From positions 124,001 to 188,000 of the forward strand of contig NZ_WELI01000002.1 in assembly GCF_009184635.1 (NCBI RefSeq): 64,000 nucleotides of DNA, given 5' to 3'. A program made the position numbers and the translations under genes. The notes beneath the pieces are model-generated. The model did no database searches. It was given only the letters and a program-made list of their open reading frames with translations, and was not told the DNA's origin. Positions 1 through 64,000 of the stretch are shown here, piece after piece (within the stretch, counting starts at the first letter, position 1; each line of letters starts with the position of its first letter). The DNA is from Rudanella paleaurantiibacter (GTDB lineage Bacteria; Bacteroidota; Bacteroidia; Cytophagales; Spirosomataceae).

Positions 1-2818
1 CACCGATCGACTGCGAGGCAATAACCCCTACAGCTTCACCAATGTCGACCATGCGGCCCGTAGCGAGGTTGCGGCCGTAGCACTTACTACAAACGCCCTT
101 CTTCGATTCGCAAGTCAGTACCGAACGGATTTCAACCGTTTCGATGCTCGTCTCGTCGATGGCTGCGGCAATTTCTTCCGTAATCAGATCACCCGAAGCT
201 ACCAGCAACAACGGATTGCCATCGGCATCTTTCTTGAGCGGATCGTATACATCGTGTACCGTAGTCCGGCCCAGAATACGCTCTGACAGCGGCTCTACAA
301 TATCTTCGTTATCTTTCAACGCCGACACTTGCAGGCCCCGCAACGTACCACAGTCGTTTTCGCTAATGATTACGTCCTGAGCTACGTCGTGCAGACGGCG
401 AGTCAGGTAACCGGCATCGGCTGTTTTCAAAGCCGTATCGGCCAGACCTTTCCGGGCACCGTGCGTCGAGATGAAGTACTCCAATACGTCGAGACCCTCT
501 TTGAAGTTCGACAGAATCGGGTTTTCAATGATTTCACCGACTGAGCCTTGCAGGTTTTTCTGAGGCTTCGCCATCAGACCCCGCATACCACCCAGCTGAC
601 GAATCTGCTCGCGTGAACCACGGGCACCTGAGTGCATCATCATGTAGATCGAGTTGAAACCACCCTGATCAGCTTCCAGCTGCTTCATAAGTGTTTCGGT
701 TACCCGCGAGTTTACCCGCGTCCAGATATCAATCACCTGGTTGTAACGCTCGTTCTCCGTGATCAGACCCATCAGGTAGTTATCCCAAACACCCTGTACG
801 CTCTGCTTAGCCTCTTCAATGAGTCCCTGCTTCGCTTCAGGAATCATCACGTCGCTCAAACCGATTGACAGACCACCCCGGAAGGCCATCTGGAAACCGA
901 GTTCCTTAATATCGTCGAGGAAAGCTGCCGTTTTGGCAACGCCCGAGATTTTGAAGATCAGCGCAATGATTTGCTGGAGTTTTTTCTTCGTCAACAGTTC
1001 GTTGATGAAGCCTACCTCTTTTGGTACAAACTGATTGAACAGCAACCGGCCGGCTACCGTCTCAACGATCTTTGTTTCGAGCTCGCCCTGCTCATTCCGT
1101 ACCTCAACCCGGCACTTAATGTTGGCATGCTTCGATACTTTTCCTTCGTTGATGGCGATGATTACCTCTTCGGCACCGTAGAAGGTCATACCTTCACCAA
1201 CAATCGGATACTCGGGGGTTGTTTTACGGCCTTTGGTCACGTAGTACAGACCCAACACCATGTCCTGCGACGGTACCGTGATCGGCGCGCCGTTGGCTGG
1301 GTTGAGAATGTTGTGTGAAGCCAGCATCAACAATGACGCTTCCAGGATTGCCTCCTGGCCCAGCGGCACGTGAACGGCCATCTGGTCACCGTCAAAGTCG
1401 GCGTTGAAGGCCGTTGTCACGAGTGGGTGCAGCTGAATAGCTTTACCCTCGATCAGTTTAGGCTGGAATGCCTGAATACCCAAACGGTGCAGCGTTGGAG
1501 CCCGGTTGAGCAATACAGGGTGACCTTTCAGTACGTTTTCCAGAATGTCCCAGATAACCGGATCTTTGCGATCAACGATTTTCTTGGCCGATTTCACCGT
1601 TTTCACGATGCCCCGCTCGATCAACTTGCGGATGATAAACGGCTTGAACAACTCGGCGGCCATGTCTTTTGGCAGACCGCACTCGTGCATTTTCAGCTCA
1701 GGACCTACCACAATTACCGAACGGCCTGAGTAGTCAACACGCTTACCGAGCAGGTTTTGCCGGAAACGCCCCTGCTTACCTTTCAGCATGTCAGACAGCG
1801 ACTTCAGCGCGCGGTTACCTTCTGAGCGAACAGCGTTGACCTTACGTGAGTTGTCGAACAATGAGTCGACGGCCTCCTGCAACATCCGCTTTTCGTTCCG
1901 AAGAATTACCTCAGGTGCTTTGATCTCGATCAGACGCTTCAAACGGTTGTTCCGAATGATAACCCGACGATACAGGTCATTCAAATCAGACGTAGCGAAA
2001 CGGCCACCATCCAGAGGGACGAGCGGGCGCAGTTCGGGTGGGATTACGGGCACCATCTTGATCACCATCCACTCAGGGCGGTTCTCAATCCGGCCGTTAG
2101 CCTCCCGGAACGCTTCTACTACTTTCAACCGCTTCAGAGCCTCGGCCTTGCGCTGCTGCGACGTATCGGTAGCGGCTGCGTGGCGAAGCTGGTATGACAG
2201 TGAGTCAAGCTCGAGCCGTGACAACAGCATCTCCAACGCTTCGGCCCCCATCTTAGCGATGAATTTGTTCGGGTCTTTGTCGTCGAGGTGCTGATTGGTG
2301 CTCGGTAGCTTGTCGATAATATCGAGGTATTCGTCTTCAGTCAGGAAGTCGAGTTGGTTAATACCATCTTCGGCTTTCACACCCGGCTGAATAACGATGT
2401 ACCGCTCGTAATAAATGATCTGATCGAGTTTCTTGGTAGAAAGTCCGAGCAGATAACCGATTTTGTTTGGAAGGCTCCGGAAATACCAGATATGCGCTAC
2501 AGGCACCACCAGTTCGATGTGGCCCATGCGCTCCCGGCGAACTTTTTTCTCCGTTACCTCAACACCACAACGGTCGCAGATAATGCCTTTGTAGCGAATC
2601 CGCTTGTACTTGCCGCAGTGGCACTCCCAATCTTTCACCGGGCCAAAGATGCGCTCGCAGAAAAGACCACCCATTTCCGGCTTGTACGTCCGGTAGTTGA
2701 TCGTTTCAGGCTGCGTCACCTCGCCGTATGAACTCTCCAGAATCGACTCAGGCGACGCCAGGCTGATCGTCACGCTGGAGAAGTCGCTGTTGAGTTTCTT
2801 GTTCTTTTTGAACGACAT
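1..2818 (-). CDS. rpoC: DNA-directed RNA polymerase subunit beta' (partial, C-terminus beyond window)
   Basis: This is the largest catalytic subunit of RNA polymerase. The frame is open from ATG at 2818 to base 1, giving 939 visible residues, so roughly the last third lies outside the window. The N-terminal zinc site is visible as CHC at residues 66-68 and CDRC at 81-84. The catalytic Mg-binding motif NADFDGD is near residue 471 (around 1388-1406). Near residues 905-925 is a second cysteine cluster ([12 protein letters not shown]), followed by [13 protein letters not shown] at the window edge. It follows rpoB on the same strand after a 117-bp gap that holds a large hairpin (2843-2927), so the two are presumably cotranscribed. 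No internal stop or frameshift was seen. Confidence 0.98.
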
Positions 2819-2842
2819 GAAGTTGGAGATTTAATTAGTGGA

Positions 2843-2927
2843 GTTTACTGTTTTCAGTCTACAGTTTTCAGTTGGCTGACACAGTTACAAGTTTGTGTCA
2901 ACCAACTGAAAACCGAGAACAGTAAAC
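2843..2927. repeat. Long imperfect hairpin between rpoB and rpoC, word CAGTTTTCAGT
   Basis: Arm 2843-2882 pairs with arm 2895-2927 around a loop of about 12 nt. The outer ends (GTTTACTGTT) and the inner ends (TTTCAGTTGG-TGACAC) match almost perfectly. Arm one carries an extra 7 nt, one more copy of the CAGT-like word. The structure starts 8 nt after the rpoB stop codon (2936-2938) and ends about 25 nt before the rpoC ATG. No long T run follows, so it is not a textbook terminator. It may act as an RNA processing or stability element. Function is not known. Confidence 0.75.
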
Positions 2928-2935
2928 TGAAAACT

Positions 2936-5900
2936 TTACTCAAGTGTAATTTCAAGTGCCAGACCACGTAACTCGTGTACAAGTACGTTGAACGACTCAG
3001 GGATATTTGGCTTCGGCAGGTTTTCACCCTTCACAATAGCTTCGTACGCCTTTGCACGGCCAACCACGTCGTCCGACTTCACCGTCAGGATTTCCTGTAG
3101 GATGTTCGATGCCCCGAAGGCCTCCAACGCCCACACTTCCATCTCCCCGAAACGCTGACCACCAAACTGTGCCTTACCACCCAGCGGTTGCTGCGTAATG
3201 AGCGAGTAGGGTCCAATCGAGCGGGCGTGCATCTTATCATCGACCAAGTGACCGAGCTTAAGCATGTAGATGATCCCTACCGTTACTTTCTGGTCAAAGC
3301 GATCGCCGGTCAAACCATTGTACAGATAGGTACGGCCAAATGATGGCAAACCTGCAGCATCAAGCTCGTCAACAACCTGCTGCTCGGTAGCACCGTCGAA
3401 AATCGGCGTTGCATACTTGCGGCCCAGTTTCTGACCCGCCCAGCCTAATACGGTTTCGTAAATCTGACCGAGGTTCATCCGGGAAGGTACACCCAATGGG
3501 TTCAGTACGATATCCACGGGGGTTCCGTCTTCGAGGAACGGCATATCTTCGTCACGAACGATCCGGGCAACAACCCCTTTGTTACCGTGACGACCGGCCA
3601 TCTTATCCCCTACTTTCAGCTTACGCTTCTTGGCAATGTACACCTTCGCCAGTTTCACGATACCAGCCGGCAGTTCGTCACCTACTTCGAGGGTAAACCG
3701 CTCGCGCTTGAAGCGACCCGTTACCTCGTTTCGGCGCGTGTTGTAGTTTTTCACTACCTGCACTGCCAATTGGTTCGTGTGGTGATCGTCTGTCCAGCCT
3801 TCAAGCACCAGATCGCTCAAGAGGTTAACTTCCTCGGGAACCGAGTAGCCACTCTCATCACGATACGGGTTCTTATCAGGGAACAGGTTATCGGTGATAT
3901 TCTTCCGATTGAACTTAACCCCTTTGCTGACGATTTCGTCGCCAAACTTATGCTTCACACCCGCACTAGTTTTGCCATCAAGCAGATCAACCAGTTTGTC
4001 AATCATCCGACTACGCAGCACAGTCAGGTCACGACTAAACTTCTTCATCAGAACCTTAATCTCTTCCTTATGCTTACCGCGGTCTTCCTTCGACGGACGC
4101 GAGAATAGTTTTGTATCAATTACAACCCCTTTCAACGACGGTGGTGCTTTCTTCGAGGCATCTTTTACGTCGCCCGCTTTATCACCAAAGATCGCACGGA
4201 GCAGTTTTTCTTCCGGTGTCGGATCGCTTTCTCCTTTTGGTGTAATCTTACCAATCAGGATATCGCCTTCTTTTACCTCAGTACCTACCCGCACAATACC
4301 GTTCTCATCAAGGTTACGAACGGTTTCTTCGCTCACGTTTGGAATTTCAGAAGTCAGTTCTTCTTCACCCCGCTTCGTATCGCGAACTTCCAGTTCAAAC
4401 TCTTCGATGTGGATAGACGTGAAGATATCTTCGCGTACTACACGCTCCGAAATCACGATAGCATCCTCAAAGTTGTATCCCTGCCAAGGCATGAACGCAA
4501 CTTTCATGTTCCGGCCAAGCGCCAGTTCACCTTGTTGGGTTGCATACCCTTCGCAAAGCACATCACCCTTTGTTACTTTCTGTCCTTTCAGTACAGTCGG
4601 CTTCAGGTTGATGCAGGTATCCTGGTTCGTCCGGCGGAACTTAATCAGGCTGTAAGTTTTCACCTCATCTTCGAACGTCACCAGACGCGAATCGGCATCC
4701 AGTTCGTAACGAACCATGATCTTGGTCGAATCCACAAACTCAACTACACCGTTAGCTTCCGCAATGTAAAGAGCCCGCGAGTCGACAGCGACACGCCCTT
4801 CAAGACCAGTACCCACGATTGGGGCCTCGGGCCGGAGCAGCGGAACCGCCTGACGTTGCATGTTAGAGCCCATCAAGGCCCGGTTAGCATCGTCGTGCTC
4901 CAAGAACGGAATCATCGACGCAGCCACCGATACAATCTGGTTGGGCGCAATATCCATGAAGGTTACGCTCGTTGGCTCGGCCATTGGGAAGTCACCTTCA
5001 AAACGAGCCTTCAACCGATCAACCTGGAAGTTGCCACTGTTGTCGATACCCGCGTTTGCCTGAGCAATGTAGTGCGTATCTTCTTCTTCAGCCGTCAGGT
5101 ACATTACTGGTTTCTCCATCGACACCTTACCGTTTTCAATAACCCGGTATGGAGTTTCGATAAAGCCCATGCTGTTAATCTTCGCGTATACACACAAAGA
5201 CGAAATCAGACCAATGTTTGGACCTTCTGGTGTTTCAATCGTACACAAACGACCATAGTGCGTGTAGTGAACGTCACGCACTTCGAAGCCAGCTCGCTCA
5301 CGCGACAGACCACCAGGCCCCAATGCCGACATACGACGCTTGTGCGTCACCTCGGCCAATGGGTTGGTTTGGTCCATAAACTGCGATAGCTGGTTGGTAC
5401 CGAAGAATGAGTTGATAACCGACGATAAGGTCCGGGCGTTGATCAGATCAACCGGCTTAAAGTCTTCGTTATCCCGTACGTTCATCCGCTCCTTAATAGT
5501 CCGGGCCATACGGGCCAGACCAACACCAAACTGAGCGTACAGCTGCTCCCCAACGGTCCGCACCCGGCGGTTGCTGAGGTGGTCAATATCATCGACTACA
5601 GCTTTCGAGTTGATAAGCCCGATGAGGTACTTCACAATAGATACGATGTCTTCCGTAGTCAACACCTTTGTATCAGAAGCTACCTCAAGACCCAGCTTCT
5701 TGTTGATCCGGTACCGGCCAACATCACCAAGGTCATACCGCTTATCCGAGAAGAACAGGCTCTGGATAATTTCCCGAGCTGTTTGCTCATCCGGAGCATC
5801 GGCATTACGCAACTGCCGGTAGATTTGCTCAACGGCTTCTTTCTCCGAGTTTGAGCTATCCTTCTGCAGTGTGTTGTAAATAATATTGTAGTCAGCCACG

Positions 5901-6820
5901 TTCATGTCTTCCTTGTGCAGGATGACCGATTTCTGGCCTGAGTCCGTAATCACGTCAATGTCATCAACCGAGATAACCGAGTCACGCTCCAGAAGCACCT
6001 CATTCCGGCTGATTGAAACTACTTCACCTGTATCTTCATCAACAAAGTCTTCCGTCCAGGTACGCAGTACCCGAGCAGCCAAACGACGCCCGATCGCCTT
6101 CTTCAGGTTGGCAGGAGTAGCCGGGATTTCTTCAGACAAGCCAAAGAGATCAAGAATGTCTTTATCAGATCCAAAACCAATTGCACGCAACAGCGTTGTT
6201 ACCGGAAATTTCTTCTTCCGGTCGATGTACGCGTACATTACGTTATTCACGTCCGTTGAGAACTCAATCCATGATCCTTTGAACGGGATGATCCGGGCCG
6301 AGTACAGCTTAGTCCCGTTCGTGTGCTTGCTCATTGAGAAGAACACACCAGGCGAACGATGGAGTTGTGAAACAATAACTCGTTCCGCTCCGTTAATGAC
6401 GAACGAGCCCTTTTCGGTCATGTACGGGATATTCCCAAGGAATACCTCCTGCTCGATTGTCTCGAAATCTTCGTTGTCTGGATCGTTATTCGACAACCGC
6501 AACTTTGCTTTCAGCGGTACTGAGTACGTCAGACCCCGATCGATACACTCATCAACGGAATACTTCGGAGGATCAACCGAATAGTCGATAAAGTCCAGCA
6601 CGAAGTTTTCGCGTGAATCCGAAATCGGGAAATTTTCCTGAAACACCTTAAACAGACCTTCCTGCGACCGGTGGTCTGACGGTGTATCAAGTTGGAAAAA
6701 ATCTTTGAATGATTTAATTTGGATATCGAGGAAGTCAGGATATCCGATTACTGGCTGAATCGTCGCAAAGTTTTTGCGCATGCTGGTGTTGTTTGCGTTT
6801 GTAGCCAATGTTAGAGCCAT
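2936..6820 (-). CDS. rpoB: DNA-directed RNA polymerase subunit beta
   Basis: This is the beta subunit of RNA polymerase, 1294 aa, a normal length for Bacteroidota. The rifampicin-pocket region (residues about 480-540) reads [13 protein letters not shown], then [13 protein letters not shown] and [12 protein letters not shown], with the residues expected of an unmutated pocket. The universally conserved [12 protein letters not shown] lies near residue 1075. The C-terminus retains the [19 protein letters not shown] block. The start chosen ([11 protein letters not shown]) is the first ATG after stop codons, and the conserved [14 protein letters not shown] block follows within 40 residues. It lies downstream of rplL across a 228-bp gap with an attenuator-like hairpin and upstream of rpoC. 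Confidence 0.98.
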
Positions 6821-6988
6821 TACATTTGTGTGGCCGATTGCGCTCTGCCCCTGTTTTAAGAAGGAAAAAAAACGGCCCTAAATGCCCTAAGCGTCACCCG
6901 CTCGAGGGGGCAATAGTGAGGTAACGTTTAGACCAAAAAATTAGTTTAAACAATATCCTCTATATATAGACAAAAGTCTCCAAACAGG
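6821..6988 (-). promoter_or_regulatory. rpoB leader region
   Basis: This non-coding stretch lies between the rplL/rpoB hairpin and the rpoB start. On the minus strand TGCCC at 6908-6912 can pair with GGGCA at 6883-6887 around a GC-rich interior, followed about 10 nt later by a run of eight T (6867-6873 region). That could be a weak transcriptional pause or just a structured leader. A GACTTTTG box at about 6970-6977 resembles the -7 element TAnnTTTG in seven of eight positions but has no matching -33 TTG. No confident promoter is visible. Confidence 0.35.
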
Positions 6989-7011
6989 AAAAGACCTGAC
7001 GGATAGTCAGG
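6989..7011 (-). terminator. Attenuator-like hairpin between rplL and rpoB
   Basis: On the minus strand a 6-bp stem CCTGAC/GTCAGG (7006-7011 with 6995-7000, extendable by GC at the base) has a 5-nt loop and is followed by TCTTTTCC. This is a weak intrinsic terminator about 37 nt after the rplL stop. Genes on both sides belong to the same conserved operon, so partial readthrough is the natural reading. A partial attenuator at this position is known in Escherichia coli, where it lowers rpoBC output relative to ribosomal proteins. That it works this way here is inference. Confidence 0.6.
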
Positions 7012-7048
7012 CCTCCCCTATTTGGAGTTGTATTGAAAAAGCAGTTGC

Positions 7049-7432
7049 TTACTTTACTTCTACTTCAGCACCAGCTTCTTCCAATTGCTTCCGGAGAGCC
7101 TCAGCTTCATCCTTTGCTACACCTTCTTTAACTGGTTTCGGAGCACCGTCAACGAGTTCTTTCGCTTCTTTCAGGCCCAGACCGGTCAAGTCTTTAACCA
7201 GCTTCACAACAGCCAGTTTACCAGCACCTGGGCTCTTCAGGATTACGTCGAAAGACGTTTTCTCGGGCGCAGCCGCAGCAGCTTCGCCACCACCTGCACC
7301 GCCAGCTACCATTACGGGAGCAGCAGCTGCTGGTTCGATACCATACTCGTCCTTCAGGATAGCAGCGAGTTCGTTAACTTCTTTTACCGTCAGGTTTACG
7401 AGCTGCTCAGCGAACGCTTTCAAATCTGCCAT
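7049..7432 (-). CDS. rplL: 50S ribosomal protein L7/L12
   Basis: This is the stalk protein of the large ribosomal subunit, which recruits translational GTPases. It has 127 aa from the chosen start [14 protein letters not shown]. An upstream ATG at 7483 would add 17 residues not found in the family, so I reject it. The order is an N-terminal dimerisation helix, an Ala/Gly-rich hinge (around residues 36-53) and a C-terminal globular domain with KTSFDVIL and [12 protein letters not shown]. It follows rplJ by 69 nt and precedes rpoB. Confidence 0.97.
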
Positions 7433-7501
7433 TTCAGTATTGTAATTTGATTGTGATACGATTGTTTGGGAAATTACAGGCACCCGCCCGTAATAGATAA
7501 A

Positions 7502-8032
7502 TTAAGCCTCTTCGCGCTCTGACAGCGTTTTGAGGATGCCGGCCAGTTTGCCACCACCGCTTTGAAGGGCAGATACCACATTCTTCGCAGGTGATTGCAA
7601 GAGACCAATAATATCGCCGACCAGCTCTTCTTTGCTCTTCAGCGAAATCAACGTATCCAGCTGATCTGCACCGATGAATAAGCTATAGTCGATCGAAGCG
7701 CCTTTCAACTTCAGCTTGTCGTTCGTTTTACGGAACTCCTTAATGAGTTGTGCCGGTGCCTTCTGGTTTTGGGCGTGAAACATCACACCTGACTGACCAG
7801 CTAATACCGTATCGTTAAACGGCGTATAATCCGTTTCAAGCGTTTCGAGTGCTTTTTTGATAAAAGTGTTTTTTACCACTTTGTACTCGATACCCCGCTC
7901 GAAGCATTTCCGACGAAGATCATTGACTTCAGCAACGCTCATGCCACTGGCCTCCGTGATGTAGAAGAAAGGAATGCTCTGAAACTTCTGAGCTAACTCT
8001 TCTATAATCGCTCCTTTTTCTTCCCGTGTCAT
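7502..8032 (-). CDS. rplJ: 50S ribosomal protein L10
   Basis: This is the base of the ribosomal stalk, which anchors L7/L12 dimers to 23S rRNA. It has 176 aa, the usual length. It begins MTREEKGAIIEELAQKF and contains the conserved YKVVKNTFIKKAL block near residues 50-62 that contacts rRNA. The C-terminal helix (residues about 140-176) is the L12-binding segment. It starts 2 nt after the rplA stop, so translation is likely coupled. L10 commonly autoregulates rplJL by binding its own leader. The space here is too short for a separate leader, so any such site would have to lie within rplA. Confidence 0.97.
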   Translation of the reverse strand: MTREEKGAIIEELAQKFQSIPFFYITEASGMSVAEVNDLRRKCFERGIEYKVVKNTFIKKALETLETDYTPFNDTVLAGQSGVMFHAQNQKAPAQLIKEFRKTNDKLKLKGASIDYSLFIGADQLDTLISLKSKEELVGDIIGLLQSPAKNVVSALQSGGGKLAGILKTLSEREEA

Positions 8033-8034
8033 GA

Positions 8035-8733
8035 TTAGATTCCTGCTACAGTGCCTTTGTCAATGGTTACGCCTGGGCTCATCGTGCTCGATATATTGAT
8101 CGACTTCACGTATGTACCTTTCGCTGATGACGGCTTCAGACGCAACAGCGTAGAGATAATCTCCTGTGCGTTTTCGGCCAACTTCTCGGGGGCAAACGAT
8201 ACCTTACCGATGCTCGTGTGAATAGCACCCTGCTTATCAACTTTGAAGTCGATTTTACCAGCTTTCACCTCCTGAACGGCTTTCCCTACTTCCAGCGTTA
8301 CGGTACCTGACTTTGGGTTCGGCATGAGACCACGAGGACCTAATACCCGGCCCAAACGGCCCACCTTTGCCATGACGTTCGGCATTGTGATAATCACATC
8401 TACGTCCGTCCAGCCTTGCTCAATCTTCTGAATGTAGTCGTCGAGGCCAACATAGTCAGCTCCGGCATCTTTTGCTTCCTGTTCTTTGTCGGGGGTGCAA
8501 AGCACCAGCACACGAACCGTTTTGCCCGTACCATGTGGGAGCGTAGCAACGCCACGAACCATCTGGTCGGCTTTACGCGGATCAACGCCCAACCGAACGT
8601 CAATATCCACAGAAGCGTCGAACTTCGTGTACGAAATCTCCTTCAGAATACTCGCTGCCTGTTCGAGCGAGTATGCCTTAGAAGCATCGTACTTCGACAT
8701 CGCTTCCTTTTGTTTCTTGGTTAACTTTGCCAT
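8035..8733 (-). CDS. rplA: 50S ribosomal protein L1
   Basis: L1 is the mobile L1-stalk protein that helps E-site tRNA release and often represses its own operon. It has 232 aa, typical of the family. The signature block [21 protein letters not shown] is present near residues 120-140. The C-terminal part, with [17 protein letters not shown], completes the two-domain fold. It lies between rplK (30 nt upstream) and rplJ (2 nt downstream). See the rplK leader entry for a possible L1-binding site. Confidence 0.97.
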
Positions 8734-8763
8734 GTCTCGTAAATTGCTTTTGGCAATGATTGC

Positions 8764-9210
8764 TTACTGGTCCTCCCAGGGTGCTTTACCCTGCACCGTA
8801 ATTCCCATGCTGCGTGCAGTACCGGCAATCATCTTCATCGCCGACTCAATTTTGAATGCGTTCAGATCGGGCATCTTCGTTTCCGCGATAGTCCGTACCT
8901 GATCCCATGTTACTGAGCCAACTTTGTTACGATTCGGTTGTGCCGAGCCACCTTTCAGCTTGGCAGCCTCCATCAACATGATCGGTGCAGGTGGGGTTTT
9001 GATTACAAAGTCAAATGACTTGTCTTTGTAATAGGTAATCACCACCGGCAATACCATCCCCATCTTATCCTGCGTCCGGCCGTTAAACTGCTTGCAGAAT
9101 TCCATGATGTTCAAACCCTTGGAACCCAGCGCCGGACCGATCGGTGGAGAAGGGTTAGCCTGGCCGCCCTTAACCTGCAACTTTACGTAGCCACCTACTT
9201 CTTTTGCCAT
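8764..9210 (-). CDS. rplK: 50S ribosomal protein L11
   Basis: L11 forms the GTPase-associated centre with 23S rRNA and is needed for the stringent response. It has 148 aa including the N-terminal [20 protein letters not shown], the proline-rich [16 protein letters not shown] segment and the C-terminal rRNA-binding domain ending GKAPWEDQ. It follows nusG after a 160-nt structured gap and precedes rplA by 30 nt. Confidence 0.97.
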
Positions 9211-9370
9211 TGTCTTGGTGAATTTATGGCCGCAGTGCAGCCCATCGTGATTGCAAACAACTCAGCCGTACGTCACATTACATTTGAGCAATCTGTCAAT
9301 CGGTACTCTAAGTTTGGCAACGGACTCCGAGTGGGAAGCACGAGTCCTGAATGCCGAGACTTAACCTTAG
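9211..9370 (-). promoter_or_regulatory. Structured nusG-rplK leader, possible L1 autoregulatory site
   Basis: The 160 nt between the nusG stop and the rplK start contain no gene. On the minus strand GGACTC and GAGTCC (around 9321-9346) form a hairpin with an inner GTG/CAC pair. Nearer rplK, TGCA...TGCA (about 9236-9256) encloses a CACGATGGGC loop. In other bacteria L1 binds a leader upstream of rplK that mimics the rRNA L1 stalk. That this leader does so is inference from position and structure only. No TAnnTTTG promoter was seen. Confidence 0.4.
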
Positions 9371-9931
9371 TTAAGCCTCTTTATCAACTTGCGCGTAACT
9401 CAATTCAACAGGTGTGTTCCGACCGAAGATCTTAACGACTACGTTTAGCTTCTTCCGATCATCAAACACCTCTTCTACGGTACCAATAAAGCCGCTAAAT
9501 GGTCCGTCGATTACCTTAACCGACTCCCCTTTCAGGTACCCTACCGTAGGTGCGGCTGCTTCCTGTGTTTCTTCCTCAACCCGTCCTAAGATCCGGTTTA
9601 CCTCTGCCTGACGCAGGGGTACAGGTATCTTTGAGTTTGTACCGGTTTGTGAATTACCCAAAAAGCCTAAAACGCCGGGCATGTTCAGGATCATGTCGAG
9701 AGCCCGGTTGTTAGTCAGATCAGCCGAGATCAGGATGTAGCCAGGAAAAAAAGATTTTTCCCGAACACGCTTCTTACCGTTGCGCATTTCATACACCTTT
9801 TCCGACGGAATCAGCACCTGAGGAATAACCTCGTCTAACTTTTGCCGGATGATCTCATTGTCCAGATAAGACTTAATTTTCTTTTCCTGTCCAGACACTG
9901 CCCGAATAACATACCACTGAATCTCAGCCAT
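9371..9931 (-). CDS. nusG: Transcription termination/antitermination protein NusG
   Basis: NusG is the processivity factor that bridges RNA polymerase to Rho or to the ribosome. The N-terminal NGN domain starts MAEIQWYVIRAVSGQEKK and includes FFPGYILI and NMPGVLGFLG. The C-terminal KOW domain reads GESVKVIDGPFSGFIGTVEEV (residues about 130-150). The start at 9931 gives 186 aa. An in-frame ATG at 9943 would add MTTI and cannot be excluded. It sits between secE and rplK, its conserved place. The gap to secE contains a hairpin of the same odd class as the one after rpoB. Confidence 0.96.
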   Translation of the reverse strand: MAEIQWYVIRAVSGQEKKIKSYLDNEIIRQKLDEVIPQVLIPSEKVYEMRNGKKRVREKSFFPGYILISADLTNNRALDMILNMPGVLGFLGNSQTGTNSKIPVPLRQAEVNRILGRVEEETQEAAAPTVGYLKGESVKVIDGPFSGFIGTVEEVFDDRKKLNVVVKIFGRNTPVELSYAQVDKEA

Positions 9932-9959
9932 GATCGTTGTCATTTATTGCCACCATACA

Positions 9960-10013
9960 GTCATTAGCGTACCGCTTAAGCCTACACTTGAAGCGGAGGT
10001 AACGACTAATGAC
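9960..10013. repeat. Imperfect hairpin between secE and nusG
   Basis: Arm 9960-9977 (GTCATTAGCG-ACCGCTT) pairs with 9991-10013 (AAGCGG...CTAATGAC) with small bulges and a 13-nt loop. It begins 16 nt after the secE stop codon. The second arm contains a repeated CGACTAATGACGAATAACGAC stutter. There is no terminator-like T run, and the flanking genes are an ancient operon, so transcription should pass through. Confidence 0.55.
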
Positions 10014-10029
10014 GAATAACGACGTTCTG

Positions 10030-10221
10030 TTAGAATGATTGATAGAAGGCGTTAAGGCCGTTCTCAAAGATGAAATCAATCAGACCAACCAATAGCGCAA
10101 AAATCAGCGACGCAACAAGTACCAGCGTTGAGCTGGCTTGTAGGTCGCTGAACTTTGGCCAAGTGACGTTGTGCTGAACCTCCTCCCAGGAAGCTTTCAG
10201 AAACGATATAAACTTGTCCAT
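10030..10221 (-). CDS. secE: Protein translocase subunit SecE
   Basis: SecE is the small essential clamp of the SecYEG channel in the inner membrane. It has 63 aa, the short single-span form. It begins MDKFISFLKASWEEVQHNVTWPKFSDL, whose NVTWPKFSDLQASS block is the amphipathic helix typical of SecE. A single transmembrane helix (TLVLVASLIFALLVGLIDFIF) follows. It starts 13 nt downstream of tRNA-Trp, so the tRNA must be processed from the secE mRNA. Confidence 0.95.
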   Translation of the reverse strand: MDKFISFLKASWEEVQHNVTWPKFSDLQASSTLVLVASLIFALLVGLIDFIFENGLNAFYQSF

Positions 10222-10234
10222 CTATGTAGAAGAT

Positions 10235-10308
10235 TGGCACGGGTGGAGAGATTCGAACTCCCATCAACGGTTTTGGAGACCGCTATTCTACCCTTGAACT
10301 ACACCCGT
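10235..10308 (-). tRNA. tRNA-Trp (CCA anticodon)
   Basis: The minus strand folds as a cloverleaf. The acceptor ACGGGTG pairs with CACCCGT, the anticodon stem-loop GCGGT-CTCCAAA-ACCGT has anticodon CCA, and the T-arm is GGGAGTTCGAATCTCTC. The discriminator is G and a 3' CCA is encoded. It sits between tuf and secE, which is conserved in Bacteroidota. Confidence 0.97.
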
Positions 10309-10334
10309 GTATGTTACCCCGTTGAAACGGAGTG

Positions 10335-10364
10335 CAAAACTACAAAAACTTAGTAAAAAAACAA
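10335..10364 (-). promoter_or_regulatory. Promoter for tRNA-Trp-secE-nusG, overlapping the tuf terminator
   Basis: Read on the minus strand, TTG (10362-10364) is followed by 19 nt and then TAGTTTTG (10335-10342). This matches the Bacteroidota housekeeping promoter (-33 TTG, -7 TAnnTTTG). Transcription would start near 10329, about 20 nt before the tRNA. The -33 element lies in the downstream arm and T tract of the tuf terminator hairpin, so one stretch of DNA both ends tuf and starts the next unit. Confidence 0.7.
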
Positions 10365-10392
10365 GTGCATTCCTGCGAAGAAATGCACTTGT
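10354..10392 (-). terminator. Intrinsic terminator of tuf
   Basis: On the minus strand the stem ACAAGTGCATT/AATGCACTTGT (10382-10392 with 10361-10371, 11 bp, no mismatch) closes a 10-nt loop and is followed by seven T (10354-10360). It starts 14 nt after the tuf stop. This separates tuf from the secE operon. Confidence 0.9.
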
Positions 10393-10405
10393 TTTCACTT
10401 TTGTA

Positions 10406-11593
<1,188 letters not shown>

Positions 11594-11730
11594 GCTTAAA
11601 AAAACGCTTTAATGAACTGTTATTGGTTTTCTTGGATGATTTGCTATTTACGAAGAAAGTGCCCTTGTGGGGACACTTGCTATCACAGCCTTGCCAAACT
11701 GAACATCCAATATCAGCACTGACGGGCTTG

Positions 11731-11802
<72 letters not shown>

Positions 11803-11820
11803 AGGTACTAAATGAATAAA

Positions 11821-11881
11821 GTATAATGATTAATGAATGAAGGCAGTCGAAACATTATTCATTTGGCATTATTCATTATAC
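11821..11881. repeat. Imperfect hairpin of AATGAAT stutter between tRNA-Gly and tRNA-Thr
   Basis: GTATAATGATTAATGAATG (11821-11839) can pair with the reverse complement at 11853-11881, which reads as TAATGAATAATG units. Both arms are built from the same AT-rich word, so several registers are possible. It separates two tRNAs of one transcript. It belongs to the same architectural class as the other word-stutter hairpins in this window but uses a different word. Confidence 0.5.
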
Positions 11882-11897
11882 GCGTACTGTATTACAG

Positions 11898-11970
11898 AGC
11901 GGGAGACGAGGTTCGAACTCGCGACCTATAGCTTGGAAGGCTATCGCTCTACCAACTGAGCTACTCCCGC
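11898..11970 (-). tRNA. tRNA-Gly (TCC anticodon)
   Basis: Minus-strand cloverleaf with acceptor GCGGGAG/CTCCCGC, D-arm AGCTCAGTTGGTAGAGC, anticodon stem ATAGC/GCTAT enclosing CTTCCAA (anticodon TCC), and T-arm CGAGTTCGAACCTCG. The discriminator is T. CCA is not encoded. Confidence 0.96.
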
Positions 11971-11987
11971 TTACTGGTACTATTGGG

Positions 11988-12070
11988 TGGGGAGTGGAGG
12001 ATTCGAACCTCCGAAGGCGTACGCCAGCAGATTTACAGTCTGATCCATTTGGCCACTCTGGAAACTCCCC
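11988..12070 (-). tRNA. tRNA-Tyr (GTA anticodon)
   Basis: Minus-strand cloverleaf with acceptor GGGGAGT/ACTCCCC, anticodon loop CTGTAAA (anticodon GTA), the long class II variable arm expected of bacterial tRNA-Tyr (GCTGGCGTACGCC region) and T-arm GAGGTTCGAATCCTC. The discriminator is A. It is the first gene of the tuf transcript. Confidence 0.97.
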
Positions 12071-12120
12071 AAGGTATTATTAAAGAACTTTTTCCGCCCC
12101 AGCGTTCCGGTTTGGAGTTG

Positions 12121-12150
12121 CAAAATTAGTGCTTTTATCCCTTTTGTCAA
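12121..12150 (-). promoter_or_regulatory. Promoter of tRNA-Tyr-Gly-Thr-tuf operon
   Basis: On the minus strand TTGACA starts at 12150, and 19 nt after the TTG comes TAATTTTG (12121-12128). Both match the Bacteroidota -33/-7 consensus exactly. The predicted start is near 12115, about 45 nt upstream of tRNA-Tyr. No other promoter is visible upstream of tuf. Confidence 0.8.
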
Positions 12151-12182
12151 TACGTAGCCTAAAAATTATTTAATCAATAATA

Positions 12183-12221
12183 AAAAGGCCACCCTCGCTT
12201 TTGACATATGGGTGGCCTTTT
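12183..12221 (-). terminator. Intrinsic terminator of the sigma/anti-sigma/barrel operon
   Basis: The stem AAAAGGCCACCC/GGGTGGCCTTTT (12183-12194 with 12210-12221) has a 15-nt loop. A and T runs flank it on both sides, so it could work in either direction. It lies 20 nt after the stop of the 347-aa protein gene and just upstream of the tRNA-tuf promoter. Confidence 0.88.
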
Positions 12222-12240
12222 AGGAATGATTATCTGCTAC

Positions 12241-13284
12241 TTACAAAGAAATACCGAAACTTAACGCTCTTGCTTGTGGCCCTTTTTCAGCTTGAAAAAG
12301 TGGAGTGAGGTCATACTTGACAAAGAAATTCGTTTTCAAAATCCCTAAATGAGCCATCAGGCCATAGCGTAAATCATTCAGAAAGTACCGATCATGATCT
12401 CTGTCTTTGTCTCGACGGCCGTATTTGATCATACTGTAGCTATCCACTCTATACCCTGCATAGGCTCCAGCACCAAAGTGAAATACTTTTCGACCATCCT
12501 GATTATAAAAAGATAAACGGGGTACTACCGGTAATTGCAGATTGCAAACTGTGAGCTTAGTTTTATCAATAGGCTCCTGAATAGTGGCAAATTCCACTCG
12601 ATTAGGCCCTCTGACAGGAGTAACTGGGTTGTCAAACATGAAATTGTTCCAGTTAATCTCCAATGCATAATGAATACTGAGCCGAGCCTTTTTCCCTTTA
12701 ATTAAAGTCGGACGCTGCCCGAAGCTGATACCAACAAAACGTGAACCGATCGGCCGCAACTCATATAGTGCTGGATCATAAACCCCTGACTCCGTTGGGA
12801 CAATCAGTGTATTAAGGCCAACTAGAATATCGGTTTTGACCCGCCAGTCAGTGTTGTTACTCCGTTTCTTCCGCAACCGGTCTATGTTATACTCTTTATC
12901 TACCCGATTGGAGTCGGAGGCCGTCTTTCCATCCCGCCGGACAATAATTCGGATACCTCCCTCCTCTCCTTGCTTACCGTCTTTACCACGTGTAATCACG
13001 ATCACCGTATCCCGAAGGTACCGATCGCCATCTTTGCCTTCAATCCGAATGGATGTTTGTCCGTCAGGAACAGAATCAAGTTTCATTCCCATCTCCCGGA
13101 CAATCTTGTTCAAATCATAACTGGACAAGTTTTTTATCGCTTCCCGATTTGGGCCATAAATAACCATCCTGGTTTGGTTCGCGAACTGCACGATTAACGA
13201 GTCGGTAGTGCCTCGGGCAATCGTCTGGATGGCAGTCAGACTTATCAGCAGCCCAGTTAGGATAAGTCCATTAAATCGTTTCAT
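12241..13284 (-). CDS. Exported protein, probable outer-membrane beta-barrel, in an ECF sigma operon
   Basis: I do not recognise a named family. The 347-aa product starts with a Sec signal peptide (MKRFNGLILTGLLISLTAIQTIARG, cut in two here by its hydrophobic core). Residues about 70-160 are charged and contain a short collagen-like run (TRGKDGKQGEEGG). The rest (about 165-347) alternates short hydrophobic and polar segments, ends in a terminal aromatic/hydrophobic stretch (ALSFGISL) and looks like a small outer-membrane barrel. The ATG overlaps the stop of the anti-sigma gene as ATGA, showing translational coupling. Such sigma/anti-sigma/envelope-protein trios are common in Bacteroidota and suggest an envelope-stress target or sensor. 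The role is inferred only from context. Confidence 0.6.
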   Translation of the reverse strand: MKRFNGLILTGLLISLTAIQTIARGTTDSLIVQFANQTRMVIYGPNREAIKNLSSYDLNKIVREMGMKLDSVPDGQTSIRIEGKDGDRYLRDTVIVITRGKDGKQGEEGGIRIIVRRDGKTASDSNRVDKEYNIDRLRKKRSNNTDWRVKTDILVGLNTLIVPTESGVYDPALYELRPIGSRFVGISFGQRPTLIKGKKARLSIHYALEINWNNFMFDNPVTPVRGPNRVEFATIQEPIDKTKLTVCNLQLPVVPRLSFYNQDGRKVFHFGAGAYAGYRVDSYSMIKYGRRDKDRDHDRYFLNDLRYGLMAHLGILKTNFFVKYDLTPLFQAEKGPQARALSFGISL

Positions 13285-14141
13285 TGCTTTTCAGATTTAC
13301 TGTGGTTGTCTTTAAATCGTGCTGTGCGAACAAGTCGGTCCAAAAGTCCGCTCTCCTCGTCATACTCTATATCGGGATTGGCTCTGGCTATTCCCTCTCC
13401 ATTTTTCAGTCGTCGGATTTGCTGAAACATGCGATTGATCTTTCTACTGCCCATCCCCTGACTTGAACTCGTCTCTACAATAGGCTCATCAATAAGTGTA
13501 GCTCTGGAAGCCGGCTCGGCTACGCTCACAATAAGCGTCCGTTCAGTTTCTGATGTTTTGGCACCCACAGGCAGGGGACTTTCGTTTTGATTACTGTAAG
13601 CCAGGTGGTCATTTTTTTCACCTATCTGGCGCACACGCCCTTCCTCAACCGTTGGCACTGGCTTTTCGACAACGGCTACTACCTCTGATTGATGTTGATC
13701 GGATGAAACCACTGGCTCTTTAGGTATCGCTACCTTCTTGGACTCAGATACAGGAGCTATACTCTGCTGCACCGTTCGCTCATTTTGAATACCAGCCACC
13801 GCATCTGACTTATCTACGGCAAGGGAGCGATCAAGTGCTGGCTTGGGCGTATTTATAGGCACCTCCTGAGCCGGCTTGCGTCCACTTGCTATACTAAAAT
13901 CTGGCTGTTTACTGTCTATTGGTGGCCTGAGCCAGAACATAATAAGTACGCAGGCGGCAGCCGCTGACCAATACCAGAGCGGCCTTACACGGGAAGTAGT
14001 TGTCTCTGACGTAAGCGGGCGACTAACCTGCATCTTGCTTTCAAGACGACTCCAACCATCAGCACTTGGTTTTACAGTAGCATTCTCAAGCTTACGCCTG
14101 AAAAAGTCATCCAATGGTTGATTTGCTCTTGATTTGTCCAT
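13281..14141 (-). CDS. Putative membrane-anchored anti-sigma factor
   Basis: The 286-aa product begins MDKSRANQPLDDFFRRKLENA. The N-terminal 50 residues resemble the short cytoplasmic segment of anti-sigma proteins. One transmembrane helix follows (LWYWSAAAACVLIMFWL, residues about 55-72). After it comes a long low-complexity Ser/Glu/Val-rich periplasmic region, with a basic tail near the C-terminus. The start at 14141 overlaps the sigma gene by 35 nt; an upstream ATG at 14186 is less likely. No zinc-binding HxxxCxxC motif was seen, so it is not a ZAS-type anti-sigma. The call rests on position directly after an ECF sigma gene plus topology. Confidence 0.6.
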   Translation of the reverse strand: MDKSRANQPLDDFFRRKLENATVKPSADGWSRLESKMQVSRPLTSETTTSRVRPLWYWSAAAACVLIMFWLRPPIDSKQPDFSIASGRKPAQEVPINTPKPALDRSLAVDKSDAVAGIQNERTVQQSIAPVSESKKVAIPKEPVVSSDQHQSEVVAVVEKPVPTVEEGRVRQIGEKNDHLAYSNQNESPLPVGAKTSETERTLIVSVAEPASRATLIDEPIVETSSSQGMGSRKINRMFQQIRRLKNGEGIARANPDIEYDEESGLLDRLVRTARFKDNHSKSEKQ

Positions 14142-14697
14142 AGTTTTCTTTCTCAAGTTTTGCCAGACTGGCCTGCAACCAAGCACGCGCCCGGCTCAAC
14201 TGTGACTTTGATGTCCCTTCACTGATGCTCAATTCTTGTGCAATCTCCTGGTGCGAATAGCCTTCGATGGCATATAGGTTGAAAATAGTCCTGTAACCTT
14301 CGGGTAGTTGACCAACCAGGCGGAGTAAATCGTCTGTTTCCAGTGCCTGATCCGCCCACTCATAATCGGGTTCCTCTGACACTTCGTCGAGTGAAATTGC
14401 CTGACGCCAAACCTTGGTTCGCCTTAGGTACATAAGCGATTCGGTTACCATAATACGGCGCAGCCACCCTTCAAAACTCCCCTCCTCTCGAAACTGCCCA
14501 ATTCGCTCGTAAGCCCGCATAAACCCGTCGATCATGACTTCCTCGGCATCGCTTCTATTTGCAATATACCGTGTACAGACCGCCATCATTTTTCCAGCAT
14601 ACCGCTCATAAACGGCTTTCTGCGCACGACTTTCGTTCTGCTGCAGTGCCTTTACTAATTGAGTTTCTGACTGAAAAAAAGGTATAATGCGGAGCAT
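14107..14697 (-). CDS. RNA polymerase sigma factor, ECF (sigma-70 family)
   Basis: This is an extracytoplasmic-function sigma factor of 196 aa. Region 2 runs from about residue 20 (AQKAVYERYAGKMMAVCTRYI) through DAEEVMIDGFMRAYERIGQF and SFEGWLRRIMV, the core-binding and -10 recognition helices. Region 4 is at about residues 125-175 (LPEGYRTIFNLYAIEGYSHQ, then EIAQELSISEGTSKSQLSRAR), the helix-turn-helix. There is no sigma-1 or sigma-3 region. It heads a three-gene overlapping unit. The 85 nt upstream contain no TAnnTTTG box, so it may be driven by its own alternative promoter. Confidence 0.9.
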   Translation of the reverse strand: MLRIIPFFQSETQLVKALQQNESRAQKAVYERYAGKMMAVCTRYIANRSDAEEVMIDGFMRAYERIGQFREEGSFEGWLRRIMVTESLMYLRRTKVWRQAISLDEVSEEPDYEWADQALETDDLLRLVGQLPEGYRTIFNLYAIEGYSHQEIAQELSISEGTSKSQLSRARAWLQASLAKLEKENYGQIKSKSTIG

Positions 14698-14769
14698 AAA
14701 AACTGCTTTATACAGGTAAGATGCACGATTCGAACTTCTGGTTGCACGAACTACAAAAAAGTTTGAAGC

Positions 14770-14793
14770 AAAAAAAAGGGCTTACAGCCCCTT
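14770..14793 (-). terminator. Intrinsic terminator ending the act-cox operon, overlapping the DUF983 stop codon
   Basis: On the minus strand GGGCT-GTA-AGCCC is followed by eight T (14771-14777 region). The hairpin loop and 3' arm contain the TAA stop of the DUF983 gene (14782-14784). It marks the end of a same-strand run of 16 genes beginning at actA. Confidence 0.75.
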
Positions 14794-15159
14794 CTTATAC
14801 TTGATGCCGGCTACAAAATGTAACCACACTACCCTCGACATTCTAAAGTTGACGGGTGCTATAAGTAGCATAGCTGGCGCTATCACACCCACGTATACCC
14901 ATCCATCGGGATCACCGAAAAAGTAAAATAGGATAAATCCCAGTACAAGAGCTAAACCGCCCGAGAAAGCATAGCTCACATACATGGAGCCAATAAAATA
15001 GCCCGGTTCGATTTCGTACCGTAATCCGCAATGTGGACAGTGTTCGTACATATCGTCGAAGCCTGTCAGCGAATAGAACGGTTTGCGAAAAATTTTGCCC
15101 TTTCTACATTGAGGACATAGCCCGTTTAACACGGCTTGTGATTTCGAGACGTCGGACAT
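14782..15159 (-). CDS. DUF983 family membrane protein
   Basis: The product is a 125-aa membrane protein of the DUF983 family, found next to cytochrome oxidase genes in many bacteria but without a settled function. The N-terminal part has two zinc-ribbon-like pairs, CPQC (residues about 15-18) and CPHC (about 41-44). Two hydrophobic segments follow (GSMYVSYAFSGGLALVLGF and a second around GVIAPAMLLIAPVNF). It is the last gene of the operon and overlaps the preceding 95-aa gene by 56 nt. Context suggests a role in oxidase assembly. That is inference. Confidence 0.85.
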   Translation of the reverse strand: MSDVSKSQAVLNGLCPQCRKGKIFRKPFYSLTGFDDMYEHCPHCGLRYEIEPGYFIGSMYVSYAFSGGLALVLGFILFYFFGDPDGWVYVGVIAPAMLLIAPVNFRMSRVVWLHFVAGIKYKKGL

Positions 15160-15391
15160 ATTCTTTCTTACTGTTCCGGTACCAAAAATAGGCTACCCCT
15201 GCGACAATTAGATAAGGCGCGGCCAGCAAGTAAACGATTCCGAAGTTTAGCTCGGATGCTACAACACTACGACCGTTGCTCACTGTGCTTTCAACAGTGC
15301 TCCGGCACATAGCACATTGGGCGGCTACATCTGGCACAGCAATCAGACACAGCAAGGCGATCACTAATGCCGCTTTAAACCAAACGTTCAT
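15104..15391 (-). CDS. Small CxxC membrane protein of the oxidase operon, function unknown
   Basis: I do not recognise a characterised family. The 95-aa product has a Sec-type signal peptide (residues 1-24). A CAMC pair follows directly after the predicted cleavage site (residues about 26-29), then a short soluble stretch, one transmembrane helix (IVYLLAAPYLIVAGVAYFWY) and a basic cytoplasmic tail. The CxxC would face the periplasm, where the CuA site and cytochromes are assembled. It lies 18 nt after the DUF420 gene and overlaps DUF983 by 56 nt. A role as a thiol/metal assembly factor for the oxidase is plausible but unproven. Confidence 0.75.
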   Translation of the reverse strand: MNVWFKAALVIALLCLIAVPDVAAQCAMCRSTVESTVSNGRSVVASELNFGIVYLLAAPYLIVAGVAYFWYRNSKKEYVRRLEITSRVKRAMSSM

Positions 15392-15409
15392 GCTCAGACT
15401 TAGTTTGAA

Positions 15410-15952
15410 TTAATGATTGTAGTAAGGTGCAATCATAAAGTAAACGATGACACCCGTAATACTAACATACAACCAGATTGGATAAGCCCATTTAACCACC
15501 GCCTTATGTTGTGCAATCTGACCCGAGATGGCATAGTAAACGGCTCTTAACACAAACCACACCACCACAATCGAAAGAACAATATGAGACACCAGTAGGA
15601 AATAATACACCGGACGAATCCAACCCTGACCACCAAACGTTGTTGACTCATTGGTAAGGTGATACAGTACATAACTTACCAGGAATACTGAGCCCAGTGT
15701 GAATGCACTTAGCATACTCACCCGATGCCCAGCAATATTTTTCTGCTTGATATAATACAGACCAATAAGGAGCAGTACCGAGGTAAGTGAATTGATGACG
15801 GCATTCAGATGTGGCAAAAACGTAGTCCAGTCACCCAGATCAACCTTCTGCCGTATGCCTAGTAAAACAGCAACCGCAACTGGAATTGCAATCGAAAGAA
15901 TATTGATAATTCGATTTGCCTTCCTTTCTTCTACAATTTGGACAGTTTGCAT
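15410..15952 (-). CDS. DUF420 family protein, CtaM-like oxidase maturation factor
   Basis: The product is a 180-aa polytopic membrane protein with five hydrophobic segments and conserved histidines (LPHLNAVINSL near residue 46, YHLTNES near 102, LLVSHIVLSI near 122). The family includes Bacillus YozB, renamed CtaM in Staphylococcus aureus, where it is required for a functional aa3-type oxidase. Position between SCO and the CxxC protein fits that role. Assignment to DUF420 is by recognised pattern. Function is inferred from the family and context. Confidence 0.85.
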   Translation of the reverse strand: MQTVQIVEERKANRIINILSIAIPVAVAVLLGIRQKVDLGDWTTFLPHLNAVINSLTSVLLLIGLYYIKQKNIAGHRVSMLSAFTLGSVFLVSYVLYHLTNESTTFGGQGWIRPVYYFLLVSHIVLSIVVVWFVLRAVYYAISGQIAQHKAVVKWAYPIWLYVSITGVIVYFMIAPYYNH

Positions 15953-15961
15953 AGTGGGTAG

Positions 15962-16672
15962 TTATTGTTTACTGTAGATATCCAGTAACACACGGATTTC
16001 GAGAATAAGCCGATCAACATCCTTCTTATCCGTTCCATCGTAGAACCCCCGGATGTTACCTGCTTTATCTACTAAAACTAACTTTTCACTATGGATAAAA
16101 GTTTCGTCGGGGCTGCCGTAGCTAACCCCATGATCAACAACAGGAAGGAAGTAGCCGTGCTGAGCCAGATTATAAATCTGAGCCTTGTCACCCGTCAAAA
16201 AAAACCACTTTCCTGGAATAGCATCATATCGCTTGGCATACGCTTTCAACTGCTCAGGCTTATCGTGTTCAGGGTCTACTGAAAACGATACGAAGGTAAC
16301 TTCACCCTTTTCCCGAAAGACATCCTGAACCCGGGTTAACTCGCTCGAAATTCTAGGACAAACAGTACCACAGCGTGTAAAAAAGAACGATGCTACATGA
16401 ATCTTTCCTTTAACAACCGAGCTATCTGTGATACTGCCATCCTGGTTCACAAGTCGGAATCCTGGAACAACTCTGAACACAGTATCCTCTACCTCCTGGC
16501 CAAAATCATTAACCTGCTTCTGAATTAGAGGTTCGCCCGTTGTGGAGTCAATCACCGGAATGTAGCGCCGTAAACCGTAGTGGTTTTGGCCGAATCCTTT
16601 GAGCAGTATATATGCCAAGGCCGGGACCAGCAGAACAATCAGCAGGATCCCGGCCTTTCTATTTCGTTTCAT
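15962..16672 (-). CDS. SCO1/SenC family copper chaperone for cytochrome c oxidase
   Basis: This protein delivers copper to, or reduces, the CuA site of oxidase subunit II. It has 236 aa. An N-terminal membrane anchor (GILLIVLLVPALAYILL) is followed by a thioredoxin-fold domain. The copper-binding CGTVC motif is near residues 102-106 within HVASFFFTRCGTVCPRI, and the distal His is in DETFIHSEKLVLVD near residue 195. It starts 1 nt after the subunit IV stop, so it is tightly coupled. Confidence 0.93.
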   Translation of the reverse strand: MKRNRKAGILLIVLLVPALAYILLKGFGQNHYGLRRYIPVIDSTTGEPLIQKQVNDFGQEVEDTVFRVVPGFRLVNQDGSITDSSVVKGKIHVASFFFTRCGTVCPRISSELTRVQDVFREKGEVTFVSFSVDPEHDKPEQLKAYAKRYDAIPGKWFFLTGDKAQIYNLAQHGYFLPVVDHGVSYGSPDETFIHSEKLVLVDKAGNIRGFYDGTDKKDVDRLILEIRVLLDIYSKQ

Positions 16673-16673
16673 G

Positions 16674-17000
16674 TTATCGAAGCTGGAAAATAGAATCCCC
16701 TTCCATCAACAAAGCAATCAACAGCCAAACAACAAACATACAAGGCAGCAAGATGGCCCAAATAAGGCTCTTCACCTCATGTTTTAGGTGCATAAACTCG
16801 CCTACAATGTAAAATGCTTTAACGACTGTCAGCCCGACAAAGATAGCCGTCTTCAACGTGCCGGCACCAATCGCGAACGCAATAATAAACTCAAGTGTGG
16901 TTACAGCTGCCAGAATGTAGAAAACCTTCCAAATCGTTTTGGTTTGTGCCGGTTCTACTTCTGTACCGCTATGATCTGCATGGTAGTTATGATCGGACAT
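16674..17000 (-). CDS. Cytochrome c oxidase subunit IV
   Basis: This 108-aa membrane protein of the prokaryotic oxidase subunit IV family has three hydrophobic helices (VFYILAAVTTLEFIIAFAIG, IFVGLTVVKAFYIVGEFMHL, SLIWAILLPCMFVVWLLIAL). The AFYIVGEFMHLKHE segment is characteristic. It follows subunit III by 17 nt and precedes SCO by 1 nt. It probably stabilises the CuB/haem a3 subunit. Confidence 0.88.
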   Translation of the reverse strand: MSDHNYHADHSGTEVEPAQTKTIWKVFYILAAVTTLEFIIAFAIGAGTLKTAIFVGLTVVKAFYIVGEFMHLKHEVKSLIWAILLPCMFVVWLLIALLMEGDSIFQLR

Positions 17001-17017
17001 TGTAGTAAAATCTTAAA

Positions 17018-17797
17018 TTATACGAGGTAGAAGAAGGTGAATACAAAGACCCACACCAGATCAACAAAGTGCCAGTAAAGGCCTACTTTCTCAACCATTT
17101 CATAATGGCCACGACGTTGATACAGACCTGTTGCTGCCCGATAGAAAATCAGAATGTTCAGAATAACACCACTGAATACGTGTGTACCGTGGAAACCTGT
17201 AATAAAGAAAAACAGATCAGCAAAGGCAGCAGGACCGTACTGATTCTCGGTCAAGTTGGCACCGAAAACAGTGCGGGTAACCCACTCGCCACCGACCAAC
17301 TCTTTAATCTGCATTCCCTGCTCAGTACCGTGAATAAAGTGTGACCACTCCCATGCCTGGCAGCCGAGGAAGGCAAAGCCACCCAAGATGGTCCAGAGCA
17401 TGTACTTCTCCACATCAGCGCGATCCATGCGGTGACCAGCTTCAACAGCAAGTACCATTGTCACACTACTAAAAATCAAAACAAAAGTCATCAAACCAAC
17501 GAATACCAGCGGTGCATCTATACCGTGCAGAAACGGCACAGCGTTGTACACTTTCTCTGGGATTGGCCAGTAGAGATTTGAGAATTGGAAAGCTCCGTGA
17601 ATAGCCGGGTCGTAGGCTGGGAAGCTGAATCGGATCAAGCCGTACGTTACGAGAAGAGCCGAAAACGTGAAGGTATCCGAGATGAGGAAAAACCACATCA
17701 TCAGCTTACCATAGCTCGCGTTCATTGGTTCGACACCACCCATCCAGGTTTTCTTGTCGAATGTCGTCGTTGACCCCGTTGTCACAGTCGTCGCCAT
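17018..17797 (-). CDS. Cytochrome c oxidase subunit III (first copy)
   Basis: The 259-aa product of the COX3 family has about six to seven membrane helices. The conserved Glu/His-rich face is visible in EWSHFIHG, FFFITGFHGTHVFSGVILN and YWHFVDLVWVFVFTFFYLV at the C-terminus. It is longer at the N-terminus than its neighbour at 17833. The subunit shields subunit I and secures proton uptake. Its gene follows the second COX3-family gene by 35 nt. Confidence 0.93.
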   Translation of the reverse strand: MATTVTTGSTTTFDKKTWMGGVEPMNASYGKLMMWFFLISDTFTFSALLVTYGLIRFSFPAYDPAIHGAFQFSNLYWPIPEKVYNAVPFLHGIDAPLVFVGLMTFVLIFSSVTMVLAVEAGHRMDRADVEKYMLWTILGGFAFLGCQAWEWSHFIHGTEQGMQIKELVGGEWVTRTVFGANLTENQYGPAAFADLFFFITGFHGTHVFSGVILNILIFYRAATGLYQRRGHYEMVEKVGLYWHFVDLVWVFVFTFFYLV

Positions 17798-17832
17798 GCG
17801 TGAGATAAAGTTTGGCGCTGAAACGCCACAGA

Positions 17833-18426
17833 TTAATGGAAATAGATTAAAAACGCGAACAAATATAACCAGAGAACATCCAAGAAGTGCCAGTATGTAG
17901 CAGCAATCTCAATCTGGTCCAAACTTTTGGCATGAATGTGTAAGCGAAAAGCAGCTCTCAGCGCAAACAGCAGGACAATCAGTCCCGATATTATGTGAAA
18001 TGCGTGCAAACCTGTAAACACATACATAAACGAGCCCGCTGGATTCCCCACAAAGAACACCTTCTGGTCAACCAACTGCACCCATCCCTGGAACTGCATG
18101 TATAGGAAAGCAATTCCGGCCACAAAAGTAATGCTTATCGCCAAACGCATTAGACTGAACTGGTCTTTTTTTGCAGCCCAGTACGCAAGATGCATGGTGA
18201 TACTACTAAAAATCAGTACTGCAGTGCTGTACGAAAACACAGCCGGTATGGTGTATTCAAGCCAGTTGCCTTCTGCCCGACGTACCAGATAGGCACTCGT
18301 CATGGCTGCGAACAGCATTATAATACTTACGATGAAAAGCCACATGATGAACTTTTTAGGGTTCATCGAAAGCGTCTCTTCAGGCTCTTCGATTGTATAG
18401 TCGATACTTTCCAACTCCTCTTTCAT
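17833..18426 (-). CDS. Cytochrome c oxidase subunit III (second, shorter copy)
   Basis: The 197-aa COX3-family product has five hydrophobic segments and the motifs FMYVFTGLHAFHIISGLIVL and TYWHFLDVLWLYLFAFLIYF, parallel to the longer protein at 17018. Two different COX3-family proteins side by side are usual in Bacteroidota oxidase clusters. Which one occupies the subunit III position, or whether both do, cannot be told from sequence. It starts 1 nt after the ctaB stop. Confidence 0.9.
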   Translation of the reverse strand: MKEELESIDYTIEEPEETLSMNPKKFIMWLFIVSIIMLFAAMTSAYLVRRAEGNWLEYTIPAVFSYSTAVLIFSSITMHLAYWAAKKDQFSLMRLAISITFVAGIAFLYMQFQGWVQLVDQKVFFVGNPAGSFMYVFTGLHAFHIISGLIVLLFALRAAFRLHIHAKSLDQIEIAATYWHFLDVLWLYLFAFLIYFH

Positions 18427-18427
18427 G

Positions 18428-19327
18428 TCACACTTTGTCTAAGACATAAGCAATTTGAACTACTGGCAAATACAGAAAAGAACCAAACATCAGCTGTAGC
18501 GCACTCCGGTCAGTCCCTAATTTAACCAGGCGGAAGTTTAGGTAGAGAAAAGCTAAACCAGCCACTATGCTCACCCAGGCTGAAACTACTCCTGTGAAGC
18601 CCAATAGCGTTGGCAAAACACTCGTAGGTAATAAGACCAGCGTAAATACAAGTACAATAAGTGCTGTATTGTACGATTTGGCGTTTGCCAATGGCAACAA
18701 TCGAAACCCAGCTTTGCGATAATCATCATCCAACACCCACGCAATAGCCCAAAAATGTGGAAACTGCCAGATGAACTGAACACCGAATAGTACGATTGCT
18801 TCCAGATCAATTGTTCCTTTCGCAGCTACACAACCAATAAGTGGTGGAAGCCCTCCGGGAATAGCCCCAACAAACACAGCAATTGGACCAACTCGCTTGA
18901 GCGGGGTGTAGGCGAAGCTGTACAAAAGGTACGAAACGAATGATATCGCAGCTGTCAGCGGATTAAACCACAGTGCTTGAGTTAATAGACCAACAAACAG
19001 CAATACACCAACGAAATACAACGCGCTTCGCTTACTTAACCGACCAGAAGGTAAGGGACGAGTGCCTGTCCGATTCATCAGTCGATCTAGCTCAATTTCC
19101 AGTATCTGATTTGTTGCGTTGGCAGCACCTGTAATCATCAGACCACTGATGCTAAACAACAGAATCATGCCTGCGTTATAGCTTTCTTTGGTAGCCAGCA
19201 TGTATCCAAGCGCGCCCGACAGACCGACAATCACGGCCAAACGGAGTTTGAGTAACTCCACATAGGCTTTGATCTTGGTTCGCCAACGTACCCTCGTCGA
19301 ATCTTTTCTTTCCTCTACCGTCATCAT
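18428..19327 (-). CDS. ctaB: Protohaem IX farnesyltransferase (haem O synthase)
   Basis: This enzyme farnesylates haem B to haem O in the inner membrane, the first step to haem A for the oxidase. It has 299 aa with about nine membrane helices. The catalytic polyprenyl-diphosphate motifs are visible: NATNQILEIELDRLMNRTGT then RPLPSGRL (residues about 73-100), and a second acidic patch at DDDYRKAG. Its ATG overlaps the ctaA stop (ATGA). A second ATG one codon in is equally possible. Confidence 0.93.
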   Translation of the reverse strand: MMTVEERKDSTRVRWRTKIKAYVELLKLRLAVIVGLSGALGYMLATKESYNAGMILLFSISGLMITGAANATNQILEIELDRLMNRTGTRPLPSGRLSKRSALYFVGVLLFVGLLTQALWFNPLTAAISFVSYLLYSFAYTPLKRVGPIAVFVGAIPGGLPPLIGCVAAKGTIDLEAIVLFGVQFIWQFPHFWAIAWVLDDDYRKAGFRLLPLANAKSYNTALIVLVFTLVLLPTSVLPTLLGFTGVVSAWVSIVAGLAFLYLNFRLVKLGTDRSALQLMFGSFLYLPVVQIAYVLDKV

Positions 19328-20349
19328 GCTGTATGCACTTCTTTCCCTTCCGATGGTACTCTTTGCTCTGAAAACACAACTTCTTTATTCAACAACAAAA
19401 TGAGGATGAATTGTATTCCCAAAGCTATGATCGCTATGGTTAAATGAATAGGCTGAGCGAAAGCGGGCATTCCAAAGTGAGATAGCGTAATACCAGTCGC
19501 AATTTGTGCCAAAGTCAAGCCCATTACCCATTTGCCCATAGCAGACAACACACCTCCCTCTTGCTCTCTGTAGAACCGCCAATACCAGAGTAACTGCGTC
19601 AAAACCACAATCCACGAAAATGATCTGTGAATAATGAACTTGATACCGAAGTAGTTAACCCATTGATCGCGGTTGGCATTACCCAAACGCTCGGCAACGT
19701 AATCAACTTCTTCACGAACTTGTGTCCCCAACAGAATCTGTATAAGCAACACAAGCGAACTCAGGATAAGAAAACGGTTTACAAAGGCTCTGCTGCGAAT
19801 CGTATCCTTTGGAATAACCCCCGAATAGGATCGAGCCGTAACATAAAGCAGTACCCCTACAATCACTATAGCTACCAGCATGTGTAGGGTAATCATCCAG
19901 GGTGCTAACAGGCTCGACACTACTTTTGAGCCCAGCCATCCCTGAAAGCCGACCAAAATGAATGCCGCGAAGCTAAGCACCGTAATGGTCCGATCTGTTT
20001 TAAAAAAGCGTAGGGAGGAAAGAAAGGTCAGGAAAATAAAGAACCCGGTCAGTACGCCTAAGAGTCGATTTACGTACTCAATCCACGTCTTGACCGGGTT
20101 AAAGACTGTATCGGCGTAACCCCGATGACTGTAGATTTCCTGATAGTTTGACGGAAGTTGAGACACATCCGTCGGAGGGACCCATTGCCCGAAGCATTTA
20201 GGCCAATCAGGACAGCCCATCCCGGAGCCGGTTCCCCTGACAATACCACCCGCCAAGATAACCAGGTAGATGGTAGCAACTGTCAGAAGAGCCAGTCTCC
20301 GGAATTGCCGTTCATTTTTTAACTTAATGGGGTTGCTTAAACTGATCAT
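19324..20349 (-). CDS. ctaA: Haem A synthase (COX15/CtaA family)
   Basis: This enzyme oxidises haem O to haem A. It has 341 aa and eight predicted membrane helices. Haem-ligand histidines occur in YSHRGYADTVFN, WMITLHMLVAIV, FIIHRSFSWIVV and QPIHLTIAIIAL. The family block GTGSGMGCPDWPKCFG is at about residues 41-56. It overlaps the end of subunit I by 26 nt and ctaB by 4 nt, so haem synthesis is translationally tied to the oxidase. Confidence 0.94.
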   Translation of the reverse strand: MISLSNPIKLKNERQFRRLALLTVATIYLVILAGGIVRGTGSGMGCPDWPKCFGQWVPPTDVSQLPSNYQEIYSHRGYADTVFNPVKTWIEYVNRLLGVLTGFFIFLTFLSSLRFFKTDRTITVLSFAAFILVGFQGWLGSKVVSSLLAPWMITLHMLVAIVIVGVLLYVTARSYSGVIPKDTIRSRAFVNRFLILSSLVLLIQILLGTQVREEVDYVAERLGNANRDQWVNYFGIKFIIHRSFSWIVVLTQLLWYWRFYREQEGGVLSAMGKWVMGLTLAQIATGITLSHFGMPAFAQPIHLTIAIIALGIQFILILLLNKEVVFSEQRVPSEGKEVHTA

Positions 20350-22207
20350 TTAAGTTCTGAGCCTCGATTTCCTTCTCCAAACCAATCAACTCATTCTCAT
20401 GCGGAAGGTTTGACTCGGGAGTTTGTGAATAAGGCACGTTTTGCGGGATAAAGTCATCCTTCGCACCAGGCTTGCTGTAGTCGTATGGCCAACGGTATAC
20501 AGCAGGAATTTCTCCTGGCCAGTTACCATGACCCGGCTCGATCGGCGCAGTCCACTCCAGCGTGTTTGATTTCCATGGGTTCTGAGTAGCTTTCTTACCC
20601 CAGAACATGCTATACACAAAGTTGTACAGGAACAGGAATTGTGAACCGAACGCAAAGATGGCAGCAATACTGATGAACGAGTTCATGTCAGCAAAGATGT
20701 TCTTCGTGTAGTCATAGCTTGTGAACGCGTAGTAACGACGCGGGAAGCCAGCAATACCTGTGTAGTGCATTGGGAAGAACACACAGTAGATACCAATGAA
20801 GGTCATCCAGAAGTGAACATACCCCAGCTTATCGTTCATCATCCGACCGAACATCTTTGGGAACCAGTGGTAAACACCAGCCAAAAGACCGAAGGCAGAC
20901 GATGCTCCCATCACAAGGTGGAAGTGAGCAACTACGAAGTACGTATCGTGCAACTGAATATCCAGAGCTGAGTTACCCAGAATCAAACCGGTAACACCAC
21001 CCGAGATAAAGAATGATACCAGACCAATCGAGAACAACATCGCAGGCGTAAACCGGATGTTACCACGCCAGAGCGTTGTAATGTAGTTGAACGCCTTTAC
21101 AGCTGAGGGTACAGCAATAATGAGCGTCAAGAACATAAAGATTGAGCCAAGGAACGGGTTCATACCTGTTACAAACATATGGTGTGCCCATACGATAAAT
21201 GCCAGGAATGCGATACCCATCATTGACGCAATCATGGCACGATAGCCGAAGATTGGCTTACGAGCATTGGTCGCGATAATTTCTGATGTGATGCCCAAGG
21301 CAGGCAACATCACAATGTAAACTTCAGGGTGACCCAGGAACCAAAACAAGTGCTGGAACAGAATTGGGCTACCACCTACGTTTGGCAGTGCCTCACCATT
21401 GATATAAATCTCCGAGAGGTAGAAGCTCGTACCAAATGACCGGTCGAAAATCAACAACAGAGCAGCCGAAAGAAGTACCGGGAATGAAATCAGACCAAGT
21501 ACAGCCGTCAGGAAGAATGCCCAGATTGTCAGCGGCAACTTGCTGAACGACATACCCCGCGTACGCAGGTTGATAACCGTTGTGATGTAGTTAATACCAC
21601 CCAGCAGCTGCGACACAATAAACAAGGCCATGCTGCTCAACCAAAGTGTCATACCCAGTTCTGAACCGATATGCGCTTGTGGCAAAGCACTAAGGGGCGG
21701 ATAAATAACCCAACCACCTGCAGCTGGTCCTGTCTCAATAAAGAGCGACACAAACATGAGCAAACCGGCCAAGAAGAAAAACCAGTATGACAACATGTTC
21801 AAGAAGCCCGATGCCATGTCACGCGCTCCAACCTGAAGTGGAATCAGGAAGTTAGAGAACGTGCCGCTCAAACCAGCTGTCAATACAAAGAACACCATGA
21901 TGGTTCCGTGCATTGTTACAAGGGCCAGGTAAAAGTTCGGATCGAGCTTGTTTGATTCGTTAATCCAGGTTCCGAGAATCGGCTTAAGGAAGCTAAGATT
22001 CATGTCGGGAAACCCTAACTGAAGACGGAAGATAACTGACATACTAATGCCAATGATCGCCCAAACGATACCCGTAATAAGGTATTGCTTCGCAATAGTC
22101 TTGTGATCTTCAGAAAAGACGTAAGTGCGTATAAAACTCTGCGGCTCGTGGTGCTCGTGCTCAGCAATGTGAGCCGTTGTCGCGAGGTTGGTTTCTACAG
22201 TCGCCAT
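20324..22207 (-). CDS. ctaD: Cytochrome c oxidase subunit I
   Basis: This is the catalytic subunit that reduces oxygen and pumps protons, 627 aa with twelve or more membrane helices. Visible motifs include FWFLGHPEVYIVMLP with the A1-type glutamate of the D-channel, WAHHMFVTGMNPF (CuB histidines), the K-channel lysine in AVPSAVKAFNY, and the haem ligand pair in HDTYFVVAHFHLVMG. The HGTIMVFFVLTAGLSG block is near residue 100. It is therefore a haem-copper oxidase of the A1 class. It follows subunit II by 25 nt. Confidence 0.96.
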   Translation of the reverse strand: MATVETNLATTAHIAEHEHHEPQSFIRTYVFSEDHKTIAKQYLITGIVWAIIGISMSVIFRLQLGFPDMNLSFLKPILGTWINESNKLDPNFYLALVTMHGTIMVFFVLTAGLSGTFSNFLIPLQVGARDMASGFLNMLSYWFFFLAGLLMFVSLFIETGPAAGGWVIYPPLSALPQAHIGSELGMTLWLSSMALFIVSQLLGGINYITTVINLRTRGMSFSKLPLTIWAFFLTAVLGLISFPVLLSAALLLIFDRSFGTSFYLSEIYINGEALPNVGGSPILFQHLFWFLGHPEVYIVMLPALGITSEIIATNARKPIFGYRAMIASMMGIAFLAFIVWAHHMFVTGMNPFLGSIFMFLTLIIAVPSAVKAFNYITTLWRGNIRFTPAMLFSIGLVSFFISGGVTGLILGNSALDIQLHDTYFVVAHFHLVMGASSAFGLLAGVYHWFPKMFGRMMNDKLGYVHFWMTFIGIYCVFFPMHYTGIAGFPRRYYAFTSYDYTKNIFADMNSFISIAAIFAFGSQFLFLYNFVYSMFWGKKATQNPWKSNTLEWTAPIEPGHGNWPGEIPAVYRWPYDYSKPGAKDDFIPQNVPYSQTPESNLPHENELIGLEKEIEAQNLNDQFKQPH

Positions 22208-22232
22208 CTTTTATGTTCGTAATTGTCGTTTT

Positions 22233-23348
22233 TTAACGTAATGAAACACTGGCTGATACACCACCCTGTTCGGTTGAAGCTGTAGTACTATCCGACGGTG
22301 CTGCAGCATCAGCGGGCAAATACTTAGCAGCCTTAGCTTTGAGGTTGGCTGGAATACGCGACGCATACTCTGGGAACGAAGTCAAAAGTGGCTTTTGTTC
22401 AGCACACCACTTCTTCCATGACTCCTCGTCTTCTACAATCAGACGGATACGCATTGAGAAGTGACCACGTCCACAAATTTCAGTACAGGCAATCTCGTAC
22501 GTGAAGTCTTGATTATTCAACTCATTCTTCATCTGCTCCGTAGTCTTATCAGCTACAAACCAGAAACGAGTTGGCATACCTGGCACGGCGTCCATCTTCA
22601 CGCGCAAGTGAGGGATGAACACACTATGCAATACATCACGAGCACGGATTTTCAACGCGATCGGCTTACCCACCGGAATGTGCAACTCCGTTGTCGATGT
22701 AAAGTCGTCAAAAGCTTTCTCATCCGAAAAGTCGATACCCGTATCATTGTTGTTGTCGATAAGCTTGTAGTTGAAGTTTCCAAGCTTATTATCGTCAACA
22801 CCCGGGTAGCGTACAATCCAGTTAAATTGCTTTCCAACAATCTCAACCTCTTGGGCATTGGCAGGTGCCTCCGACATAATGTCGCGCCATGCACGCCAGC
22901 CGGTAAATACCATGATTGCCATAACGATCGCCGGAATCACCGTCCAGATCAACTCCAACTTGTGGTTCTCAGGATAATAAGCGGCTTTATAGCCCTTCTT
23001 AGCCTGATACATGTACGAGAAGATAAAGAGAACAGCGTTGGTAATCAGGAATGCCGCCGTAACAATAGCCATGCAGATCCAGAACAAAGAGTCTGTACGA
23101 CGACCATGTGGGGATGCTGCTTCAGGCAAAAAGTACTGCGTAGAATGTAAGAACGACCAGGTTGCAGCGATAGTACCCAAAACCAGGAACACCAGAAACA
23201 TGGCTCCGTTGATCTTGTTACTATAGCCTGTGTAAGAATTCTCTTCTTCTGGGCCATTTACGCCACGCACGACGGCTGCCATACGAGACACCACCAATGC
23301 TGCAAGGGCCAGAAAGATTACAGCTAATAAGCCAACTATGTAGACCAT
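22233..23348 (-). CDS. ctaC: Cytochrome c oxidase subunit II
   Basis: This subunit carries the CuA centre that accepts electrons from cytochrome c or directly from Alternative Complex III. It has 371 aa. Hydrophobic segments at the N-terminus are followed by a periplasmic cupredoxin domain. The complete CuA set CTEICGRGHFSM is near residue 289, and the extra His lies in RDVLHSVFIPHLRVKMDAVPG. There is no fused cytochrome c domain. The C-terminal 60 residues are a low-complexity Ala/Ser/Thr tail. It lies 15 nt after actF. Confidence 0.95.
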   Translation of the reverse strand: MVYIVGLLAVIFLALAALVVSRMAAVVRGVNGPEEENSYTGYSNKINGAMFLVFLVLGTIAATWSFLHSTQYFLPEAASPHGRRTDSLFWICMAIVTAAFLITNAVLFIFSYMYQAKKGYKAAYYPENHKLELIWTVIPAIVMAIMVFTGWRAWRDIMSEAPANAQEVEIVGKQFNWIVRYPGVDDNKLGNFNYKLIDNNNDTGIDFSDEKAFDDFTSTTELHIPVGKPIALKIRARDVLHSVFIPHLRVKMDAVPGMPTRFWFVADKTTEQMKNELNNQDFTYEIACTEICGRGHFSMRIRLIVEDEESWKKWCAEQKPLLTSFPEYASRIPANLKAKAAKYLPADAAAPSDSTTASTEQGGVSASVSLR

Positions 23349-23363
23349 ACTAGTACGGGGATG

Positions 23364-24668
23364 TTAAATGTCGTGATGAATTGCTTCTTCAATCATCGGG
23401 TGATTCTTCGGATACAAGTTCGCTTTGGCAAGCTGCGTCGATACAGACCACATGAAGCCACAAGCGAAAATCAGAATCATACCAAACTCAATAGGGCCAA
23501 AACCACCATGCTCGCCGACAGTACCAGGCATAATGTTGGTGTAGAAATCAAAGTAGTGACCAACAATAATACCCCAGCACGCAATCTTCATAAAGATGTT
23601 CGTCCGCTTTGCATCTCTTGTCATTAAAACCAAGAATGGAAAGACAAAGTTTAAGAACAAGTTGATAAAGAACGGAGCCTGATAGATACCACCGTAACCG
23701 CTGAAACGCTCCCGATAATAGATGGTTTCTTCCGGCAAGTTGGCATAGTAAATCAGCATGAACTGAGCAAACCAAACGTACGTCCAGAAGATACTGAACG
23801 CGAACATGAACTTACCTAAGTCGTGCAGGTGATTCTCATTCACTGCCTGCAGGTACCCACGCTCTTTAAGCGTAATAACTGTCAACGTGATTACCGCCAG
23901 GCCAGTCACGTGCCAGCTTGCGAGGGTGTACCAACCAAACATGGTTGAGAACCAGTGCGTGTCGATCGACATCACAAAGTCCCAGGCAGAAGTAGATGAG
24001 GTTACCGCAAACACTACCAGAAATGCAGTGGCGAACTTGATACTTTTCTCATAATACTCTGTGCCTCCATTCAGGTCTTCCTGAAGTGAGAAATTACGGA
24101 GTATACGCCACAAACCGTACCAGGCAACGAAGTATACTACAATCCGAATCACATAGAATGGCGTATTCAAAAAGCCACTCTTGCCAGCGATGATTGGATC
24201 ATAATGTTCGCTGTTAGGATCGTAGAGATCGTGGTGAGTCCAGTGGAACAAATCATGACCTGCAACAAAAAAGGTAACGAGCATTACAATACCTGTTACA
24301 GGCAAAAAAGCAGGCATGGCTTCAGGAATACGCTTGAAAACCGATGACCAGCCCGCCTGAGCCAAGTAATTGTAGGAGATAAAGAACATACCGATAACTG
24401 ATACGCCAGTAAAATAAACTGCATTCAGCCAAAGGTTGGCCCACAAACGAGTGGTCCACTTAAACCCATGTTCTCCTTCATGACCAGCACTATGTCCCTG
24501 GCCTTGGACTACTTCGTGTGAGTGATCGCCAACACCCGATGCAAGCAGAAACGCTCCAATCGCGACGAGTACCACACCTGCGCCAATACCAATCATTAAT
24601 CGGCGCTTCGACTCGCTCGTGAATTCGTACTCTTGCTCCAGCGATGGAATTGCGTGAACAGATGCCAT
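23364..24668 (-). CDS. actF: Alternative Complex III subunit ActF
   Basis: ActF is one of the two large polytopic subunits of the quinol:cytochrome c oxidoreductase Alternative Complex III. It has 434 aa with about ten membrane helices after a short cytoplasmic N-terminus. His-rich stretches such as GDHSHEVVQGQGHSAGHEG lie near residues 47-65. The family block FAFSIFWTYVWFAQFMLIYY is at about residues 280-300. It follows actE after a 108-nt gap filled by a hairpin and precedes oxidase subunit II by 15 nt. Confidence 0.9.
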   Translation of the reverse strand: MASVHAIPSLEQEYEFTSESKRRLMIGIGAGVVLVAIGAFLLASGVGDHSHEVVQGQGHSAGHEGEHGFKWTTRLWANLWLNAVYFTGVSVIGMFFISYNYLAQAGWSSVFKRIPEAMPAFLPVTGIVMLVTFFVAGHDLFHWTHHDLYDPNSEHYDPIIAGKSGFLNTPFYVIRIVVYFVAWYGLWRILRNFSLQEDLNGGTEYYEKSIKFATAFLVVFAVTSSTSAWDFVMSIDTHWFSTMFGWYTLASWHVTGLAVITLTVITLKERGYLQAVNENHLHDLGKFMFAFSIFWTYVWFAQFMLIYYANLPEETIYYRERFSGYGGIYQAPFFINLFLNFVFPFLVLMTRDAKRTNIFMKIACWGIIVGHYFDFYTNIMPGTVGEHGGFGPIEFGMILIFACGFMWSVSTQLAKANLYPKNHPMIEEAIHHDI

Positions 24669-24684
24669 TTTTAACCGTTTGAGA

Positions 24685-24770
24685 GTTTCAGGTTTCAGGT
24701 TTCAATCGTAGTGATAGAACATTCAGATTATCAAGACTCCGAAACCTGAAACACTATTGAAACTTGAAAC
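24685..24770. repeat. Hairpin of GTTTCAG stutter between actE and actF
   Basis: Three GTTTCAG-like units at 24685-24705 face inverted GTTTCA units at 24741-24770 (read as CTGAAAC and TTGAAAC). Several pairing registers are possible around a 35-nt centre. On the minus strand it starts 7 nt after the actE stop codon. It is the only long gap in the ActA-to-DUF983 run, so it may tune the step from ACIII periplasmic subunits to actF and the oxidase. No T run follows. Confidence 0.6.
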
Positions 24771-24776
24771 AAAAAT

Positions 24777-25382
24777 TTATCCTTGCTGTAGTTTATGAAC
24801 GTACTGAACAATCTTCCAGCGTTCTTCAGGAGTCATCTGAGAGCCATGTGGCCACATACGACCTTTTCCGTGTGTAATCACGTGGAAAATATGACCGTCG
24901 TTCATGGTCTTGTAAGCATCCGCTGAATAACTCGGTACACCTTTGTATTGCTTACCAACCAGACCGTCACCTTTGCCGCCTTCACCATGACAATGCTGGC
25001 AATAGCGACCGTACAGCAACTTGCCTTCCTCCAAAGTTTTCTCTGTCTCTGGAATGGGGTTAGTCAGGGTACGTTCAGCAATGGCAATGCTATCCTTAGG
25101 AATGTTGTAGATCATCAGATCTGCCGATGCACTATCACCTTCACCGAAACGGGTATGGTAATTCGGACGAGCAACTGTTCCCTGAGCTGGCATTCGCATG
25201 TTCAAGCCCATCGGGTTAACCGTATTCGAGTCAATTTGCCTGTACGGCTCATACCCAACCGGGTAATACATATTAGGAGCGAATTCCGACCCAGTGTCGT
25301 TATGACCCTTCGAGCATGAAGTGCTAAGAATCGCAACGCCCAGGAAGGTAAGAGACGCTAGTGTTAACTTCTTCAGTATCAT
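24777..25382 (-). CDS. actE: Alternative Complex III monohaem cytochrome c subunit ActE
   Basis: This periplasmic lipoprotein carries one c-type haem. The start MILKKLTLASLTFLG gives 201 aa. An alternative ATG at 25397, overlapping the actD stop, would add MVRST. The lipobox LSTSC puts the lipidated Cys at about residue 23. The haem motif CQHCH is near residue 128 within LLYGRYCQHCHGEGGKGDG, and a distal Met ligand is likely in RMWPHGSQM. It is encoded between actD and actF as in other Bacteroidota. Confidence 0.92.
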   Translation of the reverse strand: MILKKLTLASLTFLGVAILSTSCSKGHNDTGSEFAPNMYYPVGYEPYRQIDSNTVNPMGLNMRMPAQGTVARPNYHTRFGEGDSASADLMIYNIPKDSIAIAERTLTNPIPETEKTLEEGKLLYGRYCQHCHGEGGKGDGLVGKQYKGVPSYSADAYKTMNDGHIFHVITHGKGRMWPHGSQMTPEERWKIVQYVHKLQQG

Positions 25383-25396
25383 TGTCGATCTTACCA

Positions 25397-25933
25397 TTAA
25401 AACTGCTTAACGTTTACTTCGGCCGCTCCGGCGTCTTTCAGAATTTGCTCGATCCGTCCCTCCACAAGCTGATTTTTGCTCAGGTCGATGGCCATAGCAA
25501 ACTTGTTATCCGTAGTCCGAAGATCGAACATAAGCGGCTTAACGCTGGGTCCGAGGCCATTCGATACGAGAAACGTACCCACCATACCCAGTGCACAGAA
25601 AAGTACCGTTAACTCGAAGATAACCGGTATATAAACTGGGAAGGAATAAGAATCCTTACCCCCTACGACCATAGGCCAGTCGAACTTCTCCGTGTATGCC
25701 GTCAGCGAAAGTGCTGTGAGCGTACCCGTCAAACCGAACAGGAAAGCCGCGATACCCAGGCGTGTGCGGGGATGTCCCAACGCCACATCAAGGCCGTGAA
25801 TTGGAAATGGGGAATAAACTTCGTGAATACGAACCCCTGCTTGTTTTACTTCTTTGACAGCTTTCAGTACTACATCATCGTCGTCGAAGATGCCTACCAG
25901 AAACTTGCCGCCATTGCCGTGTATATCTGCCAT
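25397..25933 (-). CDS. actD: Alternative Complex III subunit ActD (DUF3341)
   Basis: ActD is a 178-aa DUF3341 protein with two membrane helices: one around GIAAFLFGLTGTLTALSLT and one around YIPVIFELTVLFCALGMV. The N-terminal VGIFDDDDVVLKAVKEVKQA and the VYSPFPIHGLDVAL motif are typical of the family. Loops face the cytoplasm and cap the complex. It lies 21 nt after actC. Confidence 0.93.
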   Translation of the reverse strand: MADIHGNGGKFLVGIFDDDDVVLKAVKEVKQAGVRIHEVYSPFPIHGLDVALGHPRTRLGIAAFLFGLTGTLTALSLTAYTEKFDWPMVVGGKDSYSFPVYIPVIFELTVLFCALGMVGTFLVSNGLGPSVKPLMFDLRTTDNKFAMAIDLSKNQLVEGRIEQILKDAGAAEVNVKQF

Positions 25934-25954
25934 TGTTTCGTGAGTCTCTGAGTT

Positions 25955-27382
25955 TTATTCTACGTCTTTGTTAAACGTAGGGTTAGCAACACGCTCGCCT
26001 TTAGCCACACCTGATACAGATTTAGGCAGTTTCTCTGATGAAGACTTGATAATCGTCTTTACCTCGGCCATGTTCACAACCGGCAGGAACTTAGAGAACA
26101 ACAGGAACAACGTGAAGAACAAACCAAACGAGAAGATGTAATCGCTGATGTCGAACAGGGTTGGGTGGAACATGGCCCAGCTCGATGGCAGGTAGTCGCG
26201 GTGCAGAGAGGTCACGATAATCACGAAACGCTCAAACCACATACCAATATTCACAACAACTGACAACACGAACGTCCAGATCACCGAGCGACGAATGGTG
26301 CGCGACCAGAACAGCTGCGGAGAAATTACGTTACAGGTCATCATGGCCCAGTAAGCCCACCAGTAAGGTCCCGTTGCCCGGTTAATGAAGGCGTACGTTT
26401 CAAACTCAACGCCCGAATACCAGGCAATGAAGAACTCCGTCAAGTAAGCAATACCCACAATTGAACCTGTCAGGGTGATTACTTTATTCATGGATTCGAT
26501 GTGCTCAACCGTGATGTAGTCTTCCAGGCGGAATACCACGCGGATGATCAACATCAGGTTCTGCACCATAGCGAATCCAGAGAAGATAGCACCGGCAACG
26601 AAGTAGGGTGGGAAAATAGTGGTGTGCCAACCCGGAATCACCGACGTTGCAAAGTCGAATGATACGATGGTGTGTACCGACAATACGAGAGGTGTTGACA
26701 GACCGGCCAGAATCAAGCTCATGTACTCATAACGAGCCCATGTCTTAGCTGAACCATTCCAACCCATTGACAGAGCGCCGTAGATGTAGCGAGATACTTT
26801 GCTACGAGCCCGGTCGCGGATGGTAGCCAGGTCGGGAATCAGACCCATATACCAGAACACCAACGATACCGTAAAGTACGTACTGATGGCAAACACGTCC
26901 CATACGAGAGGTGACTTGAAGTTTACCCACAACGAACCGAAGGTATTTGGCAGCGGCAATGCCCAGTAAGCCAGCCAGGGGCGGCCCATGTGCATTACGA
27001 TAAAGCTTGCTGCACAGATAACGGCAAAAATCGTCATGGCTTCTGCTGCCCGGTTAACGGCAGTCCGCCACTTTTGGCGGAACAGCAGGAGAATGGCGGA
27101 AATCAGAGTACCGGCGTGACCGATACCTACCCACCACACGAAGTTGGTGATATCCCAGGCCCAACCGATAGTCTTGTTTAGGCCCCAAACGCCCAAACCT
27201 TCCCACCAAGTCCAGAATACACAAGCGGTTCCGTAGATCAATACTACAACCGAAATGGCAAAAGCAATCGTCCACTCTCGGGTGGGACGGCCTTCTACCT
27301 GTCTGCTCACGTCCTCCGTTACATCGGCATAGGTTTTCCCACCGGTAACAAGCGGAGTTCTTACGGACGAAGTGACATGCAT
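25955..27382 (-). CDS. actC: Alternative Complex III subunit ActC (NrfD/PsrC family)
   Basis: ActC is the polytopic quinol-binding subunit of the NrfD family, 475 aa with about ten helices. The N-terminal soluble part is followed by [21 protein letters not shown]. Later blocks include [20 protein letters not shown] with the conserved His and [20 protein letters not shown]. The C-terminal tail is charged. It lies 38 nt after actB and is homologous in fold to ActF. Confidence 0.94.
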
Positions 27383-27420
27383 GGTTTTATCTCAATTAAT
27401 TACGTTGGCTCACTTAAAAA

Positions 27421-30400
27421 CTACGCTTGCGACTCCTGAACAGACTTCTGTTTCGGCTCTTCGTCTTTGTTACGAATCTTGGTCAGATACGAGATCTGTG
27501 GCCGAACGTTGATTTCTTCCAGTACGTGGAAAGCCCGCGACTCCAGTTCTGAAGCCAGTACTTTCGAAATTGTGCTTTCAGGATTGTTCATATCCCCAAA
27601 CACAATTGCATTCGTTGGACAGGCCTGCGCACAGGCTGTCTGTACTTCGTCGGGCAACAACCGACGACGCTCTTTCTTCGCGTTCAGCTTACCCTCCTGG
27701 ATACGCTGCACACAGAATGAGCACTTCTCAATCACACCCCGTGAACGTACGGTTACGTCTGGGTTGATGACCATCTTACCGAGGTCATTGTTGAAGTGAT
27801 AATCGAAGTTGTCGTTGTCGAAATATTTGAACCAGTTGAACCGGCGAACTTTATACGGACAGTTGTTGGCACAGTAGCGCGTACCGATACAACGGTTGTA
27901 CGTCATCTGGTTCAGACCTTCAGTGCTGTGCGTAGTAGCCAATACCGGACATACCGTCTCGCAGGGGGCGTTTGAGCAATGCTGGCAAAGCATCGGCATA
28001 AAAGTCACTTCCGGATTAGCTGAGGCTACCTCCAGTGCTTTATAATCGCCTTCTTCACCGTCGCTGCTGTAATAGCGGTCAATACGCATCCAGTGCATTT
28101 CACGACGCATGATAACCTCATCGCGGCCTACAACCTGAATGTTATTCTCCGAATTACAACCTACTACGCAAGCACCACAACCGATACATGAGTTCAGGTC
28201 GATTACCATACCCCATGAGTGGTTTGGCTTACCATAACCATGCCATAAGGTAATATCGGTAGCATCTACAGGTCCTTCAGATGTCTCAACCTTTGGGATG
28301 TAGCGACCAGCGAGTTTGTCTTTCTTATAGGCTGCAAGCGTGGCCTCCTGCAACACCGCCCGGCGACCCATTACGGTCTCGTGCGTTTGCGTTTGTGCAA
28401 TTTCACGCTTACCACTGGCTCCTTCTACTTTCGCATTGACGGCTACCATTGAGAGGTTACCGTTAACGATGGAAGCAAGCGGATACGCGTTTTTACCAAC
28501 ACCGGCAGCAGCGCGGCCGGCTTTTTCACGACCGTAACCAATAGCCACACCAACCGTATTGTCGGCCTGACCCGGCTGAACCAGAACAGGCACTTCAATA
28601 GCGGCTTTGCCGTCTACCGATATGCTAATCAGATCATCTTGCTCCCAACCTTTCTCAGAAGCTGTTTTCTGAGAAACCATGGCGTAGTTATCCCAGCAGG
28701 CCTTCGTTACCGGATCAGGCAGTTCCTGAAGCCACGGGTTGTTGGCCATAGCGCCTGTTCCAACACCAACTGACTCATAAAGAGCTAATTCAATGTTGCT
28801 GGTAGGCCGGTAGCGCTGTGCGATGGCTGAACCAGCAGGAGCAAGAGCAGCGGCATTGAACGAAGCGCCCGAAGCAGCGGCAGCACCTTTGTTTGGCTCG
28901 AATACACCATCATTCAATGTCTGAATCCAGAAAGCATCGAATGAAGCGAAACCGCTTGCTTGTGGGTAATAGTTAGCCCGCCAGAAATTCTTCAAATAGG
29001 CCTGGAAGTCGTTTGGACGACCTGCCCACGTCAGTAAGCTCGACTGGAACTGCCGAGTTTTGAAGATGTGCGTAATGGCAGGTTGAGAGATGCTAAAGAA
29101 ACCACGCTTAGGCTCTGCGTCGCCCCAGCACTCCAGATAATGAGGTGCGGGGGTGATATACTTACACAGCGATGCAGTTTCTTCGGCCCGATCAGCAAAC
29201 GATACTGACAGAGCAATCTTTGGCAGAGCCTCGGCCAGTTCGGCACCCCGTGGGTGATCATAAACCGGGTTAGCACCAAAGAACAGAACTGCCTGAGCAG
29301 CACCTGATTTAGCCTCATTAATAAAGGCATTCATCTGCTGATCGTTACCCTGACGGTAATTGAGCGGAGTACCCAGATCAATGGTTGTGCCGTAGCTGCC
29401 CAGAAGACTGTTCAGAGCATTTACAACTACCTGAACGTTCGGGTCATTTGAACCACAAACAACGAGTGAACGACCGCGCGATGCTGCCAGATCAGCAGCA
29501 GCCTTATCAAGATATTGAACTTCAACCGCTGATACGCCACCGATCGAAGAACCACCCAGCTTAGCAGCTACTTTGTTGTAAAGTGCAGCTACAACCAAGC
29601 CTTCCTGCGATGGCTTGTAAGTACCCCGGTAGTCAGCGTTTGAACCTGTCATGCTCATTACCGTTTCGAACTGGTAATGACGCGACATGTCTTTCTTGTT
29701 AGCGCCTACTTTACGGGTTTCAGCATACGGACGAGCAAACTCCAAAGGAGCTACCCACGTACCGAGGAAATCAGCACCGATGCTTACGATCGTCTGAGCC
29801 TGATCAAAACGGTACGAAGGAATTACTGCCTGCCCGAAAGATGTCTGATTAGCCTGTACAATACCGAAAGATGAGTTGGCATCGTACATGATATGGCGAG
29901 CGGTTGGAAACTTCGCCACGAAATCAGCCACTACAGCTTTGGTAGACGGGCTAAGAATCGTACCCGTAACAATACGGATAGCGCCACCACGACCAGCAAC
30001 TGTATTCAGCTGATTAATAATTTCACGGTCAGCCGTTGCCCAATCGATATCAGCTTCTCCCCGCTTTGGACCTTTCAGTTTGTCAACATCGTACAGTGAC
30101 AGTACTGATGCCTGAACACGGGCAGTAGTACCCCCACGCGAGATGCTGGAAGCAGGGTTACCTTCAATCTTGATAGGCCGTCCTTCCCGGGTTTCAACCA
30201 ACACTGCCGCGTAGTCACCACCTTCAGTGAAGGTAGACGCGTAATAGTCAGAGATCGATGGGAATGTAAATTCAGGCTTGTTAAGGTACGGTATTGCTTT
30301 CCGAACGGGTGCTTCGCAGGCCGCCAGTGAGACAGCGGCCATACCAAAGCCCATTGCTTTTAAGAAATCACGGCGTTGGGGGTTATCACCAAGCAGGTCT

Positions 30401-30507
30401 TCCTGAGTAGTCGCATTATTGAACTCAGTATTTGCATTTTTTACAAACTGAGGATCATTCCGCAACTCTTCAACACCTTTCCAATACCGTTTAGTCGTAT
30501 TCTCCAT
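27421..30507 (-). CDS. actB: Alternative Complex III iron-sulfur/molybdopterin-like subunit ActB
   Basis: ActB is the large periplasmic subunit, 1028 aa from the start MENTTKRYWKGVEEL. An upstream ATG at 30561 would overlap actA and is less likely. A Tat signal lies inside the N-terminus (QRRDFLKAMGFGMAAVSLAAC, residues about 44-64), with a cysteine that may be lipidated. The middle is a molybdopterin-oxidoreductase-like domain without a catalytic cofactor in known homologues. The C-terminal ferredoxin-like part has CIGCGACVVGC near residue 780, then CQHCSNAPCETVCP, CIGTRYCANNCP, CSFCVQR and CAQACP, enough for four clusters. Confidence 0.94.
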   Translation of the reverse strand: MENTTKRYWKGVEELRNDPQFVKNANTEFNNATTQEDLLGDNPQRRDFLKAMGFGMAAVSLAACEAPVRKAIPYLNKPEFTFPSISDYYASTFTEGGDYAAVLVETREGRPIKIEGNPASSISRGGTTARVQASVLSLYDVDKLKGPKRGEADIDWATADREIINQLNTVAGRGGAIRIVTGTILSPSTKAVVADFVAKFPTARHIMYDANSSFGIVQANQTSFGQAVIPSYRFDQAQTIVSIGADFLGTWVAPLEFARPYAETRKVGANKKDMSRHYQFETVMSMTGSNADYRGTYKPSQEGLVVAALYNKVAAKLGGSSIGGVSAVEVQYLDKAAADLAASRGRSLVVCGSNDPNVQVVVNALNSLLGSYGTTIDLGTPLNYRQGNDQQMNAFINEAKSGAAQAVLFFGANPVYDHPRGAELAEALPKIALSVSFADRAEETASLCKYITPAPHYLECWGDAEPKRGFFSISQPAITHIFKTRQFQSSLLTWAGRPNDFQAYLKNFWRANYYPQASGFASFDAFWIQTLNDGVFEPNKGAAAASGASFNAAALAPAGSAIAQRYRPTSNIELALYESVGVGTGAMANNPWLQELPDPVTKACWDNYAMVSQKTASEKGWEQDDLISISVDGKAAIEVPVLVQPGQADNTVGVAIGYGREKAGRAAAGVGKNAYPLASIVNGNLSMVAVNAKVEGASGKREIAQTQTHETVMGRRAVLQEATLAAYKKDKLAGRYIPKVETSEGPVDATDITLWHGYGKPNHSWGMVIDLNSCIGCGACVVGCNSENNIQVVGRDEVIMRREMHWMRIDRYYSSDGEEGDYKALEVASANPEVTFMPMLCQHCSNAPCETVCPVLATTHSTEGLNQMTYNRCIGTRYCANNCPYKVRRFNWFKYFDNDNFDYHFNNDLGKMVINPDVTVRSRGVIEKCSFCVQRIQEGKLNAKKERRRLLPDEVQTACAQACPTNAIVFGDMNNPESTISKVLASELESRAFHVLEEINVRPQISYLTKIRNKDEEPKQKSVQESQA

Positions 30508-30529
30508 GTGTAATTGAATGAAAATCGAG

Positions 30530-31870
30530 TTAGTAGTGGCACTTTGAACACTCAAGGCCACCGATATTGGCTACTTTAAGTGGCTCCTTTGTCTCTTTGG
30601 CATGCAGCGCAACGAGCTTATCGTAGTAAGCATTGTCTTTGGTGTTAACCTCCGTCTTGCGGTGGCAATCGATACACCAGCCCATTGTCAAAGATGACCG
30701 TTGCTCAACCACTTCCATCTTCTCAATTTCACCGTGGCAAGTCTGGCACTGAATGTTGCCAACGTTCACGTGCTGAGCGTGGTTAAAGTAAGCCAGATCA
30801 GGCAGGTTGTGAACCCGGATCCATTCGATAGGGCGATTTTCTTCGATAGCCGTGTAAATCTTCTGGATTTCAGGCGACTCCTTCTTAATCACACCATGGC
30901 AGTTCATACAGATGTTGGCCGCCGGAATAGTAGCCGACTTGCCTTTGTTCACACCGGTATGGCAGTAGTTACAGTCAATCTGATACTGACCAGCATGTAG
31001 CTTGTGCGAGTACTGAATTGGCTGCTTCGGTGCATACCCTTGCTGAATACCAACGCTGAAGGCACCATCAACTACCTCTTTGGCTACAACCAGAACAAAC
31101 AGCCAAACCACAATAGAGCGGATTGTCGGATTGTTGATCGTGTTTGACAGGCCCTTGCGCAGACGCTCGCCTAGTGAAGCTGTAGCAACCCCACCTTCTC
31201 CTGTGGTACCAGTCGTCTGAACCGCTTTAGAGAGAATGGTTACGATCACCAGCAATACACCTAACACGAGCAGCATCACAACCAGGAGAGCTACCAGTAC
31301 GAGCGTAAACAGGTTTGACGGCGAACCGCCACCGTTCTCGGCTGAGGCACCAGCACCACCCCGATCTTGTGCCTGTCCTTCGCCACCAACAGCAGCTGCT
31401 GCGGGGGCACCGGCTGAGTCAATATAATCGAGGATGCTCTTGATGTCGTCGTCCGTCAGGTTCGGAAAATTCGACATCTGGATCTTGTTGTATTTGTTGA
31501 ATACCTGAACGCCGTACGCATCGCCAGCAGCGATTAATGACGACGAATTGCGAATCCACTTATACAACCAATCCTCACCGGGAGTCCGTTGCCGAACGCC
31601 TTTCAGGCCCGGTCCAACGACAACTTCATCTGTAACAGCGTGACATTGAGCGCAGTTATTATTAAACAGCCCCTTGCCTTTTTCGACGTCACCACCGCCA
31701 CTTGCTGGGGCGGGTGTTGCTGCCGCCGGACCACCACCGGCTGCCGCTGCCGAGTCCTGTGCGTTCACTTGACCACCGTTCAATAACAATGTCAGTGATA
31801 GAGTTAACACCCCACAAAACCTCGACAAACGACTCGTTTTCAATGATTTATTTAGTGAATTGTTATACAT
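30530..31870 (-). CDS. actA: Alternative Complex III multihaem cytochrome subunit ActA with extra N-terminal cytochrome c domain
   Basis: The 446-aa product starts MYNNSLNKSLKT. An ATG at 31882 would leave almost no leader after the predicted promoter. A signal peptide and Ala/Gly/Pro linker precede a class I cytochrome c domain (residues about 45-140) with CAQCH and a likely Met ligand in KIQMSNFPNLTDDD. A strong hydrophobic stretch (TLVLVALLVVMLLVLGVLLV) and a second helix (SIVVWLFVLVVAKEVV) follow. The C-terminal pentahaem part has CNYCH, CMNCH, CQTCH, CIDCH and CSKCH. That makes six haem sites in one chain. It is the first gene of the operon. Confidence 0.92.
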   Translation of the reverse strand: MYNNSLNKSLKTSRLSRFCGVLTLSLTLLLNGGQVNAQDSAAAAGGGPAAATPAPASGGGDVEKGKGLFNNNCAQCHAVTDEVVVGPGLKGVRQRTPGEDWLYKWIRNSSSLIAAGDAYGVQVFNKYNKIQMSNFPNLTDDDIKSILDYIDSAGAPAAAAVGGEGQAQDRGGAGASAENGGGSPSNLFTLVLVALLVVMLLVLGVLLVIVTILSKAVQTTGTTGEGGVATASLGERLRKGLSNTINNPTIRSIVVWLFVLVVAKEVVDGAFSVGIQQGYAPKQPIQYSHKLHAGQYQIDCNYCHTGVNKGKSATIPAANICMNCHGVIKKESPEIQKIYTAIEENRPIEWIRVHNLPDLAYFNHAQHVNVGNIQCQTCHGEIEKMEVVEQRSSLTMGWCIDCHRKTEVNTKDNAYYDKLVALHAKETKEPLKVANIGGLECSKCHY

Positions 31871-31896
31871 ATTGCTCACCAATTTTTATTGGCACA

Positions 31897-31928
31897 CAAA
31901 AGTAATGCACGATTACTGTTTACCCAAA
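31897..31928 (-). promoter_or_regulatory. Promoter of the act-cox operon
   Basis: On the minus strand TTTG (31925-31928) is followed by 20 nt and then TACTTTTG (31897-31904), an exact fit to the Bacteroidota consensus. The predicted start near 31890 leaves about 20 nt before the actA ATG at 31870. The next 120 bp upstream are AT-rich and hold no gene. Confidence 0.8.
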
Positions 31929-32053
31929 CGTTCACTTTTGATATTTTAACCCCTGTTTCAATTTATACGGGGTCTAAGCTCAACGCTGGAATAACCGTAT
32001 GTTCAATAATTTTTGTTTAGGAAAATCAAACAAATTGTACACATCAGCTGCAA

Positions 32054-32084
32054 CAAAAAAGCCCCGCCTTGAGAGCGGGGCTTT
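32054..32084 (-). terminator. Intrinsic terminator after tRNA-Cys
   Basis: The stem AAAGCCCCGC/GCGGGGCTTT (32075-32084 with 32058-32067) has a 7-nt loop and six T on the minus strand. It begins 4 nt after the mature 3' end of tRNA-Cys. Confidence 0.88.
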
Positions 32085-32087
32085 ATG

Positions 32088-32158
32088 AGGTTCCGAGCGG
32101 ATTCGAACCGCTGTACGAGCTTTTGCAGAGCTCTGCCTAGCCACTCGGCCACGGAACC
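32088..32158 (-). tRNA. tRNA-Cys (GCA anticodon)
   Basis: Minus-strand cloverleaf with acceptor GGTTCCG/CGGAACC, anticodon stem GAGCT/AGCTC enclosing CTGCAAA (anticodon GCA), and T-arm AGCGGTTCGAATCCGCT. The discriminator is T (U73), the identity base of tRNA-Cys. CCA is not encoded. Confidence 0.97.
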
Positions 32159-32198
32159 ATTTTGGGTCTCAAATAAGCTTTTTGGCCTGTTTGGACTG

Positions 32199-32206
32199 CA
32201 AACATA
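32199..32206 (-). promoter_or_regulatory. Probable -7 element for tRNA-Cys
   Basis: TATGTTTG on the minus strand matches TAnnTTTG exactly, 40 nt upstream of the tRNA. At the expected -33 position there is TTTCG rather than TTG, so only half of the promoter is convincing. Confidence 0.5.
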
Positions 32207-32282
32207 GGAAAAAATCAGACACTACGAAACCCAACTTTTTAAATTTCCTTGTGTGCTAAAGATAACTCCCTTACTAAGAGAC

Positions 32283-32315
32283 AAAAAAGGCCAACAAGAA
32301 TATCTTGTTGGCCTT
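32283..32315 (-). terminator. Intrinsic terminator of rpsA
   Basis: A perfect 13-bp stem AAGGCCAACAAGA/TCTTGTTGGCCTT (32303-32315 with 32287-32299) with a 3-nt loop is followed by a T run on the minus strand (32283-32288). It lies about 20 nt after the rpsA stop. Confidence 0.92.
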
Positions 32316-32335
32316 CTTATATCAACAGCTACAAC

Positions 32336-34117
32336 TTAGTTGCGGCCTTCCATTTGCTCTTTCAACGCAGCTAGGGCGTCGAGGTCACCGAGGGTAGCAC
32401 CCCGCTCTGGCTGTGAAGACGATGATGAAGCTGGCTTCGAAGCCTTAGGCTTGCTTTCCCGCTTCGGCTCATCTTTCTCCTGCCAGGTGCGCGTGTGCGA
32501 CAGCATGATCCGCTTCTCGTCTTTCGAGAACTCCGTAACTTTGAAGTCGAGCGACTCGCCTACTTCAGCTACAGTACCATCTTCTTTCGCCAGGTTACGC
32601 AGGGTCGAGAACCCTTCGATACCGTACGGCAGTTCCATGGTAGCGAGTTTGTCGTTTTTGCTCAGAACCGTGCAACGGTGTACCGAACCTACTGAGAACA
32701 GATCTTCGAACGTATCCCATGGGTTCTCTTCCAGTTGCTTGTGGCCCAGTGCCAGACGACGGTTTTCGATGTCCAGTTCCAGTACAACTACTTCCAGGTC
32801 TTCACCTACCTTGATGAAATCAGAGGGGTGCTTCACTTTCTTAGTCCACGACAGATCGGATACGTGTACCAGACCATCGATACCTTCTTCGAGTTCGAGG
32901 AAGAGACCGAAGTTAGTCAGGTTACGCACGATACCCTTATGACGGCTACCTACAGCGTACTTCTCGCGGATATCCGGACGAGTCCAGGGATCTTCGGTCA
33001 GTTGCTTGATGCCAAGTGACATCTTGCGCTCCTGACGGTCCAGGGTCAGGACAACAGCTTCTACTTCGTCACCCACTTTCAGGAACTCCTGTGGGTTACG
33101 CAGGTGCTGCGACCATGACATTTCTGATACGTGGATCAGCCCTTCTACGCCCGGCATAATTTCGAGGAACGCACCGTAGTCGGCTACATTCACAATTTTG
33201 CCTTTCACGCGTGAGCCAACCTGAATTTCGGCGGCCAAAGCATCCCAGGGGTGAGCCTGAAGCTGCTTCATACCAAGCGAAATCCGCTTCTTGTCTTCGT
33301 CGAAGTCGAGTACCACCACGTTGACACGCTGGTCGAGGTGCAGCACCTCTGACGGATGGTTGATACGGCCCCACGAGATATCCGTGATGTGCAACAGACC
33401 GTCGACACCGCCGAGGTCGATAAACACACCGAAGTTGGTCATGTTCTTGATCACACCTTCCAGTACCTGACCTTTCTCAAGGTTGTTCAGGATTTGGGCG
33501 CGCTGTGCTTCGAGGTCTTTCTCGATCAGTACTTTGTGCGATACAACCACGTTGTCGTTCGCATAGTTGATCTTAACAACTTTAACCTCCATTTTCTTGC
33601 CAACGAATACGTCGAAGTCACGGATCGGCTTCACGTCGATCTGCGAACCTGGCAAGAACGCTTCAATGCTGTAAATATCAACGATCAGACCACCCTTAGT
33701 CCGGCGCTTCACGAAGCCATCGATAACGAGGTCTTCGTCCAGAGCCCGCTGGATTTTCTGCCATGCCGTAATGACTTTCGCCTTCTTGCGCGACAGAACC
33801 AGCTGACCATTGGGGTCTTCCTGATTCTCAACGTACACTTCTATTTCATCACCCATCTTCAGATCTGGCATATCCCGGAATTCTGAAGCAGGTACCAACC
33901 CATCCGACTTAAATCCGATGTTCAGGATAATCTCGCGGTCGGTAATACCAACCACGGTACCCGTCACAACCTCTTTCTCGTTCACCTGCGACAGTGTGTT
34001 GCCGTAGAGTTCTTCCATCCGGCTGCGTTCTTCAGCCGTGTACCCGCTACCGAATCCTCTGTTGTCTGCAAGATCCCAATCAAATGCAGGCAGTTCGCGT
34101 TGCTGCGTTTTGCTCAT
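32336..34117 (-). CDS. rpsA: 30S ribosomal protein S1
   Basis: This mRNA-binding ribosomal protein has 593 aa and six S1/OB-fold repeats. Examples are VVTGTVVGITDREIILNIGF, GQVLEGVIKNMTNFGVFIDL, GSRVKGKIVNVADYGAFLEI and GSRHKGIVRNLTNFGLFLEL, each followed by a GLIHVSEMSW-type end. The C-terminal 50 residues are a charged Ser/Lys/Pro-rich tail. In Bacteroidota, where Shine-Dalgarno sites are rare, S1 is thought to matter especially for initiation. A promoter and a terminator flank it, so it is likely transcribed alone. Confidence 0.97.
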   Translation of the reverse strand: MSKTQQRELPAFDWDLADNRGFGSGYTAEERSRMEELYGNTLSQVNEKEVVTGTVVGITDREIILNIGFKSDGLVPASEFRDMPDLKMGDEIEVYVENQEDPNGQLVLSRKKAKVITAWQKIQRALDEDLVIDGFVKRRTKGGLIVDIYSIEAFLPGSQIDVKPIRDFDVFVGKKMEVKVVKINYANDNVVVSHKVLIEKDLEAQRAQILNNLEKGQVLEGVIKNMTNFGVFIDLGGVDGLLHITDISWGRINHPSEVLHLDQRVNVVVLDFDEDKKRISLGMKQLQAHPWDALAAEIQVGSRVKGKIVNVADYGAFLEIMPGVEGLIHVSEMSWSQHLRNPQEFLKVGDEVEAVVLTLDRQERKMSLGIKQLTEDPWTRPDIREKYAVGSRHKGIVRNLTNFGLFLELEEGIDGLVHVSDLSWTKKVKHPSDFIKVGEDLEVVVLELDIENRRLALGHKQLEENPWDTFEDLFSVGSVHRCTVLSKNDKLATMELPYGIEGFSTLRNLAKEDGTVAEVGESLDFKVTEFSKDEKRIMLSHTRTWQEKDEPKRESKPKASKPASSSSSQPERGATLGDLDALAALKEQMEGRN

Positions 34118-34209
34118 AAAAATTTAGTTGCTTGACCCGCTCAATACATCTACCCGTGGGCCAAATGGCGGATAGATTTTTAGTTTGACTTAGTTTTTAA
34201 AAAGGACTG

Positions 34210-34237
34210 CAAAGGTAATCAAAATATATCGGACAAA
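34210..34237 (-). promoter_or_regulatory. Promoter of rpsA
   Basis: On the minus strand TTTG (34234-34237) is separated by 16 nt from TACCTTTG (34210-34217). The -7 box is exact and the spacing is at the short end of the usual range. The predicted leader is about 85 nt. Confidence 0.6.
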
Positions 34238-34295
34238 AGTTTCGGCCACGCAAAAACTGTTTGATTTTGTGTGTTTTGAGTCACGAACCAGCCCG

Positions 34296-34333
34296 ACAAC
34301 AAACCGCCCGGACAGGGTTGGCTGACCGGGCGG
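34296..34333 (-). terminator. Probable terminator of the HNH nuclease gene
   Basis: The GC-rich stem CCGCCCGG/CCGGGCGG (34326-34333 with 34304-34311) has a 14-nt loop and is followed on the minus strand by TTTGTTGT. It is 39 nt after the HNH stop. The T tract is imperfect. Confidence 0.65.
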
Positions 34334-34372
34334 CTGGGTTGGCTCCGTCAGGAACCTGTTAACCAGTTGGTA

Positions 34373-34891
34373 TCAATCATAAATCCGTTCCCGTTTGCTG
34401 ACCAGAAAGGGCATCCAGCTGGCATCAACGGTTCCCGAAAAGTCGCGGAGAAACATCAGGAAAGAAGGCTTAAAGGGACGTTGCCGTAGCTTCATGTTGG
34501 CCTCTTCGGGGGTGTAGTCGCCTTTGCGCGAATTACACCGTTTACAAGCTGTTGCCAGATTGTCCCAGTTGGTTTTACCCCCGCGCGACTTGGGCTGCAC
34601 GTGGTCAAGGGTCAGGTCTTCGTGCGTGCCACAGTACTGACACCGGTGCCCGTCGCGCTTGAAGATATTCTGACGGGTTAGCATGACCCCTTTGTAGGGC
34701 AGATTAATGTACCGGTGGAGTCGGATAACCGTTGGCATCGGGAATTCGTCTCGTACGGTGTGAAGCTTGTACAAGTCCGATTCGGCAACCAGTTCGGCTT
34801 TGTTAAGGTAGACGAGCAAAAATGCCTTTGGAACGGAACAGATGCTCAGTGCGCTGTAATCTTGGTTTAAGATTAATACTTTCCTGCCCAT
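34373..34891 (-). CDS. HNH endonuclease family protein
   Basis: The 172-aa product begins MGRKVLILNQDYSALSICSV, the usual start of a widespread family of stand-alone HNH proteins. The nuclease core occupies residues about 78-130: a zinc pair CQYC (near 84-87), the LDHVQPKSRGG catalytic block, NLATACKRCNSRKGD with the second Cys pair, and a downstream Asn/His. No methylase, mobile element or toxin partner is nearby, so this looks like a resident housekeeping gene rather than a homing or defence nuclease. The biological role is unknown. Confidence 0.85.
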   Translation of the reverse strand: MGRKVLILNQDYSALSICSVPKAFLLVYLNKAELVAESDLYKLHTVRDEFPMPTVIRLHRYINLPYKGVMLTRQNIFKRDGHRCQYCGTHEDLTLDHVQPKSRGGKTNWDNLATACKRCNSRKGDYTPEEANMKLRQRPFKPSFLMFLRDFSGTVDASWMPFLVSKRERIYD

Positions 34892-34932
34892 ATCTCGTTT
34901 ATATCTCCTCTGTTTTGTAGCAATTTAGCGAG

Positions 34933-34950
34933 TTATCCACATTTCCACAA
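34933..34950 (+). promoter_or_regulatory. Tandem DnaA-box-like sites upstream of the HNH gene
   Basis: TTATCCACA (34933-34941) equals the classical DnaA box and is directly followed by TTTCCACAA (34942-34950), which differs at a few positions. They lie about 45 bp upstream of the HNH gene start. One perfect 9-mer is expected by chance at about this density, so function is doubtful. No AT-rich unwinding element or further box cluster is present. Confidence 0.25.
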
Positions 34951-34983
34951 GCGCCATATGGGTTAATTTATTTACGGTATTAA

Positions 34984-35014
34984 ATAAAAAAGCCACCTCA
35001 TCAGAGAGGTGGCT
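34984..35014 (-). terminator. Intrinsic terminator of uxaB
   Basis: The stem AGCCACCTC/GAGGTGGCT (35006-35014 with 34991-34999) has a 6-nt loop and is followed by TTTTTATT on the minus strand. It starts 5 nt after the uxaB stop. Confidence 0.9.
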
Positions 35015-35019
35015 TCGGT

Positions 35020-36525
35020 TTACTTAAGTTGTTGTGCCAGAGTAGTCTCGACGCCTTCTGCCAGCATTTGATGCAGTAGGCTGCTTACCGCTTCGGCAAA
35101 GCCCGGCCATTGGGTCAGATCAACCTCCCAGAGGGCTTTATCGCTTAGGACAGTATCGACGAATTGCCGCACCGAAACCGCTGAGTCGGCCTCCACATTG
35201 CGCCAGTGTTCGTCAAAATACGCAGCCTTGTCATCGCGCAGCGGGTAAGTTAGTATGCCACCGTTTACGGTAGCTTCGGCCACGTAACCCTCATCGGTTT
35301 TCTGAGTGGGTTTCATGAAGAGCAGATAGCCGGCAAAGCCCGTTGCCATCAGCTTAGGCACCGTATTGAACTTCTCGTAGTAACGCCCGATAGTAGCCAC
35401 ATTACGCGCCTGCATTTTGGCCGTTTGGTGCAGAGTAATATTCAGGAGTAAATGTTCGATATAGGGGTTACTGAACCGGTCAATCACGTCTTTGCCGAAT
35501 TGCAGTACGGCATCAGGGCCCATATTCTCTCCCATGCCCTGTGGCACGGTCGGTACGATTTCGTCGAGCATCAGGCGCTCAATAAACTGCCCCGTGAGTG
35601 CATTCTGCATGTTTTCGCTTACCGTCTCATTACCCATCAGGTAACAGATGGGCGTTGTAAACGAGTGGGTACCGTTGAGCAGGCGGAGTTTACGCTCGCG
35701 GTAGAACGTAATGTCTTCGTCGATAATAACGCCGGGGTTAACCTGAGCGAACGATAGGATTTCGCGTACCCGCTCGTCGCCTTCAATGGCCCACAGGTTG
35801 TATGGCTCGGCTACGGTTAGCAGATCGTCTTCGTAGCCGGTCTGCTCCGACAAGTACTGCCGGGTTTCGGCGTCAGGTTTGCCGGGCACAATCCGGTCGA
35901 CCAGCGAGTTGCAGAATCGAACGTGAAACTTGAGCCATTTTGAGAACAGTTTGCCTAACTCATTGTACCGGGCCAGTTTCTCCACCATTTCGCGGAGCTT
36001 AAGTCCGTTATCAGTGACCAGCTCTGTCGGAATCACCACCAGCCCCCGGTTACGTGAACCACCCACGTCTTTAAAACGCTCGTACAGAAATGCCGTCAGC
36101 TTAGCTGGGAATGACTTCGGCGGGTTCTGAAAAATGCTCTCTTCTACGTAGGTCAGCCCTACTTCCGTTGTGTTCGAGATAATTACCTGAAGCGTGGGAC
36201 TTTTGGCAATCTGCAGAATGTCTTTCCACTCCGACTGCGCCGACAATACCCGGCTTACCGCCGTAACCGTGGTAATTTCTTCGACAGACTGCCCCTGCTG
36301 AATACCCCGAACCGCTACCGTGTACAGGTTATCCTGCGCGGCAAAGCCATCCGTTTTTCCGTCGGTCGACTTTACAATGGCAATTGAGCCTTCAAAAATG
36401 CCTTGTTTATTGGCTTTATCGATGTAAAAATCAGGCAACGCACGTAACAAAACACCGGTCCCAAACTGCAGTACACGTTCGGGGTACGTGTTTGCGTTGT
36501 ACGTGCTGCGATTCAATGCTGGCAT
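35020..36525 (-). CDS. uxaB: Tagaturonate reductase (altronate oxidoreductase)
   Basis: This enzyme interconverts D-tagaturonate and D-altronate with NAD(H), a step of galacturonate breakdown. It has 501 aa. The mannitol-dehydrogenase-type fold starts with VLQFGTGVLLRALPDFYIDKA (residues about 18-38), then KFHVRFCNSLVDRIVPG and the catalytic-site block RKLRLLNGTHSFTTPICYL with the conserved Lys/Asn/His arrangement. The MFS gene lies 94 nt upstream on the same strand, so the two probably form an operon. Other uxa genes are not in this window. Confidence 0.9.
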   Translation of the reverse strand: MPALNRSTYNANTYPERVLQFGTGVLLRALPDFYIDKANKQGIFEGSIAIVKSTDGKTDGFAAQDNLYTVAVRGIQQGQSVEEITTVTAVSRVLSAQSEWKDILQIAKSPTLQVIISNTTEVGLTYVEESIFQNPPKSFPAKLTAFLYERFKDVGGSRNRGLVVIPTELVTDNGLKLREMVEKLARYNELGKLFSKWLKFHVRFCNSLVDRIVPGKPDAETRQYLSEQTGYEDDLLTVAEPYNLWAIEGDERVREILSFAQVNPGVIIDEDITFYRERKLRLLNGTHSFTTPICYLMGNETVSENMQNALTGQFIERLMLDEIVPTVPQGMGENMGPDAVLQFGKDVIDRFSNPYIEHLLLNITLHQTAKMQARNVATIGRYYEKFNTVPKLMATGFAGYLLFMKPTQKTDEGYVAEATVNGGILTYPLRDDKAAYFDEHWRNVEADSAVSVRQFVDTVLSDKALWEVDLTQWPGFAEAVSSLLHQMLAEGVETTLAQQLK

Positions 36526-36619
36526 AATACGGGTAAAAGTTATCGGTAATCAGTAAACAACACTTGATGGGTACAGGTTGGGGGTACCCAGCCCTCTCTC
36601 ACAAAATTTATCGGTTTGC

Positions 36620-37957
36620 CTACACCAGTACTTCTTCAATCTCCTCGGCCCGAACAGGTTCAAGCCGGGGCAGAATCAGATGAATAATCACCAGAGCTAC
36701 CAAGTAGGCACAACTGGCAATAATGAACATGGGCAGGTAGCCAAAATTGGTAATGATACGCCCCGCCAAAAACGCCAGCAGAATACCACCAATTGCACCA
36801 AACATGCCGCCGATACCGGTTACAGAAGCAACCACCGAACGCGGAAACAAGTCGGACGCAAACGTGTACATAATGGCTGCCCAGCCCTGATGCGCGGCCG
36901 TTGCGAGGGCAATCAAGCCGATAGCAACGGTCAGGCTGTTGGTTTGGGCGGCCGCAAAAATGGGTACGACGCACAGAGCGCAAATAAGCATCGTGGTTTT
37001 GCGAGCGTGGTTAGCCGACCAACCCCGGTTCATCAACTGCGTAGCGAGCCAGCCAAAAAACACACTACCGGCATCTGACACGACGTAGATAATCAGAAAC
37101 GGTATCCCGAATGATTTCAGATCCAGTTTGTGGTCTAAGGCCGCATTGGAATTGAAAAAATCGGGGAGCCAGCTCATGTAAAACCACCAGATTGGGTCGG
37201 CCATGAACTTACCTACCGCAAACGCCCAGGTCTGTTTGAAGGTCAGCAGTTTCCCCCACGATACTTTCAGCGTGGCCTCTTCGGTGGCATCGCTTTGAAT
37301 GTAGGCCAGCTCTTCGCGGCTGAGTTTGGGGTTTCGTTCGGGTTTAGAATAGGTAAACCACCAGAATCCAAATAGAAAAAAACCCAGAATACCCGTCACG
37401 AAAAACGAGCTACGCCAACCGTAGTTCGTAATCAGGTACGGGACCAACAAGGCCGTCAGAATAATGCCTACGTTGGAGCCAGCATTGAAAAGACCGTTAG
37501 CAAACGACCGCTCCCGACGCGGAAACCATTCGGACACCGTTTTGACCGAGGAGGGGAAATTAGCTGCTTCGCCCAGACCCAGCAACGCACGCACACTAAT
37601 GAGGCCCCGCACCGAACTTACAAAGCCAGTCATAACCCCGGCAATGCTCCAGATGATGATACCCAGCGAAAACCCACGCTTTGTACCAATCTTGTCGATA
37701 AGCCAGCCGATCACGATAAACCCAATGGCGTAGGCGAACTTAAAAGCGGCATCTACATCGCCATAACTGATTTTGAACCGGTCGATGGCGCCGGGTGTCA
37801 ACATTTCATCGGGGCCCAGACCGAGCATTTCCTTGCGAAAAAGCTCGTCGGTCATCGTGAACGAAAGCACTTGCCGGTCGATGTAATTAATCGTTGTTGC
37901 AATAAATAAGAGCGTAACGATGCGCCAACGAAAATTGCCCGGTGAAGCTGGTTGCAT
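36620..37957 (-). CDS. MFS transporter, probable hexuronate (ExuT-like) importer
   Basis: This is a 445-aa major facilitator protein with twelve predicted helices. The N-terminus FRWRIVTLLFIATTINYIDR matches the anion:cation symporter subgroup (TINYIDRQVLS). The motif GWLIDKIGTKRGFSLG is the A-motif between helices 2 and 3. LGLGEAANFPSSVKTVSEWFP is the helix 4 signature shared with ExuT and GudP. Pairing with tagaturonate reductase supports galacturonate or another hexuronate as substrate. The exact substrate is inferred. Confidence 0.85.
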   Translation of the reverse strand: MQPASPGNFRWRIVTLLFIATTINYIDRQVLSFTMTDELFRKEMLGLGPDEMLTPGAIDRFKISYGDVDAAFKFAYAIGFIVIGWLIDKIGTKRGFSLGIIIWSIAGVMTGFVSSVRGLISVRALLGLGEAANFPSSVKTVSEWFPRRERSFANGLFNAGSNVGIILTALLVPYLITNYGWRSSFFVTGILGFFLFGFWWFTYSKPERNPKLSREELAYIQSDATEEATLKVSWGKLLTFKQTWAFAVGKFMADPIWWFYMSWLPDFFNSNAALDHKLDLKSFGIPFLIIYVVSDAGSVFFGWLATQLMNRGWSANHARKTTMLICALCVVPIFAAAQTNSLTVAIGLIALATAAHQGWAAIMYTFASDLFPRSVVASVTGIGGMFGAIGGILLAFLAGRIITNFGYLPMFIIASCAYLVALVIIHLILPRLEPVRAEEIEEVLV

Positions 37958-38060
37958 GAAGCGGTCTAAAAGTAAGTATTAGGCAGAAAAGAGTATCGAA
38001 GGCCCAATATACCGTTGCAGAGCCGTTTCATCGACATCGGGCATTCATTTGGAACGCACG

Positions 38061-38090
38061 CAAAAAGCCGCTCCACTGGAGCGGCTTTTG
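38061..38090. terminator. Intrinsic terminator downstream of the saccharopine-dehydrogenase-like gene
   Basis: A perfect stem AGCCGCTCC/GGAGCGGCT (38066-38074 with 38078-38086), 3-nt loop, with A5 on the left and T4 on the right. It serves the minus-strand gene ending at 38113. Confidence 0.9.
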
Positions 38091-38112
38091 CAATAATGCC
38101 CATTTTGGCCTT

Positions 38113-39201
38113 TTACAAGGCTACACCCTGCGGCTTATGAGCCGCTTCGAACAAGCCCCCATTGAGTGTGTGCAAAAGGCCGTCAAGCGAAATATCCTCC
38201 TGCTTAATGAAGCCCTGCTGCGGCAACGTACCGTCGGCCACCATCTCAACCACGGCTGCTACCGAAGCGGCCGTTGTCCACGAGATAGCCCGCCAACGCT
38301 GCCCTTCCACCGTGATGGGGTAATACGCATGGCTGAATTCCTCGCGCTTCAGGTGGCCATCTTTCCAGCCTTCTACTACGGCGTATACGTACACCACATC
38401 GTCCTGCACGGGCGGCTTGGCTTCGGTCAGAATCTGCTCAACCAACTCACGTTTGTCTTTCAGAATCAGTTCATACAACAAAAAGCGCATCAGGCGGCAG
38501 TGGCCGGGATAGCGCATGGTTTTGTAGTTGAGCGTGTCAACCTGTCCGGCATAGGTTTCGCACATGGTGCCCAGGCCGCCAGAAGTCGAGAAGGCTTCCA
38601 TTTCCATACCGTTGAAGTTGATTACTTCGAGACCTTCCAGTGCCGGTACCCACTTACGAACCCCGTTGTGAATTACCTCGCAGTCGTTAATATACTCGTT
38701 GATAACCCCGGCCGGCGACCAGGTAAATGAGTACCCAAGCAACCCATTGGGGTTTTGCGGCAGAGCACCCACCCGCAATTCAATGTCGCGGAGCCGGTCG
38801 AACCGGCGGCTCAAATCGGCCCCGATAATGCCAATGTAGCCCGGTGCCAAACCACACTGTGGGGCCATAACAGCCGTACTTGTTTCGGCCATTTGCCGAA
38901 TCGCGGTAGTAGTGGGTACGTCCTCGGTCAGGTCGAAATAATGAACGCCCAGCCGGTGAGCTGCCTGCGCAATCGGCAAATTGAGCGAGTAAGGCAGGCA
39001 CGACACAACGGCGTCGAAGCCCTGAAGAATGTTTCCGAACGCATCGACATCGGTAATGTCGGCTTCGAGTGTGGGGAAGGGAAGGTTAGCGTAGGCGGGT
39101 TTTTGTTTGTCTAAGCCCGTAACGCTGAATCGGCGGCCCAAGAGCACGCCAACCAGCGATCCGACTTTGCCCATGCCTACCACCAGTACGTTTTGAATCA
39201 T
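38113..39201 (-). CDS. Saccharopine dehydrogenase-like NAD(P)-dependent oxidoreductase
   Basis: The 362-aa product starts MIQNVLVVGMGKVGSLVG, a Rossmann dinucleotide-binding turn. In-frame ATGs further upstream would add 34 non-conserved residues. The SCLPYSLNLPIAQAAHRLGV and FDLTEDV segments and the C-terminal domain containing GYSFTWSPAGVINEYI and MRYPGHC are typical of the saccharopine dehydrogenase family, which includes lysine 6-dehydrogenases. A role in lysine metabolism is likely but not proved. No lysine genes lie beside it. A terminator follows. Confidence 0.8.
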   Translation of the reverse strand: MIQNVLVVGMGKVGSLVGVLLGRRFSVTGLDKQKPAYANLPFPTLEADITDVDAFGNILQGFDAVVSCLPYSLNLPIAQAAHRLGVHYFDLTEDVPTTTAIRQMAETSTAVMAPQCGLAPGYIGIIGADLSRRFDRLRDIELRVGALPQNPNGLLGYSFTWSPAGVINEYINDCEVIHNGVRKWVPALEGLEVINFNGMEMEAFSTSGGLGTMCETYAGQVDTLNYKTMRYPGHCRLMRFLLYELILKDKRELVEQILTEAKPPVQDDVVYVYAVVEGWKDGHLKREEFSHAYYPITVEGQRWRAISWTTAASVAAVVEMVADGTLPQQGFIKQEDISLDGLLHTLNGGLFEAAHKPQGVAL

Positions 39202-39257
39202 GTTACTGAGATGAAGGTGCGGAGCAAAATACAAAAATTTTACGGGTTGGTCATACA

Positions 39258-41042
39258 TCAGGCCGCTTCGGCCAGTTCGGTGCGCTCCTGCTGATGCCGC
39301 CACATTTCGCTAAAGATGGGGCTATGCTGGCGCAGATACATAAACGTACCCTCATCAACCACGTGCCCATTGCGCATAACGTAGATGTAATCGAACATCG
39401 GGAGCAGATGCAGCCGGTGCAGGGTCGAGACCACGGCTTTATCCGAAAATTCTTCCAGCAGTTTGTGGTAAATATCGAACTCGGTTTTGGGGTCTACACT
39501 GCTCGTTGGCTCGTCGAGCAGCACAATGTCGCTACTCCGGGCGGCTAATACCCCGCGCGCCAGGGCCAGCCGTTGTTTTTGCCCGCCCGACAGGTTCACG
39601 CCCTTTTCCTGAATAAACGTTTGCAGGCCCTGTGGCAACATGCCTACAATTTCGGCAAACCGCGCCGACTCGCAGGCGGCCAACACGTCGGCCTCACTAA
39701 AAGGCAACCCAAGCGTGATATTGTAAGCCACCGTATTCTCAAAAATTTCGGGCTCCTGCGGAAACAAGGTCACGGTATTGGCAATCAGATCCAGACCCGC
39801 CTGCTGCTCACCATCAACCAGCACGCGCACCGTCGGGTCGGGAGCATACAGCCCACGCAACAGGGTTAGCAGGGTACTTTTGCCGCTACCACTTTCGCCA
39901 ATCAGCGCCACCCGACGGCCACGCTCGATATGAATGGCCACATCCTGCAAACCAGCCCGCCGGCGCACCAGCCCCGGCACGAAGCTGTGCGAAAAATTGA
40001 GGCCGCTGATGTCAATCGTTTGCCAGTTATCCGGGAGTTCGGCAACGGGCTCGGGCCGCTCGTTCCGCCCAAAGGCTTCGCTTATCCCTTTGGCTGTTTC
40101 TACATCGGTGTTGTACTGTACAATCTGGGTGTATTGCCAGGCCACATCGACAAACACGCTCGTGAAATTGTTGACGTAGCCAATCAGGGCCACCAATCCG
40201 CCCACGTAGAACACCGTGCCAGGGGTATAATTTTGCCAAACGTACCCCATCGTAATGACAGCGTAAATAGTGGCCACCAGCATACTGGCCACAAACCACT
40301 TCCATTCGTTAATGCGGATATTCTGCCGAAAAGGCCCGAACGTATCCAGCACTTTACCCATCAGGCTACCCTGCATTTGCTTTTCAAGCCGCAGCGTAAT
40401 CACTGTAATAATGTTCGACAGGCTATCGAAGAGAGTCGATGCCACGATGTGCTCGCGCTCGTTGGTTTCTTCCAGCGTTCGGATAAACGGCTTATCGAAC
40501 GTCATGATTACCCAAACAGTGAGTACCCCCAGGGCCACCCCTACCAACCCAAAAGCGGGCGAGAAATAAAGCATGGCACTAAACGAAAACACACATTTGA
40601 GCAGGGTATGCAAATACGTAAACCCACTCTGAAAAAAGAGTTTTAGGGCATCGTAAGCTTTCCGAATTCGGTTGATGGTAGCCCCACTGTGGTGCTCTTT
40701 GTGCCAGCGAACGGGCAAATGCAAGGTCTGATGATACAGCTCTTCGAGGAAATTCTGGCTTACATGAAACGCTACCTCGCGCTCCAGAATACGGGCCGGA
40801 CCGTGAAACGCCCACTCGGCCAGTTTGAGGGTCATAAAACCACCCAGATACCAGCCGCAGACCGTCAGAACCGATGCATTGTGCGCCTGAATCTGATTGA
40901 TAAACCAGCCAAACAGTAACGGATGAAGCGCCCCAATCACGTTGGCGCACAAAAACAAAGCGTACACCAGTACATACCGGCGTTTTTGTTGCCGGGCATA
41001 CTGCCACGCCGTACGCAACAACGAAACATAGGGATTTTTCAT
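39258..41042 (-). CDS. ABC transporter, fused permease and ATPase
   Basis: This is a 594-aa half-transporter of the type I exporter fold. Six membrane helices occupy residues about 20-310. The nucleotide-binding domain follows, with Walker A GESGSGKST near 385, Q-loop FPQEPEIFENTV, signature LSGGQKQR near 485, Walker B DIVLLDEPTSS near 505 and H-loop STLHRLHLL. It is presumably a homodimer or pairs with a protein outside the window. Substrate cannot be told from sequence. It lies 56 nt upstream of the saccharopine-dehydrogenase-like gene. No promoter was identified. Confidence 0.9.
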   Translation of the reverse strand: MKNPYVSLLRTAWQYARQQKRRYVLVYALFLCANVIGALHPLLFGWFINQIQAHNASVLTVCGWYLGGFMTLKLAEWAFHGPARILEREVAFHVSQNFLEELYHQTLHLPVRWHKEHHSGATINRIRKAYDALKLFFQSGFTYLHTLLKCVFSFSAMLYFSPAFGLVGVALGVLTVWVIMTFDKPFIRTLEETNEREHIVASTLFDSLSNIITVITLRLEKQMQGSLMGKVLDTFGPFRQNIRINEWKWFVASMLVATIYAVITMGYVWQNYTPGTVFYVGGLVALIGYVNNFTSVFVDVAWQYTQIVQYNTDVETAKGISEAFGRNERPEPVAELPDNWQTIDISGLNFSHSFVPGLVRRRAGLQDVAIHIERGRRVALIGESGSGKSTLLTLLRGLYAPDPTVRVLVDGEQQAGLDLIANTVTLFPQEPEIFENTVAYNITLGLPFSEADVLAACESARFAEIVGMLPQGLQTFIQEKGVNLSGGQKQRLALARGVLAARSSDIVLLDEPTSSVDPKTEFDIYHKLLEEFSDKAVVSTLHRLHLLPMFDYIYVMRNGHVVDEGTFMYLRQHSPIFSEMWRHQQERTELAEAA

Positions 41043-41178
41043 AACAAGCTACAGCGCCTACTCCATAGGGGTAGTTCCATGCAAAGTTGGTAATAAACAA
41101 GGGAAGCCAACTACACTCTATTCCGCTAATAGGCTTGTTTAAGCAAAGTTTAACCCGTTTTAGGCCAAAATGAAAATA

Positions 41179-41242
41179 TGGCCCATCGAACGCGTACCGG
41201 AAGCCCTGATTATCAGTCTTTCCTCACGCCATCAATGGGCCA
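41179..41242. repeat. Inverted repeat in the ABC/glycosyltransferase gap
   Basis: TGGCCCAT at 41179-41186 and ATGGGCCA at 41235-41242 can pair around a 48-nt centre. It lies 22 nt after the glycosyltransferase stop. The remaining gap (41043-41264) shows no gene. The loop is long and there is no T run, so this is a weak candidate terminator. Confidence 0.3.
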
Positions 41243-41264
41243 CAAAATAACGCAACAGATACCC

Positions 41265-42479
41265 TTATTGCTCAAATGGTATCTGTACCCGCGCTTTAAT
41301 ATATCGGCACATTTCGTCCCAGGTTTTGTTCCATGAGCTTTCGGCCAGTAAATCGTCAATACCAGACCAATCGGTCGGATGATGACCGTTGAGAGCCCGC
41401 TCAATTGCCTTCTCGAAAGCCTCGGCCGTGTCGGCAATCTGCGCAAAGCCGGGGGCTCCATAGGTTCGAATCACGTCGCGAATTGGGGTCGATACCACCG
41501 GCAAACCCGCCGATAAATATTCCGGCGTTTTGGTAGGGCTAATAAACCGGGTCGACTCATTCAGAGCAAAAGGCAAGATGGCCACATCCCAGTTGCTGAA
41601 GTAGTTCGGCAGCTGTTTGTAATCTTTCATGCCGAGATAATGGATATTGGCGCCTTGCGGCAAACTGGCCGGGTCTATTTTAACGACTGGCCCCAACATC
41701 ACAAACTGCCACTGCGGCCGACGGCGGGCCACTTCGGCAATCAACTCCCGGTCGAACCGCTCGTCGATAACGCCACTAAACCCGATGCGCGGGTGCCCGA
41801 TTGACCGCTGATCGTCGGGGTCGGGTTGTTTGGCGCGGGCCGCTGAGAAGTGCGTATGATCAATACTACTCGGAAACGCATACACGGCCTCGTGTCGGTC
41901 ACGCTTGGCTTCGTACAGGCTATGGCCACCCGTAAACACAAGCCCCGCCTGCGTAAGCAATTCCTTTTCTTTATCGAGCAACTCGCGGGGGGCGCCCAAA
42001 AACGCCGACAGCTCGTCCATGCAGTCGTACACGGTTAGGCTGGGGCGCAGATGATCGGTAAAATTCAAGGCCATGGGTGTGTAGTACCAGGCCACATAGT
42101 CGGTCAGTTTTTCGCGTTCAATCAGTTCATCAACCAACTGCCGCTGGTACCGGATCACCTCATCGTGCGTGAGGCCATGCGGCAAATGCGGTACCACAAT
42201 CTGTAAATCGTCGGCTTGCTTGCACACCGAGATACGTAGCTCGTCACCCCAGATTGGCTCTTCAATAAAGTAAACGTTGAAATCTTTACTCGCCCGACTC
42301 ATGATATGCTGCGGCCGCTGATACACGAAATTCCAACGCAAATGGGAGAAACAGATTAAAGCCTGCTTCTGAACTTTGGGGGGGATAGCAGCAGGTACAA
42401 CGGGATTAACCAGTTTAGACTCGCCACGTTCGACGAGTTCGCTGGCAGAATTAGAGCCTAAGTATTCCGGGATCTTCAT
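41265..42479 (-). CDS. Glycosyltransferase family 1/4-like protein
   Basis: The 404-aa product contains the WNFVYQRPQHIMSR motif (residues about 48-61) and FSGVIDERFDRELI typical of a GT-B subgroup often found beside UDP-galactopyranose mutase genes. The C-terminal donor-binding part reads FISPTKTPEYLSAGLPVVST (about 315-334) with the EYLSAG glutamate. The first 40 residues look disordered. There is no signal peptide, so it is cytoplasmic. A mutase gene is not in this window. The sugar and acceptor are unknown. Confidence 0.8.
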   Translation of the reverse strand: MKIPEYLGSNSASELVERGESKLVNPVVPAAIPPKVQKQALICFSHLRWNFVYQRPQHIMSRASKDFNVYFIEEPIWGDELRISVCKQADDLQIVVPHLPHGLTHDEVIRYQRQLVDELIEREKLTDYVAWYYTPMALNFTDHLRPSLTVYDCMDELSAFLGAPRELLDKEKELLTQAGLVFTGGHSLYEAKRDRHEAVYAFPSSIDHTHFSAARAKQPDPDDQRSIGHPRIGFSGVIDERFDRELIAEVARRRPQWQFVMLGPVVKIDPASLPQGANIHYLGMKDYKQLPNYFSNWDVAILPFALNESTRFISPTKTPEYLSAGLPVVSTPIRDVIRTYGAPGFAQIADTAEAFEKAIERALNGHHPTDWSGIDDLLAESSWNKTWDEMCRYIKARVQIPFEQ

Positions 42480-42555
42480 GAGCGGTAATCGATTAAGAGG
42501 ACATTCAGCAGGAGGCCGCTAAACAAGCCAGGGTAACAGAAGATTAGTTAACGTA

Positions 42556-42568
42556 TAGGTATAACCTA
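42556..42568. promoter_or_regulatory. Short palindrome TAGGT-ATA-ACCTA upstream of the glycosyltransferase
   Basis: A 5-bp inverted repeat with 3-bp spacer sits in the 127-bp gap between the glycosyltransferase and the metallo-beta-lactamase-fold gene. It has the size of a half-site operator for a dimeric repressor. With no second copy seen, it may be chance. Confidence 0.2.
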
Positions 42569-42606
42569 CTACTGTTTCCTTTGTTAATCGCGCTCTGTTT
42601 TACCGA

Positions 42607-43464
42607 TTAAGCGGTCCTACCTGCCGGTAAGTCTACCTGACCGTTACCCTCCAGCACCGACCGAACGATGTAATCGGCCCCCACGTCGTTCTGGGTGAAT
42701 AGCTTCACAGCCCATTGTTCGCGCAGGCCCGCTACCTTCACGAGTGCCTGTCCGCGCACGCCCCGGTCATATGCCTGCCGCACCCGCCCTACTATGTCTT
42801 CGAGGTATTGAAGTTTTTGCCGAACTGCCGTTTTACCGTGTTTCAGAACCGGGTTATGTCCGCAAAACACCGTATCGAAATCGTACTGCAACACCCGCCG
42901 GGTCGATTCGATCATTTGGTGAATGTTTTCGCCCCGCCGGAAGATTTTAAGCTTGCCCACGTAAAAATCGCCGGCAAACAACCAGCCTTCGTTAGGTTCG
43001 AGCAACACATGGTGATCGTCGGAATGCCCGGGTGTCAGGATTGGCTGCAGTTGGTAAGGTCCAACCGAAATAACCTCTGGGAAGGGTTGTACCGTAACCC
43101 CTACTTCGGCCGAACAGGGGTCAATAGCGCCAAACCAGAACGTTTCGTAAGCCAGCAACGGAAACGATGCCCGAATGCGGTCGGCAGTGAGGGTGCCGGT
43201 AACAACCGGGGCTTGATGGGCACGCGCCAAAGCGGCCACATTACCCGAATGATCTTCGTGAAAATGGGTTAGAATAATCTGCCGGATAGGCTTTGGCCGG
43301 AAGGTAGCCAGTACATTGGCCTGGCAGTGCCGTTGTCCGGTATCAATCAGGGTATCGTGCAGAAAATAACACCATACCGGAAACGGCTTAACAAATCGGA
43401 CCGGAGAATAGCCAAACTGATACCCCTCGACAGGGCCGTGATGAAGCGTTGAGCGAATGCGCAT
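42607..43464 (-). CDS. Metallo-beta-lactamase fold hydrolase
   Basis: The 285-aa product starts at MRIRSTLHHGPVEG. An ATG at 43509 would overlap the divergent peptidase gene. The metal motif THFHEDHSG is near residues 66-74, followed by the distal PGHSDDHHVLLEPNEGWLFAGD with two further ligand positions and FCGHNPV near the end. This is the glyoxalase II/lactonase-like superfamily. The C-terminal 70 residues form an extra helical part. The substrate is unknown. It is transcribed divergently from the M20 peptidase with only 36 bp between starts. Confidence 0.85.
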   Translation of the reverse strand: MRIRSTLHHGPVEGYQFGYSPVRFVKPFPVWCYFLHDTLIDTGQRHCQANVLATFRPKPIRQIILTHFHEDHSGNVAALARAHQAPVVTGTLTADRIRASFPLLAYETFWFGAIDPCSAEVGVTVQPFPEVISVGPYQLQPILTPGHSDDHHVLLEPNEGWLFAGDFYVGKLKIFRRGENIHQMIESTRRVLQYDFDTVFCGHNPVLKHGKTAVRQKLQYLEDIVGRVRQAYDRGVRGQALVKVAGLREQWAVKLFTQNDVGADYIVRSVLEGNGQVDLPAGRTA

Positions 43465-43500
43465 AGAGCAAAATTCGGCGAACGGTTCGTAATTTCCGTC

Positions 43501-45033
43501 ATGAAACACGCACTACTTGTACTGACTACCCTGGTGGCTTTGTCGGTGCGGGCCCAGGCCCCAACCACAAGCCAGTTGCAGGCTATTACCCAAAAGCACA
43601 TTCGTCAGTCGTACGCTGATTTGCAGGCACTGTTGCGTATCCCGAACAATGCGCACATGGATGGGCAGATGCAGCCCAACATCGACTGGTTACGGCAGGC
43701 TTTCGAGCAACGGGGCTTTCGGGTATCGTTGCTAAACACCCCATCAAACCCGTTGATTCTAGCCGAAAAGCCTCTTGCCACGCCGGTAAAGGCGCAAACC
43801 GGGCAACCCAAAACCCTGCTGCTGTACATGCACTTCGACGGACAACCGGTTGTGCCCGCCCAATGGCAGCAACCCGACCCTTACGAGCCGGTGCTGAAAC
43901 AACGTAACCCCGACGGTAGCTGGACCCCGCTCGACTGGGCACGCCTTCAGACCGAGAACACTTCACCAGACTGGCGCATTTTTGGCCGGTCTTCGTCCGA
44001 CGATAAAGGCCCCATTGCCATGTTGCTGGCAGCTTTGACCGCGCTGGAAAAAGAAAAAATACCTCAACGGTACAACCTGAAGGTGATTCTGGACAGTGAG
44101 GAAGAGATTGGCTCTCCACACCTGGCCCAAACGGTTCAGGCTAATAAAGACAAGCTCGCGGCCGACTTGCTGCTGGTGATGGACGGCGGACGTCACCTCT
44201 CGAACCTGCCTACCCTGATTTACGGTTGCCGGGGCATCGCCACCGTTACACTCACTACCTACGGGCCACGCGGGCCTCAGCATAGCGGGCATTACGGAAA
44301 TTACGCCCCTAACCCAGCCCTGCGCATGGCCCAACTGCTGGCGGGCATGAAAGATGAAGACGGTCGGGTGACTATTCCGGGGTATTACGATGGCATCACC
44401 ATCGACGAGTCGGCGGCTAAATTGCTGGCGGCCGTACCCGACGACCCCGCTCAGATTGATAAAACCATTGGCATTGCCGCCCCCGACCGGGTGGGCCGTA
44501 ACTATCAGGAAGCCATTCAGTACCCATCGCTCAATATTCGGGGTTTACAGAGTGCCTATGTGGGGAAGCAGGCCGGTACGGTGATTCCCGACCGGGCGGT
44601 TGCCGAGCTGGACCTACGATTGGTGCCCGAGTCGGACCCGGCGCGACTGATTGGCCTGGTGCGCCAGTACATCCAAAGCAAAGGGTACACGATTCTGGAC
44701 CGTGAACCCACCGAAGCCGAACGGATGCAGTACCCCAAACTGATTCAGCTACAGAGCAGCGGTGAGATGTTGCCGTTTCGGACCGAAATTGGGATTCCAG
44801 AGGATGTTTGGCTCACGCGGGCGATGGTACGGGCCTTCGGGCGCGAGCCGGTCAAAATTCGAATGACAGGTGGTTCGGTGCCTATTGTTCCGTTTCTTCG
44901 GACGCTCGGCATCCCGGCCATTCACGTCCCGATGGTCAATCTGGACAATAACCAACATGCCGCCAACGAAAACCTACGGCTGGGCAATTATGTTGAAGGC
45001 GTAACAACCTGGCTGGCTATTCTAACAAATTAA
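43501..45033 (+). CDS. M20 family metallopeptidase, exported
   Basis: The 510-aa product has a Sec signal peptide (MKHALLVLTTLVALSVRAQA). Di-zinc ligands are visible in MHFDGQPVVP (near residue 110), GRSSSDDKGPIAM (near 163), DSEEEIGSPH (near 200) and the C-terminal NNQHAANENL (near 485). The dimerisation domain lies between. It is an exopeptidase or dipeptidase working in the periplasm. It faces the S9 peptidase gene convergently, with two hairpins filling the space between their stop codons. Combined with its neighbour it suggests extracellular peptide use. Confidence 0.9.
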   Translation: MKHALLVLTTLVALSVRAQAPTTSQLQAITQKHIRQSYADLQALLRIPNNAHMDGQMQPNIDWLRQAFEQRGFRVSLLNTPSNPLILAEKPLATPVKAQTGQPKTLLLYMHFDGQPVVPAQWQQPDPYEPVLKQRNPDGSWTPLDWARLQTENTSPDWRIFGRSSSDDKGPIAMLLAALTALEKEKIPQRYNLKVILDSEEEIGSPHLAQTVQANKDKLAADLLLVMDGGRHLSNLPTLIYGCRGIATVTLTTYGPRGPQHSGHYGNYAPNPALRMAQLLAGMKDEDGRVTIPGYYDGITIDESAAKLLAAVPDDPAQIDKTIGIAAPDRVGRNYQEAIQYPSLNIRGLQSAYVGKQAGTVIPDRAVAELDLRLVPESDPARLIGLVRQYIQSKGYTILDREPTEAERMQYPKLIQLQSSGEMLPFRTEIGIPEDVWLTRAMVRAFGREPVKIRMTGGSVPIVPFLRTLGIPAIHVPMVNLDNNQHAANENLRLGNYVEGVTTWLAILTN

Positions 45034-45041
45034 AGGGAGAG

Positions 45042-45114
45042 AAAGGATAGTGGAGGTTTGCGACCTACAACCCCAAAACCTCCTTTATATTACCTGCATA
45101 ACTGTCTATCCTTT
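45042..45114. repeat. Two-step hairpin after the M20 peptidase gene
   Basis: Outer arms AAAGGATAG/CTATCCTTT (45042-45050 with 45106-45114) enclose inner arms GGAGGTTT/AAACCTCC (45052-45059 with 45076-45083). A 22-nt one-sided bulge separates them. It starts 8 nt after the stop codon. The second arm ends in CCTTTTATC, so it may terminate the peptidase transcript. Confidence 0.55.
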
Positions 45115-45132
45115 TATCAAAGATACAAAAAA

Positions 45133-45210
45133 GGAGTGAGGAGATAAGAGTGAGAATGCTTGCGCCAGCCTACACTTGTGGAGCGTTCTCACTCCAATCT
45201 CCTCACTCCT
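45133..45210. repeat. 27-bp hairpin of GGAGTGAG stutter next to the S9 peptidase stop
   Basis: Arm 45133-45159 pairs with 45184-45210 with 24 of 27 positions matching. Each arm contains GGAGTGAGGAGAT followed by another GAGTGAGAA unit. It ends 4 nt from the S9 peptidase stop codon (45215-45217). A5-6 on the left side gives a T run for the minus strand, so it probably terminates that gene. Confidence 0.75.
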
Positions 45211-45214
45211 CCCT

Positions 45215-47446
45215 TTATAACTTCTCCAGAATAAAATCGGTCAGCATCTGGTAGAGATGTTGGCGGGTATTGCCGCCGTAAATGCCGTGGTTGCGGTTGG
45301 GGTAATAAAACGACCGGAATGGCTTACCAGCCGCTACCAGCGCGTTGACAAACTCAACGGAGTTCTGGAAATGAACGTTATCGTCGCCAGTGCCGTGAAT
45401 AAGCAGGAAATTCCCTTTTAGCTTATCGGCGTGGGTCACGGGCGAGTTTTCGTCGTACCCCTGCGGGTTATCCTGCGGCCGTTTGAGGTAGCGTTCGGTA
45501 TAAATGGTATCGTAAAAACGCCAGTTGGTCACGGGGGCCACAGCAATACCCGTTTTGAACACATCGGCCCCGAGCGTCATACAGAGCGACGTCATGTAAC
45601 CGCCGTAGCTCCAGCCCCAGATTCCTACCCGCGCCGGGTCCACGTAAGGTAAGGCTTTGAGGTATTTGGCCGCGCTGATCTGGTCCTGCGTTTCTATTTT
45701 ACCCAACTGCCCATACGTGACTGTCCGAAACGCGTTGCCCCGCGCCCCGGTGCCCCGGTTATCAACCGACACAATGATGTAGCCCTTCTGGGCGAGCATT
45801 TGATACCAGAAGTAATCGCGGCTGTCCCACTCGTTTTTAACCGTTTGCGAACCCGGTCCGCCATACACAAACATGAGCACCGGGTGCCGCTTTGTGCTGT
45901 CGAAGTTGGTCGGCCGAATCATCCACGCATTGAGCCGCTCACCCGTCGGGATAGGCACCGTGAAAAACCGCTTGGCCGACAGGGGGTACAGGTTGAGCCG
46001 ACGGCGCAGATTCTCATTGGTTTCGAGCACACGAAGGGGTTTAGCGTCGGGAGCTCCGGCCCGAAACAAGCTCACGGTCAGGGGCGTATTGGCCGTTGTG
46101 TGTGAGAGCAGGTAATACGCAAAATCGGGGCTAAAATTGGCCGAGTGGCTCCCCCGGCTCATAGTCAGGCGTTGCTTATTCTTGCCATCGAGCCCGATTT
46201 TGTACAGGTGTTTTTCCAACGGCGACACCTCCGCCGAGAGGTAATAAGCCACCTGTTTTTTCTCATCGACACCCAGCAGGGCCAGCACTTCGTAGTTACC
46301 GGCCGTAACAGGGCCGAGTAACCGCCCGGTCATATCGTAGCGGTACACATGCTTAAAACCACTACGCTCACTCGTCCAGATAAACGTTTGCCCGTCGGCC
46401 AGATACGTGAGGTCGTCGGTAAATTCAAGATCCACGTACGACGGCTGCCCACCGAGCGTATTAACCGGCGTTTCGGTCAGAATCACTACCGACTTACCCG
46501 TTGTAGCATCCGCGTGCAACAGGTCGAGCTGCGTCTGAAGCCGGTTGAGCCGCCGGATCGACAACAGATTCGGGTTGCGGGTCCACTGAATCCGGGGCAG
46601 GTATACATCGGTTTCGGCAGGAGAGCCGGTTTCCATTCGGAGTTTCTGCCCGGTCGCTGCGTCGGCCACCCACACGCTCACCTGCGAGTTGTTGTCGCCG
46701 GCTTTGGGGTATTTAAACTTATAATCAGCCGGGTACAACTCACCCCAAACCTGCATATTGTACTCAGGCACCTCGCGCTCATCGAACCGGATAAACGCCA
46801 GCCGACGGCTATCCGGCGACCACTCAAATGCCCGGGCCATGCTAAATTCTTCTTCGTACACCCAATCGGCCCCGCCGTTGATAATTTCGTTGCGCTTACC
46901 GTCGGTGGTCAGCTGCTTTTCGGCCATCATTGCCAGCTCGACCGTAAACAGATTATTATCGCGCACAAAAGCCACTTTACGGCCGTCGGGCGAGAACGTG
47001 GCATATTGTTGCTTATCGCCCTGACTTAACAGCCGCAACTGCCGTGTGCTGAGGTCATACACATAGAAAGTGGCCCGGCTCGACCGCCGGTAGATCGGCT
47101 CCTCGGCTGTAGTCAGCAGCAGCTTTTGCTCATCGGCGCTGAGTTGGTAGTCATCCAGCGACAGTACCTGCCCGCCTGCCCGCGTCGTACGAGCATCGAA
47201 CAGGGTATCTACGGCTTTACCGTCAGTGATGGAGTACTTCACAATCCGGTCGTTGGCGAGGGTGGTATAAAAGCCCCCGGCTTTCATCCAGTTTACACCC
47301 TGCACGGTGCGGGGCGTAAACGTACCAGCATTTTGCCCCCAAATGTCGTCTAAGGTAATTTGTTTGGGCGGGGCTACCTGCGCCTGTGTGGTCAGTGCGC
47401 CTACCAGACAAAGAGCCGTAAACCAACCGCGAAGTGAGAAGTGCAT
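45215..47446 (-). CDS. Dipeptidyl peptidase IV-like serine peptidase (S9B)
   Basis: This exported 743-aa peptidase removes X-Pro or X-Ala dipeptides from N-termini. A signal peptide (MHFSLRGWFTALCLVGALTTQA) is followed by a beta-propeller (about 40-470) with the DPP IV double-glutamate motif DWVYEEEFS near residue 195. The alpha/beta-hydrolase domain has the nucleophile in GWSYGGYMT near 612, Asp in GTGDDNVHFQNS near 690 and His in NRNHGIYGGN near 722. All triad residues are present. It is convergent to the M20 gene. Confidence 0.93.
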   Translation of the reverse strand: MHFSLRGWFTALCLVGALTTQAQVAPPKQITLDDIWGQNAGTFTPRTVQGVNWMKAGGFYTTLANDRIVKYSITDGKAVDTLFDARTTRAGGQVLSLDDYQLSADEQKLLLTTAEEPIYRRSSRATFYVYDLSTRQLRLLSQGDKQQYATFSPDGRKVAFVRDNNLFTVELAMMAEKQLTTDGKRNEIINGGADWVYEEEFSMARAFEWSPDSRRLAFIRFDEREVPEYNMQVWGELYPADYKFKYPKAGDNNSQVSVWVADAATGQKLRMETGSPAETDVYLPRIQWTRNPNLLSIRRLNRLQTQLDLLHADATTGKSVVILTETPVNTLGGQPSYVDLEFTDDLTYLADGQTFIWTSERSGFKHVYRYDMTGRLLGPVTAGNYEVLALLGVDEKKQVAYYLSAEVSPLEKHLYKIGLDGKNKQRLTMSRGSHSANFSPDFAYYLLSHTTANTPLTVSLFRAGAPDAKPLRVLETNENLRRRLNLYPLSAKRFFTVPIPTGERLNAWMIRPTNFDSTKRHPVLMFVYGGPGSQTVKNEWDSRDYFWYQMLAQKGYIIVSVDNRGTGARGNAFRTVTYGQLGKIETQDQISAAKYLKALPYVDPARVGIWGWSYGGYMTSLCMTLGADVFKTGIAVAPVTNWRFYDTIYTERYLKRPQDNPQGYDENSPVTHADKLKGNFLLIHGTGDDNVHFQNSVEFVNALVAAGKPFRSFYYPNRNHGIYGGNTRQHLYQMLTDFILEKL

Positions 47447-47504
47447 ACAGAAATGGAGAGACGGGTTTACCCCCGATTAGAGAGAGGTTATCGGTAAAAA
47501 TAGC

Positions 47505-47532
47505 AAAAAGCCCAGCTTTTTCAAGCTGGGCT
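47505..47532 (-). terminator. Intrinsic terminator of the YcxB-like gene
   Basis: The stem AGCCCAGCTT/AAGCTGGGCT (47523-47532 with 47509-47518) with a 4-nt loop is followed by TTTTTGC on the minus strand. It is 21 nt after the stop. Confidence 0.88.
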
Positions 47533-47553
47533 TTCGGCCATAAATAGGGAGGT

Positions 47554-48123
47554 TTAGTTGCCCGGTTCGAGCAACAGCGACTTGCGCTTCAGAATCGTTT
47601 CCAGAAACCGCACATCATGGTCGCTGGTGAAAATGTTGAACGGCAGGTACAGGAACTGCGCTTTCGACAGGCCACGCGTAACAAACTTGGCAAACCAGTT
47701 AGCTTTTACGTTGCGGAGGGCGTCTTCGCTGTTCAGGTAAAAAATGTACGCATTCTTATTTTTCTCCACGGCCTTAATCTGCTCCCACTTGAGCAAGCCC
47801 CCTTCTTTGGCGTTGATACGCATCAGAATCTGGCGGCTGTCGATTTCGTAAACGTACTTTTCGAACAGCGGCTTGCTTTGTTCCATCTGCGAAATACCGG
47901 TGATCTGCACCGCCCAGAACAGAACGTACAGAATGGTCAGCAGGAAGATCGTCACGTAGATCCAGATGTTCGGATAGATACCCGTGATGCCCAGAACGGC
48001 ATTCAGAAAAATAAAGGCGATGGGAATAAAAATGTACTTCCAGTTGTCGCGAAGCCATTGTTTCAGAGCCACGTTGATGTACGTTTTCTGATCAATGGCG
48101 TATCGTTTCGTTTTAATCGTCAT
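47554..48123 (-). CDS. YcxB-like membrane protein
   Basis: The 189-aa product begins MTIKTKRYAIDQKTYINVALK. An upstream ATG at 48186 would precede the predicted promoter and is rejected. Two membrane helices lie at about residues 28-75. They are followed by a C-terminal YcxB-like domain with YEIDSRQILMRINAKEGGLL, WEQIKAVEKNKNAYIFYL and a final YLPFNIFTSD segment. The family has no established function. It has its own promoter-like -7 box and a terminator, so it is probably monocistronic. Confidence 0.75.
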   Translation of the reverse strand: MTIKTKRYAIDQKTYINVALKQWLRDNWKYIFIPIAFIFLNAVLGITGIYPNIWIYVTIFLLTILYVLFWAVQITGISQMEQSKPLFEKYVYEIDSRQILMRINAKEGGLLKWEQIKAVEKNKNAYIFYLNSEDALRNVKANWFAKFVTRGLSKAQFLYLPFNIFTSDHDVRFLETILKRKSLLLEPGN

Positions 48124-48143
48124 GTTGCCTAAAAATGAAGGCA

Positions 48144-48151
48144 CAAAGATA
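48144..48151 (-). promoter_or_regulatory. Probable -7 element for the YcxB-like gene
   Basis: TATCTTTG on the minus strand matches TAnnTTTG, 20 nt upstream of the ATG. No TTG is found at the expected -33 distance, so this is half a promoter only. Confidence 0.4.
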
Positions 48152-48247
48152 AGCGATGATAAAATAGGAACACTGCACTGACCCACCTAAAGGACAGAGG
48201 CAGACCGTTAAAAAAGTAGCGACCCAGTTTTAATGCCGCGCGACTTG

Positions 48248-49315
48248 TTAGCGCCGGGCCCGCTCGTACTGCACCGGCCACGTAATCTCATCGCCCAGTT
48301 GGCGGGCAGCGTGCAATGGAAAATACGGATCGCGCAGAAACTCGCGGGCAAGTAAAATCAGATCGGCCTGACCGTCGGCCAAAATAGCTTCGGCTTGTTC
48401 GGGGCTTGTAATCAGGCCCACAGCACCGGTTGGCAAACTGGTTTCTGCCTTAATGCGGGCAGCAAAAGGCACCTGATAGCCCGGTTGCAGCGGAATAGAA
48501 GCCCGGGGTACATTGCCACCCGATGAGCAGTCGATCAGGTCGGCACCGTCTTCCTTGAGCCAGTGGGCCAGCTGCACCGAATCGTCGGGCGTCCAGCCGC
48601 CTTCGGTCCAGTCGGTTGCCGAAATCCGTACAAACAGGGGCAGATCCTCGGGCCATCTGGCCCGCACATCCTGCACAATCTCGCGCACCAGCCGGGCCCG
48701 GTTTTCGAGCGAGCCCCCGTAGGTATCGGTACGTTGGTTGCTCAGGGGCGACAGAAACTCGTGGAGCAGGTAGCCATGCGCGGCATGAACCTCTACCACC
48801 TTGAAACCCGCTTGCAATGCCCGGTCGGCAGCCGCCGTAAAATCGGCCCGGATTTTGGCAATACCGGCCGCATCGAGCGTGGTGGGCACGGGGCCCTCTT
48901 CGACAAACGGAATCGGGCTGGGAGCCACGGTTTGCCAACCTTCGGGGTCATCGGGGAATATACCCTGACTACCCTCCCAGGGGCGGGTATGGCTCGCCTT
49001 CCGACCCGCATGGGCCAGCTGAATGCCCGCCACACTACCCTGCGCGGCCATAAAATCGACAATCCGTTTGAGACCGGCTATGTGATCGTCGGTCCAGAGG
49101 CCCATGTCGTGCGGGGTAATCCGCCCTTCGGGCGAGACAGCCGCAGCTTCGGTAATAACCAGCCCGGCCCCGCCCACGGCGCGGCTACCCAGGTGTACCA
49201 GATGCCAGTCGTTCACAAAGCCGTCGAGGCTCGAATACTGGCACATGGGCGAAACAACAATGCGGTTTTTCAGGGTCAGGCCCCGGAGTGTAAGCGGAGA
49301 AAACAGGAATGACAT
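48248..49315 (-). CDS. NADH:flavin oxidoreductase, old yellow enzyme family (YqjM/NamA-like)
   Basis: This FMN-dependent ene-reductase has 355 aa from MSFLFSPLTLRGLTLKN. It belongs to the thermophilic-like OYE class. SPMCQYSS (residues about 22-29) has the Cys that tunes the flavin, IQLAHAGRKAS the Gln/His pair, VVEVHAAHGYLLHEFLSPL the substrate loop, and the C-terminus GLITSPEQAEAIL then ADLILLAREFLRDPYF the phosphate-binding site. A longer start at 49375 would overlap the upstream gene. It lies 56 nt after the DUF4783 gene on the same strand. Confidence 0.9.
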   Translation of the reverse strand: MSFLFSPLTLRGLTLKNRIVVSPMCQYSSLDGFVNDWHLVHLGSRAVGGAGLVITEAAAVSPEGRITPHDMGLWTDDHIAGLKRIVDFMAAQGSVAGIQLAHAGRKASHTRPWEGSQGIFPDDPEGWQTVAPSPIPFVEEGPVPTTLDAAGIAKIRADFTAAADRALQAGFKVVEVHAAHGYLLHEFLSPLSNQRTDTYGGSLENRARLVREIVQDVRARWPEDLPLFVRISATDWTEGGWTPDDSVQLAHWLKEDGADLIDCSSGGNVPRASIPLQPGYQVPFAARIKAETSLPTGAVGLITSPEQAEAILADGQADLILLAREFLRDPYFPLHAARQLGDEITWPVQYERARR

Positions 49316-49371
49316 AAAGCCGGTTGAGTCGTGCGTTTGTAGGTGGCAACACACCCAACCGGCCTCTTTGT

Positions 49372-49857
49372 TCAACTTTTTCGTAAATGCAGGGTATCGA
49401 TCACCAGATGATGCTGCGCATCTTGCCGCATAAGTAGGTACACCGAAAATCGTTGACCACCAGTCTGATACACCCCCGTGATGTAGCGCGACCGGGCCGA
49501 ACCGCCCTGGTACACGTACTGAAAATCTTTAGGTGGGTGTTTTCGAAAAAAGGTAGCCAGAATCAGCTCAGCGTGTTTGGCCCGCAACTCGTGAAAATCA
49601 ACCGCTTCGGTATCAATCACCAACTCAATCTGCTTGTTGAAATAAAGGGCCAAACTTTGGGCGCTACCCGTCCGAAACGACGACAGAATCGCGTCGCCGG
49701 CCGTTGGGGTCAGCGTTTTCAGGTAAGTCGAGGAAATCCGTATTGGCAAGGCACCAATAGGGGTGTCACCGGTAGGGGCCACCCCAACGGGGGCCGCCTG
49801 ACTAACGGCTAACCAGCAACAACAAAAACTTAACAATATAGCTCGGGTGGCTTTCAT
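49372..49857 (-). CDS. DUF4783 family exported protein
   Basis: The 161-aa product has a signal peptide (MKATRAILLSFCCCWLAVSQAA) followed by a Pro/Gly/Thr stretch. A SnoaL/NTF2-like domain of the DUF4783 type then reads ILSSFRTGSAQSLALYF, IELVIDTEAVDF, ATFFRKHPPKDFQYVYQG and the C-terminal strand HHLVIDTLHLRK. The family is common in Bacteroidota and uncharacterised. It is divergent from the phosphoribosyltransferase gene with 105 bp between starts. Confidence 0.85.
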   Translation of the reverse strand: MKATRAILLSFCCCWLAVSQAAPVGVAPTGDTPIGALPIRISSTYLKTLTPTAGDAILSSFRTGSAQSLALYFNKQIELVIDTEAVDFHELRAKHAELILATFFRKHPPKDFQYVYQGGSARSRYITGVYQTGGQRFSVYLLMRQDAQHHLVIDTLHLRKS

Positions 49858-49962
49858 GTGGAGAGGACAATTTGCTCAGCCTTGGGCGAAAATTGTGCCA
49901 AAAGGCGTGCCATTCCTCTTAAAAAGTAGCGACTTTTGCGTTTTGGCTCAATATTCTCCAGC

Positions 49963-50466
49963 ATGTCATCGCAGCCTATTTTGTCCGCCGAGCAGCTTCG
50001 GCAAAAGATTCGGCGGATTGCCTTTCAGATTTACGAAAACAACTTCGACGAACCAGCTGTCGTATTGGCCGGTGTTGCGGGCGAGGGGTACGTGTTTGCC
50101 GAGCGGCTTCTGGGCGAATTACGCCAGATAGCCCCGTTCTCGGTTACGCTGCTCAAAGTGAACCTCGACAAATCGCAGACCACCCAACCCGCCATTAGCC
50201 TGACCGGGGCGGATGTTGACCTGACCGATAAAGTCGTGATTTTGCTCGACGATGTGCTCTACACGGGCCGCACGCTGGCGTTCTGTTTGCAGCCTTTTTT
50301 GAGCGTGCTGGTGCGAAAATTGCAGGTGGCCGTGCTCGTTGACCGCAACCACCCGCGCTACCCTGTAGCCGCCGACTACAAAGGATACGAACTCTCCACC
50401 ACCCTCACCGAACACGTAGAAGTGGTGCTCAGCCAACCCGACCGCGAAGGCGTGTGGTTGAAATAA
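49963..50466 (+). CDS. Phosphoribosyltransferase family protein (PyrR-like)
   Basis: The 167-aa type I phosphoribosyltransferase has the PRPP-binding loop VVILLDDVLYTGRTL near residues 88-102. An N-terminal AEQLRQKIRRIAFQI helix precedes it, and the VLVDRNHPRYPVAADYKGYEL segment is typical of PyrR. PyrR proteins attenuate pyr operons and can make UMP from uracil. No pyrimidine genes or PyrR-binding leader are visible here, so the regulatory role is uncertain. I chose ATG 49963 because upstream codons (from 49936) do not look conserved. It converges on the SNF2 gene with 5 bp between stop codons. Confidence 0.82.
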   Translation: MSSQPILSAEQLRQKIRRIAFQIYENNFDEPAVVLAGVAGEGYVFAERLLGELRQIAPFSVTLLKVNLDKSQTTQPAISLTGADVDLTDKVVILLDDVLYTGRTLAFCLQPFLSVLVRKLQVAVLVDRNHPRYPVAADYKGYELSTTLTEHVEVVLSQPDREGVWLK

Positions 50467-50471
50467 CTTTT

Positions 50472-53400
50472 TTATTCCAACAACGCCATTACATCTTCCT
50501 TGGTCAGCGACTTCACGAAGCTTTCTTCGGTGGTAATCAGCTCGCTTGCCAGTTTTTGCTTGGAGCGTTGTAGGGCCAGAATCTTCTCCTCGACCGTGTT
50601 TTTGGTGATGAACTTGTAGGTAAACACCGTTTTTTGTTGCCCAATCCGGTGCGCCCGGTCTACGGCCTGCGCTTCGCTCGCGGGGTTCCACCAGGGGTCC
50701 AGAATAAACACATAGTCGGCCGCGGTCAGGTTATGGCCCTGCCCGCCCGCCTTGAGCGAGATGAGGAAAAGCTTCACCTGATCGTCGGTCTGAAACAAGT
50801 GCACCTGCTCCTGCCGGTCAGTTGTCGATCCGTCGAGGTACGCAAACCGAATCTGCTTCTCTTTCAGGTACTGCCGAATCACGCTCAGGTGCTTTATAAA
50901 CTGGCTGAATACCAAAATCTTGTGTCCCTCAGCCATGGCAATTTCCATGCGCATGAGTACGTCTTCCATCTTGCCGGAGTCGCCCTCGTAGCTCTCGTCA
51001 ATCATGCGCGGGTGGTTGGCAATCTGCCGGAGTTTGGTCAGACCCTGTAACACCACCATTTGCGAGCGGGCCATGCCATCTTCTTCGATACGCTCCAGAA
51101 TCAGGTTCCGGTAATACGATTTAGCCTCTTCGTATTGTTGCTCCTGCTCAGTGGTCATATCGCAATAGAGTACACTCTCCACCTTTTCGGGGAGGTCAGT
51201 GGCTACCTGCGACTTGTTACGCCGGAGCATAAACGGCTTGATTAACCCGTACAGCCTGTGGGTTTTCTGCTCGTCGTTCCGCTTCTCAATCGGAATCTGA
51301 AACTCGTTTCGGAAAAACGTTTGGCTACCCAACAGGCCGGGGTTAATAAACGTCATCTGACTCCACAAATCCATCGTGCTGTTTTCGAGCGGAGTGCCCG
51401 TCAGAATCAGCCGGTGGGCCGAACTGAGATTCATCACGGCTTTCGTAATGTGCGACGACGGGTTCTTGATGGCCTGCGATTCGTCGAGGATTACGTAATT
51501 GAACCGGTACGTCCGTAGCAAGTCAATGTCGATCCGAACAATGCCGTACGAGGTCAGAATCAGGTCATAATTATTGAACTGAGCCGTATTTTTTTCGCGG
51601 TACGTACCCGTGTACAGCATCACGCGTAAGTTGGGCGTAAACTTGCGGGCCTCCAGCTCCCAGTTGTACAGCAGCGAGGTAGGCATTACCAGCAGCGAGG
51701 GGCTTGGGGGCTCATCGCGGGCATCTTTGCCGCCGGTCGCCATTTCTTTCTGCGCCTGCAACATAGCTAAGGTCATCACGGTTTTGCCCAGACCCATGTC
51801 GTCGGCAAGGCACCCCCCAAACCGAAACTGCCGCAAAAAACTCATCCAATCATAGCCCGCTTTCTGGTAGGGCCGCAATATGCCGTTGAAATGCTGCGGC
51901 AAAGGCGAACTCTCAATTCCTTCAAAACTCTGAAGTTCTTCCAGCCGCCGACTGATGACCGTTTCGGCCAGGCTATCCTGATCCAGTTGCTGCACCAGTG
52001 CCAAATGGTGCTTTTGCAGAATTAGCCGTTCGGAGCGAGTCAGCGGGTCGATACCGTGCGCGGCTGGTTCTTCCACAAACGAGAGCAGCTCGGAGTAGCG
52101 CGTAAACCAGGCTTCGGGAATCACGGCCGTTTCGCCGTTGGGTAGCAAAAACTCCCGCTTGCCCGCCATAATCAGCGACCGGAGCTTGATAAACGGAATC
52201 TCATACGGCCCAAATTGCACATTGGCGTGAATATCGAACCAGTCGTTGCTTTCCCGAATGGTAATCTGAATAGACGAACGCCCCAGAAAATACCGCTTTC
52301 GGTCGGCTACATCCTGCCGCAACACAAACCCAGCCTCCTGCACGCTTGCACTCTGCTCGGCCAGCCAATCGAAGGCTTCGGCTTTGGGCAACGACAATCG
52401 ACCCTGCCGCAGATCGAGACCATGCTCACGCAGAAACGTGAATTTCTGCCGCTCAAACCGCAGGTCGCGCCGGATTTTGTGAAAAATATAGTCGTCGTCC
52501 TTTTTTTCCAGACTTACGTTCGACTGACTCGAGAAGCTATCGAACCGAAACGTGAACGTGCCGTACTGAAACGACAGGTCGAACGCCAGACGAGTATCTT
52601 CATCATCGGCGGCCTCAACGGTAGTTTGGGCTTGATACCGAGCCTGATTCCCCACCACCGACGATACTGGTGAGGGCGTGGTGCGGTGCTCGGCCACGGT
52701 CAGGATCGGCTGCGGATCGAGCACCTCGGCCCGAATCTCAAACCCCTTGGCAAACACCTCGTAATTGGCAATCAGGGGCACCACAAACCGCCGGTAGTAC
52801 TCATCTTCAACCTTGCGGGGCACCACAATATGGTTTTTGTTCAAAAAGGGACGGAGTTTTTTACCGTCCACATTCTGCGCAAAATGGTACAAACACTGCC
52901 CCACAAGCATCCAGGCAGGCTCGTCGCAGAGAATCATAGCGTTTTTGAACTGAAAATCGACCCGCTGATGGTTCTGCCGGATAATGGGGAAATAATGCGT
53001 TGAATCCTCGTTTCGTACAAAATGAAAATGTACCCGGGCCGGTTCGGTCAGCCACTCAATAGGCATCCAGGCGGGGTTGCCGTCTTTACCCATGATGTAG
53101 AAGGGCTTTCCGTGCAAGCGTTCCAGAATCTGCGGCTTTATGTTTTCAAGATAACCAGCAATGGCCTCCTGCAACAGTTTATCCCCTTTCTGGCTATCGT
53201 ACACTTTCAGGAAAAAGTCGATGGCGGGCAGCTTGCGGCTGTTAAACTTTTTCACCACCATATCCTGCTGAATGGCATCGATCAGGCGGATGAGTTCAAA
53301 GTCGCGCTCGTCGAGCCCATCGGCAAACTCACTCGCGTTTTGGGTCGAGAGGGTTTGATTTTGAAGCGTGAGCTCGCCTTTGGCATTGCGTTGCACCACA

Positions 53401-53483
53401 AAAGCCTCAATCAGATAGCCCAGAAACTCATGCTCCAGTAACGAGTAAACAAGCTGGAATGGCTCGGTTGGCGAGACTTTCAT
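50472..53483 (-). CDS. SNF2-family DEAD/DEAH box helicase-like ATPase
   Basis: This is a 1003-aa Swi2/Snf2 ATPase. About 480 N-terminal residues of unassigned, partly beta-rich sequence are followed by the two RecA domains. Motif I, LADDMGLGKTVMT, is near residue 564, motif II DESQAIKNPSSH near 669 and motif III LILTGTPLENS near 690. In the second domain motif V, LISLKAGGQGHNLTAADYV, and motif VI, QAVDRAHRIGQQ, are near 920-960. Such proteins translocate on double-stranded DNA. No methylase, nuclease or Phospholipase-D partner lies nearby, so a restriction or DISARM role is not supported. It has its own promoter. Confidence 0.9.
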   Translation of the reverse strand: MKVSPTEPFQLVYSLLEHEFLGYLIEAFVVQRNAKGELTLQNQTLSTQNASEFADGLDERDFELIRLIDAIQQDMVVKKFNSRKLPAIDFFLKVYDSQKGDKLLQEAIAGYLENIKPQILERLHGKPFYIMGKDGNPAWMPIEWLTEPARVHFHFVRNEDSTHYFPIIRQNHQRVDFQFKNAMILCDEPAWMLVGQCLYHFAQNVDGKKLRPFLNKNHIVVPRKVEDEYYRRFVVPLIANYEVFAKGFEIRAEVLDPQPILTVAEHRTTPSPVSSVVGNQARYQAQTTVEAADDEDTRLAFDLSFQYGTFTFRFDSFSSQSNVSLEKKDDDYIFHKIRRDLRFERQKFTFLREHGLDLRQGRLSLPKAEAFDWLAEQSASVQEAGFVLRQDVADRKRYFLGRSSIQITIRESNDWFDIHANVQFGPYEIPFIKLRSLIMAGKREFLLPNGETAVIPEAWFTRYSELLSFVEEPAAHGIDPLTRSERLILQKHHLALVQQLDQDSLAETVISRRLEELQSFEGIESSPLPQHFNGILRPYQKAGYDWMSFLRQFRFGGCLADDMGLGKTVMTLAMLQAQKEMATGGKDARDEPPSPSLLVMPTSLLYNWELEARKFTPNLRVMLYTGTYREKNTAQFNNYDLILTSYGIVRIDIDLLRTYRFNYVILDESQAIKNPSSHITKAVMNLSSAHRLILTGTPLENSTMDLWSQMTFINPGLLGSQTFFRNEFQIPIEKRNDEQKTHRLYGLIKPFMLRRNKSQVATDLPEKVESVLYCDMTTEQEQQYEEAKSYYRNLILERIEEDGMARSQMVVLQGLTKLRQIANHPRMIDESYEGDSGKMEDVLMRMEIAMAEGHKILVFSQFIKHLSVIRQYLKEKQIRFAYLDGSTTDRQEQVHLFQTDDQVKLFLISLKAGGQGHNLTAADYVFILDPWWNPASEAQAVDRAHRIGQQKTVFTYKFITKNTVEEKILALQRSKQKLASELITTEESFVKSLTKEDVMALLE

Positions 53484-53645
53484 GCGACGGTCAAGAGGAT
53501 TCTCAAAACGGAGCCCAAGCCGAGGCCGCGCTCCGTTCAGCGATTGAACATAAGCAGGATCGTACGTACGGCGGGGGGTTATCAGGCTGAAGAATAAAGG
53601 TAGCCTGTATGGTATTTATGCCGTATTTTCTACGGGTAACGATTC

Positions 53646-53676
53646 CAAATATACGAATGATAACGCCAATACCAAA
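53646..53676 (-). promoter_or_regulatory. Promoter of the SNF2 ATPase gene
   Basis: On the minus strand TTTG (53673-53676), 19 nt, then TATATTTG (53646-53653), an exact match to the Bacteroidota consensus. The leader to the ATG at 53483 would be about 155 nt and holds no other gene. Confidence 0.72.
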
Positions 53677-53695
53677 TGATGGTTTAATTAAGTCT

Positions 53696-53703
53696 TAATT
53701 TTG
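53696..53703 (+). promoter_or_regulatory. Probable -7 element for yigZ
   Basis: TAATTTTG on the plus strand, 39 nt before the yigZ ATG, matches TAnnTTTG. No TTG is at the normal -33 spacing. With the SNF2 promoter it makes a divergent promoter region in a 259-bp gap. Confidence 0.45.
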
Positions 53704-53742
53704 TCTATTATCTGAATAATAGGCCACCTTTTGGTCAGTAGA

Positions 53743-54372
53743 ATGCTTTTTGACGACACTTTTTTAACGCTTTCCGAACACGCCGAGGGGCAGTTTCGTG
53801 ACCGGGGTAGCCGCTTTCTGGCCTACGCCTACCCGATCCGGTCGGAAACCGACGCCAAACAACGGCTCGAAGCCCTCCGCCAGCAACACCCCAAGGCGGC
53901 TCACCATTGCTATGCCTACCGGCTGGGGTTGGGTAAAGACCACTACCGGGTCAACGACGATGGCGAACCGAGCGGTACCGCCGGACGGCCTATTCTGAAC
54001 ACGATTTACAGCCACGACAAACCGGGCCAACCGTTCACCAATATACTGGTGGTGGTGGTGCGCTATTTTGGCGGCACGCTGCTGGGCGTACCGGGGCTCA
54101 TCAACGCCTACAAAAGCGCCACAGTCGAGGCCCTCGCCAACGCCCGATTCGAAACCCGGACGGTGGATGAGCAATACCGTATCCGGTTTAGCTTTGAGCA
54201 GATGAACAACGTAATGCGGCTCGTGAAAGAGCAACAACTGACGGTGCTGAGCCAGGCCTTCGATACCGAACCCACGCTGGAAGTGTCTATGCGCAAAACG
54301 CAGGTCAACAGCGTGCTCGACCGGCTGAGTCAGCTACCCGGCGTGCAGACCGAGTGGGTGCCGAATGGGTAA
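53743..54372 (+). CDS. YigZ/IMPACT family protein
   Basis: The 209-aa product has an N-terminal UPF0029/Impact domain with SRFLAYAYPIRSETDAKQRL and HHCYAYRLG, then NDDGEPSGTAGRPIL and VVVVRYFGGTLLGVPGLINAY (residues about 75-125). A C-terminal ferredoxin-like DUF1949 domain follows. Homologues bind nucleic acid and are linked to translation, but the role is unsettled. ATG 53743 is preferred over an in-frame TTG at 53731. Downstream genes run in the same direction. Confidence 0.92.
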   Translation: MLFDDTFLTLSEHAEGQFRDRGSRFLAYAYPIRSETDAKQRLEALRQQHPKAAHHCYAYRLGLGKDHYRVNDDGEPSGTAGRPILNTIYSHDKPGQPFTNILVVVVRYFGGTLLGVPGLINAYKSATVEALANARFETRTVDEQYRIRFSFEQMNNVMRLVKEQQLTVLSQAFDTEPTLEVSMRKTQVNSVLDRLSQLPGVQTEWVPNG

Positions 54373-54453
54373 TCGGCTCCGTGCTCGACAAACCATTCCC
54401 CCGGCCACGGTGTTGGGCGAGTACCATCTGGTTTTGGATTTGATGAACGCTGT

Positions 54454-55542
54454 ATGCCGCTACAACTGCAACTAAACACCCCCGTTACCGACGACCGGCC
54501 GGTTTTTGTATCGGGCAATTTTTGCGGCTGGCACCCCGATCTCGACGTGTTTCGACTGCAACAGTCGGCCCCCGGAACTTACACCCTGACGTTCCCGACT
54601 GATCTGCGCCTGCCCGATGTTGTCGAGTACAAGTACACGCGGGGCGGCTGGGATAGCGTGGAACTAACGGGTGCGGGCGAAAGCCGCCCCAATCGGGTTC
54701 TGAGTCCAGGCACCGAGTTTCAGCAGGATTTTGCGCCCCACTGGCGCTTGTCGGGGCAAGCGTTCAACCCGGCGCTGGTGCCACATCTGAAGGTGTTGAG
54801 TTCCGATTTTTACGCCCCTCAGCTGGGGGCTTCGCGCCGGGTGCGGGTGCTCCTCCCCCACGACTATCATCAGAATCCCAACAAACGATACCCGGTTTTG
54901 TACCTCCACGATGGCCAGAACCTGATTGGCGAGGGAGAAGGGTACGGCTCGTGGGGCGTAGAGCAAAAAATGGCGATTCTGGCCGCACGGCGACACCATG
55001 AAGTCATTCTGGTGACCATCGACCACGGCTACCAACAGCGCATCGAAGAGTTTACGGTTCACAAAAGCCGGATGGCACAAGGGCGCGGGCGGGCATACCT
55101 GGCCTTTATTGCCCAAACGCTTAAACCCGCCATCGACGCCCAATACCGAACCCTCCCCGATGCCCCGAACACCGGCCTCGGCGGCAGCTCGTTGGGTGGG
55201 CTCATCAGCATTTACGGGGGGCTACTGCACCCCCATGTGTTTGGCCGGCTCATGGTGTTCTCACCTTCGCTCTGGATCTCGCCCAAAATCTACTTCGACG
55301 CCATTCGGTTCCAGACACCCTCGCCCATGCGCATTTACGTGTACGGGGGCGAAACCGAGTCGAAATACATGGTTCCCAACCTGCAACGGTTTCAGGATTC
55401 CCTGCTGAAACAGTGCTACAACGGGCAACCCATCGACATTTACCTCTCCGTCGACCCCGACGGGACCCATCAGGAAGTACACTGGGGTCGCGAATTTCCG
55501 GCGGCTCTGGAGTGGTTATTTTATGCGCAACCGGCTGTCTGA
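54454..55542 (+). CDS. Alpha/beta-hydrolase-fold esterase with N-terminal starch-binding-like domain
   Basis: The 362-aa product has an N-terminal beta domain (residues 1-90: VFVSGNFCGWHPDLDVFRL, FPTDLRLPDVVEYKYTRGGW) resembling CBM20/CBM48 modules. It is followed by an esterase D/enterochelin-esterase-like hydrolase. The nucleophile is in GLGGSSLGGLISIYGG near residue 245, a catalytic acid is likely in YVYGGETES, and His is in GTHQEVHWGREF near 345. There is no signal peptide, so it is cytoplasmic. It starts 81 nt after yigZ and ends 26 nt before the M17 aminopeptidase. The substrate is unknown. Confidence 0.82.
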   Translation: MPLQLQLNTPVTDDRPVFVSGNFCGWHPDLDVFRLQQSAPGTYTLTFPTDLRLPDVVEYKYTRGGWDSVELTGAGESRPNRVLSPGTEFQQDFAPHWRLSGQAFNPALVPHLKVLSSDFYAPQLGASRRVRVLLPHDYHQNPNKRYPVLYLHDGQNLIGEGEGYGSWGVEQKMAILAARRHHEVILVTIDHGYQQRIEEFTVHKSRMAQGRGRAYLAFIAQTLKPAIDAQYRTLPDAPNTGLGGSSLGGLISIYGGLLHPHVFGRLMVFSPSLWISPKIYFDAIRFQTPSPMRIYVYGGETESKYMVPNLQRFQDSLLKQCYNGQPIDIYLSVDPDGTHQEVHWGREFPAALEWLFYAQPAV

Positions 55543-55568
55543 AGCCCCCGTTTTATCCATCTGTTCTC

Positions 55569-57020
55569 ATGCACCTATCACTTTCGCAGTCGGCCACGTC
55601 CGACACCCTTCTTATCCCAGTTATCCAGAACGACCACCTCGTCAATACCTTGTCCAACCTGGCCCCAACCGTAGGTTTACCGGCATCAACCCTCGAAGCC
55701 GATTTCAAGGCCGACGCCAAAGAAGTTTTGCCTATTTACCAACCCAACGGCCGCAAAACATACCTGATTGGGTTGGGCAAGACACCGGGCATTAATGAGT
55801 GGTTTCGCACCTTCCGCAAGTTTTTTTACGATCAGAAAAACCGTCTCCCGCAGCACGTAGGCGTTGATTTGCGCCTTCATGGGCCCGATGCAATTGAAGG
55901 GGTCGTATTGGGGGCGTACGGGGGCGGGTACGACCTCAAACTGTACCAGACCGATAAACCGGAAAGCCCTATTTTTTACAGCGAAAACGGCCAGTTGAGC
56001 CTGCTCGTCGACGATCCGACCACCCAGGCCGACGCCCTTCGTCGGGCCGAAGCCATTGCTCTCACCCAGCGGCAAATCATGGACCTGATGAACGCGCCTT
56101 CTAACTACAAAACACCCCAAACCCTCGCCGATTGGGCCGTGGCATCGGGCCGGCAGCATGGGTATTCGGTGCGGGTACTGAACAAGGCTCAGATCGAACA
56201 GGAGGGGCTACAGGCGCTGTTGGCTGTAAATCGGGGTAGTGATCACGAGCCGGTGTTTATCATTGCCGAATACAAGCCTGAGCACGCGCCAAACGCCAAA
56301 AAAGTAGGTCTGGTGGGCAAAGGCATCACGTTCGATACGGGCGGTATCTCAATCAAGCCATCGGCCAACATGCATATGATGAAATCGGACATGGGCGGGG
56401 CTGCGGCCGTGTTGGGCACGCTCGAAGTAGCTGCTAAACTCAAACTGCCGGTGCACCTGATCGGGATTGTGCCCTCAACCGAAAACATGGTCGATGGCAG
56501 CGCAACCAAGCCGGGCGATGTGATTGGCTCATACCTGGGCAAAACCATTGAGGTGATCGATACCGACGCCGAAGGCCGCATTATTCTGGCCGATGGCCTG
56601 GGCTACATGGTACGCAATTACGGCCCCGATGTGCTCATTGACCTGGCCACGCTCACTGGCAGCGTGATTGCTACGCTGGGGTACCATGCCGCCGGGCTGT
56701 TTACCAACAACGACGAACTGGCCGAGGCCCTGAGCCGGGCCGCCACCCAAACCGGCGAACGAGTCTGGCGACTGCCGCTCTGGGACGTGTACGCCGAAGA
56801 CATCCGCTCCGACGTGGCCGACCTCAAAAATTTCAGTGGCAAACCCATGGCCGGGGCCATATCGGCGGGTAAGTTTCTGGAAGTATTCACCGAAAATCAC
56901 CCCGCCTGGGTCCACCTCGACATTGCCGGCACCGCCTTTGGCGATACCGAGTTTGGCAGTCAGAAAAACGGCACGGGCTTCGGAATTCGGTTGTTGATCG
57001 ACTGGTTACGAACGCTCTAA
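55569..57020 (+). CDS. Leucyl aminopeptidase family (M17)
   Basis: This cytoplasmic di-zinc aminopeptidase has 483 aa from MHLSLSQSATSDTLLIPV. The catalytic domain starts after about residue 180. GKGITFDTGGISIKPSANM has a metal Lys/Asp pair, MKSDMGGAAAVLG follows, and the family signature NTDAEGRL appears as IDTDAEGRIILADGL near residue 336. The C-terminal end GTGFGIRLLIDWL is typical. Codons upstream of 55569 overlap the esterase gene and are not conserved. It sits between an esterase and an ATP-grasp ligase. Confidence 0.93.
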   Translation: MHLSLSQSATSDTLLIPVIQNDHLVNTLSNLAPTVGLPASTLEADFKADAKEVLPIYQPNGRKTYLIGLGKTPGINEWFRTFRKFFYDQKNRLPQHVGVDLRLHGPDAIEGVVLGAYGGGYDLKLYQTDKPESPIFYSENGQLSLLVDDPTTQADALRRAEAIALTQRQIMDLMNAPSNYKTPQTLADWAVASGRQHGYSVRVLNKAQIEQEGLQALLAVNRGSDHEPVFIIAEYKPEHAPNAKKVGLVGKGITFDTGGISIKPSANMHMMKSDMGGAAAVLGTLEVAAKLKLPVHLIGIVPSTENMVDGSATKPGDVIGSYLGKTIEVIDTDAEGRIILADGLGYMVRNYGPDVLIDLATLTGSVIATLGYHAAGLFTNNDELAEALSRAATQTGERVWRLPLWDVYAEDIRSDVADLKNFSGKPMAGAISAGKFLEVFTENHPAWVHLDIAGTAFGDTEFGSQKNGTGFGIRLLIDWLRTL

Positions 57021-57098
57021 AATAAACCTCCGTGTAAGGCCCATTGGCAAATTCAACCGGCATGTTGTAGTTTAGGGTGAACATCGACCTTACATCCT

Positions 57099-58310
57099 AT
57101 GCGTCCACTCTCGTTTCTCTGTATTGCTACGTTTTTCAAAGGTGAGGCTTTCATGCGGGCTTGCAAAGAGCTTGGCCACACGGTGTACCTGCTCACGGTT
57201 GAAAAGCTGGCCGATAAACCCTGGCCGTTCGAGGCCATCGACGAGGTGTTTTATCTGCCTACCGAAAGCAATGACAGCGAGAATCTGGACCGGATGATCC
57301 TGGGCCTATCGCATACGATGCGCTCCCGCCGAATCGACCGGGTGGTAGCGCTGGACGATTTCGATGTGGAAAAAGGGGCGCTTATCCGCGAAACGTTCCG
57401 GATCGACGGCATGGGCCAAACCACCGCCCGCTACTTCCGCGACAAACTCGCCATGCGAATGCGGGCGCAGGCAGCGGGTATTCGGGTGCCGGGGTTCAGT
57501 CCGCTTTTCCACGACGAAACCATTACGCAGTTTCTGCAAACCACCGAGGGGCCGTGGCTCATCAAACCCCGCGCCGAAGCCTCCACAACCGGCATTCGGC
57601 GGGTCGACTCGCTCGATGAAGCCTGGGAGGTTATTCACGGCCTGGGCGATAACCGCCATAACTACCTGATTGAGCAGTTCAAGCCGGGCAAGGTGTTCCA
57701 CGTTGACTCGTTATCGGTGGATAGCCACCCGGTGTTTACGCGGGCGAGTGGCTACCTTGCTACCCCGATGGAGGTAGCGCACGGGGGTGGGGTGTTTCGC
57801 ACGGGGATTTTGCCGTTCGACTCACCCGATACGGCCGCTCTGCACAACCTCAACAGTCTGGTGTTGCAGGCTTTCGGGATGCGGTACAGTGCCTCGCATT
57901 CGGAATTTATCAAAGGCGATCACGACGGTGAGTTTTACTTTCTCGAAACAGCCTCGCGGGTGGGAGGTGCCCACATTGCCGAACTGGTCGAGGCTTCATC
58001 GGGCATTAACCTCTGGGCAGAGTGGGCCCGGCTCGAAACCGCCGTGGCTTTGGGGCAACCATACACGGTTCCGGCCGAGCAACAAAACTACGCGGGTCTG
58101 ATTGTGTCGCTCGCCCGGCAACAATGGCCCGACCTAGGCATTTTTACGGAACCCGAAATCTGGTGGCGTCTCGACAAGGAGTACCACGTGGGGCTCATTG
58201 TTCAGTCCGAAAGCCGGGAGCGGATTCTGGCCCTGCTCGATACGTACATGGCGCGCATCTACGCCGAGTTTCACGCGTCGGCCCCGGTACCCGATAAGCC
58301 TACGAGTTAA
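57099..58310 (+). CDS. ATP-grasp domain ligase, substrate unknown
   Basis: The 403-aa product has an N-terminal pre-ATP-grasp domain (SFLCIATFFKGEAFMRACKE), a GMGQTTARYFRDKLAMR lid region, the nucleotide-binding block PWLIKPRAEASTTGIRRVDS near residue 155-175 and HNYLIEQFKPGKVFHVDSLS. The metal-binding strand is HDGEFYFLETASRVGGAHIAELVE near 275-300 with Glu and Arg/Gly-Gly in place. The fold joins a carboxylate to an amine or thiol using ATP, as in amino-acid ligases. A weak promoter-like TAGTTTAG lies 23 nt upstream. No partner amidoligase is nearby. It sits 78 nt after the M17 peptidase. Confidence 0.85.
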   Translation: MRPLSFLCIATFFKGEAFMRACKELGHTVYLLTVEKLADKPWPFEAIDEVFYLPTESNDSENLDRMILGLSHTMRSRRIDRVVALDDFDVEKGALIRETFRIDGMGQTTARYFRDKLAMRMRAQAAGIRVPGFSPLFHDETITQFLQTTEGPWLIKPRAEASTTGIRRVDSLDEAWEVIHGLGDNRHNYLIEQFKPGKVFHVDSLSVDSHPVFTRASGYLATPMEVAHGGGVFRTGILPFDSPDTAALHNLNSLVLQAFGMRYSASHSEFIKGDHDGEFYFLETASRVGGAHIAELVEASSGINLWAEWARLETAVALGQPYTVPAEQQNYAGLIVSLARQQWPDLGIFTEPEIWWRLDKEYHVGLIVQSESRERILALLDTYMARIYAEFHASAPVPDKPTS

Positions 58311-58460
58311 TCGCCAATAAATCGAAGAAGCCAAATCTTACGGGGCCTTATCCTACGTCACAAGCACCCGCTTATTTGCTTGTACACTTCGGAAACCAAC
58401 CCCCGCCTGTTTTGCGTTGTTGTTTAGAATAAGCCTACCGCTCCGGGGGCATAACACAAC

Positions 58461-61394
58461 GTGACAGACAACAACGTACTAACGGCGCAAACAAGTCCGG
58501 TTTCCGGGCCTTCTGGCGCCCTCAACGACATTGCCCTCACGGGGTATGAGCAAATTGAAGTGCTCGGAGCCCGCGAACATAACCTCAAAAATATCGACGT
58601 GACCATTCCGCGCAACAAGCTGGTGGTGGTCACGGGGATTAGCGGCAGCGGCAAATCGTCGCTTGCGTTCGATACGATTTATGCCGAGGGGCAGCGCCGG
58701 TATATGGAGAGCTTTTCGGCATACGCCCGCTCGTTTATCGGGGATATGGAACGCCCCGATGTCGACAAGATTGATGGGCTGAGTCCGGTTATCTCCATTG
58801 AGCAGAAAACCACCTCCAAAAACCCCCGCTCAACCGTAGGCACCACGACCGAGATTTACGACTTCCTGCGGCTCCTGTACGCCCGCGCTGGTGATGCGTA
58901 CTCGTACGTGACGGGCCGCAAAATGGAGCGACAATCGCAGGATCAGATCATCGACACCATCATTGAGCAGTACGAAGGGCAGAAACTCACCCTCCTGGCA
59001 CCGGTGGTGCGCGGCCGCAAAGGCCACTACCGCGAGCTGTTTGTGCAGATTGCCAAACTCGGCTACACCAAAGTGCGGGTCGATGGGGTGGTGCAGGAAA
59101 TTGTGCCGAAAATGCAGCTCGACCGGTACAAAATCCACGATATTGAGATCGTGATTGACCGGCTGGTGCCCAAACGCGACACAGCCGATGAATCGAATAC
59201 GCGGTTTCGGCTGAGCCAATCGGTTCAAACGGCGCTCAAGCAAGGCAAAGGAGCCATGCAGGTGCTGGTAGGTACCGGCGACGACCGCACCGGCGGACCG
59301 ACCCAACTGGTGTATTTCTCGCAGAACCTGATGGACCCGGAATCGGGCATCAGCTACGACGAACCTTCGCCCAACTCGTTTTCGTTCAACTCGCCTTATG
59401 GCTGGTGCCCTACCTGTCAGGGTATTGGCAATGTGGAAGAAATCACCGAGGAATCAATTATTCCCGATAAAAAGCTGAGCGTGAGCCGTGGGGCTATTGC
59501 CCCGCTTGGGGAGTACCGGGAACTCTGGTTTTTCAAAGAGATTGAGGTCATCCTGAAAAAATACAAACTCAGCCTGACCACGCCCCTTGAAAAATACCCC
59601 GACGATCTGCTACAGGCATTGCTCTACGGTACGGAGGAGGAGGCAACCATGCCTTCGAAAAAGCTGCCCGGCACCGACTATTATCAGTTTAAGTTTGAGG
59701 GCATTATTAAATTCCTGAAACGGCAGCAGGAGAACGGCTCCGAAAAAATTCAGGAGTGGCTTAAAGACTTCATGGTCATTAAGCCTTGCCCCGACTGCAA
59801 CGGTGCCCGGCTGAAGAAAGAGTCGCTGTATTTCAAGATTGCCGACAAGAATATCTCAGAGCTGGCGCAGATGGACATTTCGGAGCTGTCGGTCTGGATC
59901 ACCGACCTCGAAAGCCGCCTGAGCGACCGGCAGAACGTAATTGGTAAAGAAGTGCTGAAAGAAATTCGGAAACGGATCGGCTTTCTGCTCGATATTGGCC
60001 TTGACTACCTCACCCTCGACCGCCCACTCCGAACCCTGTCGGGGGGCGAAGCCCAACGTATCAGACTGGCCACCCAAATCGGGACACAGCTCGTAGGTGT
60101 GTTGTACATCATGGACGAGCCAAGTATCGGCTTGCATCAGCGTGACAACGTCAAGCTCATCGACTCGCTTAAGAACCTGCGCGACCTGGGCAACACGGTG
60201 CTCGTTGTTGAACACGACAAAGACATGATGCTCGAGTCGGACTATATTCTCGACATTGGGCCGGGGGCTGGTCGGCACGGAGGGCAGGTGGTAGGCCGGG
60301 GTACACCCGATGAGTTTATCCGCAACGGCAGTACCACCGCCGATTACCTGAGTGGCCGACGCGCCATTGAAGTTCCCAAAGAACGACGTAAAGGCAACGG
60401 TAAGTTTCTGGTCATCAAGGGCGCTACGGGCCATAATCTCAAAAACGTAACGCTTAAACTGCCGCTGGGCCGAATGATCTCGATCACGGGCGTGTCGGGG
60501 TCGGGCAAGTCATCGCTTATTCACGAGACGCTGTTTCCGGTGCTCAACAAGCACTTTTACAAGTCGAAACGGGAGGCTCTGCCGCACAAGTCAGTAGAGG
60601 GGCTTGAGCATCTGGACAAGGTTATCGAGGTCGATCAATCGCCCATTGGGCGTACTCCGCGTTCTAACCCGGCTACGTACACCGGTATGTTCTCGGAGAT
60701 TCGGGCGCTCTTTGCCGAGTTGCCCGAAGCTAAAATACGCGGTTACAAACCGGGTCGTTTCTCGTTCAACGTGAAAGGTGGTCGCTGCGAAGACTGCGAA
60801 GGCGCGGGTATGAAGAAAATCGAAATGGAGTTTCTGCCCGACGTGCACGTGATGTGCGAAACCTGCAAGGGCAAGCGCTTCAACCGCGAAACCCTGGAAG
60901 TGCGTTTCAAGGGTAAGTCTATTGCCGATGTACTCGACATGACTGTAGAGCAGGCGCTTGAGTTTTTCGAGGCTCAACCCAAAATTCTGCGAAAGGTACA
61001 AACCCTCAACGACGTGGGCCTGGGGTACATCACCCTGGGGCAACACGCCACTACCCTCTCAGGGGGCGAAGCACAACGGGTAAAACTGGCCGAGGAGCTT
61101 TCCAAAAAAGATACCGGCCAGACCATGTACATCCTTGACGAACCGACCACGGGCCTGCATTTTCAGGACATTGCGCACCTGCTCGATGTGCTGAACAAAC
61201 TGGCCGATAAAGGCAATACGGTTCTAATTATTGAGCATAATCTGGACGTGATCAAAGTGTCGGATCACATCATCGACCTGGGGCCGGAAGGCGGCAACAA
61301 AGGCGGTCAGATCATTGCCGAGGGAGTGCCCGAAAAAGTAGCCAAAGTGCAAGGCAGCTACACCGGTAAGTTTCTGGCGATGGAGTTGAAATAA
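58461..61394 (+). CDS. uvrA: Excinuclease ABC subunit A
   Basis: This is the damage-recognition ATPase of nucleotide excision repair, 977 aa from a GTG start at 58461. Two ABC modules are visible: Walker [10 protein letters not shown] near residue 60 and GVSGSGKSS near 678, and signatures [12 protein letters not shown] near 528 and [12 protein letters not shown] near 866. The third zinc module is intact (CEDC...CETC, near 775-801). In the first module only the second pair, CPTC in [11 protein letters not shown], remains. The usual first CPxCG pair is replaced by [14 protein letters not shown]. The first 30 residues are an extension not seen in the E. coli protein. Confidence 0.95.
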
Positions 61395-61475
61395 AGTAGG
61401 CAGTGACAGTAAGCAGTGGGCAGTGGCAGTAAGCAGTACTCTTGAGTCAGCTACTGCCTACTGCACACTGCTACT
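61395..61475. repeat. Hairpin of GCAGT stutter between uvrA and smpB stop codons
   Basis: The left side, 61395-61437, is a run of AGTAGGCAGTGACAGTAAGCAGT-like units. The right side, 61453-61475, is their inverted copy (ACTGCCTACTGCACACTGCTACT). About 20 of 23 positions pair in the best register, and the left side contains a second copy of the word. It fills the whole 80 bp between the uvrA stop (61392-61394) and the smpB stop (61475-61477). Confidence 0.7.
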
Positions 61476-61936
61476 TAATACCGTTCACGCTGCATCTCCC
61501 GCGAAACGTCGCGCTCCTTGATGCTATCGCGCTTGTCGTACAGTTTTTTACCCTTTGCCAGTGCAATGTCGATTTTGGCAAAGCCCCGATCAGTGGTGTA
61601 CATCCGCACGGGCACAATGGTCAGCCCCTGATCCTTCAGCTTCTCGGTCAGCCGCCGAATTTCACGTTTAGTCAGCAGCAGCTTCCGGTCGCGCAGGGGT
61701 TCGTGGTTGTTGTAGGTGCCCTCGGTGTACGGCGAGATATTCATGCTGCGGATAAACAGCTCGTTGTTTAGAAACAGACAATACGCATCGGTCAGGTTTA
61801 CTTTCCCCTGCCGAATGGATTTGATTTCGGTCCCCGTCAGTACAATACCAGCGGAGTATGTTTCCAGAAAATGATATTCGAAGGAGGCACGCCGGTTTCG
61901 GACGTCCACCTGCTTTACAATGGATGATGATGCCAT
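61475..61936 (-). CDS. smpB: SsrA-binding protein SmpB
   Basis: SmpB carries tmRNA to stalled ribosomes in trans-translation. It has 153 aa. It begins with KQVDVRNRRASFEYHFLETY and GIVLTGTEIKSIRQGKVNL, then INPYT-type text (MNISPYTEGTYNNHEPLRDR), RKLLLTKREIRRL and the C-terminal GFAKIDIALAKGKKLYDKRD helix. All family blocks are present. The tmRNA gene (ssrA) is not in the 550 bp on its 5' side. It converges on uvrA. Confidence 0.96.
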   Translation of the reverse strand: MASSSIVKQVDVRNRRASFEYHFLETYSAGIVLTGTEIKSIRQGKVNLTDAYCLFLNNELFIRSMNISPYTEGTYNNHEPLRDRKLLLTKREIRRLTEKLKDQGLTIVPVRMYTTDRGFAKIDIALAKGKKLYDKRDSIKERDVSREMQRERY

Positions 61937-62426
61937 TTCAGATTGGGCCTCTGTGCTGCTTCATGGCTTCGAGCCGGTCAATAAACACAGAATTTGGGGC
62001 GTGAAGATAGGCAGAATAGATAGTATCCTGAACCTTAGAAAGCTAAACGAAAAACAGACGGGAGTGGTTTCGCCTAAAAATACAATTTAGGCTACAGAAG
62101 AGTGACGTATAGACGACATCACCATCTAAATAATACATTCCCTTTTCAGGAAGGGGTCGCCCGGCAGGTCGGTGTCTGTTTCGTGTCACAGCCTCAGGAC
62201 CCAATTCAGTACACCGACCATGCCAAAGCGATGTTGTTCGCTACACGAAAGTAAGTAGCTTACTGGTACATCAATGTACGAAAATTAGGGCAAAAAAGAT
62301 GCCTGTTTCGATGAAAATCGAAAAAAAACAGTTGAAAACCTCATTTTTTACCACGGGTTGGGTTAGATGCCGCACAAAAACTAAAATCCGTATATATCTC
62401 TCTAATACGTCAAAAATCGAGCCAAT
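61937..62426. other. Long intergenic region between smpB and the ompH-like gene
   Basis: This is one of the largest gene-poor gaps in the window. It includes the smpB upstream region, where no TAnnTTTG box was found on the minus strand, a 50-codon candidate gene on the plus strand (62102-62254), and an AT-rich tail (62260-62426). It does not contain the ends or tag sequence of a tmRNA, nor a recognisable SRP or RNase P RNA. Confidence 0.5.
62102..62254 (+). CDS. Candidate small gene, 50 codons, GTG start
   Basis: GTG at 62102 opens a frame to TAA at 62252-62254. An in-frame stop lies upstream near 62075, so the frame cannot extend far. The predicted product starts MTYRRHHHLNNTFPFQEGVA and ends DPIQYTDHAKAMLFATRK. 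Its composition (balanced charge, aromatic and polar residues, no low complexity) is protein-like. There is no signal peptide or cysteine pair. AGAAGA just before the GTG could be a weak ribosome site. I know no homologue. It may be a real small protein, a fossil or chance. Confidence 0.3.
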   Translation: MTYRRHHHLNNTFPFQEGVARQVGVCFVSQPQDPIQYTDHAKAMLFATRK

Positions 62427-62464
62427 AAAAAGGCCCCGTCGCCCAAAACTGACGGGGCCTTTCT
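62427..62464 (-). terminator. Intrinsic terminator of the ompH-like gene
   Basis: A perfect 10-bp stem AGGCCCCGTC/GACGGGGCCT (62451-62460 with 62431-62440), 10-nt loop, then TTTTTATT on the minus strand (62423-62430). It is 20 nt after the stop. Confidence 0.92.
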
Positions 62465-62483
62465 ATATTTATTAAGCGTGCTT

Positions 62484-63083
62484 TTATTTCTTTGGAGCCG
62501 CTTGTTTTTCCTTGTATTCCTGGTTCAGGCCGTTCAGCACTTTCGATGTCACATCGTTGCTGGTATCGGCAAACAGGATTCCGCCCCCTTTTGTGTAGCC
62601 AAGTACAAACTGATACTTATTCTGGGCGTTGTACTTCTTCAGATAATCGTAAATCTTATTGTACAGCTCTTCGTTTTTCGACTGCTCTTCAACGGCCAGG
62701 TTTTGGGCAGCCCGCTCCCGGTATTGCAACAGTTCCTGCTGCTCTTTCTGCAACGAAGCCTCGGTAGCCCGGCCCTGCTCCATCGTCATGGTAGCGGCCC
62801 GCTGCTGGAAGAAAGCGGCTTTGTTTTGCAGGTTGCGGCTCCGCGAAGCCAGGTCGTTTTCGAGTTGGAAACGCTTACTTTCCAGTACTTTCTGGGTGTC
62901 TTTAAAGAAGTCGTACTTTGTCAGCAGTGAGTCAACATTTACGTACACGATTTCTTTGCCTTTGGCGGCCTCAGGAACCTTTACAGCAGATTCGGCAGGC
63001 TGGCGGTCTTTAAAGTGCAGGTAGTACAGTACGGCTACAGCAATGGCTAAAACAACGTTCAGCGCTAATGAGGCATTCTTCAC
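62484..63083 (-). CDS. OmpH/Skp family periplasmic chaperone-like protein
   Basis: The 199-aa product has an N-terminal hydrophobic anchor or signal (LALNVVLAIAVAVLYYLHF). A short core strand follows (GKEIVYVNVDSLLTKYDFF), then a long coiled coil (residues about 65-145, Gln/Glu/Arg-rich) and the closing strands NKYQFVLGYTKGGGILFAD typical of OmpH/Skp. Skp trimers hold unfolded outer-membrane proteins. The uncleaved-looking N-terminus suggests a membrane-tethered form. It is likely monocistronic, with its own -7 box and terminator. Confidence 0.87.
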   Translation of the reverse strand: MKNASLALNVVLAIAVAVLYYLHFKDRQPAESAVKVPEAAKGKEIVYVNVDSLLTKYDFFKDTQKVLESKRFQLENDLASRSRNLQNKAAFFQQRAATMTMEQGRATEASLQKEQQELLQYRERAAQNLAVEEQSKNEELYNKIYDYLKKYNAQNKYQFVLGYTKGGGILFADTSNDVTSKVLNGLNQEYKEKQAAPKK

Positions 63084-63119
63084 GAGTCGGTAATTAAGTG
63101 TTTGTTACAGATTTAAAAA

Positions 63120-63127
63120 CAAAGCTA
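63120..63127 (-). promoter_or_regulatory. Probable -7 element for the ompH-like gene
   Basis: TAGCTTTG on the minus strand matches TAnnTTTG, 36 nt upstream of the ATG. No TTG is at the usual -33 spacing. Confidence 0.45.
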
Positions 63128-63242
63128 AGGATTTTAAGTCGATAGTTCTTATTCCAACAGATTGACCTTAGCAGACGAATAGACGCCGGGTCGTAGGCTG
63201 GCTTTACTACAGAGAGGCAGACCTACAACCGGGCGCGGTGAT

Positions 63243-63596
63243 CTAACGTCGGACCGGTTGCCACAACTGGCGGACATAGAAACCGGCTAAACCCGACAGG
63301 CCGCCCACCAGCCCACCAATCAGCGGAGCCAGCGTTACCAGAATAGCGGGTGAGTTGGGGACCTTAAACAGCAGTTCGCCCAGCCGGGAAGCCAATACGC
63401 CCCCATTCTGAATATTCAGGAAAACAATGTAGGCTGTCCACACCAGCGTTACACTGGCCGTGCCTTGTAAAAAAGCGTTACCGGCGGTGGTACTTTGCCA
63501 GAAACAAACGCCAAAAGCTATTGGCGCAATAATCCACCACGGGAAAATAAGTTGAGCCAGGGCGCTCAGTAAGGCAATAATCAGCGTTGGTGCCAT
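63243..63596 (-). CDS. Small hypothetical membrane protein
   Basis: I do not recognise the family. The 117-aa product starts MAPTLIIALLSALAQLIFPW, or seven residues earlier at 63617. It has four hydrophobic segments: TLIIALLSALAQLIF, IIAPIAFGVCFW, SVTLVWTAYIVFLNI and ILVTLAPLIGGLVGGLSGLAGF. A basic C-terminus follows (RQLWQPVRR). It lies 55 nt downstream of the penicillin-acylase-like gene on the same strand and is probably cotranscribed with it. Confidence 0.7.
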   Translation of the reverse strand: MAPTLIIALLSALAQLIFPWWIIAPIAFGVCFWQSTTAGNAFLQGTASVTLVWTAYIVFLNIQNGGVLASRLGELLFKVPNSPAILVTLAPLIGGLVGGLSGLAGFYVRQLWQPVRR

Positions 63597-63651
63597 AATT
63601 AAAAAGGTAATGCTCAAGACGCCCTTCGGAGGCTATGTCTGAGCCGGAGGT

Positions 63652-64000
63652 TTACTTAAGCGTCAGGGTTTGTTTTACTTTCGGGTGTTGTTCTGTAGCC
63701 GTTTGCAGATAAACCAGTTCATTGAGTTTACCCTCTCGCCAGGTCTCAATCAGGTTCTGATAAGCCGGACTACCGGGGTTCCCCGACTGACCACCCGGAT
63801 ACACCCCGTAGCCTTGTGGCTTAGGCCCGAGGGCCACCACCATGCGCCACGAGGGGCCGGTGCGGGCGGTGGTCGCATTCACTACGGTACCGCCCCCGCC
63901 ATTAAGCACGTCCATTGCACTGAAGGCATCAACGCCCGGCAGCAGGTGACGGACATCGGTGCTTTTGTGCTTTGCCCAGGCCCAGGCAGGGCTTAGCGGC
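63652..64000 (-). CDS. Penicillin acylase family protein (C-terminal fragment, cut by window edge)
   Basis: The frame is open from base 64000 to the stop at 63652, giving 116 visible residues. The segment GPSWRMVVALGPKPQGYGVY followed by PGGQSGNPGSPAYQNLIETW is the conserved end of N-terminal-nucleophile penicillin acylases, where GGQSGNPxSPHY-type text precedes the final helix. Here the usual His of SPHY is Ala (SPAY), which is common in Bacteroidota members. The catalytic Ser and propeptide lie outside the window. It is probably periplasmic and hydrolyses N-acyl amides; its natural substrate is unknown. Confidence 0.82.
   Translation of the reverse strand, partial: PLSPAWAWAKHKSTDVRHLLPGVDAFSAMDVLNGGGGTVVNATTARTGPSWRMVVALGPKPQGYGVYPGGQSGNPGSPAYQNLIETWREGKLNELVYLQTATEQHPKVKQTLTLK

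What the first reader, a model, noticed from the sequence alone, without database searches (positions are those of the whole stretch)
2843..61475. A class of stop-codon-adjacent hairpins, each built by stuttering its own short word
At least six gaps hold the same architecture with different sequence: 2843-2927 (CAGTTTTCAGT), 9960-10013 (CTAATGAC), 11821-11881 (AATGAAT), 24685-24770 (GTTTCAG), 45133-45210 (GGAGTGAG) and 61395-61475 (GGCAGTRRCAGT). Arms are imperfect inverted copies in which a 6-10 nt word is repeated two or more times, so pairing can slip between registers. Most begin 4-16 nt from a stop codon or fill the space between two stops. Ordinary terminators in the same window (for example 32283-32315, 62427-62464) look quite different: short perfect stems with U runs. 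Conserved form with non-conserved words suggests a generating process (slippage or template switching during replication) or a structure-based RNA function rather than a mobile repeat family.
Basis: partly seen in the sequence, partly recalled or inferred. Interest (0 to 1): 0.75.

Follow-up and report, generated by a model that had tools for sequence, protein, structure and literature searches.

The report
Hairpins written in repeating seven-letter words
In the quarter of its genome examined, this bacterium carries about a hundred DNA hairpins, mostly next to gene ends, whose arms repeat one of about ten partly free seven- or eight-letter words; related species can hold a different word at the same place, so an unknown process may be writing and rewriting them.

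Summary
Five of the six gaps belong to a genome-wide class; 9960-10013 is an ordinary short hairpin. In 1.66 Mb of this genome I counted 105 strict cases. Shuffled gaps gave none. The words are not private to each gap: about ten shared words recur, mostly with period 7, some 8. Common rules: (1) four kept positions, one free, one semi-fixed, one free; (2) the G-richer strand reads toward the loop (98 versus 5); (3) in four genera, exact copies of an inner core GGCTGACGC/GCGTCAGCC around a short, ever-different loop. Close relatives hold empty sites, or a hairpin with a wholly different word in the same gap. At 61395 the sister species has the loop inverted and the arms rewritten, the footprint of template switching. 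Stem substitutions between sisters mostly break pairs (10 sites), against a conserved RNA function. Y1 (RAYT-type) transposases do not track the elements. Closest known kind: the intergenic heptamer repeats of Xanthomonas and Nostoc (GGGANTN), with similar word grammar, orientation and gene-end placement. I file this as a new variant: multi-word, core-bearing, word-changing hairpins, probably dispersed and rewritten by fold-back DNA synthesis; enzyme unknown.

The parts
2843..2927 (.). Word hairpin of the GTTTNNN class in the rpoB-rpoC gap (rpoB 2936-6820 minus; rpoC-side ORF 2-2818 minus)
   Evidence: Fold -41.7. Present in sister G001; gap only 20 nt in G002 and 19 nt in G003; same-theme hairpin in G006; different words in G010 and G020. 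RpoB named by Pfam; rpoC by position (inference).
9960..10013 (.). Ordinary imperfect hairpin beside nusG; not a member (no iterated word)
   Evidence: NusG by Pfam.
11821..11881 (.). Word hairpin of the AATGNNN class between tRNA-Thr and tRNA-Gly genes
   Evidence: Same site in congener G002 holds an AACAGTG-word hairpin.
24685..24770 (.). Word hairpin GTTTCAG between a cytochrome-c-domain gene and a gene without a Pfam match
   Evidence: Gap is 11 nt in congener G002. Pfam.
45133..45210 (.). Word hairpin of the GGAGNNA class, convergent gap between M20 peptidase and DPP-IV-like peptidase genes
   Evidence: Fold -51.6; Pfam. In G001 the gap is 738 nt and was not examined further.
61395..61475 (.). 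Word hairpin GCAGTNN in the convergent uvrA-smpB gap
   Evidence: UvrA and SmpB by Pfam.
61425..61457 (+). 33-nt block, including the loop, found reverse-complemented in sister species G001 (template-switch footprint)
   Evidence: Longest exact match to the G001 gap: 33 nt reversed, 14 nt forward; loop part 23 nt reversed, 6 nt forward.

Best explanation
These are members of a dispersed class of intergenic hairpin elements. Each consists of two arms made of an iterated, degenerate 7- or 8-nt word, in some genera an inner constant core (GGCTGACGC...GCGTCAGCC), and a short loop that differs between copies. Shown here: the class, its shared vocabulary, the word grammar (positions 1-4 and, more weakly, 6 kept; 5 and 7 free), fixed polarity, gene-end placement, empty sites, and different words in the same gap of close relatives. 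Inferred: new elements are laid down at gene ends by a DNA-copying process, and their second arm is made by fold-back synthesis (template switching) on the first. That would explain why free word positions differ between elements yet agree between the two arms. The constant anchors of each word would be the pairing sites that let the copy slip or restart every 7 nt. After birth the hairpins mostly decay by point mutation, and now and then are rewritten in place. I think they are tolerated rather than needed by the host. The enzyme is not identified.
For: Abundance far above shuffles, repeated on held-out sequence. Shared words. One exact core with four different words in G093 and three in G113 among 15 loci each. 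In 20 G093 elements of the AATG class, position 5 is T30 A21 C14 G10 while position 6 is A in 74 of 75 units, and arms mismatch at 7 of 850 pairs; 19 of 20 inner-unit triples are distinct. All 47 parsed loops next to an intact core are distinct. Polarity 98 versus 5. Empty sites: 20, 19 and 11 nt, 12 nt, 16 nt. Four congeners with four different words at the end of one gene. Loop inversion with rewritten arms at 61395. Arms of the G093/G113 set mismatch at 117 of 2642 pairs, own-genome arms at 287 of 2684.
Against: No target-site duplication or enzyme was found for the word hairpins (sites looked at by eye only). Y1 transposases do not correlate. Only one clear loop inversion was seen among the G000/G001 sites. 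The loops, though all distinct, resemble each other somewhat more than shuffled loops do (mean best identity 0.63 against 0.55), so some copying of whole elements is likely; in G113 identical inner triples are also commoner than independent assortment predicts (3 against 0.83, p 0.046). The G093/G113 sets were chosen by exact core or by similarity to one element, and one search kept only arms with at most one mismatch. The rotation that defines word positions 1-4 picks the best four by construction, and in G000 the position-6 effect is weaker (36 versus 19). Different words in one gap could be independent insertions into small ancestral gaps.
Confidence: 0.52

Rival explanations
1. Conventional non-autonomous mobile elements (MITE- or REP-like): whole hairpins copied by a transposase in trans, each word class being a subfamily that then decays.
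For: Dispersed, repeated, intergenic, with empty sites; AATG elements of G093 align over their whole length to one query at about 70-92% identity; loops resemble each other more than shuffled ones; another repeat family in the same genus shows an apparent 8-nt flanking duplication.
Against: Free word positions are near saturation while anchors are fixed and both arms agree, not what copy-then-mutate gives; loops all differ; no correlation with Y1 transposases; no flanking duplication seen by eye at the empty sites.
Confidence: 0.24
2. Purely local origin: each gap grows its own hairpin by slippage and template switching from local sequence.
For: Loop inversion at 61395; period-7 stutter; the empty gap in G104 already carries one copy of the word CCGTAAAC that G113 iterates there.
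Against: The same words and core recur at many sites and across genera; core and polarity are shared between words.
Confidence: 0.1
3. Selected RNA function: hairpins at gene ends stabilise or process mRNA, so form is kept and sequence is free.
For: Placement next to stop codons, depletion between divergent genes (7 of 176 gaps versus 93 of 706), strong folding, a hairpin at some gaps in several genera despite word change.
Against: Stem changes between sisters break 28 of 38 changed pairs at 10 sites; empty gaps in congeners inside the rpoB-rpoC operon; placement is also what tolerance alone predicts.
Confidence: 0.15
4. Different words in one gap reflect import of whole intergenic regions from other strains by homologous recombination.
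For: Whole gap contents differ between sisters while flanking genes are 93-96% identical at three sites.
Against: Gap lengths stay nearly equal and the other sequence is again a word hairpin; recombination breakpoints in the flanks were not tested.
Confidence: 0.12

Closest known systems
Heptameric G-rich repeats of Xanthomonas and Nostoc, GGGAATC / GGGANTN (Rehm et al. 2015, PMC4692102; passages and one section read)
   Same: Period 7; positions 1-4 and 6 conserved, 5 and 7 free; intergenic; 70 and 75 cases of convergent inverted pairs able to form stem-loops; near stop codons; rare between divergent genes; extensive length and sequence variation between sister species.
   Different: One word type per genome studied there, against about ten here; no constant core or loop rule in the parts read; described as quadruplex-forming tandem repeats, not as hairpin units; [quoted passage not shown] Gammaproteobacteria and cyanobacteria.
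TAACTGA intergenic heptamers of Beggiatoaceae, some cyanobacteria and five Bacteroidetes (PMC4679880; passages read)
   Same: Intergenic heptamer repeats; related 7-mers split some sets.
   Different: Mostly direct repeats just upstream of start codons; one inverted repeat reported in the main genome studied.
STRR heptanucleotide repeats of Calothrix and other cyanobacteria (name recalled; three repeated heptanucleotides of Calothrix are mentioned in a passage)
   Same: Several different heptamer words in one genome.
   Different: Known to me as tandem arrays; hairpin core and word change not known to me.
REP / REPIN elements with RAYT transposases (PMC3116915, PMC3733652; passages read)
   Same: Short, intergenic, inverted-repeat elements in high copy with variable central sequence.
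   Different: REPs have a short palindrome with a GTAG or CGTC tag; here such a tag is near the arms in 4 of 69 elements, arms are long and worded, and Y1 transposases do not track them.
Template-switch hairpins (Monttinen and Loytynoja 2022, PMC8794818; passages read)
   Same: Loop inversion and instantly matched arms are its stated footprints, as at 61395.
   Different: That mechanism explains arm matching, not the shared vocabulary or dispersal.

Membership tests
Intergenic heptameric repeats (Xanthomonas/Nostoc type) | Unit of 7 nt | tested here: met
   Lag 7 in 48 of 64 and 32 of 47 held-out elements; lag 8 in 13 of each set.
Intergenic heptameric repeats (Xanthomonas/Nostoc type) | Positions 1-4 and 6 conserved, 5 and 7 free | tested here: met
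   Unit-to-unit match by position, G113.95 .81 .90 .95 .25 .85 .32; G093.66 .74 .81 .88 .24 .64 .40; G000 weaker at 6.92 .85 .86 .93 .31 .59 .36 (positions 1-4 are the best run by construction).
Intergenic heptameric repeats (Xanthomonas/Nostoc type) | G-rich word able to form quadruplexes | tested here: not met
   The commonest words (AATG, GTTT, GAGYGANT types) have no runs of three G (by reading the words, no quadruplex scan run). So not filed as a member of the quadruplex class.
REP/REPIN with RAYT | Genome encodes a Y1 (RAYT) transposase tracking the repeats | tested here: not met
   G093 (35 cores), G201, G022 and G074 bear hairpins but no PF01797 match; most of the genomes without the hairpins have one or more (49 of 56 genomes have a match).
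REP/REPIN with RAYT | Terminal GTAG or CGTC tag | tested here: not met
   GTAG or CGTC within 6 nt outside either arm in 4 of 69 parsed elements of G093 and G113; no outside 4-mer is common.
MITE | Target-site duplication and terminal inverted repeats of a known transposon | tested here: inconclusive
   Empty sites found, no clear duplication by eye; no parent transposon sought beyond Y1.
Template-switch hairpin | Loop inversion with re-matched arms between relatives | tested here: met
   Met at 61395 only; at no other of the 32 G000/G001 sites did a reversed loop match of 10 nt or more exceed the forward match.
Intrinsic terminator | GC-rich stem followed by a T run | tested here: inconclusive
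   T run of 4 within 10 nt outside an arm in 20 of 105 word hairpins and 49 of 235 other intergenic hairpins. Elements also sit inside rpoB-rpoC and between tRNA genes.
Curated RNA family | Match to an Rfam model | tested here: not met
   Only tRNAs in the window; none in the 20 of 30 core loci searched.

The most novel reading that the evidence does not exclude
Bacteria as far apart as Bacteroidota, Xanthomonas and cyanobacteria share an undescribed DNA-writing process that composes intergenic hairpins from a degenerate seven-letter word (four fixed letters, one free, one fixed, one free), with the G-rich strand toward the loop, copies one arm from the other, and can replace one word by another at the same gene end.
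Probability: 0.27. Interest if true: 0.9.

Novelty: new variant of a known kind. Interest (0 to 1): 0.72.

Why it matters
Why heptamer repeats are over-represented in bacteria is an open question; a polymerase-footprint slippage idea is quoted in PMC4692102 (passage). Here the question becomes testable: many words in one genome obey one grammar and polarity, some around one core, and differ between sister species, so strain series can show whether they are moved, copied or written. Hairpins between genes such as rpoB and rpoC could also change relative expression when they come and go (inference).

Tried and rejected
Shared loop of gaps 9960 and 45133: chance. Rfam: only tRNAs in the window, nothing in 20 core loci. 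Y1 transposase as mover: no correlation. Viral contigs as vehicle: 48 stretches with the exact core, but only 2 extend into arms or stutter, neither like the class. Spread of the AATG pattern beyond the family: 4 of 148 genomes drawn across the phylum, counting our own; the other three have one match each, and the reversed control hits 2 genomes, so this is background. Conserved RNA structure: pairs mostly broken. T runs: no difference from other hairpins. Literature searches for a description of word hairpins with a core gave only the papers cited; I saw listings for the rest, and the library is open-access only.

Dropped rows and choices: four strict hits judged ordinary terminators or palindromes by eye were removed before (64 to 60); with an added limit on arm length and span, 58 remained, plus 47 held-out elements not hand-filtered. 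Five of the 105 elements got no gap type. Ties (equal G and C) are left out of the 98 versus 5. L299 gave no hairpin. Mapping used 251 of 313 gaps, and the 32 strict sites include a few that do not look like the class. Of 35 and 41 core sites in G093 and G113 only 15 each were fetched as loci. The 57 genomes were chosen by me (31 with GTTT hairpins, 26 without). The 40 extra loci were picked from similarity lists. G070 could not be read at the L237 site because its locus stops there.

Changed on checking: the L237 comparison shares only one flanking gene with the four congeners, so I now call it the same gene end, not the same gap; loop resemblance and the G113 triple result are now told; odds of the best explanation lowered from 0.55 to 0.52 and of the novel case from 0.28 to 0.27 for that reason.
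Full report
What is there. The window lies in a 6.72-Mb genome. By its RpoB protein the nearest named records kept by the search are Bacteroidota of the Cytophagales type, at 81% identity (very near records may be left out, and the order is my inference). Five carry an iterated word; 9960-10013 does not. Its loop similarity to 45133 is chance.

More than chance. A strict detector (ungapped stem plus self-match at lag 6-9 in the arms) found 64 cases in intergenic DNA and 4 in coding DNA of 864 kb. The same approach gave 47 and 2 in 800 kb of the same genome not used to form the ideas. Run on the 898 gap sequences of all 1.66 Mb, it gave 94 cases, and 0 in each of five dinucleotide shuffles. After dropping four by hand and adding size limits, 105 remain; extrapolating gives roughly 420 per genome (inference). 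Looser criteria give 95 of 445 gaps against 2.0 in shuffles, but that list contains other repeat families too.

Shared vocabulary, not private words. Of 105 elements, 26 are AATG-type, 19 GTTT, 16 GAGYGANT (period 8), 14 GGAG, 7 GATG, 7 AAAGG, 4 AACA, 4 GTCTAA, 2 CAGGAT, 1 GCAGT, and 5 unassigned (classes are hand-written patterns). The rpoB-rpoC hairpin matches at least 11 other places in this genome over most of its length (12 of 57 candidates scored). A GTTTNNN hairpin pattern occurs in 55 of 200 genomes of the family, the reversed control in 4. An AATGNNN pattern occurs in 24 of 57 chosen genomes, up to 282 matches with overlapping registers counted, the control in 4 at up to 7, but in only 4 of 148 genomes drawn across the phylum, our own included, which is background (control in 2).

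Common rules. First, grammar: unit-to-unit matching by word position is .95 .81 .90 .95 .25 .85 .32 in G113 and .66 .74 .81 .88 .24 .64 .40 in G093; in our genome position 6 is only semi-fixed (.92 .85 .86 .93 .31 .59 .36). The first four positions are chosen as the best run, so only the contrast among positions 5, 6 and 7 is an independent result; position 6 exceeds the mean of 5 and 7 in 28 of 28, 26 of 30 and 36 of 55 untied arms. Second, polarity: the 5' arm has more G than C in 98 elements and fewer in 5 (54/3 of 60 and 44/2 of 47; p 2e-23), while other intergenic hairpins show 113 and 85. Elements of one word class are related, so this p-value overstates independence. Third, core: GGCTGRCGC with at most one mismatch is in 8 of 47 held-out loops, 0.9 expected. 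Exact cores GGCTGACGC...GCGTCAGCC occur in 21 of 57 genomes in 4 of 23 genera, control 0. Our own genome has only 3 exact cores, and G020, G022 and G061 have GTTT hairpins without any, so the core is common but not universal.

Young-looking elements show the build. In G093 and G113 the same exact core sits inside mostly well-matched arms of different words: AATGNAY, GAGYGANT, GTCCAAT and GTTTNNN in G093; GTTTACGG-type, GATGANT and AGAGTTAA in G113; one (L247) has arms without stutter (30 loci). Among 20 AATG-class elements of G093 with at most one arm mismatch, the free position 5 is T30 A21 C14 G10 while position 6 is A in 74 of 75 units, and the two arms disagree at only 7 of 850 pairs; 19 of 20 inner triples of units are distinct. 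The anchors T and G were partly imposed by my parser; positions 5, 6 and 7 were not. All 47 parsed loops beside an intact core differ, although they resemble each other somewhat more than shuffled loops (0.63 against 0.55); in G113, 3 pairs share three inner units where 0.83 are expected. Copying whole elements and then mutating them would hit anchors and free positions alike, and each arm separately. This is why I favour arm-to-arm copying, with some copying of whole elements besides.

Differences between species. rpoB-rpoC gap: same hairpin in G000 and G001, same theme in another genus (G006), GGAAAGGGAGG words in G020, GTCTAAAG-type in G010, 20 and 19 nt without hairpin in congeners G002 and G003; several other genera have ordinary, unworded hairpins there. 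tRNA gap at 11821: AATG words in G000 and G001, AACAGTG words in G002. Of 313 gaps, 251 map to sister G001; 32 sites hold a strict element in one or both, and 20 in both. At three sites both species hold a hairpin with wholly different words (shared 6-mers 0-2%, flanks 93-96% identical); in one of the three the G001 hairpin is seen by eye and by folding, not by the strict detector. One 127-nt gap is 12 nt in G001. In another genus, four species hold four different words at the end of the same gene: AATGTAT, GTCTAAA, GTTTGAC, GACTGGTT; only that one flanking gene is shared there, and the fifth, G070, could not be read. A G113 element is absent from G104 (both flanks 92% identical; gap 16 nt, which already holds the word CCGTAAAC).

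Template switching and decay. At 61395 the G001 gap contains a 33-nt block of our sequence reverse-complemented, against 14 nt forward, and its new arms pair almost perfectly. Loop inversion is a stated footprint of template switching (PMC8794818, passages read). Elsewhere the conserved elements behave as decaying sequence: at 10 equal-length conserved sites, 359 of 397 pairs were unchanged, 28 broken, 7 kept through one change and 3 through two; changes hit 42 of 794 paired and 32 of 404 unpaired positions. I see no sign of selection on pairing in this small sample.

Placement. Elements occur in 41 of 317 and 28 of 252 tandem gaps, 24 of 137 convergent and 7 of 176 divergent gaps (100 of 105 elements placed; divergent against the rest p 0.0003). 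Median distance is 5 nt to a stop and 17 nt to a start; in tandem gaps 52 lie closer to the stop and 17 closer to the start. The count within 20 nt of a stop (93 of 117) is only slightly above the 82 expected from random placement in the same, often filled, gaps, so much of the stop-codon effect is that the hairpin fills the gap. A T run beside the arms is no commoner or rarer than for other hairpins.

Known relatives. The closest kind I found is the GGGANTN heptamer of Xanthomonas and the GGGGAYT heptamer of Nostoc (PMC4692102, passages and section 10 read): positions 1-4 and 6 conserved, 70 and 75 cases of convergent inverted pairs in two genomes, near the upstream gene's end, rare between divergent genes. 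[quoted passage not shown] Membership fails on the G-run feature, so I call this a new variant, not a member. The agreement in grammar and orientation across such distant bacteria is the most interesting lead; for those bacteria it rests on the paper, not on a test of mine.

What remains open. The enzyme, the target choice, and whether different words in one gap mean rewriting, independent insertion into small gaps, or import of whole gaps. Y1 transposases are not the answer on present evidence.

Noticed in passing
L018 (G000:C23:308001-328000), L009:15896-16083, L031:19389-19605: Other dispersed inverted-repeat families: AGAGATGTCATCTCT blocks (241 vs 47 nt between sisters at L018:628) and elements with GCTGACGC at the outer ends around CTTCGACAGGCTCAGG-like sequence (188 vs 37 nt at L009:15896).
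   Followed up: partly
G000:C23 gap mapped as B97140, G001 side: A CAGTACTGGACATT... inverted-repeat element is present in G001 and absent in G000, flanked by an apparent 8-nt duplication (AACGCTAA, read by eye), as for a true transposable element; it sits beside a GTTT word hairpin.
   Followed up: partly
L257 site: G113 versus G104 and G084: The gaps without an element already contain one copy of CCGTAAAC, the word iterated in the inserted hairpin: target preference, seed, or remnant of an earlier element.
   Followed up: no
G010, G055: Alternative inner cores such as GTTGCTTCGC...GCGAAGCAAC or GTTGCGCTGC appear in place of GGCTGACGC: genome-specific dialects of word and core.
   Followed up: no
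window 45034-45214: In sister G001 this convergent gap is 738 nt long with unrelated sequence; a further gene may be present there.
   Followed up: no
G000:C12:298712-298787: Own-genome element with a mirrored core variant GGCTGGTGC...GCACCAGCC, changed alike in both arms.
   Followed up: no
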